DNA of 64,000 bases from Liquidambar formosana. Taxonomy: Eukaryota > Streptophyta > Magnoliopsida > Saxifragales > Altingiaceae. The position numbers and the translations under genes are program-made. How positions within the stretch are numbered: the first letter of the stretch is position 1; each line of letters begins with the position of its first letter. This document shows, in pieces, positions 1 to 64,000 of the stretch. The stretch lies in the NCBI GenBank assembly GCA_039720395.1, contig CM077833.1:16863133-16927132 (forward strand). The letters are read 5' to 3'. The notes under the pieces are model-generated. The model did no database searches and was not told where the DNA came from. It saw nothing but the letters and a program-made list of their open reading frames with translations.

Positions 1-70
1 TAAGCCTCTACTGTACAGTAGGAAAGAGTTCAAATCCCATCGTGCAAGAAACTTCGAACTGCGAAATTTT

Positions 71-125
71 AACAAAGAATGATTTTTTTTTTTTTTTTTT
101 TGATAAGCAACAACAAAAAATGATT
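71..125 (-). mobile_element. very short LINE 3' tail insertion
   Basis: A T-run followed by GATAAGCAAC is flanked by near-identical 14 bp repeats (71-84 and 112-125, one mismatch). The T-run plus GATAxGCAAC ending resembles the 3' end of the LINE at 51547. I read it as an extremely 5'-truncated LINE insertion on the minus strand. It could also be a chance T-run between similar words. The preceding 70 bases contain a tRNA B-box-like word (GAGTTCAAATCCC near 29-41) but no full SINE can be shown at the window edge. From 126 to 799 I see only AT-rich DNA with poly(T) tracts. Confidence 0.35.
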
Positions 126-263
126 ACGAAACCTCAGAAATATGTATTATATATTCTCATTTCTCAGTCTCGAAGAAGGTAAATTTTGGACTTTATGACT
201 GTCCTTTTTAATTCCAAGTAAAAAAAAAAAATGTGAAAAGTGACAGAAAAGGTTATTTTTCAT

Positions 264-294
<31 letters not shown>

Positions 295-817
295 TTTTAA
301 AGCTTTGTACAGACTACAGAGACCAATTTGACGAATGATTGAGTCGAGCCAAAGAGAATATATGATGCACAGATTTGAATTATCTGAAAATTTGAAGAAA
401 TAGAATCAGCGGCGTTGCTGGCAACACGGAGTTCCAGCTGCTTCCACGAGGTCAAAGCCTCAAACCTAAAATAAAACAGCGGAGCCGTTCTACACGGAGA
501 CGACGACTTGAGAAATGCGACCACCAATTTTCACTAGATACTCTCCCTCCCTTTCGTAATCATTTTCTACCCGTTAGATGACTTTTATTAGAATAATTGT
601 ATTTTGCATTTTTGCCCTTCTACTTTTATTCAAAAATATTCCACACAGTTTAAGTTTTAAAAAAAATGAAAAACCATTGCACTTGCCCTTATAATTTAAT
701 TCCAAAATATTTTGAACTTTCTAAATATTTTTTCAGGCATCTTATATTCTTAAAGTTTCGTTTTTTGGGTGAGTTATTCTCAAAGTTTCATAATGTGCAT
801 TGAAGCACTATTATGCC

Positions 818-1033
818 TTTCTTTTTTTTTCTTTTTTTTTTTTTTTATACCTAGCAATAAGGTGTTCGAACTGTCAAAGTTACACTAAGCCTCGCTCCCC
901 ACGCGAGGCCATCGTCACATAAAGTCGTTTAATATCCGGGACTGGTAGCTGGCCAAGAGAGATTAATTGGTTTCGAACTCGGGATGTCTAAATTTACAGC
1001 TCGCCTTTTTGCCACCAGGTCAACTCTTGTTGG
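818..1033 (-). mobile_element. tRNA-derived SINE, complete
   Basis: On the minus strand this 216 bp insertion starts with a tRNA-like head: an A-box-like GACCTGGTGGC near its 5' end and a B-box-like CGAGTTCGAAACC about 55 bp later. It ends in a poly(A) tail, seen as T-runs at 818-846. Perfect 18 bp direct repeats flank it (800-817 and 1034-1051, TTGAAGCACTATTATGCC), the mark of LINE-dependent retroposition. The perfect target duplication argues for a fairly recent insertion. SINEs encode no protein and are transcribed by RNA polymerase III. Confidence 0.8.
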
Positions 1034-1477
1034 TTGAAGCACTATTATGCCATTTAAATGTTCAAAATTTAAATAGTAAAAGATCATGTGTCACCTATAT
1101 GATGAATTTGAATTTAAATTTTAAGACAATTATGTTATTTTGTTGAAGAAAATGAAATTGTCTTAATTTAAAAGCTATTAGCAACCCTTCAAACCCTCTC
1201 ATATGTATGCTCCGAAGATTTTAAACCAAGAGAATGGCATTTTGGTCAACAAAATGATGTATTCACCTCAGGGCCTTACTAAATTGGTCACAGGATGGCA
1301 CATGACCATTTTCTATTTAATTTTAGGGTGCTTAGTAGTTAGTACCAAATAATGTAACTTTAAGGATGCATAATATTTTTAAAAAGATAGTTAAAGGGTG
1401 CAAAGTGTTTTTAGTTAAAATATGGGAGAGAGCTTTAATTTTCCTTTTTCTTTTGTAATGTTTTTTCCTGTCTTTGT

Positions 1478-1614
1478 AACTAACCAATCATGGTTAAGTT
1501 AGGATTCGTTTTTTTATCTAGCATTAGGATTTTGAGAATTACACTTAACTGACTAATCATAGTTAAGCTAGGATTCGTTTTTTATCTAGCATTAGGATTT
1601 TGAGAATTACACAA
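1478..1614. repeat. 69 bp tandem duplication
   Basis: Two adjacent copies of a 69 bp unit begin at 1478 and 1547. Both contain TAGGATTCG, ATCTAGCATTAGGATTTTG and GAGAATTACAC with only a few differences. No coding content is seen. The surrounding stretch 1052-1690 is otherwise plain AT-rich intergenic DNA. Confidence 0.75.
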
Positions 1615-1700
1615 AGGGTATATGGGAATCCATTATGAACAAATGTTCAATATGACTTCGTGAGTGGTAAAGAGTGACAAATGGTTGTACTCTCTTTCTT

Positions 1701-2336
1701 TTTCTTCCCTTTTTTTTCTTTTGTTTTTTTGGGTGGTGGGGTGGGGTGCTTAAAGTGAAGATGGATTATTAAGAAGTTAAATGGATCAAAAAAGCAACTC
1801 ATACAAGTCGTCATTACAAATTTGTTGAAGTTTTGTTTATGAAATTTATGCTCCCAACTACGAAATTTATTCAAATTATGATCTAAATTAGTTGCCACGT
1901 CTATTTCTCTATTAGTCGCCTTATCTACTGCACTATTCATTTGCTTATAAATATATCTAAATTCAATTGATTCAAATTTTAAAACTAGATTTGAATTGTC
2001 TTCTATGAGATTTACGATTTTCCAATGCTGCAAATAATCTTTAGTAATTATTTTGATGATCACTTGAGAATCGTTTTCAACAAAAACTCGTTTAAAGCTT
2101 TTTTGTTTTTTTTTCCCCCAAATTATATATAAACCATTTATGAGAGCCACTCATTTTACCATAGGCATCGAAGTAATTTTTACATTGAATGCTTAAGCAA
2201 TAACAAGTTAATTTATCTCTCTCATCCTTAAAAATATAGCCTACTGTCACCGATCGCCTAACATTTAACCTCAATTCATCAAAATTTGACTTGACCCATA
2301 AAGTAGGAGGATTTCTTAATTTATATAATTGCAAGA
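1701..2336 (-). pseudogene. LINE fragment with decayed RNase H-like (RVT_3) domain
   Basis: The minus strand encodes, in two overlapping frames, the start (WVKSNFDELRL, then TVGYIFKDERDKL) and the end (RVFVENDSQVIIKII, then FRYIYKQMNSAVDKATN) of the RNase H-like domain found at the C-terminus of plant non-LTR retrotransposon polyproteins. A frameshift around 2100-2140 separates the halves and the HxxR-N-AD end of the family is altered, so it is not functional. T-rich DNA at 1700-1730 would be the poly(A) tail. TCTCTTTCTT occurs at 1691-1700 and 2337-2346, a possible target duplication. Confidence 0.6.
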
Positions 2337-3577
2337 TCTCTTTCTTAATGGAATCATGTCATTTAAGTTATTTATCTCTCATAAATTAAACCCAATAATT
2401 ATTCTATTAGTAATTTTCCACCCAATTTGACCATATATAGTGGCAACATACCTTCCATTATACAAATCCCCAATCCCCAATTAGCTTTTGGTCCACAAGC
2501 CTTATCCCAAGTAACCAAAGGCATACACGTGCTAGGAGAATTAATCAGACATTACCCATAAAAAAAAGTTCCTAATTATGATACAAACTGTCTGTTGTAT
2601 CCTTTAACTATAGTATGAATGGCCATAGAAGAAAAATTCGGTTTAATAAAAGTTATTTTACCATGCTTGGAGTTTTAGACAAAAGTTAATTAAAGTTATT
2701 TAATCCCTGCATCGAATCTTGGAGTCATATATGGAAATTTAATCAGATTCCTTAATAAACATTTAGCTCATAAAACAAACAAATGAAAATACGATGGATC
2801 TCCTTGAAGGACTCCTCTTAAAGGAAGAATATTCCCTTCAGCACTCTTATTAACACTATAACTGATAAGAATAGAGTAAGAAATAGGATTTATAATATCT
2901 TCTATAATTCAATGAACCAATTTATTTAAAATCATTATTAAGTCAAAACCCTTTCCATAAAATTTCATTGAAGCATATCAAATACCTTTTTCCATAGGAC
3001 TATGCTAGCTATCCCGAATTGAGGATTCCAAACAAACATAAAGGGTGGGCACACCCATTATGGGGCCCACCCTTTGGGTCTATTTGGGAATCCTGAATTC
3101 AGGATATCTAACATTTTGTTTTTCCATATTCAAACTACCATAAAACCATTCTTTCCTCTTTCATTTCTAATCCTAATAAACCAATTTGTGAACAATTAAA
3201 GTATTGTGATTAATTAATCTATTAGGAACAAAGATATAATGACCTGCAAAACACGTTCAAATTTATGAGCTCAGTACAAATGAAAACTCTCCAAAAATGA
3301 ATTTTCTTTGAAATTACAAAATATAATACTGCGGAAAGCGGTGATTAACTCAAAACTTATGTGCATATTCATTGCTCAATTCATTAAATAATATTTACAT
3401 TAATCTTTATACAAACAAAATAAATAAACACGATAATCTTTCTAAATCTCGATCCTAATTCTACTACATGCCTCGAACAACGATAACCTGAAAATATATT
3501 GGAGTGACCGACAACTGCCTAGTAGGAAATCTATTTCCTATTTAACAAATAATGTTTCAAATATCACATGCAAATGA

Positions 3578-3624
3578 AACTCTCGAGAGTTTGAAACTCT
3601 CGAGAGTTGAAACTCTTGAGAGTT
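3578..3624. repeat. three consecutive AACTCTCGAGAGTT palindromes
   Basis: The 14 bp perfect palindrome AACTCTCGAGAGTT occurs at 3578-3591 and 3595-3608, and a one-base variant (AACTCTTGAGAGTT) at 3611-3624, with start spacings of 17 and 16 bp. A weaker half (TGAGAGTTA) follows. No gene adjoins it. It may be a slippage product of a hairpin-forming word. Confidence 0.7.
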
Positions 3625-4195
3625 ACAATCTGAGAGTTAGAATTTTGGTTGTTCAGTTTACAAAAGGATTTTCCAAAGGAATTTATGTTTTTTTTTCTTT
3701 AAAAAAAAAAAGAAAAAAAAAACCTTTAAAAAAATAAATAAATAAAATCCGAAAAGTTATAGTCGTGAAGCAATATGATCTAAAGTTAATTTAAATTTGC
3801 CGAAGAAGAAGAAATTAGGTATTAAAAAAAATAAAATCTGAGTTTAAAATCAAAAATCGTGACATAATTTTATAAACACACACACACACACATATAAATC
3901 TAAATTCATGATTGAGTTCAAGTTGAGAGTGTAAGCCAAGATTTAAGTTTAACCCATTGATGTATATTATTTTCTCATGGCATTCCTACTTTGGGTGGCT
4001 TACTACCATTGTTGGAGCAAGTCTACTCGCAATTCCGATTCATTTGAACAAGCATTCCTACCCATTCCATTTAGTAGGGTAGCAATAGATCTTGTCAATT
4101 AACTCAATCTAGCAGAGCACCAATCAACACCAGTATACCTCCATGTATATATTTACATATATTGTATTGGTTTAATTGTTCTACCATGGTTATTG

Positions 4196-4260
4196 GATCG
4201 AGGCAGGACAAGAGAATATCATTTTTTTTTTTTTTGATCGGTAAAAGGATCAAGGCAAAA
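4196..4260 (-). mobile_element. possible short LINE tail
   Basis: A T-run followed by GATCGGTAAAA lies between two imperfect direct repeats (GGATCGAGGCAGGACAAGAG and GGATCAAGGCAAAATAAGAA). This matches the pattern of a severely 5'-truncated LINE on the minus strand. The mismatches suggest an old event. Confidence 0.3.
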
Positions 4261-6134
4261 TAAGAAAAGATTTGTAGAGGTGTTCATGCCAGAACTCTTA
4301 TTGGCATTCGACATTGCTTCGCTAATATTCTTATACACTTTGTTTTGTAAAGAGAAAAGAAAAAGATGCGGAGTAAAGTTCTAGAGAACGAGTTTGGGTT
4401 ATAGAGAATAACGTGTGGGAGTTTCTAATTCCTGCGTATTTTGACAAGATTTTCCTTTCCCATGAATTACGAGAATTGAGATTTCACGGAAAATTAAAAT
4501 CCCATGATTTAAGCGAAACGAACAACTCACTTTTTATTAATTCCTGAGAATTTGTAACTCCCAACCCCAATTCCCATCAAACGATCAAACCCTAATAGGA
4601 ATTCTAAATCATACACCTTAAATATAATCCAACGATCAATAACAATTCAATTCCAAATATATTGGCTATCGATAAAATCAACAATTATAATTCCTCACTT
4701 TAAATAATAGCATCAAAATATACATCACTTATTAAATAAGAATTAAACCCTTACCTATAATCTTCTCACATTTGAACATATATACGTAGACATAATGATT
4801 GGAATAAGTTCGACAAACCCTCCTGCATAAGCTCTACATGCTTCTCATTCTCATCTCTCAGCTTAGTTTTCACTTGGTTCTCTCACTAGTGATATATATA
4901 TATAAGAGGAATGAAAGAGTTAAAAATATATATATATCTCACCCAAAGGTAAGTCGGCAAGATCCAAACCGAATTGAATCAATAATAATATATAAATATC
5001 ATTCACTTAATAAATATATATATAGACTAATGGAAGATAGTGGAAACTTACCGAAACCAATAGAAAGGATTAGGAACTTCCAAGTTATAAAAATATTCAA
5101 ATTAATTATAACTCCAACATGCTTAAGGCCCACAAAATAGTATTAAACCCAATAACTTGGTACAACCCAATGCAATTATAATAACAAGAAATCTTATGTC
5201 ACAAAAATAATATTTATTTATTTTTCCAAATAAATTTAACCCAATGTAATTTCAAATTAACAAGTAATAAATATCCAGTGTTACAAAAAGCACTTTTAAG
5301 AGGAGGCTTTTTTTTTTTTCCCATAAACTTTTCAAGTATATTAACTAATATCTTAACAATTATTTTATAACTCACATTACATAAAATAATAAGTCTAAAA
5401 TGATTGACCATATTGAGATTGTCCTTCTATGGAAGTAATATAAGTTTCATTTACTTCCTCAAAGGATGACCATCATAAGAAAAATTATTAATAAAAGATA
5501 TTAAAAAAAATTCTTAATTATATTTTAAAATTTTTAGTAAAGTGGTAACCTATGATGAGCATCATCCATGAAACATAAACACAGACATACGATATAGTTA
5601 TAATACAATTCGAATACTCTAACATGACAATTTCTAAAAATATGAAACAAGGCACGACACAATAGAAATATAATAATAAATAAATAAATAAATGCATATT
5701 TATAATTATTTATGTAATTTTTAAATATAAAAGAAAAGAAATTGCACCCACTCGTACACGACACGCACCTCATGGTATAAAAGTTTTAGACAAAAATGCC
5801 TCTCATAAAATAACTGCGATTCAAGCCACTTACTTTATTTAAGATTATTGCAGCACTGCTTTTCCCACTTTTGATAAAGTAAGTATAACTTTGACTTTGC
5901 TTGTAAAACAAAAGAAAGGCAAAAGGAACCCATGAACGCCGACTGTAGAAGCGGAGAGAAGAAAGAGAAGGCGAAGCGATCTGTCGCCGCAACTGACGAT
6001 TCCCTAACATTTTGTTCTCCCCCTCCAGTGACGGCTACCCCTTTTTCTTTTTTCTTTTTTTTTTGGGTGTTCGATTTTCTCGCGTACGGTGCAAATCCAC
6101 TTCAGTCGATGACGAAATCCACCTCCTGCTTACA

Positions 6135-7390
6135 TTTTTTTATTTTTTATTTTGGTAAATGACAATTCATTCCTTCTCAAATTAAATTTACCTATTAAAT
6201 CTTCTCAGGTAACAATCAATATTTTAGAAAGAAAACTAGAATCCCATACACGATTACATTTTACAATATATCTTAACTTAATTAGAGCATCAGCAATTTT
6301 ATTTGCTTCTCTATACAGATAATTAATCTTAATATCCATATTATTTTTTATAATAATATGTCTACAATCACTCATTATACTATAATTCGTCCAAGGACAA
6401 TTATCCAATTGATGCAAACAATTAATAACCAATTTAGAATCACCTTCAACAATCACCTTGTTACAATTTTTTTGCTTTGCTAACAACAAACTATTCCTTA
6501 ATACAATAGCTTCCATTTTAGGAATAGAAATATTCTCCTCAAAGTAATTACAATGCATAACTATTGGTTTACCAAATTGATCACGAATTATTGATCCCGT
6601 AATCCCATGCTTATCTTTAATAGATCCATCAAAATTCAATTTAAACCACTCATTGTCAGGAGGAATCCATCTAATAAACTTTGAATTCTTTTTAAATTTC
6701 TTGTTTTCACTTTCCAAGGATTTATCAAAGTTAATATCATTTCTTGAAAATTTAATCACATAGTCTAAAAAAAGATTAGTAGCTTTCTCTATAATTAAGA
6801 ATTTATTAAAAGTCTCATTTTTAAAATAACATTATTTCGAGTACACCAAATTTGCCAAAGTAAATTAACAATTTTATCAATCTCATAATCTACATTAATA
6901 CTTTTTCGAGAAAAGTATTTGTTCAGATTCAAAATCCAATTAAATAAATCTTTATCATTATCTGTAGGTATAGGACAAGAATTACTAATCAAATTCCACA
7001 CTTCTTTAACTCTAGTACAGGTGATAAATATATGATTAATGTCTTCAATATCTGAATTACAAAGAGGACAAGAACGATCTACATTTACTCCTCTAATAGC
7101 AAGAAATTTTCTACTTGAAAGTTTACCATGAATTAACAACCACATAAAATTTTTTATCTTAGGAGCACTACAAAGCTTCCAAATCCAATTGAAATTTTTC
7201 TTAGGACATATTTTTTCACTTTCTTTTTACACCTCAGCTCCCTATGAAACCACATAGCTGATTTGAGCGAAAAATGCCCATTGGATGCGAGGCCTTACCA
7301 GATCTTATCAGAAATATCCATAATTGGAATAGAAAAATTCAATATGTTTCTTACTAAAGACTTCTCTAGAGATATAATAAACTCTTGATT
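6135..7390 (-). pseudogene. 5'-truncated LINE: zf-RVT and RNase H-like domains
   Basis: Minus-strand remnant of a plant L1-type polyprotein C-terminus. From 7390 down it encodes a stretch with FSLKSAMWF (broken by a stop), then a reverse-transcriptase zinc-binding domain in 7145-6795 (MWLLIHGKLSSRKFL, then CPLCNSDIEDINHIFITC and a W-LL-I-W-TRN ending). The RNase H-like domain follows in 6759-6205 (WFKLNFDGSIKD, GSIIRDQFG, EGDSKLV, YREANKIADALI). At least two breaks make it non-coding today. T-rich DNA at 6135-6160 marks the poly(A) end. Imperfect direct repeats CCACCTCCTGCTTACA (6119) and CCACCTCTACTTACG (7391) could be the target duplication. Confidence 0.75.
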
Positions 7391-7693
7391 CCACCTCTAC
7401 TTACGTCAAGCGGAGACATTCACTCCTCACGTCTTGTCTATGAAGTGTCAGAGAGTGTACTACAAGCGTCTGAGCTGTGTCTCGGAGAAATATCGAAATA
7501 ATTTTATTATTTTTATTTTTTTGTACACTTTGTGTCTATGTTTGACACGTGTTGGTAGTTGTGTCCGACCACGTCACCTTAAAGGCGCGCTTCATAGGCA
7601 TCGTTTTATATATCAAAGTTGATGGTCTTATAAATCAAAGTTGATGGTACCGGGCAAAGCCTTTTTAATTACATACTAATAATAGGATCATAC

Positions 7694-7721
7694 ATCAAGA
7701 TCATTGAAATAGATCTAATTA

Positions 7722-7769
<48 letters not shown>

Positions 7770-7810
7770 ATGTGATTAGATCATTAATTAGATCTATTTC
7801 AATGATCTTG

Positions 7811-7812
<2 letters not shown>
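7694..7812. repeat. perfect 28 bp inverted repeat around a (TA)n tract
   Basis: The 28 bases at 7694-7721 and 7785-7812 are perfect reverse complements of each other (arm core GATCATTGAAATAGATC). They are separated by 63 bp that is mostly (TA)n, and more (TA)n follows at 7812-7836. The whole would fold into a strong hairpin or cruciform. No gene adjoins. Confidence 0.85.
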
Positions 7813-7842
<30 letters not shown>

Positions 7843-7882
7843 TCCAAATAATCAATTATGCCAATAATTATATCTGTATTTT

Positions 7883-8243
7883 TAGGATAAATTACAGAAA
7901 ACCCTTCTGAAGTATGGGGGATCAGCAGATAACCTTTCTTATATTTTAATTTTATCAATATGACTCTCTTATGTTTTAATTTTTGGCAATGTGCATCATT
8001 ATCACTCGCCGTTAATGAAAATTAATGAAAATTAGTCACGTGGTTACGCACGTGATACCATTAACAGACCTGTGTTACCCAAAATCACTCGAACTCTCGC
8101 CGAAATTATGTCCAATTGGGTAATCATCGATGATTGGTTTTGTCTTCCAATTGAATTAGGAGGCACATTGACAAAATTAAAACATAAAGGAGGTTTCTGC
8201 TAACCTTCTCATACTTTAGGGGGGTTTTTTGTAATTTACCCTT
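7883..8243. mobile_element. MITE-like element with GGATAAATTACA termini
   Basis: The left end (AGGATAAATTACAGAAAACCC) and the reverse complement of the right end (AGGGTAAATTACAAAAAACC) form terminal inverted repeats, continuing as (C)TGAAGTAT and (C)TAAAGTAT. The interior shows no coding potential. A clean target duplication could not be fixed, so the superfamily is open. Confidence 0.55.
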
Positions 8244-10305
8244 ATTTTTATTTTAATGGACAATATATCAAAAGTGTTTGAGCCAAAAAAATAAATAAAA
8301 ATAAAAAATCAAGTTCAATTTTTTTTTTTTTTAATAATATGAACAGACTTTCAACCCAATTTTTTTTCCTTGTCATTAGTAATATAAGACATCCTCTATT
8401 TTTTAAAAGGCCTAAGTTGTTACATAGACCCATTATTTTACGTATAAAATGACTTTGTCCCATCAAAATGCTTCGTCATATATTCTCTCTTTAATGAAAA
8501 CATCCTCTTAACAATTACGACGAGGAATTCTTTACAGAACCCATTTGATTAAGAGCTTCCAAAATCGTCTGCGTGAGAGGGAGAGAGTAGCTAGGCCAGC
8601 TAGCGAACCAAATCCCATACCCCTCCTAATTTCGCAGTTTTTCTTCTGTGCTTCAATTTTTTTAAATTTTATTGAAGTGGTAGGGCCAATCCAAAGGCTT
8701 CCTGCTGCACAAGTAAAATGATTTAATTAGCCATCTAAATTAGTTTAGCGGAAGGTTTTGATTTCTCCTTTCCACTCTCTTTTGGACCTTTTGGTATTAG
8801 TAACTAATTGAGTTTATCTTAAAGGGAAACAATAATAATAATAAAATAATTCAAAGAGTGAATTCAAAAAAAAAAAAAAAAAAAAAAATGATTGTATGAC
8901 AATTTTAAAATTAGAGTAAGTTCATAAAAAAAAGAACCATATTCACGACCTGTACCCTCCCCCCGACCATTTCGAATCCCAGAAAGGAAAAAAATAAAAT
9001 AAGAAATAAAAAATCCCAATGAGCACTCCAAAAGTCTGGCTATAGCGGCTTGAAAAAAGGATGAAGTGAATTTTTTAATTATTCGCCAACACATTGACGT
9101 TGGTGGCGTTTTGTATTTATGCTAGCTGGTCCTCAGCTGGGCCTAAACAATTACCCAGGCCCGGCCTTTTCTCAAAGGGTCAAAAGAGTAATAATAAAAG
9201 ATTTAGAAGGACAATACTTAGAGGAGCCCCTCCTTACTTTTACTCCCCATTCGCCAAGTGTCTAAAAAATTAAATGAGAATTGATTATAATATGCATCCC
9301 TTTGTTATGTAATTATGAACATGTGTCTATGTATTTATGTCTATTGTTTTCGTATCCAAATGAATATAAATACATGTCCGTATCTAAATATTTATATATT
9401 AAAAAATTAATTATGATATATGGCATAATATGAATGAGAGAAAGGATTAGAGGACTCTAACCCTCTATATGGTTTGCGGAATCTACCAAGGAAAAAAAAA
9501 AAGGGGGGGAAAAAAATGAGAAAAGAAAATGAAAGGAATTGAAAAACGGAATATATTATATCAAACCAAAATTATTTTACGTCTTATTCTTCCTCCAATT
9601 TTCCATTAGAACCAAATAAGGAAAAGTATAATTCCTTATATTTAATTTTTTGTTCCTTGATAAAAATCTGAAAACCAAATAAAATTTAATGAGCCAAGTA
9701 TTGTCCATATGAAAATATGACTACTCAAGCAGCATCAGGCTAGGGTGCTAGGCCAAGCCATGCTTAAACATTTTAAGGCTTGGATTCTGCCCTAAATGTA
9801 ACGATCTTATAAATTTAGGCCTGGCCTACATAGCTATGCATGACATGCGTCTCATTGATTCATACTACCCAAATGGCCAAATGTTAGGTTAGAACTTAGA
9901 ACCTTCCTAGACGAAGGTATAGGGTTCAAGAAATATTGATCCTTCATCTTTTTTCCCTTTTTTTTCTTCTTTTTTTATTTTTTTTATTTTTTTTTATTTT
10001 TTATTTATGGTAACATGGAATTAAATTAAAAACAAATACATATATATACACACAATGTTAGGATATAAGACCAAGCTCAAGCATATACTCCAAAAGGGTT
10101 TTTAAAAATTGACCATAATGTAATTTTTTTTTTATAAAAAAAAACTCTATCTGTAACTCATATTTTGTGAAACTCACCATTGAAAAGACTATCTAATCAA
10201 ACAAGCAGCTTGAATCCTCTTAAAAATTTAGGCAATTCATTCGTAATTATGTAGAAGACAAAAGAATACAGTCATATACTATACAAGACTCCATAATTGA
10301 TTAAT
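8244..10305. other. intergenic, no gene seen
   Basis: AT-rich DNA with many poly(A/T) runs (for example 8867-8889 and 9958-10000). No conserved coding exon is visible on either strand. The 3' end of the UPF0496 gene lies at its right edge, so its 3' UTR probably falls just below 10305. Confidence 0.55.
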
Positions 10306-12139
10306 CTACTGTGCTAACTCTTCAATACAAGAAGTTTTCGTCACTTCCTTAATCACCAAAGCTCTAGCCCGATTAATGGTTACGAGGCACAAATACACAT
10401 GTTCTTCAAGCTCCTCTACTTGGTTCCTAAACCCAATATCGTTCTTCTTAAGCTCCTTTACCACTTCCTGCAAAGAAAACTTATCTTTCCTCCTCTCCAA
10501 ACAGAACTGTATCATTGCCTTGTTGTGTTCAATCTCATCATGAAGCCGAACAACGAGTCTACTCATTGTGTCAAAATCCCTATTCAAAGTATAGGCTCCT
10601 TTCGCGGCTGCATCAAGCTGCTCTCCAGCTTTCCTAAGAAGCCCACTTCTGAAACATTTGAAGTTGACAACTTTCTTCTTCAAACGCTTTAAAGGGAAGC
10701 TGAAAATGGCCGGTCCCATGAGTATTGCAGTGAGAGTATGTGCTGCTAAGACCATGGCAGTGATTGCCACCATACTACATGCCGCCGTGACACAAACCCC
10801 AGAAGCCTTCTTGATGTACTTTATCAGCTTAATCTTCCTGGCCACCTTTTTCCTCTTTGATTTGAGGTTGTACAATATTGATGAGTATTCCTCGTTGATT
10901 AGCTTAAAATCACTTTTGTTAGGGTTGGAAAATGGGTTGTTAAGTACTATAAATGAGCTCAACTCCGAAAAAATCAATCCCAATTTGTCAGGGGAGTAAT
11001 GGTCGATTTTTTCAACTGCTTGTTGAATAAACCGGTAGTTGGATTGAATCTGGTTAATGCCTTTTAGAAGGTGGCTGCAAATTTTTGATGCCTCAGCACT
11101 GACGTCAAAGTACTTGAGCATAAGGGATTTGAGATCGGGCTTTTTGGGAAGGGTTGATGCATCAAGAATAGCGGCTATTGTATCTTGGGCGGGTTCAAGG
11201 AGAACTTCTGAGAATGTGTGATCATGATAGCAGGGTGTAGAGGATGGCTCATTTACTAGTACTTGAACTTTAGTGAAGAAATCTGCGTAGGATTTGGTTC
11301 TCAATGCGCTTAGGTACTCCTCGTTGATGTTCATGCTTTTACGTGGATCTTTCAGTTCCTTTTCGTCTGAAAGCCAAAATAAAATTGTTAAATTACCTTA
11401 GCAATTAATTAGATAATTATTGACATAGTACTGCTACATATATGGCAACTCTAACCTTAATTAAATAATAAAAATATATCAGCATATAAGTGAGGGTGGC
11501 AAAAATATAGCCTGCGGCATGCCCAACATATTATAAATTGTTATTTGTGCTGATAATTTGCAGATGATATGCAAAAGAAAAAAGAAAGAAAATAAAACTC
11601 TAAAGCTAGATTGCATCCAATTAATTAAGATCAGGTAGAAAAGAAAACAACAGATTAGCAATCTAATTAATCTTTGCATAAAATCATGGATAACCCAAAA
11701 AAAAAAAAAAAAAAGGGAAAAAATAAAACAAAAAGAGGATAAATTTGAGGTATTGGAATAATACAGAGAATAAGTGGCTGATTCTTAAATGATTTTTGAA
11801 AAAAAATAAAAATGAAAAGAGTGAAAAATTCTGCTCGTATATATGAAAACAATAGAGTTCCATATTTGTTATTCATTGTTTTTTTCTTCCTTTTCCCCAT
11901 ACTAATTATCTCCTTGCAAAAAGAATAGACATGTCTGACAAGTTTGTCACCTTCTACAAAATAAAACTAATAATATGACACCAAACTACATAGAGGTTCT
12001 CTCTGTCTAGCTGGAAAGTATCTCTATGTATATATATCCACCAATTAATAGATATGATGGTATTGAAATGGAAAGCTGAATCAAGTTATCATAAGAACAC
12101 ACCTTTCTTCATCTTTGAGGCTCTGAATCTTGCCCACAT
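10306..12139 (-). CDS. UPF0496 (DUF677) family protein
   Basis: Two-exon minus-strand gene: exon 1 is 12139-12103 (37 nt), the intron is 12102-11367 with GT-AG ends, and exon 2 is 11366-10306. Joined, it reads 365 residues starting MWARFRASKMKK. The tiny first exon was chosen because its phase joins exon 2 exactly and extends the frame past the internal ATG at 11334. Recognised family features are the SYADFFTKVQVLV start, the cysteine/histidine-rich loop followed by SEVLLEPAQDTI, YFDVSAEASKICSHLL, a basic KSKRKKVARKIK stretch, then a long hydrophobic region (about residues 201-235) and C-terminal amphipathic, coiled-coil-like helices. It resembles the Arabidopsis At3g19330-type members. The family is plant-specific and membrane-associated with poorly known function. 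TATA-like TATATAT near 12318-12326 on the minus strand may be the promoter. The frame is intact. Confidence 0.88.
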
Positions 12140-15100
12140 GTTGATCGAGCTCTAGCTTTATGAAATAACAAAGTTGATATGTATATATGGTATTAGGTTG
12201 GAAGCCACAGCTAGCTAGCTCTCAATATATCCCTTTCATGAAAAGATTTAATCTGATTTTTCTAATACCTACCTCAAGTAGTCTCTCTCTTGTAAATCCT
12301 CCAGGGTAAGGAAGAAATATATAGATATCTTGAAGGGATTGAATATAAGATCTCCTCAACTTCCTTGGTATGTCTGTCTGTTGGATCAATGACCATCTTT
12401 GCCTTTTAAAGCCACTAAAAAGGCATTTTAAGGATTGTGTTTCACGCTATCTGTTTTGATGACTCTAAACTCATAGAGAGAGAGAGAGAGAGATTTACTT
12501 CTCCTAATTGTTTGCAAGCTTTGAGGCTAAATTTATTGAATTGCCCTCTTCTCACCTTTATATGTTTTGTTGTTAAAAAGTAACCTAACTTTGTGCTATT
12601 TTAATAATTAAAGAAAGGCCAAAAAAAGCGTATCATGGAGGAATAATACCGCCCTTTCTTAAAAAGCGTAACATGACACTCACCCTTGATTTGGATGATA
12701 GACGACAATACCCTTACAAGTGGGTCATTTAGGGTTATGGGTATACAGTTTGGAATTGGATATTCCATGTGGAAACATGAAATGGGTATCTAAAACTAAG
12801 ATCTTACCCTTTGAGGTTTGCATGGTCCATCGCCAATGATCAGCGTGTGTCTTTGATGCAAACTTTCGGAACCACGGCGGTATTTGTATGTTGAGAAAAC
12901 AAGGCATTTTGTCGTGCTTTTTTTTTTTTTTCTTTTTTTTATTTTCGGGTGGATACCAGGATTTTGTTGTGTTGTTAGCTCCGAATCACTATATATGGTT
13001 CTATAACCCTCTCCTCATTAGTTTAGTGATTAGTGATCTATCCTTGTCTGTCATTGTCAGCATTGGCTTAATCATCTAGCATTACTTCTAATACCATCAT
13101 TGCATTGTCATCATTTTAATAATCTCCTCATCTTATTGTCTTAATTTCCATGGCCCTTTTTGTTCAGCATACTTCCCACGTTACAGAGCAAAATATTTCA
13201 TCATAAGCCGCCACGCGTTTTTGGTTGCTTGCACAATGGTTTTAAAGCGAAAGATTTAATGTCTCCAAATTAAATGAACATCATATCCATGATATTAAGC
13301 AACTGAAATTTCTTTGGCAAAAATCATTGCCCACCATTTCTCTAGAGACCGACAGTGACTTGCAATTATCATGCTTTTGGAGTCGAATAGTTACACACGT
13401 GACCGCAAATGGCCGATATTAAATTCTCAATTAACGAAAGAGATTGTTTGACCCATGCCAGTTGTCGATTTCTCTCAATAAAAATGTCAACCAATTGATG
13501 TGGCGGGATTGCATGGGAACTCCATGCATTATAGCCCCTCAATCGTGTTGTTATTTGCCATTCAACTTCCATATTTTCGAAAGCATGCAACTTGGTGGGA
13601 TGATTAATTGTAACTCTATTAATTTGTAACTTAATTTGTTTCTATGGGGTAGCCTTGCACATGGCTTTCTGAGTCTTCACTTCACTAGATGAAAACGTAG
13701 TTCACTATAAACAATACTCTCATGCAGTACATGCATGCATAAAAAAATTGAGTGCAGATAAGATGCAGCATTTTCTTTGTTGCTAGTCAAATCTTTTCAA
13801 GTATCGAAAGTCATTTCGACGATTAATTGGGACCATCTATATTGGCTACGATACCTCTCGAGCATCAAAATCTATCTACCATAGTAGGTTTGGTGTTATT
13901 CCACTTGTTTCATAAGGTCGTGTTGGGATGACATTAAATTGAAAATGGGGGTGTAAGTACTAATTTAGGTTGTTTCACTTTCATATAGCTAGAACACGTT
14001 TTGCAGCAAAAAAGATTTAGAACCATTAAAAATGCCTATTTTTTGGGGGGTATTTTTAATGCATGTCCTACAAAAGAGGTTGTCCAGAAGTTTACAGAGA
14101 TTATATTGTACGAGTAACAAGGCAATTATTTCTCTAAGGGCAATTTGAAAGTAGCTTTCAGGCTTTTAAAAGTGAAAAGTGCATTGATGTTCTCTCAATG
14201 CTAATAAAAAATGTACTAGGTTATCCAAATCTCATTTCTTCTAAAAGGGTAGCCCATCAAATTAATTTGAGAATAGGTGTTGCTGGAAAAATTAACAATG
14301 AAGTTAAAAAAACATTTTATAGAAGGGTTTAGGATTGCATGATGGTTTTGCAATGACAGGCAGCCAATCAGACAAACTCTTGTCCAACATATAAGTCGTT
14401 CCATGTGATTTTATAAACCAGTATTGCTGCATCCGGGTGCCATCATTGCTTTTAGAATATATGACACATTATCATGTAAGAAAGTCTCCTATCACAAATT
14501 CACGATATCTTCTATTTCATTTCAAATCAAAGTTGTTAAAAATAACAAAATCATATCAAAGTGAACCCAGTTCATATTACTTTCTAATAAAATGCCCTCA
14601 ATTAGTTCAATATGTATGGATATTCTGTAAAGGATGATGCATTCGGCCACTGAGAATAAGTCGTCCTTCTTAACCAGCAATGTGTCGATCACATTAATTG
14701 TGAGCCTACTGTGTGTATTAGTTAAGCATGCTACCTCGGTAATCTTTTAAGTTTATTAAAAGGTGCTACTCTAAAGAATTACTAGCTAGTGATTTGCACC
14801 CAAACAAAAAAAAAAAAAAATTTATTAGTGATAAAGAAAAATTTAAAAATCATGATAAAAGAAATTTATAAAGTATTTCTTGATCAGCCAAAAAAAAAAA
14901 TTTTTTTTTTTTTAAAATGGCATCTTCCAAACTAATGCAACGGTTGGAAAAGGAATTTTATAAAGTATTTCATTATTCACTGCAATATATGGATCAATGC
15001 AGGAGGAAAAATAAAGAAAGAAAACAAATAATAAATATATGGAAGGGCATAAATGTAAATTATCAGTAAACTAACTAAGGGGAACAACTATTGAAGCGTT

Positions 15101-15955
15101 GGGAGACTTCACCAAGGCAGCCTGTAAAGGTGGAACGTCTCTCTAACAACTTCCATGTTTTCCTGCTGTCTACCCATTTCTTCTAATAAATTAAGCATTC
15201 TACCCTTATTTTTTTTTTAAATAAAAAAAAATTCGAGAGACCTCTCCCTTAGGATACACGTGGATTGTTGACAGATCGACAACTCAGACTCGACCAAGCG
15301 GGTTCAAGGAAAAGAGGAGAGAAACCCATGTAAGCTAAGCAAAATTAAACCATGAAAATTCTCATACAAGATATATGTTGATGAACCCATGCATATGCAT
15401 GAAATATCTTGAGAGTTGCATATGCGTATAGAGTTCAATTTGTGATGAGATACATTTGATACTTATCTATGCATGTATCTCATTCATTTGCCATCCCTAA
15501 TTGCGTTTTACAAATTCAAGCTTATCTCTTACCATGTTGTCTACCCATTAGCGTCTCTCTCTCTCAAGCTTATCTCTTACCATATTGTCTACCCATTAGC
15601 GTCTCTCTCTCTCTCTCTCTCTCTCTCTTGCCTACCAAATTAATGATATCATACTTAATTAGTGAATTAGAGTGGAAATTAATAATGTTAAACATGTGGG
15701 AATGCAATAATTAATTGGGTATTTGCTGTACAGGGTTCAGCTTCACAATGGATCTTTTTTTCTTTTTTTTTTTAATTATTATTATCGTCAGCAAAACATG
15801 ATATTTTATGGTGACAATGGATCTTGCCTACCAAATGATGTCATACTTTGTGAATTATGCTGGCAGTAGCAAATATCAAACATGCACAGCTCTAGTTTAG
15901 TGACCCCAGCACTTTTAATTAAATTTGCTGCAAATTCCCCTCAACATTTTTAGCT
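12140..15955. other. intergenic, promoter side of the UPF0496 gene
   Basis: No conserved coding region was seen. It contains a (GA)n tract at 12475-12494, poly(T) near 12920-12940, mirrored A/T runs near 14888-14914 and a 48 bp tandem duplication with (CT)n at 15517-15632. Short frames near 13369-13629 overlap on opposite strands and have no family signature. Confidence 0.5.
15517..15632. repeat. 48 bp tandem duplication ending in (CT)n
   Basis: Two units begin at 15517 and 15565, each starting CAAGCTTATCTCTTACCAT and ending in a CT run. They differ at one visible base (CCATGTTG against CCATATTG). The second unit runs on into a longer (CT)n microsatellite. Origin by slippage or unequal exchange between CT runs is likely. 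Confidence 0.8.
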
Positions 15956-15970
15956 ACCCCACCATAGAAC

Positions 15971-16019
15971 CTTCTTCCTTCTTTTTTTTTTTCACTCAGT
16001 TAAAAACTTACACACCCAC
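15971..16019 (-). mobile_element. SINE, 3' piece (split by the retrotransposon)
   Basis: On the minus strand this is the tail of the SINE whose head lies at 34022-34111. It includes an A-rich 3' end (T/C-rich on the plus strand at 15971-15992). The SINE's own target duplication ACCCCACCATAGAAC is at 15956-15970 here and at 34112-34126 on the far side. CCCAC at 16015-16019 is the retrotransposon's target site. Confidence 0.65.
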
Positions 16020-16549
16020 TGTAAGCGCCGCGGGCTAGTGCGGCCCTTTAGGACGTATAATGCTATTGCGAAGCACTAGCGTATCAGGAGTCGCCACCCA
16101 AGTCAGCCTTGGGAACTAATCATACCATTCTGGGTAATTCAATCTCAAATTCAACGAATTCGAACCAGAGATCCAGAGTTCGGAGCTAAGGTACACTGTT
16201 GGGAAGGTGTTAAGCACCCGACAATGCCCGATAAAAAAATCGGCCTCCGTAAACGATTGTTGGCTATATTTAATCCAGAAAATTTAGTTGAATTTCATCC
16301 ATAAGCACACAATATATGAAATGTCATGCTAATCATATGAAAAATGATGCGAGTAAAGTGAGAAAGAGGCTATAATACATAGCAAAACAGGATATACAGA
16401 AAATTAGATATACAGGTTACCATTTGATGAAATAATATATACAAGTTAACATTTAATGAACTAGCCAAAACCAGAGTAAATCATCAGAAATATTTAATAT
16501 TAAAAAGAGACATGATAATAACTGAAGTTAATGAAAGAGTGGTGACAGG

Positions 16550-16651
16550 TGCGTACGCAATATGGGATAATGAGTACGCATGGTGCGTACGCAACAATAA
16601 CTAATGCGCACGCACATAAGTGCGTACGCAACATACCATAATGCGTACGCA
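16550..16651. promoter_or_regulatory. decamer cluster, 3 pairs (left LTR)
   Basis: Core GCGTACGC or one-base variants start at 16551, 16572, 16585, 16606, 16622 and 16643. Within each pair the starts are exactly 21 bp apart. Gaps between pairs are 13 and 16 bp. The same array recurs in the right LTR at 32877, 32898, 32911, 32932, 32948 and 32969. The function is not known. Confidence 0.85.
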
Positions 16652-17473
16652 TGAGTGCACTGTGTTCTTTCCTCTACCCTGGGCACGGGCTGAAAGTATC
16701 CACGTCAATTTTCATTTTGTCAGAGACCAACTTCTTTCTAGCTTATCTCAATCATTTCTTAACCATATTCAATGATTCAAAACCTAGATTACAGTTCCCA
16801 TAGTATACTACCAGCATGCATAACTTATTTACACAGATATTTACAGAATCATGGTCATATTTGAGTTCAAAGTCTGGGATTTCCATCCCGGCGACTATCC
16901 GGTCCGTACAAAGTAACAAAATAATTAGTGATACCTATCTACTGGGTATATAATAGCTAATCCTCAATGTATTCTCTAGTGTTAAAAGCAAGAATAATAG
17001 ACATTAGAATGAGAATAACTTACCCTCAGGTTTGAGTACCTCCGATATCGATGCAACAATTCCCACCTTATCGCCTTAGATTGCAGCTGTACATTCCTTT
17101 GGTTTCCTTATGGTTTTCTAGTGTTTGGGTGTCTGTTTGATGGATGATTTCATTTCTTTTTCTCCCTAAGTTTCTGACTGGTTTTTTCTCATTGATTTCT
17201 CAATCTTTCAATGTTATTCACTCGGATGATTTTTCTCCACCTTTTTTCTCTATTCAGCAGAGTCTTTATTTATAGACTGCGGTAAGTCGGTTTTCCTCAC
17301 TAAAAACCAAAAGCATACCTGTGCGACCCAGGAAATCAGCAACCGGCTGGTTCCCTTGTTTTGTTCCCCATACATTTCAAATTCAAGCGGCCCCAGAAAC
17401 TTTTTCCCTCTACCCCATGCCGATCAGTCTTGGGTGAAAACATTGGTGCTGGAATAAGGGGAAGTGACATTTG

Positions 17474-17525
17474 TGCGTACGCATATGCTGATGTTGCGTA
17501 CGCATACATAGTATATGCGTACGTA
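17474..17525. promoter_or_regulatory. decamer cluster, 3 sites (left LTR)
   Basis: Sites start at 17475, 17496 and 17517, spaced 21 and 21 bp. The right LTR has four sites here (33800, 33821, 33834, 33855; spacing 21, 13, 21). The left copy therefore looks like a deletion of one 13 bp step between neighbouring decamers. Confidence 0.85.
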
Positions 17526-17678
17526 AGAGGTAATCACACAGGCTTTCAAGCTGCAATCTAAGCGTTTCGTTAAGAATTGCTTTGTCAATTTCTCGGGACA
17601 CACAATAAACCTCATCATCGGGATTCCAACTCGGGTGATCTCACATCTGATTGGGCGGTACAAAATGGGGTGTCTACA

Positions 17679-17692
17679 GTTGCCCCTCTTTC
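17679..17692 (-). promoter_or_regulatory. polypurine tract
   Basis: Immediately inside the 3' LTR the minus strand reads GAAAGAGGGGCAAC, a purine-rich run where plus-strand DNA synthesis would be primed. Its position agrees with the PBS at the other end. Confidence 0.75.
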
Positions 17693-17960
17693 GATTATAC
17701 TCGCTCGTGAGTAATATCGGAAGACTTCATAGACCCGTCCATTTTTACCGACTGACCAAATCGAAATCAAAGTATAAGCAATGCAATGGGTCGAGTCAGG
17801 AATCACCCAACTACCTACGTACCCTGTGGAAGGGATCAGACCCGCCGTAGTGCGTGTAAACAAAATAAAAGCTCACCTGGGCAGTGATGTGGGGTATAAG
17901 TGTACGAGTTAACGAGAATAGCCATCTCGGGCTTATTAGAAATTGTCCTTGACGAAGGGC

Positions 17961-18210
17961 AATAAGGCGTTATCGAACCCTATAGCGAGGGTTGACCTCA
18001 ACAGAGGCCCACGTAAGTGATATCGGTCCTTATAGAAAGGGCTGACCTCAACAGAGGCCCGAGTCAATGGTATCGGACCCTACGAATAGGGTTGACCTCA
18101 ACGGAGGCCCGAGTCAATGGTATCGGACCCTACGAATAGGGTTGACCTCAACGGAGGCCCAAATCGGGTGATGTCGGACCCTACAAATAGGGTTGACCTC
18201 AACGGAGGCC
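17961..18210 (+). repeat. five tandem 50 bp repeats
   Basis: Units start at 17961, 18011, 18061, 18111 and 18161 and a decayed continuation follows to about 18300. Each unit carries a hairpin word (CCCTACGAATAGGG in the best copies) and the near-palindrome GTTGACCTCAAC, which contains a W-box core TTGACC. The array lies about 500 bp upstream of the antisense PMD gene and just inside the 3' LTR. A promoter role is a guess; tandem arrays at this position are common in Tat elements. Confidence 0.9.
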
Positions 18211-18371
18211 TAAGTCGAGTAATTTTGAAGAACAGTCGTGATTTTCGGACCTTAACGAAGGTCGGGTATTTAAATTTGGACCCTTAGAAAGGTCTGGTAT
18301 CAAGTCGAGACTTAACTACAAATTATGTGTCAATATTGCCGCTGGTTTGTAGTCAAGCAAAATCATTCAAA

Positions 18372-18436
18372 TGCGTACGCACAAGCCATCATTGCGTGCG
18401 CGTTCTACGTGCGCAAGGACCCTTCATGCGTACGCA
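18372..18436. promoter_or_regulatory. decamer cluster upstream of the PMD gene
   Basis: Sites start at 18373 and 18394 (21 bp apart) and at 18407 and 18428 (21 bp apart); the pairs are 34 bp apart. Two are exact GCGTACGC and two are variants (GCGTGCGC, ACGTGCGC). They lie 280-340 bp before the PMD start codon. Confidence 0.8.
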
Positions 18437-18712
18437 ACAGTGTTTTAATTCTTCATACAATAACCGGGACGGCGTCGTTTTCTTCACCATCATCTTTCAA
18501 GCTTACAACCCTTCGTCTCCGGCGAAGGTTTTCCATATTACCCAAACCTCTCACAGTCTTTCTGTCTCTCCCTAACGTCTTTGCATTCAAATCCCTTCCC
18601 CCTCCTCAGATTCTCCACTTTTCCATTTCCCTTCTCCTCTACCCAAACTCCCTCCTCATCTACGTTCCCCGTAACTTCATTGCCAACATACCCGAAGCTC
18701 CCATCGACAGAA

Positions 18713-21459
18713 ATGGCGCCCAAACGAGTCCGTGGAGATGACGATGGCTTCGTCATCAACAGGTGGGACCCCCAGCTTCCTCCGAACGCAATACCGGAGA
18801 TTCTGCACCGGCCTACGGAGCACCGTTCCCAGATTGCGCGCCAACAGAGGGTATGTTATACAAGATTTGATTTTTCCTTTTAAAGCTTTGATTTTTATTA
18901 ATGCATGCCAAAGATTCAAAATTTAAATAATTTGTGATGCCTAATAAACCTAAAAAACATTGTGAACTCTGAAAATAACGATGGGGAAGAGATGGGAATG
19001 GCGGGACAATGTAAAAGCTGTGTGAGAACAGATCCTGGGTTTAACGCCTGCGTACGCAATATCATCTGTTGCGTACGCAAAATAATACTCAAGTTCTCAC
19101 AGCAAATCTTGAAAACAACACCTATATGGCCTATGACCTAAGACATAACCTTGACTGACGACACTTCGGGGAAAAGAAAGGGTGGCACCCTATTCAACGG
19201 AAAGATGGTTCTCACGATGCGTACGCATTTACAGTGGATGCGTACGTATCGTGTGTGCAGAATTCCGAAGTCCAGGCCTTTGAGACTCGAGCTCGAGGGG
19301 GACCCATGCCAATACTAACATTGCGTACAGAACTTTACGGGGTATGTACGTAAGATCACGAAACCTTGGGGACAGGACCTAAGGCTTTGATCAGTAGGCT
19401 TAATGATGACGCGTTGGAGGATGGGGCAATGGGTTCCAGTGCTCAATAATTATCAGTTATACTATGCGTACGCCCCTGTTGGTAATGCGTACGCAAATCT
19501 CTGTTGCGTACGCACTTTTGGTTTTTGCGTATGCAACAGTGTAATGCAATTCTATTTTACAAAACTGTTCAATGTACATACCTTTTTTTATACTTACCTG
19601 ACTTTAAATCTTTGCAGATTCCGAAGAAGAAGTATGGACGCGGTAGCATGGATAGCCTGACTAGCTGGTGGGGTCGGCTTACCGAGGAGACCCGGCAGCT
19701 GGTCATAGACGCGGGCTTCAGGAAGCTCGCCACTGACACCATCACGCGCCGTCCTGGCCCTACCCTTGTGCTTGCCTTGGCCGAGAGGTGGTGGGACACC
19801 ACCCACACCTTCCATATAGCTGGACGGGAGTACACCATGACCCCGTATGATTTTTACCGCCTGACTGGGCTGAGGATGAGGGGACGGCGGTTTACTTTTG
19901 AGCTGACGGAGGCCGATCGCAAGGCCTTGACCTTGCGCTTGTTGGGAGTTCCTTGCCCATCTGCTACGCTGAAGTACCCAGCCCTGCTTGCTGCGTACTC
20001 TCAGAGAGGTCAGGATACTGTGGAGGATCGCACGCAGATGGCGCGAGCATTCATTCTATACCTCCTTGGCGCCTTTCTGGTCGCCAATTCCGCACAGACA
20101 GTGGAGCCTGGATGGCTACTGGCTTTGGATGATTTGACTGCTGCGAGAGAGTACGGCTGGGGAAGTGCGGTGCTATCTCATCTGTACGCCACTATGGATT
20201 CCCTGAGTCGGCTAGTGTCCGATCCTACCGGGTGTTGGCGCTTGTGGGGGGTAAGATGCTTCCTTTCCCTTTTTTTTTTTTTTTTTTTTTCTTTTCTGTA
20301 CTTTTCTTTTTTATTTTTTACTGTAAATGGTAACATCTGAACTGTACAGTTGTGGGCTCGCGAGTATCTCACCCTGGAGCCTCTGATGGATGGTGACGAG
20401 GCTTCACACATCGTGGTCAGAGAGTTTTTGGACAGATTAGATAGGGTAAGTGCCTTCCTTTCCTCTCTTTCCCCCTCTTTTCTTCTTCTTTTTTTTTTTT
20501 TTTTTTTTTTTTTTTCAAACTGTACTAACTTCCTCTTCTTTTTTTTTTTTTGCAGGTGAATGCCCGACCATGGGTGGGTGCTCCAGAGCTGGGTCCTCAG
20601 GACTGGGAGGAGGATGCACGGGAGATGTCTGAGATCTCCTGTCTGCTGTCCTATCCCAGGGCACGCGCCTTCTATTTTGCTGAGAGGGTGGTGCCTCAGC
20701 TCACCATAGACCCGGAGTTGCGCCAGAGGGTTCCTTATGATCCGCCTTCCTTTTCCCTGATCCCCTATTCGATGAGTTCAGCGGATGTAGAGGAGTGGCG
20801 AGAGGGTATCCACTATCTTTCCAGACTACTAGGACCCTCGGAGAGCTACTCCACTTTCGCCCGCGAGCGGCTCATGCCCCGCCTCGTCGGACACCAGGTA
20901 TTCTGATTATTTCTGTGTTTCCTTTACCTGTTTTTGATTTTTGATGCTCACTTTATCTTCATGCTCACTTTATCTTCTCCTTTTCTGTCAGGTTCCTTTT
21001 GCTGGCGCGCCTGGAGAGGGATTTCCACCTGTATTCCCTTCCTGGTCTGTTCCACTCTTCCGTCGCAACGGCCGGGTTCGCGATGTGCGTATCCAGCGGG
21101 ATATGACGGCTTATCCCTGTCCTATTCCTCCTGGTACACGCCAGGTATGTTTTCTCTATTTCTGCAAAAATATGGTTATCATGTAATGTATGCATGTCCT
21201 AATTGTTTTTCCCATTTTTCCCTGTTAGCTTACGCTCCCCGAGACTGAGTTCGTCTATCAGATGATAGGCGGACTCAAGCAGCTATGCATTGATCAGTCA
21301 CAGACTATCCTGGAGCTGCGGGGAGGCGCGGGACGAGGTGGTGGTGGTGATTCAGACAGTGATGATGATGACGATGATGGGGACGGTGATGAGGAGAGCG
21401 TGATGCAGCCCCCTCGTGGTCGCGGTGGTGCCAGTTCATCCGGTGCTCAGAGGCGATAG
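18713..21459 (+). CDS. antisense six-exon plant mobile domain (PMD) gene of the retrotransposon
   Basis: Exons 18713-18850, 19618-20250, 20350-20445, 20556-20897, 20992-21144 and 21229-21459 join into 530 residues with GT-AG introns, every one in phase 0. The start MAPKRVRGDDDG has a basic patch. The body (about residues 60-310) has the layout of the PMD family (PF10536, MAIN/MAIL relatives): WWDTTHTFHI, MTPYDFYRLTGLRM, the LLGVPCP region, RAFILYLLGAFLV, WGSAVLSHLYATMD and LWAREYLTLEP. The C-terminus is an acidic run (DSDSDDDDDD) plus a Gly/Arg tail. Host MAIN and MAIL1 act in gene expression and TE silencing; the TE copy's role is unknown. It opposes gag-pol, so its introns are not removed from the genomic RNA and survive retrotransposition. 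Codon use is GC-rich, unlike the DUF7745 gene beside it. No break is seen. Confidence 0.85.
19049..19535. promoter_or_regulatory. decamer pairs in intron 1 of the PMD gene
   Basis: Pairs start at 19050/19071, 19219/19240, 19323/19344, 19466/19487 and 19506/19527, each exactly 21 bp apart. Six of the ten are exact GCGTACGC; the rest are one- to few-base variants. All lie in the 767 bp first intron (18851-19617) and none in the exons. Confidence 0.85.
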
Positions 21460-21741
21460 ATTTCTTTCTTTGTTCACTTACCCTCTTTTTTCTCAGAACA
21501 GTTTCTGTATTGGTTTTTTGGGATGTGTATTTAAACATTTCTGCCACAACCTTTATTTCAGTTTTTTTTTTTTTTTAATTTTCATTAGCAATTGCATGTT
21601 TATATGAAAATATGCGTGAATCCCCATAAATCACTGATATTTCATTGAAAACCATCCACCACGACTTGGTCGAATCAAACAATCACTATCTTTCGGACTC
21701 GGTATCTGTCGTGAAAATCCGTTGGCAGAAATCCACACAAA

Positions 21742-21840
21742 GATGTATGCAAAACAACCTGATGCCTATGCATGTTGCGTACGCATAATGACAGTGTGCG
21801 TACGCATGATGCGTACGCAATACACAATCTAGCGTACGCA
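21742..21840. promoter_or_regulatory. decamer cluster upstream of the DUF7745 gene
   Basis: Exact sites start at 21777, 21798, 21811 and 21832 (spacing 21, 13, 21). A decayed pair (ATGTATGC at 21743, GCCTATGC at 21764) sits 34 bp before them with the same 21 bp spacing. The cluster is 155-250 bp before the start codon of the DUF7745 gene, in the 534 bp between the two antisense genes. Confidence 0.85.
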
Positions 21841-21993
21841 AGGTACTACTCCATGGGACCCACACAGCTGCATGAATATCCTTTTCTTTTCATTCCACCG
21901 CCTTCTTTCAAAAGTCCTCGGTAACGACAAACCATTCTGAATGTCTTAAATCATTTTCTTTATTCCACCGCCTGTCTTCAGAATTTCTTGATA

Positions 21994-23365
21994 ATGGCAA
22001 TTCTTTCTGATTGGATTAAATCTTTTAATCGTCAGTTTCGCGAGGAGCTGAATACACAATTCCACTTAGCTTCTTTACTTGATTACTCCAAAGTGCGGAT
22101 CGATCAGAACTTTCTTCAATTTGCTGCGGGATTTTGGGATCCTTCCCGTCATGTGTTTCGCTTCAACAATTCAGAGATGTGTCCTACCATGGAGGAGTTT
22201 GGAGCTATTCTCGGGCGTTCCGATTTTACTCATGTCCTGCTACCCTCAATTGCCCAAGCTAAAGCTGAGGATTTAGTTCCCATATTTGGTATCTCCTTTA
22301 GAGTTGCTCGTGACTTGTTCTCAGATTCCCGAATAAACTTGCAGTCCTTGATTTCATATTTCCGTCAACTTCCTACTGCGAGCACAGAAAACCAACCTCA
22401 ATACCAATTGAATGCCGCTTGCTTTTGTATCTTGGCAAAGTACTTATTCATGGATGATTCTGATTCTGTTGACGCAACTCTGCTGCTAGTTCTTCCAGTC
22501 TTAAAGGTCCAAAATCCTTGCATGATGATTTTAGCTGGTACTCTCAATGCTTTGAGCAAATTCGTGAGAGGTGAGGTTTCCTTCATAGGCGGTAGTCCCC
22601 TTTTGCTGCAGGTGAGTTTACTGCCTCCTTCCCTTTTTTTTTTAGTTGTGCTGCTGCTTTGTTGCGTACGCATTGAAATATGTAGCGGACGCAACTTGCG
22701 TACGCATCAATTTACATTGCGTACGTTATATGTTGCGTACGCAATTGTATATGGTGCGTGCGCATATTTGCGTACGCATCCTGTAATAATGCGTACGTAT
22801 GAATGTTTTGTCCTTTCTCCAGATTTGGCTTTTCGAGCGTCTTCAACTTGTGTCAGAACCTCAGTCGAGTCCTTGGACATATCAGCCGCAATTGTATCGC
22901 CGTAGGCCTTTGATCAAACCTTTTCCTGACATGGATAATCTTCAAGCGATAGTTTCGAACCTTTCTTGCCATAACGTCCGGTGGTTCTGCCCCTGGTGGA
23001 GAATATCTGACATGACTTCAAGTTTAATCCTTTCTCACGGCGTAATGTTGGTTGGTTTGAAAGAAATATCCTACTGCCCGGTGTCCCGTATTCAGCGTCA
23101 ATTTGGAGAATCCCAGAGAGCTCTGAATAAAGACCATATGGGATACGTCTGTCCTCTTGTGGGTCGCATTATTGAGCGCATCCGGGAGTCATGGCCCCAA
23201 AGAGCCCGGACATATTCTATTACCGCTCCAAAATTAATCAGCCCTTCAGCGTCTTACTATGCTTGGCTCGCTTCTGATATTGAGGAATCCAAAAAAGCAA
23301 ATGACCAGCACAAACGGAAGATCATTGGGCAAAGTAGTTGTGATCGAAAAAAGACGAGGAAATGA
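21994..23365 (+). CDS. antisense DUF7745-type gene of the retrotransposon
   Basis: Exons 21994-22611 and 22823-23365 join in phase 0 to 386 residues. The start is the ATG at 21994 (MAILSDWIKSFNRQF). The sequence resembles the PMD-related DUF7745 proteins of plant TEs: WDPSRHVFRF, MCPTMEEFGAILGR, the ILAKYLFMDD region, a join reading FIGGSPLLLQ-IWLFERL across the splice site, and WFCPWW with a later CPLVGRIIERI. The C-terminus is lysine-rich (KANDQHKRKIIG, then KKTRK), perhaps a nuclear signal. The intron 22612-22822 carries eight decamers. The gene converges on gag-pol; the stop codons are 167 bp apart, so the two 3' ends probably overlap. Function unknown; the family call is from memory of the motif pattern. 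Confidence 0.8.
22663..22799. promoter_or_regulatory. decamer cluster in the DUF7745 intron
   Basis: Eight sites start at 22664/22685, 22698/22719, 22735/22756 and 22770/22791. All four pairs are spaced 21 bp and the gaps between pairs are 13, 16 and 14 bp. Four are exact and four are variants (GCGGACGC, GCGTACGT twice, GCGTGCGC). They fill most of the 211 bp intron. Confidence 0.85.
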
Positions 23366-23532
23366 TTTGCTAATTCGAAATAAACCTTGTCAATCGTATT
23401 GTATTTCATGTCTTTTCCCCTTTTTTAGTACAAGCAATCAACAAGATGTAACAGTTACTTAAATAAACAAAACTATCTTAATTAAATTTTGCACTGATTC
23501 CAACCCATTGTTTACACAAAATTGAGTCCATT

Positions 23533-26500
23533 CTATATGTAGTATTTCCGGAGTCGGTCTAGATTGGTGGGCTGTGTGAACTCATTCCCTTCTTCGTCCA
23601 TTAACTTGGCTGCTCCTCCTGGCAGTATGGTTTTGATGATGTATGGGCCCACCCAGTTGGGTCTGAACTTGCCCCTAGGATCTGATACCCGAGTTAGCAT
23701 CTCCTTGAGTACTAAATCTCCTTCCTTCAAGTTCCTCGGCTTCACTCTTTTGTTAAATGCTCTGGCGACTCTTCTCTGATACCCTTGCACATGGTATAAT
23801 GCTTTGAGCCTTGTTTCATCTAACAGCGCCAATTGTTCATAGCGGCTTCTTTTCCATTCGGCTTCAGGGATTTTTCCTTCTACCATGACCCTTACCGATT
23901 GTATTTCCAATTCCACTGGTAACACTGCTTCCATTCCATATACTAGTGAATAAGGGGTTGCCCCAGTAGATGTCCTTATTGATGTTCGATACCCCCACAA
24001 TGCACTTGGTAATTTTTCTGCCCAATCCTTGTAAGTTTCTACTGACTTTTCAAGGATGTGTTTGATATTCTTATTAGCTGCTTCTACTGCTCCATTGGTC
24101 TGAGGTCGATAAGGAGAAGATTTGTGATGTTTAATATTGTATTTCTCGAACACATCTTGGACTTCCCCCTGAAAGTGTAGTCCATTGTCCGAAATGACCT
24201 CGTACGGCACTCCATACCTGCAGATAATGTGAGTCTCAATGAATTTAGCCACATGCTTAGCTTTCAACACCATATAGGCTTCTGCTTCTACCCATTTTGT
24301 GAAGTAATCGATTGCCACTAGTATATATTCATACCCTCCTGTAGCTTTAGGGGTGATTTTTCCCATAATGTCTATGCCCCAAGCAGAAAATGGCCAAGGT
24401 GACGTCAACTGGTGCAATTCAACCGGAGGTGTGTATTGCATGTTGGAGTAAACCTGGCATTGATGACATTTTCGTACATAATTCCCGCAATCTGCTTCCA
24501 TGGTAGTCCAATAGTATCCTAACCGAATGATCTTCTTTGCTAGCATCCTCCCATTCATGTGAGGGCCACATTCCCCTTCATGCACTTCACTGATTAATAC
24601 TTTGGCTGCCTTTTCATTAATGCATAACAAGTGAATACCATTGGGAGATCTTTTGAACAGACTTCCTCCACACAAGATGTATTGCATTGCTAGCAACCTC
24701 AACGCTCTACGATCTTTCTTATTTGCTCCTTCTGGGTATTTGCCATGTTCCAGAAAATTCAAGATGTCGAAGTACCAGGGCTCCCCATCATCAATTTCTC
24801 CTTCCGTAACCATAATGGTGGTTTCATGGGCTGGTTGGGATTTCTGTTGTATGGTCAATGGTTGTAATCGGGCTCCTTCTGGAATATGAATTAAAGAGGC
24901 TAATGTGGCTAGGGCGTCGGCAAACTGGTTCTGAGATCTGGGTAAAGGGGTGAAGGTTATTTTTCGGAATTTATGGGCCAGTCTTTCGAGGTGGTTTTGA
25001 TAGGGTTTCAGGTGTTCTTCCCTGGTCTTCCAAATGTTCTGGACTTGAGCAATTACTAGTGCGGAGTCTCCGAAAACCTCTACTTCTTCTGCTTGTAATG
25101 TTAACAGTGCTTCCAACCCTGCAATGCAAGCCTCATACTCTGCTGTGTTGTTTGAATTCTGGAAGTTTAGTTTAATCGACAGGGGTATGTGTGATCCTTC
25201 TGGTGTAATCAAAATGACCCCGATCCCATCTCCATACTGATTTGACGCTCCGTCAAAATACATCTTCCATATCTTTAAACAATCGACGTTCAAGAGGTTT
25301 TCATCGGGGAAATCATCGTTAAGGGCTTCCCCTAGCACCGGATGTTTTCCACAATAATCTGATACTGCCCCTCCTTTTATCGCCTTCTGTGTGACATAAA
25401 CCAATTCGAATCCGGCAAGTAAAAACAGCCATCGCGATAATCGCCCGTTGAGTGTTTGCTTCTCAAATAGGTATTTGAACGGATCCATCCGGCATATTAC
25501 TTGGACTTCATAATTCATCAAGATGTGCCTTAATTTTTGAACAGCCCACACTAACGCAAAGCACGATTTCTCTACCACTGTGTATCTTATTTCATAGTCA
25601 TGCAACTTCTTGCTTAAGTAGTAGATGGCGTGTTCACATCCCTGATCATCCCGTTGTGCCAACATGCTCCCCAAAGCTTCCTCAAAGACGGATAAATACA
25701 ACATCAATGGTTTTCCAGGACGAGGTGGAACCAGGATTGGTGGGTTTAACAAGTATTCTTTTATAGCTTCGAATGCTTGTTGGCATTGATCATTCCATTC
25801 TTTAGGCTCCCCTTTTCTTAGCAGCTTAAAAATGGGCTCACAAGTTGAAGTGAGTTTTGCTATAAATCTGCTGATGTACTGCAACCTCCCTAAAAATCCA
25901 CGTATTTCTTTTTCCGTCTTTGGCGGTGGCATTTCTAAGATAGCTTTGACCTTGGTGGAGTCTACCTCTATCCCCCTATTTGTTACCAAGAACCCCAGCA
26001 GTTTTCCTGATGTTACCCCGAAAGTGCATTTCTGTGGATTCAATCTCAGCTTATATTTCCTGATTCTTTTGAAGAACTTCCTCAAATTCTGCAAGTGATC
26101 TTCCCTAGTCTCTGACTTTACGATCATATCGTCCACGTATACTTCTACTTCTCGATGCATCATGTCGTGCAATAATGTGGTAGCCATCCGTTGATAAGTT
26201 GCGCCTGCATTTTTCAACCCAAATGGCATAACTGTATAACAGTATGTACCCCATTCAGTAGTGAAGGTAGTCTTAGTCATGTCCTCCGGTGCCATCCATA
26301 TTTGATTGTACCCAGAAAATCCATCCATAAATGACATTAATGCACTGCTTGCTGTGTTATCCACCAAAACATCAATGTGTGGGAGAGGGAAATCATCTTT
26401 TGGGCAAGCTTTGTTGAGATCTCGGTAGTCTACACACACCCGTACACGCCCGTCTTTCTTTGGTACCGGTACTATGTTAGCAATCCAATCAGCTTGACTC

Positions 26501-29500
26501 ACTGCCTGTATGAAACCCACTTTTAATAGCTTGGACACTTCTTCTTTCACCTTGATTTGCCATTCAGGTTGCATTCTTCTTAGACGTTGCTTTACTGGTC
26601 TAAACCCTTCTTTGATGTCAATGCGATGTTGCACAATCTCGGGATCTATACCAGGCATATCTTCATAGGACCATGCAAATACATCTTGGAATTCCTCCAA
26701 TAAGGTGCTGAAATCAGATTGCTCTTGTACAGACAGAGTGGACCCAATTTGTATTTCCTTAGGATTTTCATTAGTGCCTAAGTTAATCATGATGGTTTCA
26801 TTCTTTACAGGTTCGAGATTTCTCTCGTGTTCATCATTAATCGCTTTGTTTAAGTCAGGGTCTTTAGACATTTGTACAATATATTCGTCAAGGGACATAT
26901 CGAAGTAAGCAAAATCAGAGCTCATTTCATTAGTAAAAGGAGTGATTACATCAAGGGTTTTCTTAACGGCCTCTTTACCAAGCATAGCCTGAGCACCACT
27001 TTCAATAGTCTCTGCTCCCTTCTCCCAGCTCCAAGTACTAGTTCCCCCATTAGCATCCTTAATCAATTTTGACAAGTCCCCCGCAACTGCCTCTTCAGTC
27101 AAGGCAAGTATGTACATGTCACGATCAGATAGTAGCAAGTTCCATGCTCCCTGTTCCAGATTGTCGGCCCAGTCCACTTCCAGTATTTCTATCTTGGTTG
27201 GTTCCTTCAAAACAAGCTCCATTCTCAGCTCTTCTGTGAAGAATACTTCCAGTCCAGGTAACCTCTTCCCGCTCCTTTTATCTATCCAGGGTTCAGGGAA
27301 ACCACAATAGGGAAAGTTTTCTCTTTCTTTGACAAAATTCCCATTGAGCGTGTTCTTATTCTGTGGGAACCCTTCTTTTCCCTCATAACCTAGCCCTTTG
27401 CGGTTCTTTTGTGCTCGGAAATCTGGGAATTCGGTGATTCCTTGGCTATTTCTCCCCATGCCCATGCCTGGCATATATCCCATCTTCTTCATGATGTGTG
27501 CCACCATGTGGCTTACTCCTTCTGCAAAGTCTGGGCAAACTTTTTCCTTATCTGTATCCTTCCTTTCCAGCACTTGTACCAGCTCAAATCCTCTCCATCC
27601 CAGGTTTTCTTCTCCTTCTTTGATTCCCAGAACCTGACCAGTTATCTCCCCATCTCCATGAATTACTAGAACACCTCCTTCCCATGGTAATTTGATTTTC
27701 TGATGTACTGTGGATGGAACAGCTTCTAATGGATGGAGCCAAGTTCTCCCCAGAAGTAGATTATAATTTGCTGGTATATCCATTACACAAAATTCGACTG
27801 TTGACTCAGTAGGTCCCACCTTGCAATTGGTTGTAAATGTTCCAAGCACACTTCTTGAGCTATTATCATAGCCTCTTACCGTCATAGCAGATGGTGCGAG
27901 TTCTTCCTTGCAAATTCCCAGTCTGGTGGCTGTGCGCAAAGGACACACATTTAGTGCTGACCCATTGTCTATCAGAACTACTGGGATTCTCAAATCCTTA
28001 CATTCCACGGTAACGTACAAAGGCTTTGCATGCTCTGTACCTTCAGTTGGGAGATCTTCTTTCGAGAAGGTTAACACAGCCCTGCTGGTAGACCCAACTC
28101 CCATGATTGACAGTACCTGTTGTGGTGTTGTTTCTACAGATACCTCATGCCTTGCTAGTGCATCCAAGAGCGTTTGTCTGTGGTTTTTGGAGGCTACTAA
28201 TAAACCCCATAGGCTGATGTTTGCTTGTGTTCTTTTTAGTTGCTTTAAGACCCTGTCTTCCTCTTCTTCCTTCCCCACATCTGCAATTTTCTGTCTCAGT
28301 TCTTCTATATCAACTTCTTGATTTGCCTCTCTTCCTGGGTGGTCACCCTCCAAAAAGGGTGGTTTAAAATGTCTCCCTGTGCGTGTGAGATGCATAGTAT
28401 CCTCACCTTCAATCCCTTCTCTGATTTCTTCCCAAAACTTTGTTCCCCGTGTCTCCTCTTCTTCATCACTGTCATCCCATGGTACACATACGGCTATTAG
28501 TGCTGATGGGTCCCAATTCTTGCTTCCTTCTTCGATCACGTTGGCATATGGTGGTGGTGCATTCTTATGATTGGGTATGGGGTTTTGATGTACATTGGGC
28601 TTTTTCTCTGGCCCAGGAGGTGGTAGCTTTCCTGAATCTATCATATCCTGGATTTCATGCCTCAAGCGGGTGCAATTATCGATCTTGTGCCCAATTCGTT
28701 GATGGAATTCACAAAATTCATTCTGCCTCCAATTGGACGGGATGGGACTCGGGAGTGCTCTTGGTTCCAATGCTTGTAAGTACCCCCGTTTTGACAGGTT
28801 AGCAAAAGCTTTAGACAAAGGAACACCCAGATCATGGAATACTCTCGGCTTCTTCTCAGTTGGCTGAATGGTACTGACTGCTGCTTGTGTAGCCCCACCG
28901 GCTCTAACTCCACTATTTGGAACATTGCTGCTGGCTCCAAATACTCTTTTGGGCTTGCCTTCTATCTGTCCCTTATGGATTGCATCTTCTATTCTTGTCC
29001 CACACTGATACAATTGTTGAAAGTCCATAACAGATGAGGTCAACATTTTATCGAAGTAAACGGATGTTAGATTTTTCAGCACCATATTGACCTGGTCTAT
29101 CTCAGCTGGCCTGTTGGTCAATTTTACCGCTTTTGCCCTCCATCTGCCGATAAACTCAGAAAAGGGTTCATCAGGCCTCTGCCTTGTCATCTCCAAATCT
29201 CGCAGTGTTACATCCAGCATAGTATTGTAGTTGTACTTATTTGTGAATTCTTGGGCTAAAGCTTCCCAAGATCCAATCATCTTCTCTTCCAACCCATAAT
29301 ACCATTTTGATGCATCCCCTGACAACGACAAAGGGAAAGCATGCAAGATCTGTTCTGAATTCAGTCCCCTCATTCGTGTAATGCTCATGTACTGACGGAG
29401 GTGCTGCTTTGGATCGCCAGTCCCATCAAATTTCTCATAATCTGCCATTTTGAATTTAGAGGGAAGTTGGGCTTTAGCTATGGACTCGGCGTTGGGCATG

Positions 29501-29940
29501 GAGAACATATAGTCATCCATTCCTTGGGATTTGCGCCATGCAGCCTTCATTTGGCCCATTTGCTCTCTCATTTCTTGATTCTCAGCCTCTAGTTTGTCCA
29601 CCCGAGGGTCTTCTATTTTGCTCTTTCCTTTGGCGTTTTTCTTGAGTGTGTAGTCAGCATAGTCTTCATCATCCCAGGCATTCTCATTTTCTTCCTCCCC
29701 TTCAGAATACTTTTGCTCTTTTTCTTCTTTGGGCTTCCTTTCTCCTGTCTCTAGGTTATCCATCCTTTGTACCAATGCAGCGACCATTTTTTTCGTCTCA
29801 GCTTTTTCTTGTTGCATCAGAGCCATAAGATCAGCTAGGGTTGGTTCTGCCATCTGTTCTATTCTTCTCAATCGATTGGATGTAGGTGAACGAGTCCAAA
29901 CACGACTTGAATGCTCAATTTTTACTGAAATTTTGGCCAA
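23533..29940 (-). CDS. gag-pol polyprotein, Tat-lineage Ty3/gypsy
   Basis: A single open frame of 2135 residues. In order: an N-terminal charged region with coiled-coil potential, gag (KWYYGLEEKMIGSWEALAQ near 213), a CX2HX4HX4C knuckle-like motif (CEFHQRIGHKIDNC near 410), aspartic protease (LIDNGSALNV near 655), a G-patch-like segment (MGYMPGMGMG near 813, then GLGYEG), reverse transcriptase (YVDDMIVKS near 1268), RNase H (YLSVFEEALGSMLAQ near 1417), and a second RNase H-like domain (YFDGASNQYGDGIGVIL near 1560) typical of Tat elements. Integrase follows with an HHCC zinc finger near 1785 (…CHQC), catalytic Asp in GIDIMG near 1855, Asp in ISDNG near 1915 and Glu in GAVEAANK near 1950. No frameshift separates gag and pol. 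A second possible start (MAEPTLADLM) is residue 30. All catalytic signatures I can check are present. Confidence 0.95.
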   Translation of the reverse strand: MAKISVKIEHSSRVWTRSPTSNRLRRIEQMAEPTLADLMALMQQEKAETKKMVAALVQRMDNLETGERKPKEEKEQKYSEGEEENENAWDDEDYADYTLKKNAKGKSKIEDPRVDKLEAENQEMREQMGQMKAAWRKSQGMDDYMFSMPNAESIAKAQLPSKFKMADYEKFDGTGDPKQHLRQYMSITRMRGLNSEQILHAFPLSLSGDASKWYYGLEEKMIGSWEALAQEFTNKYNYNTMLDVTLRDLEMTRQRPDEPFSEFIGRWRAKAVKLTNRPAEIDQVNMVLKNLTSVYFDKMLTSSVMDFQQLYQCGTRIEDAIHKGQIEGKPKRVFGASSNVPNSGVRAGGATQAAVSTIQPTEKKPRVFHDLGVPLSKAFANLSKRGYLQALEPRALPSPIPSNWRQNEFCEFHQRIGHKIDNCTRLRHEIQDMIDSGKLPPPGPEKKPNVHQNPIPNHKNAPPPYANVIEEGSKNWDPSALIAVCVPWDDSDEEEETRGTKFWEEIREGIEGEDTMHLTRTGRHFKPPFLEGDHPGREANQEVDIEELRQKIADVGKEEEEDRVLKQLKRTQANISLWGLLVASKNHRQTLLDALARHEVSVETTPQQVLSIMGVGSTSRAVLTFSKEDLPTEGTEHAKPLYVTVECKDLRIPVVLIDNGSALNVCPLRTATRLGICKEELAPSAMTVRGYDNSSRSVLGTFTTNCKVGPTESTVEFCVMDIPANYNLLLGRTWLHPLEAVPSTVHQKIKLPWEGGVLVIHGDGEITGQVLGIKEGEENLGWRGFELVQVLERKDTDKEKVCPDFAEGVSHMVAHIMKKMGYMPGMGMGRNSQGITEFPDFRAQKNRKGLGYEGKEGFPQNKNTLNGNFVKERENFPYCGFPEPWIDKRSGKRLPGLEVFFTEELRMELVLKEPTKIEILEVDWADNLEQGAWNLLLSDRDMYILALTEEAVAGDLSKLIKDANGGTSTWSWEKGAETIESGAQAMLGKEAVKKTLDVITPFTNEMSSDFAYFDMSLDEYIVQMSKDPDLNKAINDEHERNLEPVKNETIMINLGTNENPKEIQIGSTLSVQEQSDFSTLLEEFQDVFAWSYEDMPGIDPEIVQHRIDIKEGFRPVKQRLRRMQPEWQIKVKEEVSKLLKVGFIQAVSQADWIANIVPVPKKDGRVRVCVDYRDLNKACPKDDFPLPHIDVLVDNTASSALMSFMDGFSGYNQIWMAPEDMTKTTFTTEWGTYCYTVMPFGLKNAGATYQRMATTLLHDMMHREVEVYVDDMIVKSETREDHLQNLRKFFKRIRKYKLRLNPQKCTFGVTSGKLLGFLVTNRGIEVDSTKVKAILEMPPPKTEKEIRGFLGRLQYISRFIAKLTSTCEPIFKLLRKGEPKEWNDQCQQAFEAIKEYLLNPPILVPPRPGKPLMLYLSVFEEALGSMLAQRDDQGCEHAIYYLSKKLHDYEIRYTVVEKSCFALVWAVQKLRHILMNYEVQVICRMDPFKYLFEKQTLNGRLSRWLFLLAGFELVYVTQKAIKGGAVSDYCGKHPVLGEALNDDFPDENLLNVDCLKIWKMYFDGASNQYGDGIGVILITPEGSHIPLSIKLNFQNSNNTAEYEACIAGLEALLTLQAEEVEVFGDSALVIAQVQNIWKTREEHLKPYQNHLERLAHKFRKITFTPLPRSQNQFADALATLASLIHIPEGARLQPLTIQQKSQPAHETTIMVTEGEIDDGEPWYFDILNFLEHGKYPEGANKKDRRALRLLAMQYILCGGSLFKRSPNGIHLLCINEKAAKVLISEVHEGECGPHMNGRMLAKKIIRLGYYWTTMEADCGNYVRKCHQCQVYSNMQYTPPVELHQLTSPWPFSAWGIDIMGKITPKATGGYEYILVAIDYFTKWVEAEAYMVLKAKHVAKFIETHIICRYGVPYEVISDNGLHFQGEVQDVFEKYNIKHHKSSPYRPQTNGAVEAANKNIKHILEKSVETYKDWAEKLPSALWGYRTSIRTSTGATPYSLVYGMEAVLPVELEIQSVRVMVEGKIPEAEWKRSRYEQLALLDETRLKALYHVQGYQRRVARAFNKRVKPRNLKEGDLVLKEMLTRVSDPRGKFRPNWVGPYIIKTILPGGAAKLMDEEGNEFTQPTNLDRLRKYYI

Positions 29941-30712
29941 AGCAAATGTTTAAGTTCACATCCTTTTACCAAGTGAGAAACTCATTCTAGTATGACTTTA
30001 CCCAATTCCTTTTTATCATACTTTGGGCCTCATCATGTTTACTAAATCTTTTGAATGCTCCAAAGTTTGATAAATGTACCAAATTGGTCATTTTAAGCAT
30101 AAGCCCATTTACAATTCTCTCACCTCATCAGCATCTTTTGGGCCTAAGTCCAAATTTCTTTTCTTTTTTTTTTTTTTTTTCAAGCTTAGACCCAATTTAC
30201 AAAGCTGCTCATCATCTCTCACATACTGGGCTTTAGGCTTAAAGAATAATCAATTTGGCCTTTAATTTGTTTGGATTTGTTTGTTCTTTGGATCTGATTT
30301 AGTCCTAACATTTACTAGGCCCACATAATTTGTTATCTGTTTCAAGTTAAGTCCAATGGTGTTAAGGTGACCAAACTTCCAGGCCCGGACCTCACGGATT
30401 GCTATTTTACCCAGCTATTCAAAAGCTCTTGGCCTCTGGCCGACGCTAACGCTATGATTGACAGCCTAAGCGTCGATTTGTCAAAAAAAACGGCAACGGC
30501 ATGCTGATAACCCAAGGCTCGAGGGATTAATTAATCCCCTACCTTCACTAGCGTATGGTAGCGTGTCGGCCCTCCTGACAATGCATTAACTCTCATATCC
30601 TCTCACTCTTGAGCTTCTTCATAAACGGAGATTAAGCATTAGCAATCTCACAATTATTTGAAAACTCAAACCCCCATCTCCCTCATTTTTCTTAATTTTC
30701 ATCCTAGACTCA
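29941..30712. other. retrotransposon leader between gag and the antisense coiled-coil gene
   Basis: About 770 bp of non-coding DNA separate the two divergent starts (gag leftward at 29940, coiled-coil rightward at 30713). It has a T-run at 30165-30180 and several words around TAGCGT near 30450-30560 (ACGCTAACGCTATG, CTAGCGTATGGTAGCGTG). No GCGTACGC decamer was seen here. It could serve as a bidirectional regulatory region. Confidence 0.5.
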
Positions 30713-31270
30713 ATGGCTTCTTCTTCTTCCTCTCACAGCCGTCCTGACTTAAATGCTGCACCAGATATGCAGCCAGACACTTGGCACCCAATGTTCATAA
30801 CTTATGACCAGCCCATCACAGTTAATGATACTGTGATACACAACCATACAAATGCTGTAGCGGTAGCCGCAGGGCTCCTTACTCCTCGCGACGAAAGGAT
30901 ACTAAATGCAAGGTCCGACATGGACCTAATGAGGGATGCCATGGCCCTAAGTGTTCGGGCCACTACAGTCACTTCCAGCATGGCCCGGCGCCTGCATACT
31001 AGGAGTGGGGAAGTCCAAAGGCTTAACAATCAAACTCTCAATCTTCAACGAAAGATTCAGCGGTCCAGTCGGACAATAAGGACCCTGAAAGAGGAGAACA
31101 GGACTCTGAAGGAGATGGTGGATGCTTATGCCAGGGGAGTTACACCTAGAGTTGTAGCTCTAGAAGGGCTCGAGGATCAAGTTCGGGAGCAACTGGGAAA
31201 GCTCCAAAACGAAGTTCAAATTCACTCTTCTGGTCCTTCCAGCCCTCCTCAGGATGTTGCTATGGAGTAG
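30713..31270 (+). CDS. antisense coiled-coil protein gene in the retrotransposon leader
   Basis: An intronless frame of 185 residues starting MASSSSSHSRPDLNAAPD in a good plant start context (TCAATGGCT). Residues about 95-165 have heptad-like spacing (RRLHTRSGEVQRLNNQTLN, then RTIRTLKEENRTLKEMVDAY, then EGLEDQVREQLGKLQ) and should form a coiled coil. There is no transmembrane or catalytic signature. It lies opposite to gag-pol, between the PBS and gag, where Ogre elements have a sense ORF1. I do not recognise a named family. Reading-frame integrity and clean start context support a real gene, but no homology is visible to me. Confidence 0.65.
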   Translation: MASSSSSHSRPDLNAAPDMQPDTWHPMFITYDQPITVNDTVIHNHTNAVAVAAGLLTPRDERILNARSDMDLMRDAMALSVRATTVTSSMARRLHTRSGEVQRLNNQTLNLQRKIQRSSRTIRTLKEENRTLKEMVDAYARGVTPRVVALEGLEDQVREQLGKLQNEVQIHSSGPSSPPQDVAME

Positions 31271-32326
31271 TACCTTTTCTCTCTTTTTTTTTTTTCTTTT
31301 TCTTTATGTTTCTCTCTTCTCTCTTTTCTTTCTTTTTGAATCTAATGAACACTCCCCTCTTTTTTTTTTTCTCTCAGAGTATAGAAGAAGAGTAAACAAA
31401 TATAAAAGGATATTATATTTCACAAGCTAAAACCAGATTACATATTCTGCACTACTGGCTACCATAAGCCAAAATACAAAATACATTTTTAACTCTCAAA
31501 ATGATACATAAAAACGAGCAGGAGCGCGATGAGTGCCAGAAATGGAATAATCCTTCGGAATGGAATCTTTACACATGCGCAATAGAAGGCCATCTGGAGT
31601 GAGAGTATGGTGAACAGAATAGTGAAGATGAAGAAATCCCAAGAAAACATGGTGAGGGAGGAGGCTCTGATAGGGGAACAATGATGAGTGTTTATAAGAA
31701 GAAATCTCAGGGGCTAAAAATGGCAAACCCCCCTTATCGATTTGCAGGTAGTGGCCACTTATAGAAGGGACATCAGCTTTCCAGTGGTCACGTGGAGGGG
31801 ACCCCTTATGACTACAAGCATTGAACCTTTGAGGAATAATGATTCCTCCTTTAAATAGCAAAATCCCACTTCCTCTCCCATATTGGGCACAACTTGAAAT
31901 AGTAAATAATTAATGTGGACCACGCCCCGCACCCGTGATAAACATCTAATCATGGATGCAATTATGACACACAAAATGACATGCATTTATGCAGGGTTAT
32001 GCAAAAGTAGGAATTTTCCATGTGTGGCTGGTCAGCAGGGTACTTCTCCTTCAAGGGTTACCCAGGCTAGGATGCTCAATGAGCAATCCGTTAACGTACT
32101 CACAAGCTTATTACAGGCTAGTGGCACAGACCGTGGGTTGATGATGCTAACTCCCAGTAACCATAGGCGCGAATGGGGCCCGGTACTTTTCGTCAGACTG
32201 TCATCGAGGGTATAAGGGTAATTGTGCCCGTGTGTGCAATTATTTAGTTCTACTCAATTAAATATTCCGGTTTAATTAAAGCCAACAATCATTTACATGG
32301 AGTCTAGCTCTTTAGCAAAGTTCAGC
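31271..32326. other. retrotransposon 5' leader
   Basis: About 1.05 kb between the coiled-coil gene and the PBS. T-rich tracts at 31285-31370 follow the coiled-coil stop and may hold its 3' UTR. Minus-strand frames of 121 and 75 codons (31496-31986) lack any recognisable motif and overlap in different frames, so I do not call them genes. No decamers seen. Confidence 0.5.
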
Positions 32327-32344
32327 TCCCCAGTGGAGTCGCCA
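32327..32344 (-). promoter_or_regulatory. primer binding site, tRNA-Arg type
   Basis: On the minus strand, one base after the 5' LTR, the sequence is TGGCGACTCCACTGGGGA. This complements the 3' end (…GTGGAGTCG plus CCA) that I recall for plant tRNA-Arg(ACG). A tRNA-Arg primer is described for Ogre-type elements. It fixes the orientation of the element. Confidence 0.85.
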
Positions 32345-32345
32345 C

Positions 32346-34016
32346 TGTAAGCGCCGCGGGCTAGTGCGGCCCTTTAGGACGTATAATGCTATTGCGAAGC
32401 ACTAGCGTATCAGGAGTCGCCACCCAAGTCAGCCTTGGGAACTAATCATACCATTCTGGGTAATTCAATCTCAAATTCAACGAATTCGAACTAGAGATCC
32501 AGAGTTCGGAGCTAAGGTACACTGTTGGGAAGGTGTTAAGCACCCAACAATGCCCGATAAAAAAATCGGCCTCCGTAAACGATTGTTGGCTATATTTAAT
32601 CCAGAAAATTTAGTTGAATTTCATCCATAAGCACACAATATATGAAATGTCATGCTAATCATATGAAAAATGATGTGAGTAAAGTGAGAAAGAGGCTATA
32701 ATACATAGCAAAACAGGATATACAGAAAATTAGATATACAGGTTACCATTTGATGAAATAATATATACAAGTTAACATTTAATGAACTAGCCAAAACCAG
32801 AGTAAATCATCAGAAATATTTAATATTAAAAAGAGACATGATAATAACTGAAGTTAATGAAAGAGTGGTGACAGGTGCGTACGCAATATGGGATAATGAG
32901 TACGCATGGTGCGTACGCAACAATAACTAATGCGCACGCACATAAGTGCGTACGCAACATACCATAATGCGTACGCATGAGTGCACTGTGTTCTTTCCTC
33001 TACCCTGGGCACGGGCTGAAAGTATCCACGTCAATTTTCATTTTGTCAGAGACCAACTTCTTTCTAGCTTATCTCAATCATTTCTTAACCATATTCAATG
33101 ATTCAAAACCTAGATTACAGTTCCCATAGTATACTACCAGCATGCATAACTTATTTACACAGATATTTACAGAATCATGGTCATATTTGAGTTCAAAGTC
33201 TGGGATTTCCATCCCGGCGACTATCCGGTCCGTACAAAGTAACAAAATAATTAGTGATACCTATCTACTGGGTATATAATAGCTAATCCTCAATGTATTC
33301 TCTAGTATTAAAAGCAAGAATAATAGACATTAGAATGAGAATAACTTACCCTCAGGTTTGAGTACCTCCGATATCGATGCAACAATTCCCACCTTATCGC
33401 CTTAGATTGCAGCTGTACATTCCTTGGTTTCCTTATGGTTTTCTAGTGTTTGGGTGTCTGTTTGATGGATGATTTCATTTCTTTTTCTCCCTAAGTTTCT
33501 GACTGGTTTTTTCTCATTGATTTCTCAATCTTTCAATGTTATTCACTCGGATGATTTTTCTCCACCTTTTTTCTCTATTCAGCAGAGTCTTTATTTATAG
33601 ACTGCGGTAAGTCGGTTTTCCTCACTAAAAACCAAAAGCATACCTGTGCGACCCAGGAAATCAGCAACCGGCTGGTTCCCTTGTTTTGTTCCCCATACAT
33701 TTCAAATTCAAGCGGCCCCCGAAACTTTTTCCCTCTACCCCATGCCGATCAGTCTTGGGTGAAAACATTGGTGCTGGAATAAGGGGAAGTGACATTTGTG
33801 CGTACGCATATGCTGATGTTGCGTACGCATGGTGCGTACGCATACATAGTATATGCGTACGTAAGAGGTAATCACACAGGCTTTCAAGCTGCAATCTAAG
33901 CGTTTCGTTAAGAATTGCTTTGTCAATTTCTCGGGACACACAATAAACCTCATCATCGGGATTCCAACTCGGGTGATCTCACATCTGATTGGGCGGTACA
34001 AAATGGGGTGTCTACA
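32346..34016 (-). repeat. 5' LTR (right copy, 1671 bp)
   Basis: This LTR adjoins the primer binding site and so would drive the genomic transcript leftward. It carries the complete four-decamer cluster 33799-33863 upstream of the TATA box and a six-decamer cluster at 32876-32977 downstream of it, in R/U5. Ends are TGTA/TACA and the flanking target duplication is CCCAC. Confidence 0.95.
33592..33599 (-). promoter_or_regulatory. TATA box of the 5' LTR
   Basis: The minus strand reads CTATAAATAAAG here, a good plant TATA box about 420 bp into the LTR. Transcription would start some 30 bp further, near 33560, giving a U3 of about 450 bp. The matching site in the other LTR is at 17267-17274. The decamer cluster at 33799-33863 lies about 200-270 bp upstream, in an enhancer position. 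Confidence 0.6.
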
Positions 34017-34021
34017 CCCAC

Positions 34022-34111
34022 ACACACCCGGGGAGTCGAACCCTCGACCTTCCCCCAAATCCGTCACACCCAAATGGATAGAAAATGCCATCTGAACTAT
34101 ATATGCTTGGC
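34022..34111 (-). mobile_element. SINE, 5' piece (split by the retrotransposon)
   Basis: On the minus strand a tRNA-like head is visible: TTCAGATGGCA near its 5' end (A-box-like) and GGGTTCGACTCCCC (a perfect B-box) about 40-60 bp on. The rest of the SINE is at 15971-16019. The host duplication of the SINE, ACCCCACCATAGAAC, is at 34112-34126 and 15956-15970. Rejoined, the SINE would be about 140 bp. Confidence 0.75.
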
Positions 34112-34516
34112 ACCCCACCATAGAACTTAGCTACCATAATATATCCACCGTGGGGCATTGAAGGCCGGGCACCATTGACATTTTGTTGAAGTAAATATAT
34201 ATATATGAGTACTGTTTGATCACTGATATGCCCTAGCTTTTCTTTGGAATGTGGCTAGCACCCGATGGTATGAAAATGGGAGGGACTGTGGATTGGGGAA
34301 CCAGAGGTCATCTCAACCCAAACTCGTACGGCTAATTATGTAGTGCAACACAAATAGCAAGTCAAATCTCTAGGCCAATAATGGTAACAGATGGAAAATG
34401 AAGTCTATCCAATTCCACAGGCTGACTAAGATACACATTTCCATTGATGATCGTACTAGTGGTATGTTATAATATAATTAAAATTTGCAAATTTGAAAGC
34501 TTGGCTTGTAAGGCAT

Positions 34517-34625
34517 CTTTTTTTTTAAAAAAAAAATTATTTTTTTATTAATAGTAAGATTCAAACCCTGGACTCCCACCCTACTCATGTTGTGCCATCG
34601 TGATTGCGGTAAGGGATGACAGCTC
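34517..34625 (-). mobile_element. probable SINE
   Basis: The minus strand has a B-box-like GGGTTTGAATCTTAC followed by ATTAATAAAAAA and an A-rich tail. Near-repeats GTAAGGCAT (34508) and GTATGGCAT (34626) flank it. The 5' head is poorly conserved, so the exact length is uncertain. Confidence 0.4.
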
Positions 34626-35137
34626 GTATGGCATATTGCTCAATTGAATTATTCATGAAGTTACTTCTTGACCGTTGAGTAACACACTAATCATTCTTTA
34701 AAAGGTCTACTTAGTCATCCAATGAAAATTAAATAATTATAATATATTTCACATAGTATTGATCGAATGCACAAATCCATCATTTTGAATTGCAAAATTT
34801 AAATTAAAAAAAAATTGATGATTATATATATATTATCATAAATGAGAGTGAAAATTTAAAATATAGACATTTCATAAATTTCTAAAAATAGTCTTATAAC
34901 ATCACTATACATGGTGTAAGACCTTGACTTTGACAAACTATATATATTGGTTAGTGAAAGTAAGGCTCTCATAGACCTCAATGAAATAAGGAATAACATC
35001 ACCAATTTGGACCATCGAAAGTTCTCCTCTCTATGTGATGACATTGGGGCTCTGTCCATATTCACCATGCATGCATGTGTTAATTAGGGGTGGTCTTCAT
35101 TTCATTTCTATAAATCAGTTTAGATATTTCTTTATTG

Positions 35138-35289
35138 CAGGCTGTTCAAGTGCGGGATATCTCGGACTATCCTGTTTGATCATGGCCGTCCATGAATGAC
35201 ATGCGCATATTCACATGCGCGCGCGTGTCATTTATAGATAGCTATGATCGTACGGGATATTCGGGATATGCTGCATATGATCAAAACTG
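35138..35289. mobile_element. MITE, family 2, copy 1
   Basis: Ends CAGGCTGTTCAAGTGCGGGA and, from the other strand, CAGTTTTGATCATATGCAGC form imperfect inverted repeats around a second inverted pair of the CATGCGCGCGCGTG type. A related copy is at 54943-55093. The CAG termini suggest a hAT-type non-autonomous element, but no 8 bp duplication is clear here. Confidence 0.55.
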
Positions 35290-36769
35290 TTCTCTATCGT
35301 ATCTCCTAAATAATAGCAAATATATCAAAGTTATTGATAGAGAAAATTCCACTCAAATTAGATGGTATAGCGTTTTAGCGTCTCTGTAATGACACCCATC
35401 TTTTCTCTTATCTTTTTATCCCTTTTCTTTTTGGGTTCATGGTTGGATCAGATTCCAAACCAAGTATATATGCATGTAAAACAGGGTAAAATCAGATAGA
35501 CTTGTTAATGTTTAATGCCAAAGCCATGGGCGGGTTCACCACTCCTAGTCCATTCCCTTCTTACAAAAGGTTTTTCTTTGTTTTCAATGTTTATTTTCAA
35601 TAATAACGATTATACAATCACAAAAAGCAAATCACCACAATCACACACCCACAAAGACATTAAATTTACATGATTTGACAATATGTCCACATCTATGCAT
35701 GGAAGAAAAGAAGATCAAATCTATTATCAATAATAAGGATTAACTTAAAAGAAGTCTCAAACTCTCTACTCTCGCCGTTTAACTTCACAAAGCATAAAGG
35801 AACCTTAAAACTATCCAAAACTCTAACGTATACACCTAACAACCCTCTAAAAAGACTTATTATCGCGCCTTTTGAAGTCTAGTAACAAAACAATACAAAA
35901 CTTATTGTTGAAGTCTAACAACAAAATAATATTTATGTACATACAAGACCTTGCTATCGTAACTCGTAACAATTTTATTGAACATATATCTAATCAAAAC
36001 AAAGAACATCAAACCATTACACGGCCACCAAAAAGTAAATAGGGCTCGCTATCACCACCACAACATCGTGCTCATGCATTGCGCATATATGCCGCCCCGC
36101 AAACCCTTAGTTATTTATTTTTTTTTGGCATAAAGCTAGGCGAACAATATCCCTTTTGGTAATGAAAATCACGTGAATGTGGACTAAGCAAAGCATGTAA
36201 GTAGGCAGTGTAATGCTGCTAGTTGTCGGCAACAAAAACAGGATTCCTTTCATTATATGGCTTTGGGCATAAAGAAAAGAAACGTTAGTTCGTTGGGTGG
36301 TGGAGGCTAAAAAAAAAATTTCCCAAACCATATTATAAGAAGAGGACGTTTTGTTTATGGTTACAACTTTTGGGTTATTTATTTGGATTATATAACGTTT
36401 GTAACGTCTAAGAATCTCAGAAATTCGTTGTGGGAGAGCTTAGCTTCTTGTGTCACATATATATTCAGGGTGGCTCATCATGAAAAGTTGCTCCAAAACG
36501 CCATCACAATATGGGGCCCCCCCGTGGCCAAAAGTTGATATATTTGGATTCTTTTGGATGTCCTTATTTTTGGGATTTAATAGTTTTATTTCTCTCGAGG
36601 TACTTTCATTCCCATTTAATTAGGTCTTAATTTTGACGACGGAAAATTCAAGAAAAGGGAAAATGATCGATTAAAAAGGCTTAGGGAAGAAATCTATTTA
36701 AATTAAACTATAATTAAGTATTATGATTTTTCATCAAAGAAAAAAAAAATTAAGTATTATACTTTACAT

Positions 36770-36905
36770 CACTACAACAAAAGACCCCAATTGCATATCT
36801 TAAATTACATCCCAATCACTAATACAAAAGGGTCTCAAAGCCAATATTGGGACGGATATATTCCGTCCCAATGTCCATTGCAATTGCTCCCGTCGCATCA
36901 TACGG
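36770..36905 (+). mobile_element. CACTA transposon end fragment
   Basis: The segment begins CACTACAACAAAA, the classic terminus of plant CACTA (En/Spm) elements. An inverted-repeat word pair (TTGGGACGGATATATTCCGTCCCAA) follows within 100 bp, as in CACTA subterminal regions. I found no matching right end in the window, so it is a fragment or a solo end. Confidence 0.5.
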
Positions 36906-38109
36906 GGGTGAGAGTGAGGATTGGTTTGATAGGAAATGGGTCTAAGATCACTTGAATTCTAGCCAAGTTCATTTTACAATTTAATTTCCCTTTTTTTTAA
37001 TTTAAATATTTGGCCTTCAAAATCTTTATATTGAGACACGGATCTGATTCGACGCAGATGATCATAACTTGATTTGGACCATTCCTATTTACAAACACAT
37101 ATATGATCGATCCATGTCCATTCTTCAATCCATGTACGACACAAATCCCATTCAGCTAACAGTAAATCCAATATTTAAACCCAAAAGATCAAAATAAAAA
37201 ACTCATTAAGAGGAGGGTGTTTTCAGTTGAGTTCATAAGCATAATACCTAAAATATCCACCAATAACACCCAAAGCCCAAAGGTCACCAAAAATTAATTC
37301 TGGCCTAAAGGGCTTCAACCTATCTATCATACATATCCAATCCAAATTTCGTTAAGACCAGACCCTAGCCAGTATAATGGTCTAAATACAGGATATTCGA
37401 AAGAGTAGACTTGCATATTGACTGAAATCACTTTCTAATATATTTGTGCCTTATCATCTTGCAAACAAGTCTGACCCCCAGTATAAAAATGCTTTCAAGA
37501 GACGTACTTAAACTATACTATATATTGTCCAACGTACATTAGGTGCCTTCAGCTAAGCTTGTTTAGAGGTCAACTTGTCAGGATCTTATTCTAATTATTG
37601 CCGAGACTCTAATTTTCTAATTATCGAAGTTTCGTGAAGACTTCCAGCTGCCTCTTGCTCTCCCTTGGTTCTATCATATATTTTATTTTTTTTATTTAAA
37701 TTGTTTTTTTTTTTTTTGGGTGGCTGCTTCGGTTTTATCTAAGAATCTTGGATTAATTAATGGGTTTAAACCCATATCAAATATCACCCCTCTACCCCAA
37801 AATAAAAAATAAAGTACTTGAGTTTGATTCAATAAATTAACGAGTTCAAAATTACATTTGAGGTTGGGCCGTTTATTTCACAAGTAAGTTCAAGTGAACT
37901 TCTTATCAAGTTGAATCGAGCCAACCCAAGTGCCTTGACTCATCTTACAGCCCTAACTTTTTCGAAGTTCAACAGCACGATAGACTACAAACTTCTAATA
38001 GCATATGGTGTGTGCGTGTCGAAATTTTGATGATTGGAGAGCTCATAGGAGCACAATGAGAGCCCCTTGTCGTAACGTACCTAACCTACATCAAAAAGAA
38101 AAACGCTAA

Positions 38110-38409
38110 GGTCCTGTTTGGTTGTCCAATTTGAAATTAAACAATTCAAGAAATTTTACATAGTATGGAAAGCACAATTCATCATCTTGAATTAACAAAC
38201 TCAAGAAAATTATAGTCATCATCACAAATAAGAGTGAAAATTCAAAATAATGGGATTTCATGAATTCTTTAGAATTGATTCTACAACATTAATTATAGTA
38301 ATAACTCAACATTTTAAAATATTCTAATTCAAGATGATAGATTTATACTTTCAACTCTATGTAAAATTTTTAAATTATTTAATTTCTAATTGAACAATCA
38401 AACAGATCC
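38110..38409. mobile_element. Tourist-like MITE (TAA target)
   Basis: A 300 bp element with long terminal inverted repeats: GGTCCTGTTTGGTTG at the left and GGATCTGTTTGATTG read from the right. The similarity continues through TTACATAG. It is flanked by TAA on both sides (38107-38109 and 38410-38412), the target duplication of PIF/Harbinger elements. Non-coding. Confidence 0.75.
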
Positions 38410-39321
38410 TAAATATTTCAATTGTATGAATGAGTCTAACCCCTCATAAAAGAGATGACACAAAAAAGTTATCATAAAACAAGTGCAATGCATGTGCAAC
38501 ACTACTCTATGAAATATTGGGTATGAAATCATAGTGGCTTAATTATATGTACCAACTTAAAAATTGAAAATAATTTCCCATGCAATAGTATTAAACTGAA
38601 AACGAATTTTTTGAAATTTGACCTGAGCCCATGGCCCCAATAAAAATGGCATGATTCAATGTCTTTACCCATCTGGCCATCTTGAACCAACTCTTCAGAT
38701 GTTGGAGCCAAGTGAATGAAATTCCGAGTCAGCTCATTCAATGAGGAAAGAGAGTCAACTTAAACGAACCCCGTCAGGGTTTTGACTTTGCTCAGGCCAT
38801 TCCCGATATTCGTCACAACTACGCCACCAAACTGCCACGTAATCACAACCCCGCCTTATCAAAATGAGGAGAAGGAATACTTATAAAGTGGCCCCCGCCT
38901 GCCACGTAAACAATGAATTAGGTAAGAATATATCTCAGCAAATCACACGCAACAAGAACCTGCTGGCCTGGATAAGAGGGGCGAATCTCATGGCCAATAA
39001 TGTCATTTTATACTAAAAGATGAAAAAGAATATGTCTTCCAAAACGACAAAAAGGAAAAAACTCCTCAAGGGAGAAAAAACGAAGTATTATTATATTATC
39101 AGTATTCACCGCCGAAAGTGACCCGAAAATTCCTTACAAGGACCCAAAAGAAACTAAAACCGTTTTGGGGATATTATGGGCATGAAATAAACGACAGTTT
39201 TATGATGTGTATTTGACGTCTTCTCCACCTTAGGTTTGGAGGGATCACGCGTCTTAGATGGAGGATTCTTCTAAGTTTTAAAGGACGGGCCTATAAGCCT
39301 ATTTTTATCTGTTTTTGGTCA

Positions 39322-39354
<33 letters not shown>

Positions 39355-39697
39355 CTTATAGAAGGTGTGAATTAATTTTTTAAAAATAAGTATTATTTAT
39401 TATTTATTTTTTGCTTTTGTGCTTAAAAAAGATACTGGTGATAAGGTGACTAAAGAGCAAATATCTTTTAGCAACCAACAACTAATCTGCAAGGGACTCA
39501 TTGTACCTTTGTCAGAGCCGGAGTTTAGGCTCCTCTTAAAAACTCTAGGACCTAAAAGGTAGGTTGAACTTCATTCATAGATGGATGTGAATGTGTGGAA
39601 ATAGGCATTCGCATTTTAAAAAATATATATAGTAATTCTATCACATGATCACACTAATAGAAAATATAATAAAATTGTATATGCATCAAAATTTGAA

Positions 39698-39731
<34 letters not shown>

Positions 39732-39735
<4 letters not shown>

Positions 39736-39907
39736 ATGATGATCAGGTAAGCACGTCCTGATATAACTTATATCAAAACTTGCATTGGGAGTTGTACCTT
39801 ATGCATTAGTGGGATGTGAGGTGCATTGAATCAATGCAAGGGGTACAACCCCCAATGCATAGTGCTGATGTAACTTATATCAGCACGTGCTGATGGGATC
39901 ACCTCTG
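39732..39907. mobile_element. hAT-like MITE, family 1, copy A
   Basis: Ends TAGGATGATGATCAGG and (other strand) CAGAGGTGATCCCATC. It carries subterminal GATATAACTTATATC-type words and sits inside a (TA)n tract with TATATATA on both sides. Copies: 39971-40252, 44452-44625 (inverted) and 54743-54918. Confidence 0.7.
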
Positions 39908-39970
39908 TATATATATATACATACACACACACACATACACACACATATATATATATAGAGAGAGAGAGAG

Positions 39971-40252
39971 AATGATGATCAGGTAAGTACATGTTGATAT
40001 AACTTATATCAACACTTATATTGAGAGTTATATCTTGTGCTATTAGTGAGTTATGGGATATATTGGGTTAATGCTCAAGGTACAACCCTCAATGCATAGT
40101 GTCGATATAAATTACATCAGTACCATACATTAGGGGTTGTACCCTTTTCATTAGTCTAATGTACCTCATATTCCACTAATACACAAGGTATAACTCCCAA
40201 TGCAAGTATTTATATAAATTATATTAGCACGTACTTACTTGATCATCATTAT
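39971..40252. mobile_element. hAT-like MITE, family 1, copy B (palindromic)
   Basis: Here both ends are of the AATGATGATCAGGTAAGTAC type, so the 282 bp element reads as an inverted duplication of the family 1 half-unit. It lies 63 bp from copy A and is followed by (TA)n. Confidence 0.65.
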
Positions 40253-40253
40253 C

Positions 40254-40308
40254 ATATATATATATATATATGTGTGTGTGCGCGCGCGCGCGCATGCGCG
40301 TGTGTGTG
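40254..40308. repeat. 55 bp alternating pyrimidine-purine tract (Z-DNA prone)
   Basis: (TA)n passes into (TG)n, then (CG)n with a CATG centre, then (TG)n, with no break in the pyrimidine-purine alternation. The GC-rich middle (40271-40300) is the kind of sequence that adopts Z-DNA under supercoiling. Confidence 0.8.
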
Positions 40309-40503
40309 AGAGAGAAAATATAGGTCAAACTTTTAGTATTTTGACACATGCTTTTTTCCGTTGAGACACGTGTTATTTTATTATGTTCTATTTTACTTGT
40401 GATACTATGTTGATATGATGACGTGTTATAATTATGATACAATCTTTTTTTTAAGGGGGAGGGGGGGGGGGGTTTAATCACATACACATATACATTTACC
40501 CAA

Positions 40504-40575
40504 ATTTCTTATGTTTTCTTTCATTCAATAATGAACATTATTTCTTATGTTTTCTTTCATTCAATAATGAACATT
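40504..40575. repeat. 36 bp tandem duplication
   Basis: Two adjacent 36 bp units start at 40504 and 40540, each containing TTTCTTATGTTTTC and TCATTCAATAATGAACATT, with no difference seen. Confidence 0.8.
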
Positions 40576-41390
40576 TTTCAACTTTAGTTACTTAATACCT
40601 ATTTGATTTAACTTTATATGGTTGTGGATCATGTGAAGAAATTAGAGCAATAAACTCTCAAAAGAAACATTGGTGGGTTGATAGTGGGATTAGGGGTATC
40701 CGTAAATTTTATCAATTGTTTTTGTATTTTTTTTAATTTAAAAAATAAAAATAAAAAATCTCTCAAATTTTATAAAATAATAAAAGAGCTCATTGTAAAT
40801 AACACGACTGTATGCTACCATAGGCGGACTATGGAAATGGTTCTTCAAACTTCAAAGAGTCAGCTAAACAGAAAGCGAGTACGCAAAAGATGTTGAAAAT
40901 AAAAAAATAAAAAATAAAAAAGACACAAGACACAAAAGCAAACCTGGATTTTTTTGTCCCTGAAAATGAACGAGAAAGGTGAAGGAAAATTGCCAGGAAA
41001 ATGAAGGGGGAATTCGGAGATGCTAAGCAATCCGGAAAGCTGTGCAAGAAAGTGAATGAAAATCGGAGGATTTGACCATTACTTTTTAGTGTTTTCTCTG
41101 CTGTAATCTCTCTATCTATTTTGTTCTTGTGAGAAACTTTCCTGAGTGGTTCTGTGGTAAAGCGGAGTCGTTAAATTCAGTATGAGAATCAATGGGTTTT
41201 GCAGGTCGATGATGATGATGGGTCTGACTTCGTTTTTGTCAAATCGTGTCTGACAACATTACCAAATTCTGCGTGAATCATCGAGTGCTTACAGCTCTTG
41301 ATTTGACCGGTTTCCATTGCTCCTCTGTAATCTGTGGTGTTCTCTTATAGTTTTGGATCTGAATTTGGAGTTCCAACCGAGTTTCAAAGC

Positions 41391-43357
41391 ATGGATTTGG
41401 ATGAATTCCGGTCGATTTTGATCAGCGCTGGCGTCGATGTGTGGACGCTGATCGAAACTGCAATCACCGTAGCTTCGACGGATTACGGAAATGACTTCAA
41501 AAACCGAAGAGACCGCATCGTTGAGCAGCTTTACGCGCCCGCGGTTTCCAGGTGTCGGAACTGCGATCGCCATGTTTCTCAGAAGCCAAACGTCGATGAT
41601 GAAGCTGTAAGAGAGAATCGTCAATCGGAAGAGCGAGGTAAAGTTCGGTCGGAGAAGGAGAGTAGTAGTCGGGAAGATGAAGATCGGATGTACGGAAGCC
41701 CAATCGATGAAGAACAGAGGAAAATACTGGCGATCAAGGAGCATCTCGAAGATCATGAACAGGTTTTGTTTTGCTCTTTTTTGGGTTTTAGGGGTTCTTT
41801 ATTGCTTAATTTAGGGTTTAATTTAGTGTTCTTTTTATTGAGAATTTTTGTAGTCAGAGGAGTCTCTGGTTGATCTGCTTCAGAGTCTCGCTGACATGGA
41901 TATCACATTCAATGCTCTCAAGGTATCTCTCTTTCTCTCTCTCTTTCTCTCTACAATATACATGTTTTTGTTTTTCTTGTCATCCAAACAAAGGCAAATT
42001 TTCTCAGGAAACTGATATTGGAAGGCACGTAAACCGACTACGAAAGCATTCATCAAACGAAGTAAGAAGACTGGTGAAGCAACTTGTCAGGTTTGCAATT
42101 CCGTTCACAAGAGGAAAAAAATATGATTTGCAATCGGAAACAAAATGGGACAGTTTTGAAGGCTATTACTGATTGATTTGCAGGAAGTGGAAAGATTTGG
42201 TAGATGAATGGGTGAAGCTGAATACACCAGCTGGGGAAACTGCACCTTCCACACTTGTTGGTAATTTACCCAAAACCAAAATTTATTTATTTATTTTTCC
42301 TTCTTTTTCTTGTTGATTGGGAAAAATTGAGAAAGTAGGAGAAAAATCAGTGTCAAAATGTTTAATTGATGAAAAGGTTGTTAATGGTGGCAGCTGATGG
42401 AGACTCCCCTCAGCAGAGTCATAACCACAAAAGCACCCAAATGGGTCATCACCATGTAAGCGAAATCTCCCCTGTTCCAATATGCATTGCTTTACCTACT
42501 TTTTGTGTTCCTTGATAACCATGTGTTCTTTGCTTTTTCAGGTACCAGATTTTTCATGTTCTCCATATCCACACAGTGAGTAATTGAATCAGATTCAAAG
42601 ATGCTCCACTTGAGTATTGGCCCTTTATTTCTACACTTGGGTGGATCTTTTTTTTCTTATTCCTCACTTTACCCACTGTTTGGTTGCTTAGAAAATGGAG
42701 GAAAAGAAAGCAAAATACATTCCCATTATGAATAAATTCTCGAATGTTATGTTCTCTGTTGTAAATGTATACTGAACAATAAAATTGTACACTGTGAGCA
42801 ACAAAACGGAGCAGTAAGGTCGTTTTGATTTATTGCAGATGGTAACTCTGGTTCAGACAAGTACCATTCGGATCCGGAACAGAAACCGCGAGTGCTTCCT
42901 CGAAGAGAAGCACCAACAAAACCAACCCAAGCCGTCCCTGTTTCTGCTTCTATTACCCCAAACGTATTGCATTGCTATCAAAGACTTGACAAATTTACGT
43001 TCCATATGCTATACCCTTATCTTCTAAAGCTGATTTTGGGTCTTTACGTGATTTGCAGAAACAGAAGGAAGAGAAAGAAAGCTTAGCGGATCCAGAAAAA
43101 CTGGCTTTAGCAAGAAGACGGCTTCATGAGAATTACCAGGATGCTCAAAATGGTATTTGCGTTTTCTTGGTTTTAAAGTATTTCATGTTTTGTGCATGGT
43201 TTTTAGTCCTACTTCTCATAAATTAACAAACAATGTGCTTTCTTATGAAGCTAAAAAACAAAGAACGATTCAAGTGATGGACCTCCACGAGATACCAAAG
43301 CCAAAGAACACGTTTTTTGCTAAGAACAGAGGCGGTGTTCAGGCTAGACACTGGTGA
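41391..43357 (+). CDS. MED26C: MED26c-like Mediator subunit / TFIIS N-domain protein
   Basis: Nine exons: 41391-41762, 41854-41922, 42008-42090, 42184-42260, 42394-42455, 42542-42575, 42839-42963, 43059-43152 and 43251-43357. All introns are GT-AG and the joined frame gives 340 residues with one stop. The start [18 protein letters not shown] and the CRNC motif match plant MED26c. The TFIIS N-terminal (LW) domain lies at about 148-190 ([21 protein letters not shown], then [13 protein letters not shown] across the splice site). The C-terminus has [16 protein letters not shown] and ends GGVQARHW. Mediator subunit 26 links Mediator to RNA polymerase II and elongation factors in the nucleus. Length is close to the Arabidopsis protein as I recall it. 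A CT-rich intron 2 is unremarkable. No promoter motif could be fixed. Paralogues MED26a/b are the alternative identity. Confidence 0.92.
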
Positions 43358-44451
43358 TGCAGGGCAAGACAGGGCTGTTACCTGCACTACGGTTAAACCT
43401 GTAATTATACTACCGTTTAATTCTCATTTTCAACACTTCAAGACTCGGAACACCCATTACTTTGAGCTTTCAAAAGCTGTTCCCACATTCTTACAATACG
43501 ACACATATTAGGTACAATATTGTCCACTTTCATACCATATCCCTAAATTTTAGTGATCAAGATCACCTAGTCTCACGCGTGCCACTTTCTTTGACTATGT
43601 TAATACGTTTCACACGCAAACCTTTGCGTGGAGCATGTCATCTATGAGTAAGTTTTCAATTTAACTGTGATTTGGGAATGGAACCAAGTGAGGATATCGG
43701 ATCGATCAAAAAGTAGTCTAATATTCTCATGTTGTTCCATCTTTATTAACTCGCTGATATCATGCGAATCATATCACAATTATTTATAATTTTTTGTCGT
43801 AATGTAAAAGTGAGAGTTTCTGTGACTGGGCAATGGGTGCAACAGTGATAAGCTTTTGTCTTTAATAATAATAATAATAAAAAAAAAATGCTATTTGTCT
43901 TGTCCTGAAATATAAGAATTTCATTGTCACTCCAATACATGCGAGGAAAATGCTACTCGTTAGTGTTTACTTCAAATATTTTTCTGATTTTGACCAATGG
44001 AGGCTTACAGGTTGTAGAATAGAAGGTGGACGTGGAATGTGAGGACTCGAAGGGTTCATCAGGCGGCTGGGCTTGGGTGGCATTGCGGGACTGGGTACGC
44101 GGCTTCAGTGGTTGGTCTGTAATGTATTAGTACTTGTTTTGTTGGTGGGGACTTGGCCTCAGCTATGACTGACTGGACATCAAAAAGGGTGAAGGTTTTT
44201 GAAAGGATTTCCACGTGATAGCAGTGTTAGGTGAATTTTCTGTACTACCCCTCACCAATGTACATTATTGTTGTTTATCCAAAGCTGGGTTTTGTAGTAG
44301 TTGTTGAGTTTTGGGTGTCAGTAACTTCATGATGGCAAAAAGGAAAAATTTCATGATGGAAGTGTATATTGGGCATTATCATCACTACAACTATACGTGT
44401 CAAATTTTTATGGGAATTATTTGCTTCAGCACCACTGTGTTTGTTAAGCTG

Positions 44452-44625
44452 CAGAGGTGATCCCATCAGTACGTGCTGATGTAAGTTACATCAGCACTAT
44501 GTATTGAGGGTTGTACCCTTGCATTGATTCAATGCATCTCACATTCACTAATGCACAAGGTACAACTCCCAATGCAGGTTTTGATATAAGTTATATCAGT
44601 ACGTGCTTACCTGATCATCATCCTG
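44452..44625. mobile_element. hAT-like MITE, family 1, copy C (inverted)
   Basis: This copy lies outside (TA)n, so its borders are clear. It starts CAGAGGTGATCCCATCAG and ends ...CTGATCATCATCCTG, giving CAG termini. TTAAGCTG flanks both sides (44444-44451 and 44626-44633), an 8 bp duplication diagnostic of the hAT superfamily. It defines the boundaries of the other copies. Confidence 0.85.
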
Positions 44626-46579
44626 TTAAGCTGGGCCACTTCTGGCAAAAAATTTGGTAGCATTGGATAAGTAGGTCATTTTAAATGATAAACCAGTTAT
44701 TTAAAATGATAAATCGATCACTTCAAACGATAAACGGTCACTAAATGCTAAGTGATGTCTTGTTAAATGATAATTAGTCTATTATAGGTCATTTCAAATG
44801 GTAAATGAGTTTAGTATCATAAATACTTTTATAGGTTTATCTGGGGTGGGGAGAAAAACTTATATTCTTTATGTAATTTATGATACGGTTGATTTAGTAT
44901 CACACATTAATAAGAATATAATAAAATGAGATTATTATAATATTTTTTTATCCCATAATAATCTTATTTTATTTTACTCTTATTTACACCTAACAATGTC
45001 CCAATTATATGGAATACCCACTCCTACGATGTTGGAAATGTAGGATAATTGTAACCTTTCACCAACCAAAAAAAGGTAAAAGGTTAAAAACTAAAAGATA
45101 AAAAGCATCAGCGTAACCGACATGGCATCGATGGCTAGCTATTAACGCTTGATGACTTTTTCTTTCTGTCTTTGTTTTGACCTGACAGTATTAGTAGAGC
45201 TGTCTTCTTTCACTCGGCGCGAAAAAAGTCATTTGGGTCTAGGTGATTCCATGTGATTTGCTGGTCGGTTTTCTATCCAAAAGGCATGGGTTGAGGAATG
45301 GGACATGATGAGAAATGGCCATGTGATGAACGTTGAACCGAGGCTGTATCATTTTCAAACCATAATTAATTACGTGGGATATCCGTTTCCCCAAAATAAC
45401 ATTTTCTACTGGTACTTTGAGATCAAAATAAAATGCGGGTGTAGGTCTTTTTTAGGCATTTTGTGTGAATGGTTCGAATGTTTCATCGAAGAGGATTTCA
45501 CATTCGCCATGTAATTTGAAAATTTTGACATTTTGATCATTCAAACGAGTAATGAGGGTTGATTTCACTATTCACCATGGATGGTAAAATTGAATGGGAT
45601 TAAATCCGATTACAACGATTTGAATATGCGAACCCCGCAAACGTTTCAAGTGTGTCTTTTGAATTACAAAAGGGTACACACGCCTTTAACCAGGAAAGAG
45701 CACACGTTCCTAGATTTTTGAATTAGATTCTCTTAAAGGCTAATTACTCCTAAGATAAAGAGCGGAGTCTAAAATTGATAATTTGATTGATTGAGAGAAG
45801 TTACAATGAAGGCTTCAAGGCTTATTTATAAAATTACAAGAAAACTACTCATAATTTCCCAAAACTACTAATAACTTCCATTTACTTGTATGTACTAACT
45901 CCATTCTAATTGCTCCACATGTCTCCTTGTAACCTCTAAAAATGAACTTATGTCATATGGGCTGTATTTTCTTTATAATTGCCAAGTGTCCTATAAAATT
46001 CAACACATAATAATGATAATAAAAATTAATATTTTTAGGGTGCAAACAATATCTACGCATTAGACTTTTTAATGAATGATTTTGGATTCAAACTAATATA
46101 AAAACATTGATATTTATATATTGATCTTGGGGTTAGGAGAAATGTTAATTAATTTCTATCTATTGTAAAAATAAAAAATAAAAAATCGCTGGACCAATTT
46201 TTTCCCAATTACATGTCACTGGAGGGACTCTTTATTTGAGACTACCTTTCACTCCTACAATATTGTTTTATGATTCTTCTTTCTTTAGGGGTCTATGGGC
46301 ATGGTTCATTCCGTAATTCGCGCCTCTAATTGACAGTGAATCGTCATAACATGACCAACTGTCAGCACCAGACATTTCTCCTCTTTTTTTTTCCTTTTTG
46401 TTTGTTTGTTTTTGTTGGTTAAGAAGGCACACACAAAGCAGGTCAACCTGTAACCCTGAAACCCTTCCGAGGAAAGATATGCCAATTGGCCACAGGCTCA
46501 TTTCTCTAACATATAGTAATGAGGCCGTTTATTGCCATTCCTTAATTTTATTTCTACTCCCATTTATTTTACTTTTTTA

Positions 46580-46862
46580 AAGTTTTATAAAAAATATGCC
46601 AGGTTTTTTATAGAAACATGCCGTGTTACCCATTAGAAAATATCATTTCAAATAACTTTGTAAGATAATTTTTTTTCAAAATCTACTGTTTAAATAGAAT
46701 TTTTTGCCATTTACGATATTTGTTTCATTTTTGGCCAAAAAGTACTTAATCGAACAAATTCTATAACAACTTTCTCTACAAAGCTGTTCAAAATAATGTT
46801 TTCTAGTAAATAACGTGATCGTTTTCATAAAAACCTTGTATATTTTTCATAACAACTTGAAA
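46580..46862. mobile_element. foldback-type MITE
   Basis: About 80 bp imperfect arms: left ATAAAAAATATGCCAGG, then CATTAGAAAATATCATTT; right, read from the other strand, ATGAAAAATATACAAGG, then TACTAGAAAACATTATTT. The centre contains TTTGGCC-type sequence. A related copy begins near 63818 and runs off the window. No target duplication fixed. Confidence 0.6.
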
Positions 46863-47632
46863 AGTTAAAATAAGTGGGGGTGCAAATAAAATTAAGGGGT
46901 GACAATAATCACCCCCCATAGTAATATGGTGGAACAAGGGCTCTAAAATGGGTTAGGCTGGGCTGCCCTTAGTGAGGATTGGGTCGGGCCTAAACAATCT
47001 TTACTATTCATTTGGGCTAGGGTAAAGAAATAAAATTCAAAACCCAAGTCCATTTCGGTATTAGGACATGCCTTGGATTTTTGTTGGGCCTCGGTCTCAA
47101 GTAAAGCCTACTTCCGACCAGCTTCTTCTTATTCCATTTTTCTTTTTAAATAAGATTAAAACTCTAGGATTAGTGATATTGGACCCCATTATTCCACCTA
47201 TACTTTCACGCCACGTCGTAAGAGGTTTTTTTTTAGGACTGTTAAGGGGGATCCAATAGCATTACCCTTTATAAATAGATCATTGGCTGAAATAAGACAT
47301 TTGTAGACTTTATCCCAACTAAGTTTTATAGATGTTTATACAATTTGATACACCTTATATAAACTTTTTAAGTTTTTATAAATTATATAGATATTTACAA
47401 ATATTATATAAATTTTTATATGTTTATACGATTTGATACATGCAGGATGTTGGTACTTGTTTGTTTGGGGCTATTTGTAAATTCCTATTTTATTATTTTT
47501 TTAATCTTCATGGGAATCTATTGGCCTAAAGGTAAATATGTGTCATAATAATGGTGTATTATTTTTTATAAAATAGGCTAACTTGGGGTTTCGCCTCCTA
47601 TTAATAATTGGCTATGGCGGGGTTGGGCATAA

Positions 47633-48016
47633 GAGCATCTCTAAAAGTACTAGTTATTTTTTTGTTACTTTACCTAATAAAATGACATTTTCCAAAATAG
47701 CTAGCTAACTATCCAAGTGAGTACTCCACGTAGTTATTTTTTAGCTATTTCAAATTTATTATTAATAATCTTTATTTTTTTAAACCATTTGGTGGAGAGA
47801 GAAAGGGGGAATGCCCTGCAAAGAAAGAGGGAAAATGCTATTTTTTTAACTTAAAATAGTTTAGCTAGTGAATATTGGCTAGCCGAAAATAGTTAGCCAA
47901 AATGATAATAGCTAAAATAGATAGTCATGTAGTTAGCCAATTAGAGAAAGAAAAATGTGATTTGTCTAGTTAAAATAGTTTAAGAGGATTGGATAGTTAG
48001 CCCATTGGAGATGTTC
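47633..48016. mobile_element. Tourist-like MITE, GAGCATCTC family, copy 1
   Basis: Starts GAGCATCTC and ends GGAGATGTTC, flanked by TAA on both sides (47630-47632, 48017-48019). Interior rich in AGTTATTTT and TAGCTA words; non-coding. PIF/Harbinger-type by target site. Confidence 0.7.
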
Positions 48017-48278
48017 TAACTAGGCTTTAGGCTAGGCTTGGCCCAATTTTTTCAGATCGGGTGGATATGGGCCTGTGGGCAAAACTTACCCTACTTAGGT
48101 ATAATAATGTGATATATAGACCAATTATTTACCTAAATTTACTTGTGCTACTAATAAATTTTATAATTTTCATTAAAATAATAACTAAGCTAACGTGGCG
48201 ATTGTCACATCAATTGGACAAATAGATTTGAACAAAACAATTAAGATTTTTAGCATTTTTTAATATAACAAAATTTAA

Positions 48279-48617
48279 GAGTATCTCCAACAGGAGTAGT
48301 TATTTTTTCTCTACTTTAGAAAGTTTGACAACAACTCTTTCTTATTTAGCTAAGGGAGTTGAGAGAACTCTCCAACAAGACTAATTAAAATAGAGAGTTC
48401 CCTATTTAAGTGAAGGTTCCAATAGAATTAGTTATTTTTTTCTTATAAGATTATTTATTATTTATTTTTTAGTTAAGAAAGTCAAGATAACTATCTATAT
48501 TTGGAGAGCCTCAAAGGATTTAACAATTTTAGAGAGTTGGATAGCTAATCTTTAGGAGATAGTGCTACTCTTTATTTTAGCTAAAAAGTTAAAATAGCCG
48601 GCCTCTTGGAGATCCTT
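48279..48617. mobile_element. Tourist-like MITE, GAGCATCTC family, copy 2
   Basis: Starts GAGTATCTCCAACAGGAG and ends TTGGAGATCCTT, flanked by TAA on both sides (48276-48278, 48618-48620). It shares ends and interior words with copy 1, which lies 262 bp away. Confidence 0.7.
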
Positions 48618-49423
48618 TAACTAATAATTTATCTATTTATTTATTTATGAAAAATGATATATATTATATTACTAGGTAAGATGAGCTCAGTCTGTTACAA
48701 CCTAATCTATAACACAAGATGGCATTTTTTCTATCCAAATGGAAACATCATCAACAAATTTAGCATGCTTGACTAAACCGTGGGTAACCTCATTCCCCTA
48801 TCTACCAACATATAAGAAATGACACGACACAAGAGAGGATGCTGCTTCATCTCGAATATCTTCAAACAAATAAGCATTTTAGTATGATAACCAATATCAC
48901 GTGGAGTGAGGCTCTTTTACTTTCATTATAGAAAAAAGGTTTTACGATCATAGTTAGATTTTCAAGATTTATCATGGACACATCACGAGTGTTAACACGC
49001 TTACATTAACACGAGTATACGTCAAGTTTAAATGTCAACAGTTTATTTATTTATTTTTTAAATCAATGAATTTTATTTTCGCATAATCACAGTAATTTAC
49101 TTAATTGTGATTAGAATTGTTCACTATTAAATACACAATCGTGATTTATATGATGTTAGGATAATAGAGTTTGTGGATTTTACCTTGATAAAATGATTAA
49201 TAACCATCATATTCTATCATAGGCCTATGATATATATTATGTCTTTAATTACTATTTGTATCACATGCACACCATGATCAATATAAAGTTCTGGCGACTA
49301 ATCCCTTCAACAATTGCAGCCCTCCCATCTCTTATGCACTAGGACAATTATGGCGACTAGTCACTTGGCTAATGGGTAGCCAATGTTTTCCTAGTGCATT
49401 TTTAAACATACTCCTTAAGTCTT

Positions 49424-49430
49424 TATATAA
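49424..49430 (+). promoter_or_regulatory. candidate TATA box of the bZIP gene
   Basis: TATATAA within the palindrome TTTATATAAA, 530 bp before the start codon. It would give a leader of about 500 nt. No other TATA-like word nearer the gene is as good, but a start within the GA-rich region without a TATA box is also possible. Confidence 0.35.
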
Positions 49431-49881
49431 AGTTATTAATATTTAATGGTATGGGCAGATGACAAGGCGACAAGCTAATAACTGTAAAAATTGGAGCAGC
49501 ACGTTGCGCAAGATCCAATCCTCTGCATTCTCCAAACACCTAAACCAAGTAAGCCCATTTAGCCGGCAAAGATCCCCATCTAACCGGCAACCGGCTATTC
49601 TTTTTGCCATTTATGGCAATTCCCAGAAACCCTTTTCCTGTCTTCCTGTCATCATTCATCTTCCCCATCAACTCATTCACTACCCCGTACATTCAAACAT
49701 TCCGTGCGGTTCTCACCCTCTCTCACAGTTTCACATTTTAGCTCATCCACTTCATCTCATCCGAACACCAATTTTCAAAACCCTAGGAGAGAGAGACAGA
49801 GAGAGAGACAGAGAGAACGACACAGATAGTGTGGATTATTATTTTGAGAGAGAGAGAGAGAGAGAGAGCGCGCGCGCGGGT

Positions 49882-49938
49882 ATGATAGAGAGAGAAACTA
49901 GAAAGAGAGTGCTGAAACTAGAGAGAGAAAATCTCTGA
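49882..49938 (+). CDS. short upstream open reading frame in the bZIP leader
   Basis: ATG at 49882 opens an 18-residue frame (MIERETRKRVLKLEREN plus L) ending with TGA at 49936-49938, only 22 nt before the bZIP start codon. It lies in the GA-rich leader (about 49790-49932, with a (CG)n run at 49868-49878). Such a position would reduce initiation at the main ATG if the leader is transcribed as assumed. It has a frame-1 upstream extension without a start in the likely mRNA. Conservation is untested. Confidence 0.4.
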   Translation: MIERETRKRVLKLERENL

Positions 49939-49960
49939 GAAGCCCTAGAAATCTGCGGAA

Positions 49961-52900
49961 ATGGCGTCGTCGAAAGTGATGTCGTCTTCGACATCGAGAA
50001 ATTCGGATCGATCGCGACGTTCCTCTTCTTCTACAAAGCCATCCTCGGTCTCCGATCACAACAAGAACGGCAACAACCACCACCTCGCCGCCATGACAGT
50101 CGATGGACTCTTACGCAATGTCTACGCCGGCGCTCCCTCCGGCCAAACCACCTTACTCAACGCCGAAATCACCTTACTCGACTCCTCCACCACCGCCGCC
50201 GCCGCCGCCGCCGCTGACGGCCAGACTGACAATTCGTTGTCGATTCCTCGGCAAGAGAGTTTCTCGAACGTGCACAAGACCGTCGATGATGTATGGAAGG
50301 AAATTGTGGCTGGTGAGAGGAAGGAGTGTAAGGAGGAGGAGCCTGATGAGATGATGACTTTGGAGGATTTTCTGGCGAGGGCGGAAGCCGTGGAGGAAGA
50401 CGAGGTGAAGATGCCTCGGCCGCTGACTGAGGCGGATACGGAGAGGCTGAGCGGAGGGGTGTTCGCCTTTGAACCGATTCCGTCGAGTCCGTTTCAGGCT
50501 ACTCAGGTGGAGGGATCGGCCATTGGATTTGGGAATGGGGTTGACGTGATTGGAGGAGGCAGAGGGAAGAGAAGAGCAGCTGTTTTAGAGCCGTTGGATA
50601 AGGCTGCTCAGCAGAGGCAGCGTAGGATGATTAAGAACAGAGAGTCTGCGGCGAGGTCGAGGGAGCGGAAGCAGGTGACTTATTTTTTTTTTCCAAAATG
50701 CTCTGCTTGGTTGCTGAGAAATTGAGGGAAAAGAGAAGATAAGAACATGAAATTGTGAAAAGTTTTGTGTTTAATGTTGTTTTGATTTCCTTCAGCATTA
50801 GGACAACACTGACTCAACTAAGCCAAATGGTTGACTTAAGCCCAGTTGAGAGGAGGTTTTGGTTTTCTCATGTCTCAATTTCATTAGATATCTAGAATTG
50901 AAATGTGCATGGGTTCCTTTTGTTTTCCCGCAGTTTCTCAGCGATCAATCAGAGGGGGCTATGCTATTTATTTTATTTTTTTGATACTTCTGATTAAATT
51001 TGGTTTTGTCGAGCTGTTTACTCTTTTGTGGATTGAATTTTAGGCATACCAAGTTGAACTAGAATCATTAGCGGTAAAACTAGAGGAGGAGAATGAGCGG
51101 CTGTTGAAAGAGAAGGTATTGCTTTGGTTTTATTTTCAGGCTTTTCTGAGGATTTAAAATGTGAAGATCATGCCTGCAATTGTTTTTGTCTGTTGTGAGC
51201 AGTAATACTGTGGTGTAGTCTTTGTTTTTGCAGAATTTGAGATTCAATTTAGTGTCCATTTCCAATAGTCAAATGTGGTTCACCCCACTTTAATAATTTG
51301 AACACACTGGTACAATCAAGATAAACTTCTGTATATGGACAAATTCCTTCACTGGATAGATGTTTTGGGCTTGTCAAGGACTAATCAGGGTTGATTGATA
51401 AGTTAGCATTTAAAAATATATGTAACTAATCCTGGGGAATTAAAAGTTTATTTGCAGCAACTTCTGTTTTGCTGGCGTCCTCTCATTTTCAATGAGCAGT
51501 GTCTTATACTCTTATCCCTGGAGGTTGGCAACATGTAATCTTCTTTTTTTTTTCTTTTTTTTTTTTTTCGATATGCAACGAAAAAATTATTAATAGAGAA
51601 GGAGAATGTACAAGAGGACGAGGAGTCCACTGAAAAAAGAAAAGAAAACAGAACAACAGCAACAATCCTACATCCCACACGCCTGCTAACCAATAAGAAG
51701 AAATAAGGAATAAAGTCACTCCACAAAATTCTTTAGAAACCGAAACCCAAAAGGAGGCTAAAAAAACCACCCTCTCCCATAGAATCCCACTCTCCTCTGC
51801 CTTGTTGTCAAATACCCTCGCATTTCTTTCTATCCACAAAACCCAATAGATAGCAAGAACCACACATCTCCACAACACTACCCCCTTGGAACTCCTACCA
51901 AAACCACCATAGTCAATCACTAGCAAATCAGCACACGAAGCTGGAGGAACTGCAACAAATCCCAGTTAGCTGAAACAAGGACAGCCACATTGAAAAGGCC
52001 ACATCACAGTGCAAAAACAAATGGTCCAAGCTCTCAGACGCCCTCCTACACATACAACACCATTGGGGTGATAAACAAAACTTAGGTCTTCTTTTCTGCC
52101 CCATATCATTTGTATTAATCCTTCCATGAGCAACAACCCATGCAAAAACTTTAACTTTTAAAGGAACCTTTGATTTTCAAATCATCTTAGAAGGAGGGAA
52201 AGAGGACAAAGCAGGACTATCAAGAGTAACATCCAAAAAAAATTTACATGAGAAAATTCCAGAGGAACAATGAACCCAACTTCTCTTATCCAACTTCCAA
52301 TAACTAAGAGTGACCCCATCAAGCCCGGATAACAAAGAGGAAAACTCAACCAACTCTCTATCATTAAAATTTATGAAAAAATGAAAATCCCAACCAATAG
52401 GCGCCGAGGACGAAGTAACCAAACTTTGAATAGAAAAACCATGAGTGTAAGAGAGATTATACAATCGGGGAAAACGAGTTGAAAAAGGGCACTCACCTCT
52501 CCAAGAATCCTCCCAAAAACGAATCCTTTCCCTATTATCCACCACTAGAGCAATATGCTCCAAAAACAGCGGCAATCCCTTAGCAATGGACCTCTATGGG
52601 CTCCGGGTAGAAGTCCTCCCACCAACACTAGAATCCCAGCCATTATTCTGCAAGCCATATTTGCTTTTGATGACCAAGTGCCATAAAGAATCCCTCTCCA
52701 GTGGAAATCTCCAGAGCCATTTACCCAATAAAGCAATATTCCTGGAACTAATATTTCCCAGACCAAGCCCCTCTTTACCTTTAGATCTAGACACGACCTC
52801 CCAATTAACCAAATGATCCTTCTTTCCTTCCCCCCTGCCTTCCCATAAAAAATCCCTCATCAATTTTTCAATTCTCAAAGCCACTCCCATAGGAATCTTA

Positions 52901-55900
52901 AAAAGAGACAAATAATAAATAGGAATGCTAGCCAATACAGATTGAACTAAAACCAATCTCCCTCCCTTTGAAATCAATGCCCTCTTCCATCCATCCGATC
53001 TCTTTCCAACCTTATCAATAACCGGTTGCCAAAAGTTAGCATGTCTTGGATCCCTCCCAGGGCAATCCTAAATACTTCATTGGCCAACTCTCTAATGAAC
53101 ACCCAATCTCCCTAGCTAACCTACCCAATTTATCTTGAGAGCAATTCACCCCAGGTAAAGAACTTTTTCCCATATTCACCTTCAACGCAGACACCAACTC
53201 AAATATTTGTAAAATGTATCTCAAATTGCTAAGATTGTGTCCATTGCCAGATACAAAAAAGAGGGTGTCATTAGCAAACTGCAAATGTGTAACCGAAACT
53301 TTATCCTTCCCAATAGTGAACCCTTCAAGCAGATTACACTTGTAATCTTCTTTGCATTTTGGCTTTGTCACAAGTTGTTTCCTTGATCACGGCAGAAGAG
53401 GTTTATATATATATATATATATATATTTCTTCTTAGTTCAATACATGTCCCTTTTGCCCACTCTTACCCCCTCTTCTCACTTAAGTAACGCCGACTTGAA
53501 TCAACTTGCCTTTTCCGTTTTACTAGCTTCTATTAATTCAATCCACTCCCCATTTTTAAAAGTTGCTTCCTCAATTACAAAAATTTTAACTTCTTCCTAT
53601 TAGGTCATTCCATGTCTCCAAGGGCAGAGCCAAGATTGTGTCTATGTGAGCACAAATATAAAGCCCAGAATTAATTTTTAAATTTTTTTTTTTTTTATAT
53701 AAAATCTTCCCAAAATTAATTTTACTGTATATTTCTTCAATAATTTAGAAAGACAATGTTCTCAAAAGGCTAATCGTAACACTTAAAATATGATTTATAG
53801 ACTTTGCACTTAAGTATGATTTGTAGCTTTTGGATTTCCTCAAACACCTACAACTTTACCAACAAGCTTGGCTGCCATTTCTTGACATCCTATGAAGCAC
53901 GGATACTTCAAAACACCAATGAATCCGTATCGTATCCATATCGAATATCAGTATGCTTAGGATACTCCCTGATACATATCTGATACTCTCTATACATATC
54001 GGAATAGTAACACACATTGCCACGTCATCGGATACTTCTCAGATACACCTCAGATACGTTTGAGATTCCTTTAGTGTTAGTTTGTAATTATTTTTTAAAA
54101 AATAAACGGGGTAAAATTTAAAAATACATATACCCATACTTCGATTGAAACAATAAACCTATTTTATTACTCTCATCTTTGTTCTCTTCCTACTCTGTCT
54201 CTCTTCTAGGGCAACCATTGTAGAGCAATAGAACTAAATGGCTATTTTGTAATGTTGATGTCATTCTGGTTTTTGTTTTTCTATGAATGATGAACATTGT
54301 TGTTGCTTACGGATGTATTCTTTGTACATTTGTTCTTGCATATTAATTGATTTTGTAGATGTTTCAAACTTTTGTGTGTTTATTATTGAAGTTTTAGACC
54401 AAATATTAAAAGTAGTATATTTATTTATTAACGTATCTCCACCGTATCATGTCCTAGATTTTTTAAAAATTGTCGACTCGATGTATCCGTATTGCATCGT
54501 ATCTATAACCCGTATCTGTATTTATGCTTCACAGCTCTCATCAAAAGCTCCACAATTAACGGCCACATTCATCATCAATGTTGCCACCATTACCACCTAT
54601 CCCATAATAGAATTTCATCTAAATTTGTAAACCATCATCAATCCAGCATTCCGAACACTCCTCCTTTGCTCTTTTGCTCATTCCATCTAGTCTCTCATAC
54701 TTATTACCACACACACTCATACATATTAACACTATATATATATAGGATGATGATCATGTAAGCATGTGCTGATATAACTTATATCAACACTTGCATTGGA
54801 AGTTGTACCTTGTGCATTAGTGGGATATGAGGTACATTGGATTAATGCAAAGGGTACAACCTATAATGCATGGTGCTGGTATAACTTATATTAACACATG
54901 CTGATGGGAAAATAACCGTACATATATATATATATATATATATAGGGCTGATCATGTGCGGGATATCTTGGAGTATCCCGTTTGATCACAGCAGTCCGTG
55001 AGCGACACGCACGCATTCACGGGCCCGCGTGTGTCACTCACGGACGGCCGTGATCGAACGGGATATCCGGGATATCTCGTACATGATCAAAGCTTTATAT
55101 ATATAGAGCAATTGTGCTTACATGTACCTCTAAGGTTCTTCCCCTCCACTCACCACATAAATACACCTGGCTCAGAAAGGTTGCCATCATGTGTACCTCT
55201 TGCTATTTGTTGTGGTCCTGAATTTTTTTGAGGATATAATGAGATTTATTTCTTTCATTGAATTTTTGAAACTCTGATGCTGTCATAGTTTTTGGTTTTT
55301 TCTTGTATACGTCGTGTACATGTTTTTAGTTTAGTTAATATAATTTACCTTATTTGGAAAAAAAAAATAGTAACTTTTTGCAGCCGATAACTTTATGCTT
55401 CATAACTTGATTATTGTTTGCCAAGTTAACGCATTTCAAATTCTTAAATTTTCTAGAATATAAAGTTCAGTGATTGTGTCAAATTATGACACTTTTATTT
55501 GAAACAAGGCCACAACTCCATTTTGCATTATTTGTTAGAGGAGTTGAGCCCGTTAATTTCTTTTGATGGGCTCAAAATGAACTTCTTTGATGTTTCTCTT
55601 GAGAAAAATTTGCAAATTCAATTATACACTATAGGATATCGTTGAATGCACTGATGAGGAGTATTATTTGATCCAAATTGGAGGTGCTACGAGGACAAGA
55701 GGAAGGTAAAAAGGAATGTGGTTTGTGAGGGGGGCCATATGATTTTTGTAGAGGATATGGCCATAGTAACAATTGAATGACAAAGAAGGATTCATATTGC
55801 CTACCCGTAAATAGTGGCGATATAGAACTTTGTTGAGTTATGTAGTATAAGATTATAAATTTATGGGCCTTTTGAAACTGGGGTATGACCCATTGATATT

Positions 55901-58900
55901 GCAGCATCAGAATGGTCCCAGAATTATTCCTCCTCACTTCCTCAACATATATGGGCGGCTTCCCATAACTTGCCCGATTTTTCCCCTCAGCTCTCTCTCA
56001 ACTCCCTTCTTGGTTTGTACAACCTACTTGCACTACACTATACCCATAGGTTTCCCTTAACTTTGTTTTTTATATCTGAATTTGAGCTTTGGGTCTTGCT
56101 CAGCTTCTCTGCAATCCATTTTGAATCAGCCTCAACGTTCTTGTTCACACTTATACATGTGTGCTTAGGTTGGAAATTTTAATTCTGAAGGTTGCACCCC
56201 CTTCTTTAGGGGATGCATGGATCCTCCAAGGACAACCTTGAGCTTTAAAAACACATGTGACTCTAGCCTTCTCATTTTTCTTTCACTTGATTCAAAACCT
56301 TGAATCAAAAAGTTTTCAATGCATTCCTAATTTGTTGGACACTGTCAAATTTTTGGACAACTTCTAATTTAATCTTTTCACCTCCTCCTTTTCACATTCC
56401 TTCCTACAGTCCTACCTACACTTCTAGACTAACTACTTGTTTTCTGATCTTCAGAATCAGAAGTGGGATACTCAACTCATTGTCATTTGACTGGTAACCA
56501 GACAACAAATCATTACTTTCATCATCTGTCCTATCTTCACTACCAGTTGTCCACTTAACATCATCATCACTCCCTAGAGACTATTCATCCTCCATATCCA
56601 TGGCATCATCTCCGTGAAATTGAGTTGGAGGTGATGGTGGGGGTTCATCTCGAGGTGGGGTGCCTCGAGTTACTTGAGACAAATTTTTCATTAGAGATAG
56701 ATGCACATGGAAATTCCTTCTCTCATTGTGTAGGTCAAACATTGACAGTACATCTCTATCACAATCTGTCAACGTGGTATTCATAGACCTAGGTACATTA
56801 GCGTACACTGTCTTTTTTTTTTTTTTTTTTCTTTTTTTTGGTGCACGTTAGCATGCACTATCACCATTGAGGTTAGGCTATTTAGGATTAGTGATATCCA
56901 AACAATCCTTCACAAAGTCTAAATAGTAGTACTTTTCTGGGTTAATATTCCTCACCCTATACTCAATACCTATGTTACATGGACTCGGTTATGGGTGTCA
57001 AGTGCGGGTATGTGTCCAAGTGTCGGATTCATCTACTTTTCAAAGATTTTTCACTATTTTGAAGTGTCGAGTAGGAGTACCTACACCCATGTCACAAGTA
57101 TTCGACACGGGTACTTCACACATTTTGAAGTGTCCATGTAACATAGCTCAATACACAAATAGTGGACCAGAATGTCATGCATCATTACGTGCCAACAGGC
57201 AACCATAGATGACAGAAAAATACTTAGAATTCAAGTTGGCATATTTAAAACATTATAAGAAAGACGCACCTATATAAAGGAATGTTAACAACTAACATGA
57301 CATACATGCACAATGTGGTAAAAAATGACGGAATCACATTTTGAGCGAAATTCCATAAATAAAAAAGGCACCTAAATTGCTTAATTTTATGACATGAACA
57401 TATTAATTGTGGACAAAACTACCTCAATTTGGCCCAAAATCCCTATATCATATAAAACACCCAATTTGGCTGAAAACCTTGACAAAAAAACCCCAATTTT
57501 TCCAAGTTCTTCTTTCCTCAAAAAAAAAAGAGGAAAAAGAAAAAGAAGAAGAAAAAAACATGCATCTAAAAGCACATAAATTTTTAACATAAACATATTA
57601 ATGTTGGCCTAAACAAGCCCAATTTGGCTGAAAATTCCTAAATCATAAGAAACACCATTTTGGCTGAAAACCCTGACTAAACAACAAATTTTTTAAAACA
57701 AACATGTTGATTTTGGCCAAAACAACTCCAACTTGGCTGAAAATACAACCCCTCCCCCCCTCCCCCCTCCCTGGAAAGTTTGTTTAATAAAAAGCTAAAC
57801 CAAAAGAAAAACCTACTCCCAACAAGAGCTACTGATATGAATGACAGAGATTGAGCTTAACTTTGAACAAAAGCTTAAGAAATTTCTTCGAGTTTGAGTT
57901 CAAGTTCAAGTTTGAGTGGTTGAGGGATGAGCGATTCCACAGGTTTCTTTAGCTAACACCTCAATTTCTTCAAGTTGTTCAAGTTATTCCACGATTGAAG
58001 ATGCGTGAGAAAGAGAGGTTATCAAACACTAGGGTTGTTTTGAAGGAATAAACCCTAGGTTTCTTCCATGGTTCGAGTACATTGAAGGGGAAGGTGGAGA
58101 GTATTGAATCTCATTAAATCTTCCCTTTTCCTTAGGTATCTTAAAAATATTGTTTATTATTTTAATATGAAATGGCATCCTATTATTTTCTGATTTTTAT
58201 GAATTGTGTTATGATCTCAAATGGCAAATGGCATCATGTTAAGAATTGGGGTTAAAATCGCTATTGCATGTGCTCTGTTACGGAAAAATGGGCGAAGGGG
58301 TAGTAAGTGTACATATTATCAATCCTTAGGGTGCAGCCTCCTTTTTGGAATGTTAGGGGAGGCTAGTGTAATTTTGGGAAGCCTTAGGGGTGGATAGTGT
58401 CATTTTCCCAAATGATTTCGTTTAATTTTCAAAGTTCCTTAAGATGATAGTTTCACAATTCTCTTAGAAAAATGTTCCGTTCCCAAAAAAAAAAAGAGTG
58501 ACTTGTAGGTGTTCTATCTATAATATATCTTGTAAACTATAGTCAAGATGAAATGCATGCTGGTGATACATATCATTTTTCATATTAAACAGCTGTATGT
58601 ATCATTTCTTGTACTGTAGGACACTGGAACTATGCTAACTTCTGTGCTTTGGTTGGCTCCAAATTGGGTTTGAGTTAAATTTTCATCTTATTGAGTTGTT
58701 ACCATTTTTGGGTTTGGAATGAAGTATGGAAAGAATTTTTTGTTTTCTGTTTTTTGATTGATCATCATGTTTTGGTTTTTCCCATCTCCTGTAGTATTTG
58801 TCCTATTTTGATGTTTAAGGTCATTCTGTAACTGATAGTTAAGGGTGTCTGCTTAAAGTAACCATATATTTCTTGTTCTCTTTTTCTACTTAAAATTTCA

Positions 58901-61363
58901 TTTTTGATCTTGTTGCGGCTGTTTTTTGAGCTGACAGAAGATTTTCATTTACAGGAAGAGCGAACTAAGGAAAGATTTAAGCTGGTATGGATTCTAATCT
59001 GATGTGTATGTTCTTCTATTAATATGGAAAAACTTTGCATTGTGATTGAGGAAGATCATCTTATAGTCAGTCATGATTTGATTCAGGGAAAAAATTATTT
59101 TGGTAGAAACCCATTTTTCTTTGTAGCTCATTTATTAGTGCTTGACTGGTAACTGGTTGTAGCTGTAGATGTGATATAGCTTTATCAAAAAAAAAAAGCT
59201 GTAGATGTGATATAGGACCATATGCAGAGGTGGAAAATAAGGTCATGAGAAGAAAAAACACACACACACACACACATATTTCACTTAGCAGAGATGTACT
59301 ATAATTGCGAAAAATGGGGAGTTTGGGACAGTTGGGGTCAGAATTTTAGTAGTGGAGGCTTTGGTTCTTCATTGAACTTTAATTATTTTGTTTTTAGCAT
59401 CTACTGGTTACAGTGTCTCACTACCACAAGAAAAATGAGAGGACTTCCATCTCAAGCTGTGGGTCACACAAGCATATAATTGCTGTAAAGTATTTTAGAT
59501 TATAGTTCAAGAAGAGAGGAGGAGTTATACACTTATACCTCATTTTCTCTCGGACAGATAAAGGGTTGGCGGGTTGCTGTAAATATCATATATTTCTGTT
59601 TGCTGATAATACCTTGACATCATTAATGAGGCCCAGCTTTGAGACCTGTCCTAATTCTCATGAAACTTTAAACAATAAATTTGAGCTTTAGTAAATAATT
59701 GAACTTTTTTTTTTACCATGTACTCGTTATAAATTACTTAATACTAAATTTACTTAAGACTAAAATTATTCTTATTCTTATTTTGGTAGTTGGGTGTTTT
59801 GGTTTCATTTTATTGGTTCCTCCTATCATAGGATGAGCATTGTGGTTCTAGGATCATGATGGACATTTTGTTCAAGAGTAAATGTACCATGAAAGTTGTA
59901 AGTGAAGGAATACAGAGAATATCGGTCATCATTATTACGGTCTGTACTACTTTCTTTAAAGATACTAAAATGGGTATGATTGTCCACATTGAATATATTT
60001 ATAGCATTTATTGGAGTTTAGAACCCTTGTTTTTTTAATGCAAAACATAACTCAGCTTGTATTCTCTCTGTAACAACTTTTAGCTTCTCATTGATGAACA
60101 TATTTCTAGGGGTCAACATGGTCTATTTTGCTAGTTTTCTTTTGGTAAATTATATTTCTAGTTTACTCAGTCTTGTTCATTAGCTTCTTGTTCCATCTCT
60201 TATGAGACCATTGGATGGCTGTTTCTGGTTCAGAAGTTGAAGGAAAAGCATTAAAGGCATATGAAATGGTAAAACAATTGGTGGAATTTGAAAGTTAGCC
60301 ATACTTGATTGGTGATACAAAGGTGACCTCAATTAATGATGAATGGAGTATGTCACACACAAGGGTCTAAAAAGTTGGTCATCCACACATTTAGATATAC
60401 ACTTGTATGGATCTTGGGAAAGCAAGAATCCGAACTCTGCCTAATGGGCCTAAAAGTAACAGCAGCGATAAGTCAATTAGTAGTTGTGGATGTAAAGATA
60501 CATGAATTTGGATATAGAAGAAATGAAAACCCATCATTTCACAGAGAAAGTGTTTTATGAAGGCTGGTGCTTAAAATTTCAATTACAAGACTCCAATTTT
60601 ATGATCCAGATATTTACTCAAATGTCAAGAAGACTAGTACCCTGAATAATTCAGTGAGAATATTAGTTATAGGAGCATTTTCCTGCCAGATGATATTAGT
60701 TGTGAACTCAAGTCTTTGGAGCTATCAGTATGATGACAATTTAAGATTGTTGTTATAGCTGTATGGTCAATTCTACTTATGTATATACGATTTTGTATAT
60801 ATAAATATACTATGGTAACATGTTTGGATTTTGATGGGTCAGATCACACATCTGTGTTGAAAATTGGAATGCAGCAATTATGCCTGTAACGTTGAATTCC
60901 TATATCTACTACCAATAATTAAGAAATGAGTGCAGATTAGTTACTTGATTAGTGAGTGAGACAATGATTGATTTATCTGATTTATTGCTTCATTAAAATT
61001 CATTGGTTAATGACAGCATGGCCTTGTATTAAACATGAATCTCACATATGAGGAAGTGTTGGAGGAAAGGGAAAGTAGGGAATCGTGGAGAACTGGGTCT
61101 ATTAACTTAAAGAGTGGTGCTAGTCTTACTGCCTTGACACAAGGAGTGGGACCCATTTGGTTCCTGAATTAGTGTGGGTCCCATCCCTTGTGTCTAGGAG
61201 GTAAGAGTGGTGTAACGCTGTAAGATTAGCATCTTTCAGTAACTTGTTGCATAACTGACTTCCAAATTTGTTTTGCTTGCAGCTCATGGAGAAAGTGGTC
61301 CCGGTTGTGGAGCAGCGAAGACCGGCACGTGTTCTTCGCAGAGTTCGCTCCTGGCAGTGGTAG
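49961..61363 (+). CDS. GBF4: GBF4-like group A bZIP transcription factor
   Basis: Four exons: 49961-50674, 51044-51115, 58955-58984 and 61283-61363; all introns phase 0, 298 residues. The start is the ATG giving MASSKVMSSSTSRNSDRSRR, as in GBF4. Conserved elements are TVDGLLRNVY (about 46-55), PRQESFSNVHKTVDDVWKEI (a possible RxxS kinase site), MTLEDFLARAE, the basic region NRESAARSRERKQ (226-238), a leucine zipper carried by exons 2-3, and the C-terminal RRVRSWQW, comparable to the serine-containing end of GBF4. An alanine run is encoded by a GCC repeat. Group A factors bind ABRE/G-box DNA as dimers in the nucleus in ABA and stress responses. The 7.8 kb intron 2 (51116-58954) is full of TEs yet exons and splice sites are intact. 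A GA-rich leader precedes the gene. Longer than Arabidopsis GBF4, mainly in the N-terminal half. Confidence 0.93.
51547..53340 (-). mobile_element. 5'-truncated LINE in bZIP intron 2
   Basis: Perfect 13 bp duplications TGTAATCTTCTTT flank it (51534-51546 and 53341-53353). The poly(A) tail is a T-run at 51541-51568. On the minus strand it encodes, with several frame breaks, the end of a reverse transcriptase (VTHLQFANDTLFF, where the second catalytic Asp of FADD is replaced; then MKYLGLPWEGS), the thumb/linker (SKGGRLVLVQSVLASIPIYYLS, FLWEG), and the zf-RVT C-terminus (FWEDSWRGECPF, VLWIERNARVF). It is antisense to the bZIP gene and dead. Confidence 0.88.
53890..54533. mobile_element. MITE-like element with TATGAAGCA termini
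   Basis: Left end CTATGAAGCACGGATAC and right end read backward CTGTGAAGCATAAATACAG...GATAC are imperfect inverted repeats. The interior repeats GATAC and GTATC words many times. No coding content and no clean target duplication. It lies in bZIP intron 2. Confidence 0.5.
54743..54918. mobile_element. hAT-like MITE, family 1, copy D
   Basis: Starts TAGGATGATGATCATGTAAG within (TA)n and matches copy A along its length (GATATAACTTATATCAACAC, TTGCATTGGAAGTTGTACC). The right end has diverged. It lies in bZIP intron 2. Confidence 0.65.
54943..55093. mobile_element. MITE, family 2, copy 2
   Basis: TAGGGCTGATCATGTGCGGG at the left and AGCTTTGATCATGTACGAGA read from the right form inverted repeats. 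Inside is a second, GC-rich inverted pair (GTCCGTGAGCGACACGC and GTGTCACTCACGGAC). It is embedded in (TA)n, 24 bp from family 1 copy D. Confidence 0.65.
56970..57146. mobile_element. hAT-type MITE with 15 bp terminal repeats
   Basis: Perfect 15 bp inverted ends CTATGTTACATGGAC and GTCCATGTAACATAG bound a 177 bp non-coding element. CTCAATAC flanks it on both sides (56962-56969 and 57147-57154), an 8 bp duplication as made by hAT transposases. It lies in bZIP intron 2. Confidence 0.85.
57397..57745. repeat. diverged tandem repeat in bZIP intron 2
   Basis: Three partial units start near 57397, 57592 and 57701 (AACATATTAATTGTGG, AACATATTAATGTTGG, AACATGTTGATTTTGG). Each has AATTTGGCTGAAAA or CAACTTGGCTGAAAA. 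Unit lengths differ (195, 109 and about 45 bp), so it is an irregular satellite-like repeat. Confidence 0.65.
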
Positions 61364-62376
61364 ACTATTCTCTTTATGCATGAGGTACAAGATGGGAAAA
61401 GAAAAACCCTCCTTGTCTGACGTAGGAAGGAAAAAAGCAAAAAAACAAAAGAAACAAAAAAAAAATGAAAAAGGAAAAAAGAAAAGAAAAAGGAAGCAAA
61501 TTATTCCTTTGAATCATTTATAACAGTGGTGGTTGTCTGAGAGCAGTCATGGGTTCATGGTTACGATATGAAGTAAAAACATATGGATCGCAACCTAAGT
61601 CATGAAGATAGATGTTATTACTTATGAGGGAACTCTTATCAAGGAAATCAACAACAGAAGTGTCTAAGTTGGTTCTTGTAGTTGGTAGGTGTTGCAATAC
61701 AAGCCTTGTTTCCCCAAATGCTGGTGTAAGGGGAGACAGGATCCTGGACTAGTATATCCTGTATTGATGTCTTGAAAGTCTTATGACAGCTCTGACTAAA
61801 TATATATTGGTGATTAGTGCCTTATTTATACTTGGATAGACCCTGCTTGGTGGATCATCTTGATGGAATTGTTATTTGAACTATTTTTTTTCTTTTTTTT
61901 GTTCCCTCTCTCTCTTAAATCAAGGCTGGAAATTACCTGTTGAAGGTCGTATTAAATGCTAGCTTCCATCTTTGAATGTGGTTTTATATTGATGCAATTC
62001 CATGAAAGGGTCTTTGTAGAAGTAACCTGAACTGGTCTATCAGTCTGGAGATTTTTCTCTTTTGTTCGAATTACATGGAATAGTAAATCACTAGATCGTA
62101 TTTTTATCAATTTGGGGAGTGGCAGGAAGAGAGAATTTGGCTGCTTGTTCCACCTTGTGGCATTTGTTTAAGCCATAATGTCATGTGTGAAGTCTTGCTT
62201 CAAAATTTAAAGGACAAATTAAATGAAACACTGCCCCTGGACTGTAGGGTAAAGTAAAAGTGCAAGGTACATACCTTAAAAGCAAACTGAACCTTCTCAT
62301 ACCATAAAAGCAAATGAACAATATCTTCTAAACCTTCTTAATGATGATTTTGCCACTATAAGTAGCCGATGGAATA
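61364..62376. other. bZIP 3' UTR and intergenic DNA
   Basis: Begins with the probable 3' UTR of the bZIP gene, including a lysine-codon-like A-rich run at 61425-61500. A polyadenylation point cannot be fixed. No other gene is visible up to the Stowaway element. Confidence 0.5.
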
Positions 62377-62646
62377 CTCCCTCCGTCCCATTAAGATAGG
62401 TCGTATTTGTAATTTTTTTTGTCTCAAATGTTTGTTTACTTTGAAAAGTCAAATCATTAGTTTTATAAGTTTCTTATGGTACCCTTTGTTATTTCAATGA
62501 TTAACTTTTAACACAAAACCCAATACAAAAAGTTGAGAGTATTTTTGGAAAGATAAAGTTTAATTAATACAAGTCAATACAATGATGACCTTTGCTTAAA
62601 CTTCGTGATTTGTTAAACCTGGCTTATCTTTATGGGATGGAGGGAG
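62377..62646. mobile_element. Stowaway MITE (Tc1/mariner type)
   Basis: The ends CTCCCTCCGTCCCATTAAGA and, from the right, CTCCCTCCATCCCATAAAGA are the Stowaway consensus. TA flanks both sides (62375-62376, 62647-62648). Length 270 bp, non-coding. Confidence 0.92.
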
Positions 62647-62908
62647 TATTATTTTATGGATAAAATACTAAGGGCTAAAGAGTTTTTAAATGGTGATGAG
62701 ATAATAATCCAAGGAGTTTTATTAAGTTTTTTGCCAAACGATAGGAGAAGTGAAGAACACAATCCACGCATGCACCCACCCACATGAAGTTGATAAAGGA
62801 CTTCGACAAATTCTACATCCTTATTGAGATGAGATATGCCATTAGAACCAAGGTACATACTAAATAAAAAATGATTATCTTTATGTAATTTTTTGAAAGA
62901 ATCTCTTT

Positions 62909-63112
62909 TTTTTCTTTTTTGGTCTTTGACTCAGTATATCTCCAAAGTTGGCAACCAAAAGACTAATCACTGTCACGATAGGTAGGTAATGGTAAATCGC
63001 TGGCTTAAGGATTTTTTCCAAAGTGCTAGGACTTCGAATTTGAGATCTTTCACTTCTACTCGAGACAGCCACTTTGAAACCAAATGCCTAATCACTATAC
63101 CAACCTACTGAG
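62909..63112 (-). mobile_element. tRNA-derived SINE, complete
   Basis: On the minus strand: A-box-like TATAGTGATTAGGC near the 5' end, then B-box-like CAAATTCGAAGTCC, ending in an A-rich tail (T-runs at 62909-62922). A perfect 16 bp duplication TTGAAAGAATCTCTTT flanks it (62893-62908 and 63113-63128). It differs from the SINE at 818-1033. Confidence 0.8.
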
Positions 63113-63128
63113 TTGAAAGAATCTCTTT

Positions 63129-63817
63129 ATATATGAGGCATGGACTATGATGCCTGTCGTGACGATTTTCAAGATAAAATCATGCTGTATTATAATAACA
63201 ATAATAATTAAAGGAGGGCATGCATGGACTATATATGTTGACTGTCACGATTGCCTCGGAGATGGCATTTCTATTTTGTTAAATAGAAATGGGTATGCTG
63301 ACCCCAAAAAAAAGAAAGAGGATATCTAAAGTTGTTTTATCAAATTTTGTAGTTCTCAATGTCCTTTATGGACCTTTCGAAGTCCTCCATTGTCTTTTAG
63401 TTCTTGTCTTCTTATTCTTCGGTCCTTTTGCTTAGCAGTTTGATTTGGCCTCTGAGATTACAATAATAGAATAATTATTTGATAATTGCTTTTGTTATGA
63501 AGAAACAGAACTTTTGCCAACATTTTATATTTGGTTATGCTTGTAAACAGAAACACTTTTACATAGGGTTCTTACAAGCATCAGGGTTGGTTTACTCGGT
63601 TGTGGTTTTTAAGCTGGTGTGAAGCTTGGACTGACTTGACCCCTTCTCCAATTACGGTTGCCCTCTCTTGAAATTTGGCAACTAATCAAATATTAATTCT
63701 CATTTAGTTGACCAACTTTGGACTTGAACTTGCAAATATGGACAAAAATTTCAAAGACATCGGCTACTGCCATCACTAAAATTACTTTGCACTTTTCACT
63801 TATTTTATATTTTTCTC
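63129..63817. other. intergenic, nothing recognised
   Basis: AT-rich DNA with a short (ATA)n run near 63191-63209. No conserved coding or RNA feature seen. Confidence 0.45.
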
Positions 63818-64000
63818 AAGATTTTATGAAAAATAAAAAAAGTTCTCATGAAAAATTAGTCATGTTGTCTACTAGAAAACATTATTTTGAATCAATTTTG
63901 TAAGTTTTTTTTTTTTTTTCAAATTCTATGTTTAAGTAAACTTCTTTGGCCATTTATAGTTTATATTTCATTTTTACAGAATATTTCATAAAAATCAAAG
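63818..64000. mobile_element. second foldback-type MITE, cut by the window end
   Basis: Matches the element at 46580 in order: TTTTATGAAAAAT, then CTACTAGAAAACATTATTTTG, TTTGTAAG with a T-run, ATTCTATGTTTAAGTAAA, and TGGCCATTTATAG. Only one arm and part of the centre are in the window. Confidence 0.55.

Follow-up and report, generated by a model that had tools for sequence, protein, structure and literature searches.

A two-turn lattice of palindromic decamers in the non-coding DNA of a PMD-bearing Ogre-type retrotransposon

A palindromic decamer, TGCGTACGCA, recurs as a lattice through a retrotransposon in the 64,000-nucleotide stretch of DNA analyzed here (the window). This lattice is non-random, non-coding and spaced at two helical turns. 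It is conserved in relatives with diverged flanks, and a sister family and a distant family each have another word in the equivalent positions. On the sequence comparisons below, we lean towards reading the lattice as a binding-site array and family address, for which the likeliest reader would be the element's own PMD or DUF7745 protein, acting in the manner of VANC.

The element and its genes

The element and its features were located in the window as follows.

16020-34016: retrotransposon carrying the lattice, pol on the minus strand
16015-16019 and 34017-34021: target-site copies CCCAC flanking LTR1 and LTR2
16020-17678, minus strand: LTR1 (3' LTR in pol sense), from alignment to LTR2
32346-34016, minus strand: LTR2 (5' LTR in pol sense), from alignment to LTR1
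18713-21459, plus strand: PMD gene, antisense to pol, 530-aa open frame; 6 exons (18713-18850, 19618-20250, 20350-20445, 20556-20897, 20992-21144, 21229-21459)
21994-23365, plus strand: DUF7745 gene, antisense to pol, 386-aa open frame; exons 21994-22611 and 22823-23365
23533-29940, minus strand: gag-pol open frame, 2135 aa

The LTRs with their target-site duplication, the domain order and the reverse-strand PMD extra gene place the element among Ty3/gypsy Tat (Ogre-type) retrotransposons. Its gag-pol frame encodes gag, a protease-like domain, a G-patch, RT, RNase H, a second RNase H-like domain and integrase. The order of RT (RVT_1, residues 1159-1317), RNase H (RT_RNaseH, 1408-1511), additional RNase H (RVT_3, 1563-1680) and integrase (rve, 1850-1946) corresponds to the Ogre/Retand aRH position, a rule taken from the available part of PMC6317226. 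Alignment of the LTRs revealed 5 substitutions, one 1-bp gap and one 13-bp array unit present in only one of them; arrays therefore gain or lose whole units.

The PMD and DUF7745 gene models were built from splice signals, without transcript. The PMD gene product matched Pfam PMD (E 1.1e-21), and the DUF7745 gene product matched Pfam DUF7745 (E 7.2e-12) and, under the Pfam PMD cut-off, PMD (E 7.9e-8); these are two PMD-clan proteins encoded by the element. Remote matches to DUF1985 (E 6e-4 and 3e-4) reached 20-23 bits, below the Pfam cut-off of 35.1, and no Pfam match to DUF287 was detected in the element-encoded proteins. Predicted structures of the PMD and DUF7745 exons (pLDDT 42-46) were too poor for use.

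The decamer lattice in the window

All exact copies of TGCGTACGCA (27) and GCGTACGC (29) in the window lie within the element; the positions given by the first-pass annotation were GCGTACGC starts, one base downstream of the decamer start. The element contains 39 matches to TGCGTACGCA at up to one mismatch and 48 at up to two, compared with means of 0.13 and 3.4 in 30 first-order Markov sequences. Elsewhere in the window there were 6 matches at up to two mismatches, and no palindromic decamer with a partner at 21 bp. Gaps below 120 bp between neighbouring decamers measured exactly 21 bp (22 times), 13 bp (7 times), 16 bp (3 times) and 14, 19 and 83 bp (once each), bearing out the original claim of a palindromic lattice paired at 21 bp. 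The compartments claimed for it, namely both LTRs and the leaders and introns of the PMD gene (intron 1) and the DUF7745 gene, were likewise upheld.

16550-16651: LTR1 cluster A, 6 decamers, steps 21, 13, 21, 16, 21
17474-17525: LTR1 cluster B, 3 decamers, steps 21, 21
18372-18436: PMD leader cluster, 4 decamers at steps 21, 13, 21, of which two are exact and two have 2 mismatches
19049-19535: PMD intron 1 array, pairs 19049/19070, 19218/19239, 19322/19343 (decayed), 19465/19486 and 19505/19526
21763-21840: DUF7745 leader cluster, decamers at 21763 (2 mismatches), 21776, 21797, 21810 and 21831
22663-22799: DUF7745 intron cluster, 8 decamers, steps 21, 13, 21, 16, 21, 14, 21
32876-32977: LTR2 cluster A, copy of LTR1 cluster A
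33799-33863: LTR2 cluster B, 4 decamers, steps 21, 13, 21, one 13-bp unit more than LTR1

The first-pass annotation had omitted the arrays at 17474-17525 and 32876-32977, and of its decayed pair 21743/21764 only 21763 came within 3 mismatches. The pol, PMD, DUF7745 and ORF185 exons contained no decamer at up to one mismatch; three unpaired decamers with 2 mismatches lay within exons (18781, 19992 and 21086), roughly the number expected by chance. Across 18 window pairs the motif positions were informative and the spacer and flanks carried little information, with a spacer identity of 0.30 compared with 0.28 for shuffled sequence (P = 0.051).

A neutral minisatellite, driven by slippage, unequal exchange and LTR copying, would explain the spacing as the relic of a 21-bp repeat unit. 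The 13-bp unit that differs between LTR1 and LTR2 is consistent with this origin, as is the richness of the lineage in tandem repeats reported in the accessible text of PMC11963269. Against it, the window decamers are alike and their spacers are not significantly so, and exons are free of decamers at up to one mismatch.

The pairs could also act as RNA, each forming a hairpin (stem 10 bp, loop 11 nt) that serves as a splicing, packaging or export signal. Two copies of one palindrome are always mutually complementary, and transcription of leaders, introns and LTRs is possible. However, of 16 altered 21-bp pairs in the element none showed compensatory changes, and of 100 altered 20/21-bp pairs in related loci (L009-L036) 5 did. 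Nor does a hairpin require palindromic arms, or sites in series of 3-6 at 20/21-bp steps; we give this explanation hardly any credence.

Words in related elements

Genome-wide, the exact 21-bp TGCGTACGCA pair was found at 4376 places, compared with 0 for a backward control, and four random 10-kb stretches held 1 unpaired decamer in 40 kb. Decamer arrays with 20/21-bp steps were present in 8 of 8 loci chosen solely by their PMD gene (67-83% PMD identity). Together these loci contained 101 decamers at up to one mismatch (expected, 0.2), with neighbour steps of 20 bp (29 times), 21 bp (21 times), 38-41 bp (12 times) and others (11). The outcomes that the first-pass annotation had set against itself, namely equal frequency of the decamers elsewhere, absence of a 21-bp peak and family members lacking the spacing, were not observed in the controlled genome count, the eight PMD-chosen loci and the four random stretches. 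Its general rule of 21 plus 13 bp did not hold: beyond the window the 13-bp step occurred twice, both times in L009 (LTR 91% alike), and other families use 20/21 bp. The general rule is two helical turns, and 13 bp is specific to the window family.

The eight loci could be aligned with the window just around exon 1 and the start of exon 2, plus 54 bp at a decamer pair in two of them. The window's PMD intron 1, DUF7745 leader and DUF7745 intron, masked for decamers, had no match at E 0.01 in 20 fetched stretches. Decamers thus remain at homologous places where flanks no longer align, which argues against a minisatellite, and they are worn in copies with stop codons, which does so too: exact decamers made up 4 of 12 and 0 of 9 in the two copies with stops in the PMD exon, compared with 10 of 11 to 11 of 20 in the six copies without. 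Spacers at step 21 in L012-type families are partly alike (identity 0.57 compared with 0.33 shuffled), as a minisatellite would have it, and because they are more alike than shuffled spacers, unit duplication contributed in these families. For the lattice as a whole we regard the minisatellite as improbable; a different word at all homologous places of a sister family, described below, is unexpected under it. CpG transitions accounted for 49 of 126 decamer mismatches, so the arrays are not necessarily methylation-free.

Families with one common word shared just 40-51% identity in PMD exon 2 and little alignable flank. The word was not predicted by overall PMD distance, because PMD exon 2 of the window was 48.5% identical to that of L010, which bears a different word, and 46.3% identical to that of L012, which bears the same word.

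Element Y (L010/L038) has the word CACGTACGTG, not TGCGTACGCA, with 4 copies in each LTR, 1 in the PMD leader, 8 in intron 1, 3 in the DUF7745 leader and 1 in the DUF7745 intron, plus one there at 2 mismatches. Its own TGCGTACGCA content is one unpaired copy; the TGCGTACGCA LTR within L010 was inserted separately and has the target repeat CACGT. L024, the sister of element Y (identity 54.7% in the PMD exon, 62.7% in DUF7745 and 82.0% in pol), carries TGCGTACGCA at the corresponding places. Exact CACGTACGTG pairs numbered 1025 genome-wide (control, 0). A distant relative (L026/L037, PMD identity 29.1%) lacked TGCGTACGCA; its presumed LTR and both of its leaders carried GACGGYNNRCCGTC with a 22-bp step. 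PMD-bearing elements showed three words (TGCGTACGCA, CACGTACGTG and GACGGYNNRCCGTC), and in each one compared a single word recurred through the LTRs and through both accessory genes' leaders and introns.

Like the partly alike L012-type spacers, the CpG transitions and the failure of PMD distance to predict the word, two further observations count against a binding array. The two leader modules of L026 were 75% alike over 79 bp, and lattices are not confined to PMD elements, because a GGATCGATCC lattice (21, 48, 21, 49, 21) occupies both ends of an element that yielded no PMD, DUF7745 or pol relatives and a CAGACGTCTG lattice (20, 22, 21, 47, 21) lies within an insertion of unassigned kind. 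In favour of such an array, non-decamer palindromes in 279,304 bp, a non-random sample, had 20 partners at a lag of 20-22 bp, compared with 1-7 in eleven other 3-bp lag bins.

Strict pyrimidine/purine alternation in TGCGTACGCA and CACGTACGTG, and one solo LTR inserted inside a CACGTACGTG site, would suit a signal based on DNA shape, such as Z-DNA, or one for recombination, such as a preferred integration site. We consider this very improbable: CAGACGTCTG, GGATCGATCC and GACGGYNNRCCGTC lack the alternation and still occur at 20-22-bp steps, and just one insertion into a site was seen. An array of host transcription-factor sites, hijacked as LTR enhancers by elements drifting between factors and involving no element protein, is also unlikely. 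It accommodates the lattice in an element without a detectable PMD gene, the CG in all words found and the cores GTAC, ACGT and GACGTC in some words, which we take to be plant factor sites. Less easily accommodated are the use of one and the same word for the LTRs and for the leaders and introns of the two accessory genes in each compared PMD-bearing element, and a word common to families at 40-51% PMD exon 2 identity, a long retention for opportunistic host sites.

A candidate family address and known systems

The reader of the lattice is probably a factor that co-diverges with the element, with the element's own PMD-type protein as candidate. The 10-bp two-fold symmetric sites, which recur two helical turns (20-22 bp) apart across the LTRs and both antisense genes' leaders and introns, would lie on one DNA face, where a factor recognizing the family word may bind cooperatively. 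Once bound, it could sustain the activity of the LTR promoter and of the accessory genes, most probably by counteracting silencing, like VANC on VANDAL. The likeliest reader would be the element's PMD or DUF7745 protein, so that a change of word would go with a change of reader. A family address that related elements keep, or replace by another at the same places, looks like a self-recognition code. In a more tentative version, which we think possible but doubtful, each Ogre-type family would have one two-turn palindromic word in its LTRs and accessory-gene leaders and introns, read exclusively by its own PMD-A and/or DUF7745 protein, so that the family escapes silencing and promotes its own transcription; word and reader would switch as a pair, isolating new families from old ones and from non-autonomous parasites.

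If the address reading holds, LTR retrotransposons too have evolved a sequence-specific form of anti-silencing whose words change fast, and words would sort families, parasites and possible readers in large plant genomes. PMD genes in plant Gypsy elements have been known for years without an assigned function. In the sections available, PMC6317226 leaves open whether PMD extra genes function at all, and PMC5418596 describes PMD domain function as undetermined and speculates on anti-silencing for MULE-captured copies. With the lattice come defined cis targets, specificity controls in the form of sister-family words, and a spacing rule, so PMD/DUF7745 function becomes directly testable by binding assays.

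Among known systems, Retand TRP28 elements have antisense genes between pol and the 3' LTR, repeats there and a proposed DNA-binding role, as described in part of PMC11963269; they differ in carrying TRP28 in place of PMD/DUF7745 and in their family-specific repeats, and that part mentions no palindromic word shared across families or sited in LTRs. Tat/Ogre elements with PMD genes share the second RNase H between RNase H and integrase and the reverse-strand PMD extra gene (PMC6317226). PMD is carried by 57% of Ogre elements according to the same partial text, and PMD-A clades are encoded only by Gypsy elements according to that of PMC5418596; the portions of both papers describe no cis target word. 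The host PMD proteins MAIN/MAIL1 and the 'DOWN' promoter motif (PMC7156037, PMC9899485, in part) likewise tie a PMD-domain protein to a short motif in regulatory DNA, CATGCAGTTT at MORC1 (PMC9899485). Unlike the present case, these excerpts concern host genes and another word, outside an element's own introns or LTRs, and describe no palindromic lattice. By eye, CATGCAGTTT was not matched by TGCGTACGCA, CACGTACGTG or GACGGYNNRCCGTC.

The VANC/VANDAL anti-silencing system of Arabidopsis was reportedly described by Fu in 2013, work cited in PMC13317346. The first-pass proposal of a VANC-type target array is supported in so far as word and places are kept past flank alignability and a sister family has the whole set exchanged for another; its 21 plus 13 bp rule is not supported. 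Differences are that VANDAL is a Mutator-like DNA transposon, whereas the lattice belongs to a Ty3/gypsy LTR retrotransposon and extends into its LTRs; that the candidate readers here are PMD/DUF7745 proteins, with no DUF287 match and DUF1985 below the cut-off; and that a palindrome on a two-turn lattice replaces YAGTATTAY, described in the available excerpts as single-orientation arrays. In the portions available of Hosaka 2017 (PMC5735166), which gives DUF1985 as a domain of VANC, and of PMC10398659, VANDAL resembles the present element in its dense short-word arrays in transposon non-coding DNA, among them arrays within the introns of its own genes and upstream of those genes, in related families with different words, in array units gained and lost, and in words rare elsewhere. 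The present element, too, encodes a candidate reader, with a remote, below-cut-off DUF1985 match.

Palindromic decamers in the window element

The palindromic decamer TGCGTACGCA occurred 27 times exactly in the window and its core GCGTACGC 29 times, every copy lying within a single Ty3/gypsy Tat (Ogre-type) LTR retrotransposon with the following features:

16020-17678 and 32346-34016: LTRs, with CCCAC on the outer flanks
23533-29940, minus strand: gag-pol frame with RT, RNase H, a second RNase H-like domain and integrase
30713-31270, plus strand: antisense ORF of 185 aa between the 5' LTR and pol, coiled-coil-like by eye

Between the LTRs there were 5 substitutions, one gap of 1 bp and one array unit of 13 bp, and the insertion is therefore young. 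Between pol and the 3' LTR were two antisense genes, a PMD gene (six exons, 530 aa) and a DUF7745 gene (two exons, 386 aa), both open in the gene model; AlphaFold models of their proteins were poor. The 185-aa ORF was kept at 51-52% identity in three further elements (L013, L019 and L021), had no credible Pfam match and contained no decamers. Residues 814-853 of the gag-pol frame, which follow the protease-like region and precede RT, matched a G-patch domain (E 2.9e-9). Tandem repeats of about 50 bp lay between the LTR and the PMD leader (17971-18216), with 52-bp repeats at the corresponding place of the fetched stretch L010 (2305-3517), both without the lattice word.

At up to 2 mismatches the element contained 48 decamers compared with 3.4 expected, and the gaps between neighbours were 21 bp (22 times), 13 bp (7 times) or 16 bp (3 times). 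The lattice described in the first-pass annotation is thus real. When 18 non-duplicate pairs were aligned, with LTR1 cluster B and LTR2 cluster A excluded as LTR duplicates, both decamers proved highly informative and the 11-bp spacer and flanks carried little information. At up to 1 mismatch, each LTR contained two clusters of decamers, and others lay in the leader and intron 1 of the PMD gene and in the leader and intron of the DUF7745 gene; none was detected in the exons, so the claimed restriction to LTRs, leaders and introns holds at this threshold. Three unpaired 2-mismatch matches in PMD exons were about the number that shuffles yield for the whole element.

Two readings of the decamers themselves were examined and dropped. 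RNA hairpins as the main explanation would call for compensatory changes, which were found in 0 of 16 altered 21-bp pairs of the window element and 5 of 100 altered 20/21-bp pairs in the fetched stretches L009-L036. The idea that decamer CpG sites escape mutation was abandoned because CpG transitions made up 49 of 126 mismatches over 298 decamers. In the window pairs (16550-33863), the first decamer was exact in 15 of 18 and the second in 6 of 18 (Fisher P = 0.006; a post hoc comparison in the window family alone), a direction not required of paired palindromes.

Word and spacing across the genome

A search of the 718-Mb genome identified exact TGCGTACGCA pairs at 21 bp in 4376 places; the backward-read control gave 0. 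We then compared 20 fetched stretches (L009-L028), of which 16 were selected for containing an exact pair and the other 4 came from fixed positions. The steps at up to 1 mismatch were 21 (81), 20 (35), 38 (4), 31 (3), 13 (2), 19 (2) and 16, 34, 42 and 44 bp (1 each). The four fixed-position stretches held 1 decamer, unpaired, in 40 kb, which gives no sign that the decamers are equally frequent outside the family. Outside this genome, the pair pattern had 0 matches in viral contigs and 4 in prokaryotes in the genome-contig collection (L001-L004), which were taken as chance; no relatives were detected in either collection.

To avoid motif-based choice, PMD exon identity (83 to 67%) served as the sole criterion for selecting eight loci (L029-L036), and about 1.85 kb upstream of each was read. 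Arrays were present in 8/8, with 101 decamers at up to 1 mismatch compared with 0.2 expected; together with the excess in the window element (48 versus 3.4), this ruled out chance as the source of the lattice. The steps were 20 (29), 21 (21), 19 (2), 22 (1), 38-41 (12), 46 (1), 49 (5) and 57 bp (2). The 13-bp step, absent here and seen only twice in L009-L028, had been proposed alongside 21 bp; a 21 plus 13 pattern was rejected as a generic rule.

The DNA around the arrays was far less alike. Alignment of the PMD-chosen loci to the window was limited to the surroundings of exon 1 and the beginning of exon 2, joined in two of them by a decamer pair spanning 54 bp. After masking of the decamers, the window's PMD intron 1 and its DUF7745 leader and intron had no match in the 20 fetched stretches, the PMD leader matched in two of the 20, and the LTR matched mostly in short blocks, the exception being L009 (91% over its length). 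Word and spacing outlast the surrounding DNA. In two of the eight PMD-chosen loci the PMD exon was interrupted by stops and the arrays were worn (4/12 and 0/9 decamers exact); in the six without stops, exact decamers ranged from 10/11 to 11/20.

In relatives, tblastn matches and inspection by eye defined the compartment limits. In the arrays of L012 and L018, the 11-bp spacers were often dyad-symmetric themselves (for example TGGTCTCACCA), as if bases adjoining the decamer also matter. On contig C99 of the genome (G000), PMD exons of the 73% family recurred on one strand at regular 8.45-kb intervals (1042, 9496, 17946 and 26402), which suggests a tandem array of an element unit. A first look at the genome gave 3707 candidate PMD and DUF7745 loci.

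Database proteins also carried the pattern. P0005, a DUF7745 relative (63% identity over 54% of the query), is translated beyond exon 1 into the intron and ends with VRTH and, seven codons on, MRTH, which is how two TGCGTACGCA-compatible words at a 21-bp step would be translated (codons read by hand). The PMD relative P0001, also read by hand, gave steps of 22, 20 and 20, matching locus L031. Both would constitute an independent trace of the lattice. The predicted Fagus sylvatica (database name) protein P0002 was PMD-like in its N-terminal half and DUF7745-like in its C-terminal half by eye, as if annotation had merged two adjacent element genes.

Different words in related elements

Other words at like spacing were found in related elements. 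L010 and its continuation L038 form an element with PMD, DUF7745 and pol in which CACGTACGTG stood at steps of 21: 4 matches at up to 1 mismatch in each of two LTR copies, 1 in the PMD leader, 8 in PMD intron 1, 3 in the DUF7745 leader and 1 in the DUF7745 intron (plus 1 at 2 mismatches). Pairs of CACGTACGTG at 21 bp occurred at 1025 places genome-wide (control 0). Outside an inserted LTR, TGCGTACGCA was represented in L010/L038 by only one unpaired near-match in intron 1. That LTR (L010 3526-5101) is a 1576-bp solo LTR of a TGCGTACGCA family with target repeat CACGT, located exactly in a CACGTACGTG site; it is a separate insertion from another family.

The closest L010 relative among those compared, L024, carried TGCGTACGCA in the matching compartments, with identities of 54.7% (PMD exon 2), 62.7% (DUF7745) and 82.0% (pol end). 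The two were grouped in the DUF7745 (support 0.998) and pol (0.997) trees; the PMD tree placed L010 with the long-branched L026, beside L024, with weak support (0.678). L012-type elements and the window element, more distant from L024, likewise had TGCGTACGCA. The simplest history would be a switch of the whole site set in the L010 line. That the word simply tracks overall PMD distance was dropped, as PMD exon 2 was 48.5% identical between the window and L010 (different words) and 46.3% between the window and L012 (same word).

The third element with a PMD gene was L026/L037, whose PMD exon contained stops and was 29.1% identical. Its word was GACGGYNNRCCGTC, at steps of 22 bp, in the presumed LTR (one LTR fetched) and in the leaders of both DUF7745 and PMD, with 1-2 mismatches in the PMD leader. 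No TGCGTACGCA was found in it, and its two leader modules were 75% alike over 79 bp.

Lattices beyond PMD elements and the candidate reader

When the window and the fetched stretches (279,304 bp in all) were searched for palindromic decamers of any sequence that had a similar copy close by, a peak at 21 bp emerged even without TGCGTACGCA, and two further words were found. One, CAGACGTCTG, lay within an insertion; an insertion in pol of L021 (about 2668-5165) carried the 16-bp palindrome TTTCAGACGTCTGAAA at steps of 20, 22, 21, 47 and 21. The other, GGATCGATCC, formed a lattice (steps 21, 48, 21, 49, 21) at each end (L037 3832-4001 and L039 3508-3677) of a small element; by eye this element has a gag-like ORF, and no relatives of PMD, DUF7745 or pol were detected within it. 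Lattices therefore occur beyond PMD elements as well, and the element-encoded reader accordingly stays a candidate. Gag-only elements with TGCGTACGCA (L011 and L015/L016) fit non-autonomous users of a trans factor.

Replacement of the whole set of words argues that something in trans reads the sites. The two-fold symmetric word suggests that the reader may be a dimer, and steps of 20-22 bp would place its sites on one helix face. The array is very probably read by some DNA-binding protein. With more modest confidence, we favour an element-encoded PMD-type reader that would keep the LTR and accessory genes active, because of the likeness to VANC, a remote DUF1985 match (below cut-off) in the PMD proteins here, the PMD genes of Ogre and PMD-A elements, and the host PMD motif link. 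PMD genes are reported in 57% of Ogre elements, where their function is given as not known (PMC6317226), PMD-A clades are described as encoded by Gypsy elements only (PMC5418596), and Pelissier 2025 connects DNA motif modules with host PMD proteins.

The open literature searched (subscription papers and preprints lay outside this scope) yielded no earlier description of this lattice, and nothing on PMD/DUF1985 with a palindrome or on an LTR with a 21-bp palindromic motif. Among the papers listed as containing TGCGTACGCA as text, none was on transposons by title and abstract start.

The observation in the first-pass annotation thus stood and reached further than claimed, and its interpretation, which likened the lattice to VANDAL, was supported in part. 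VANC proteins, which carry DUF1985, are described as binding short words arrayed in VANDAL introns and upstream DNA, with other words in related families (PMC5735166). The lattice system is no member of the VANC family, yet by analogy it would work alike.
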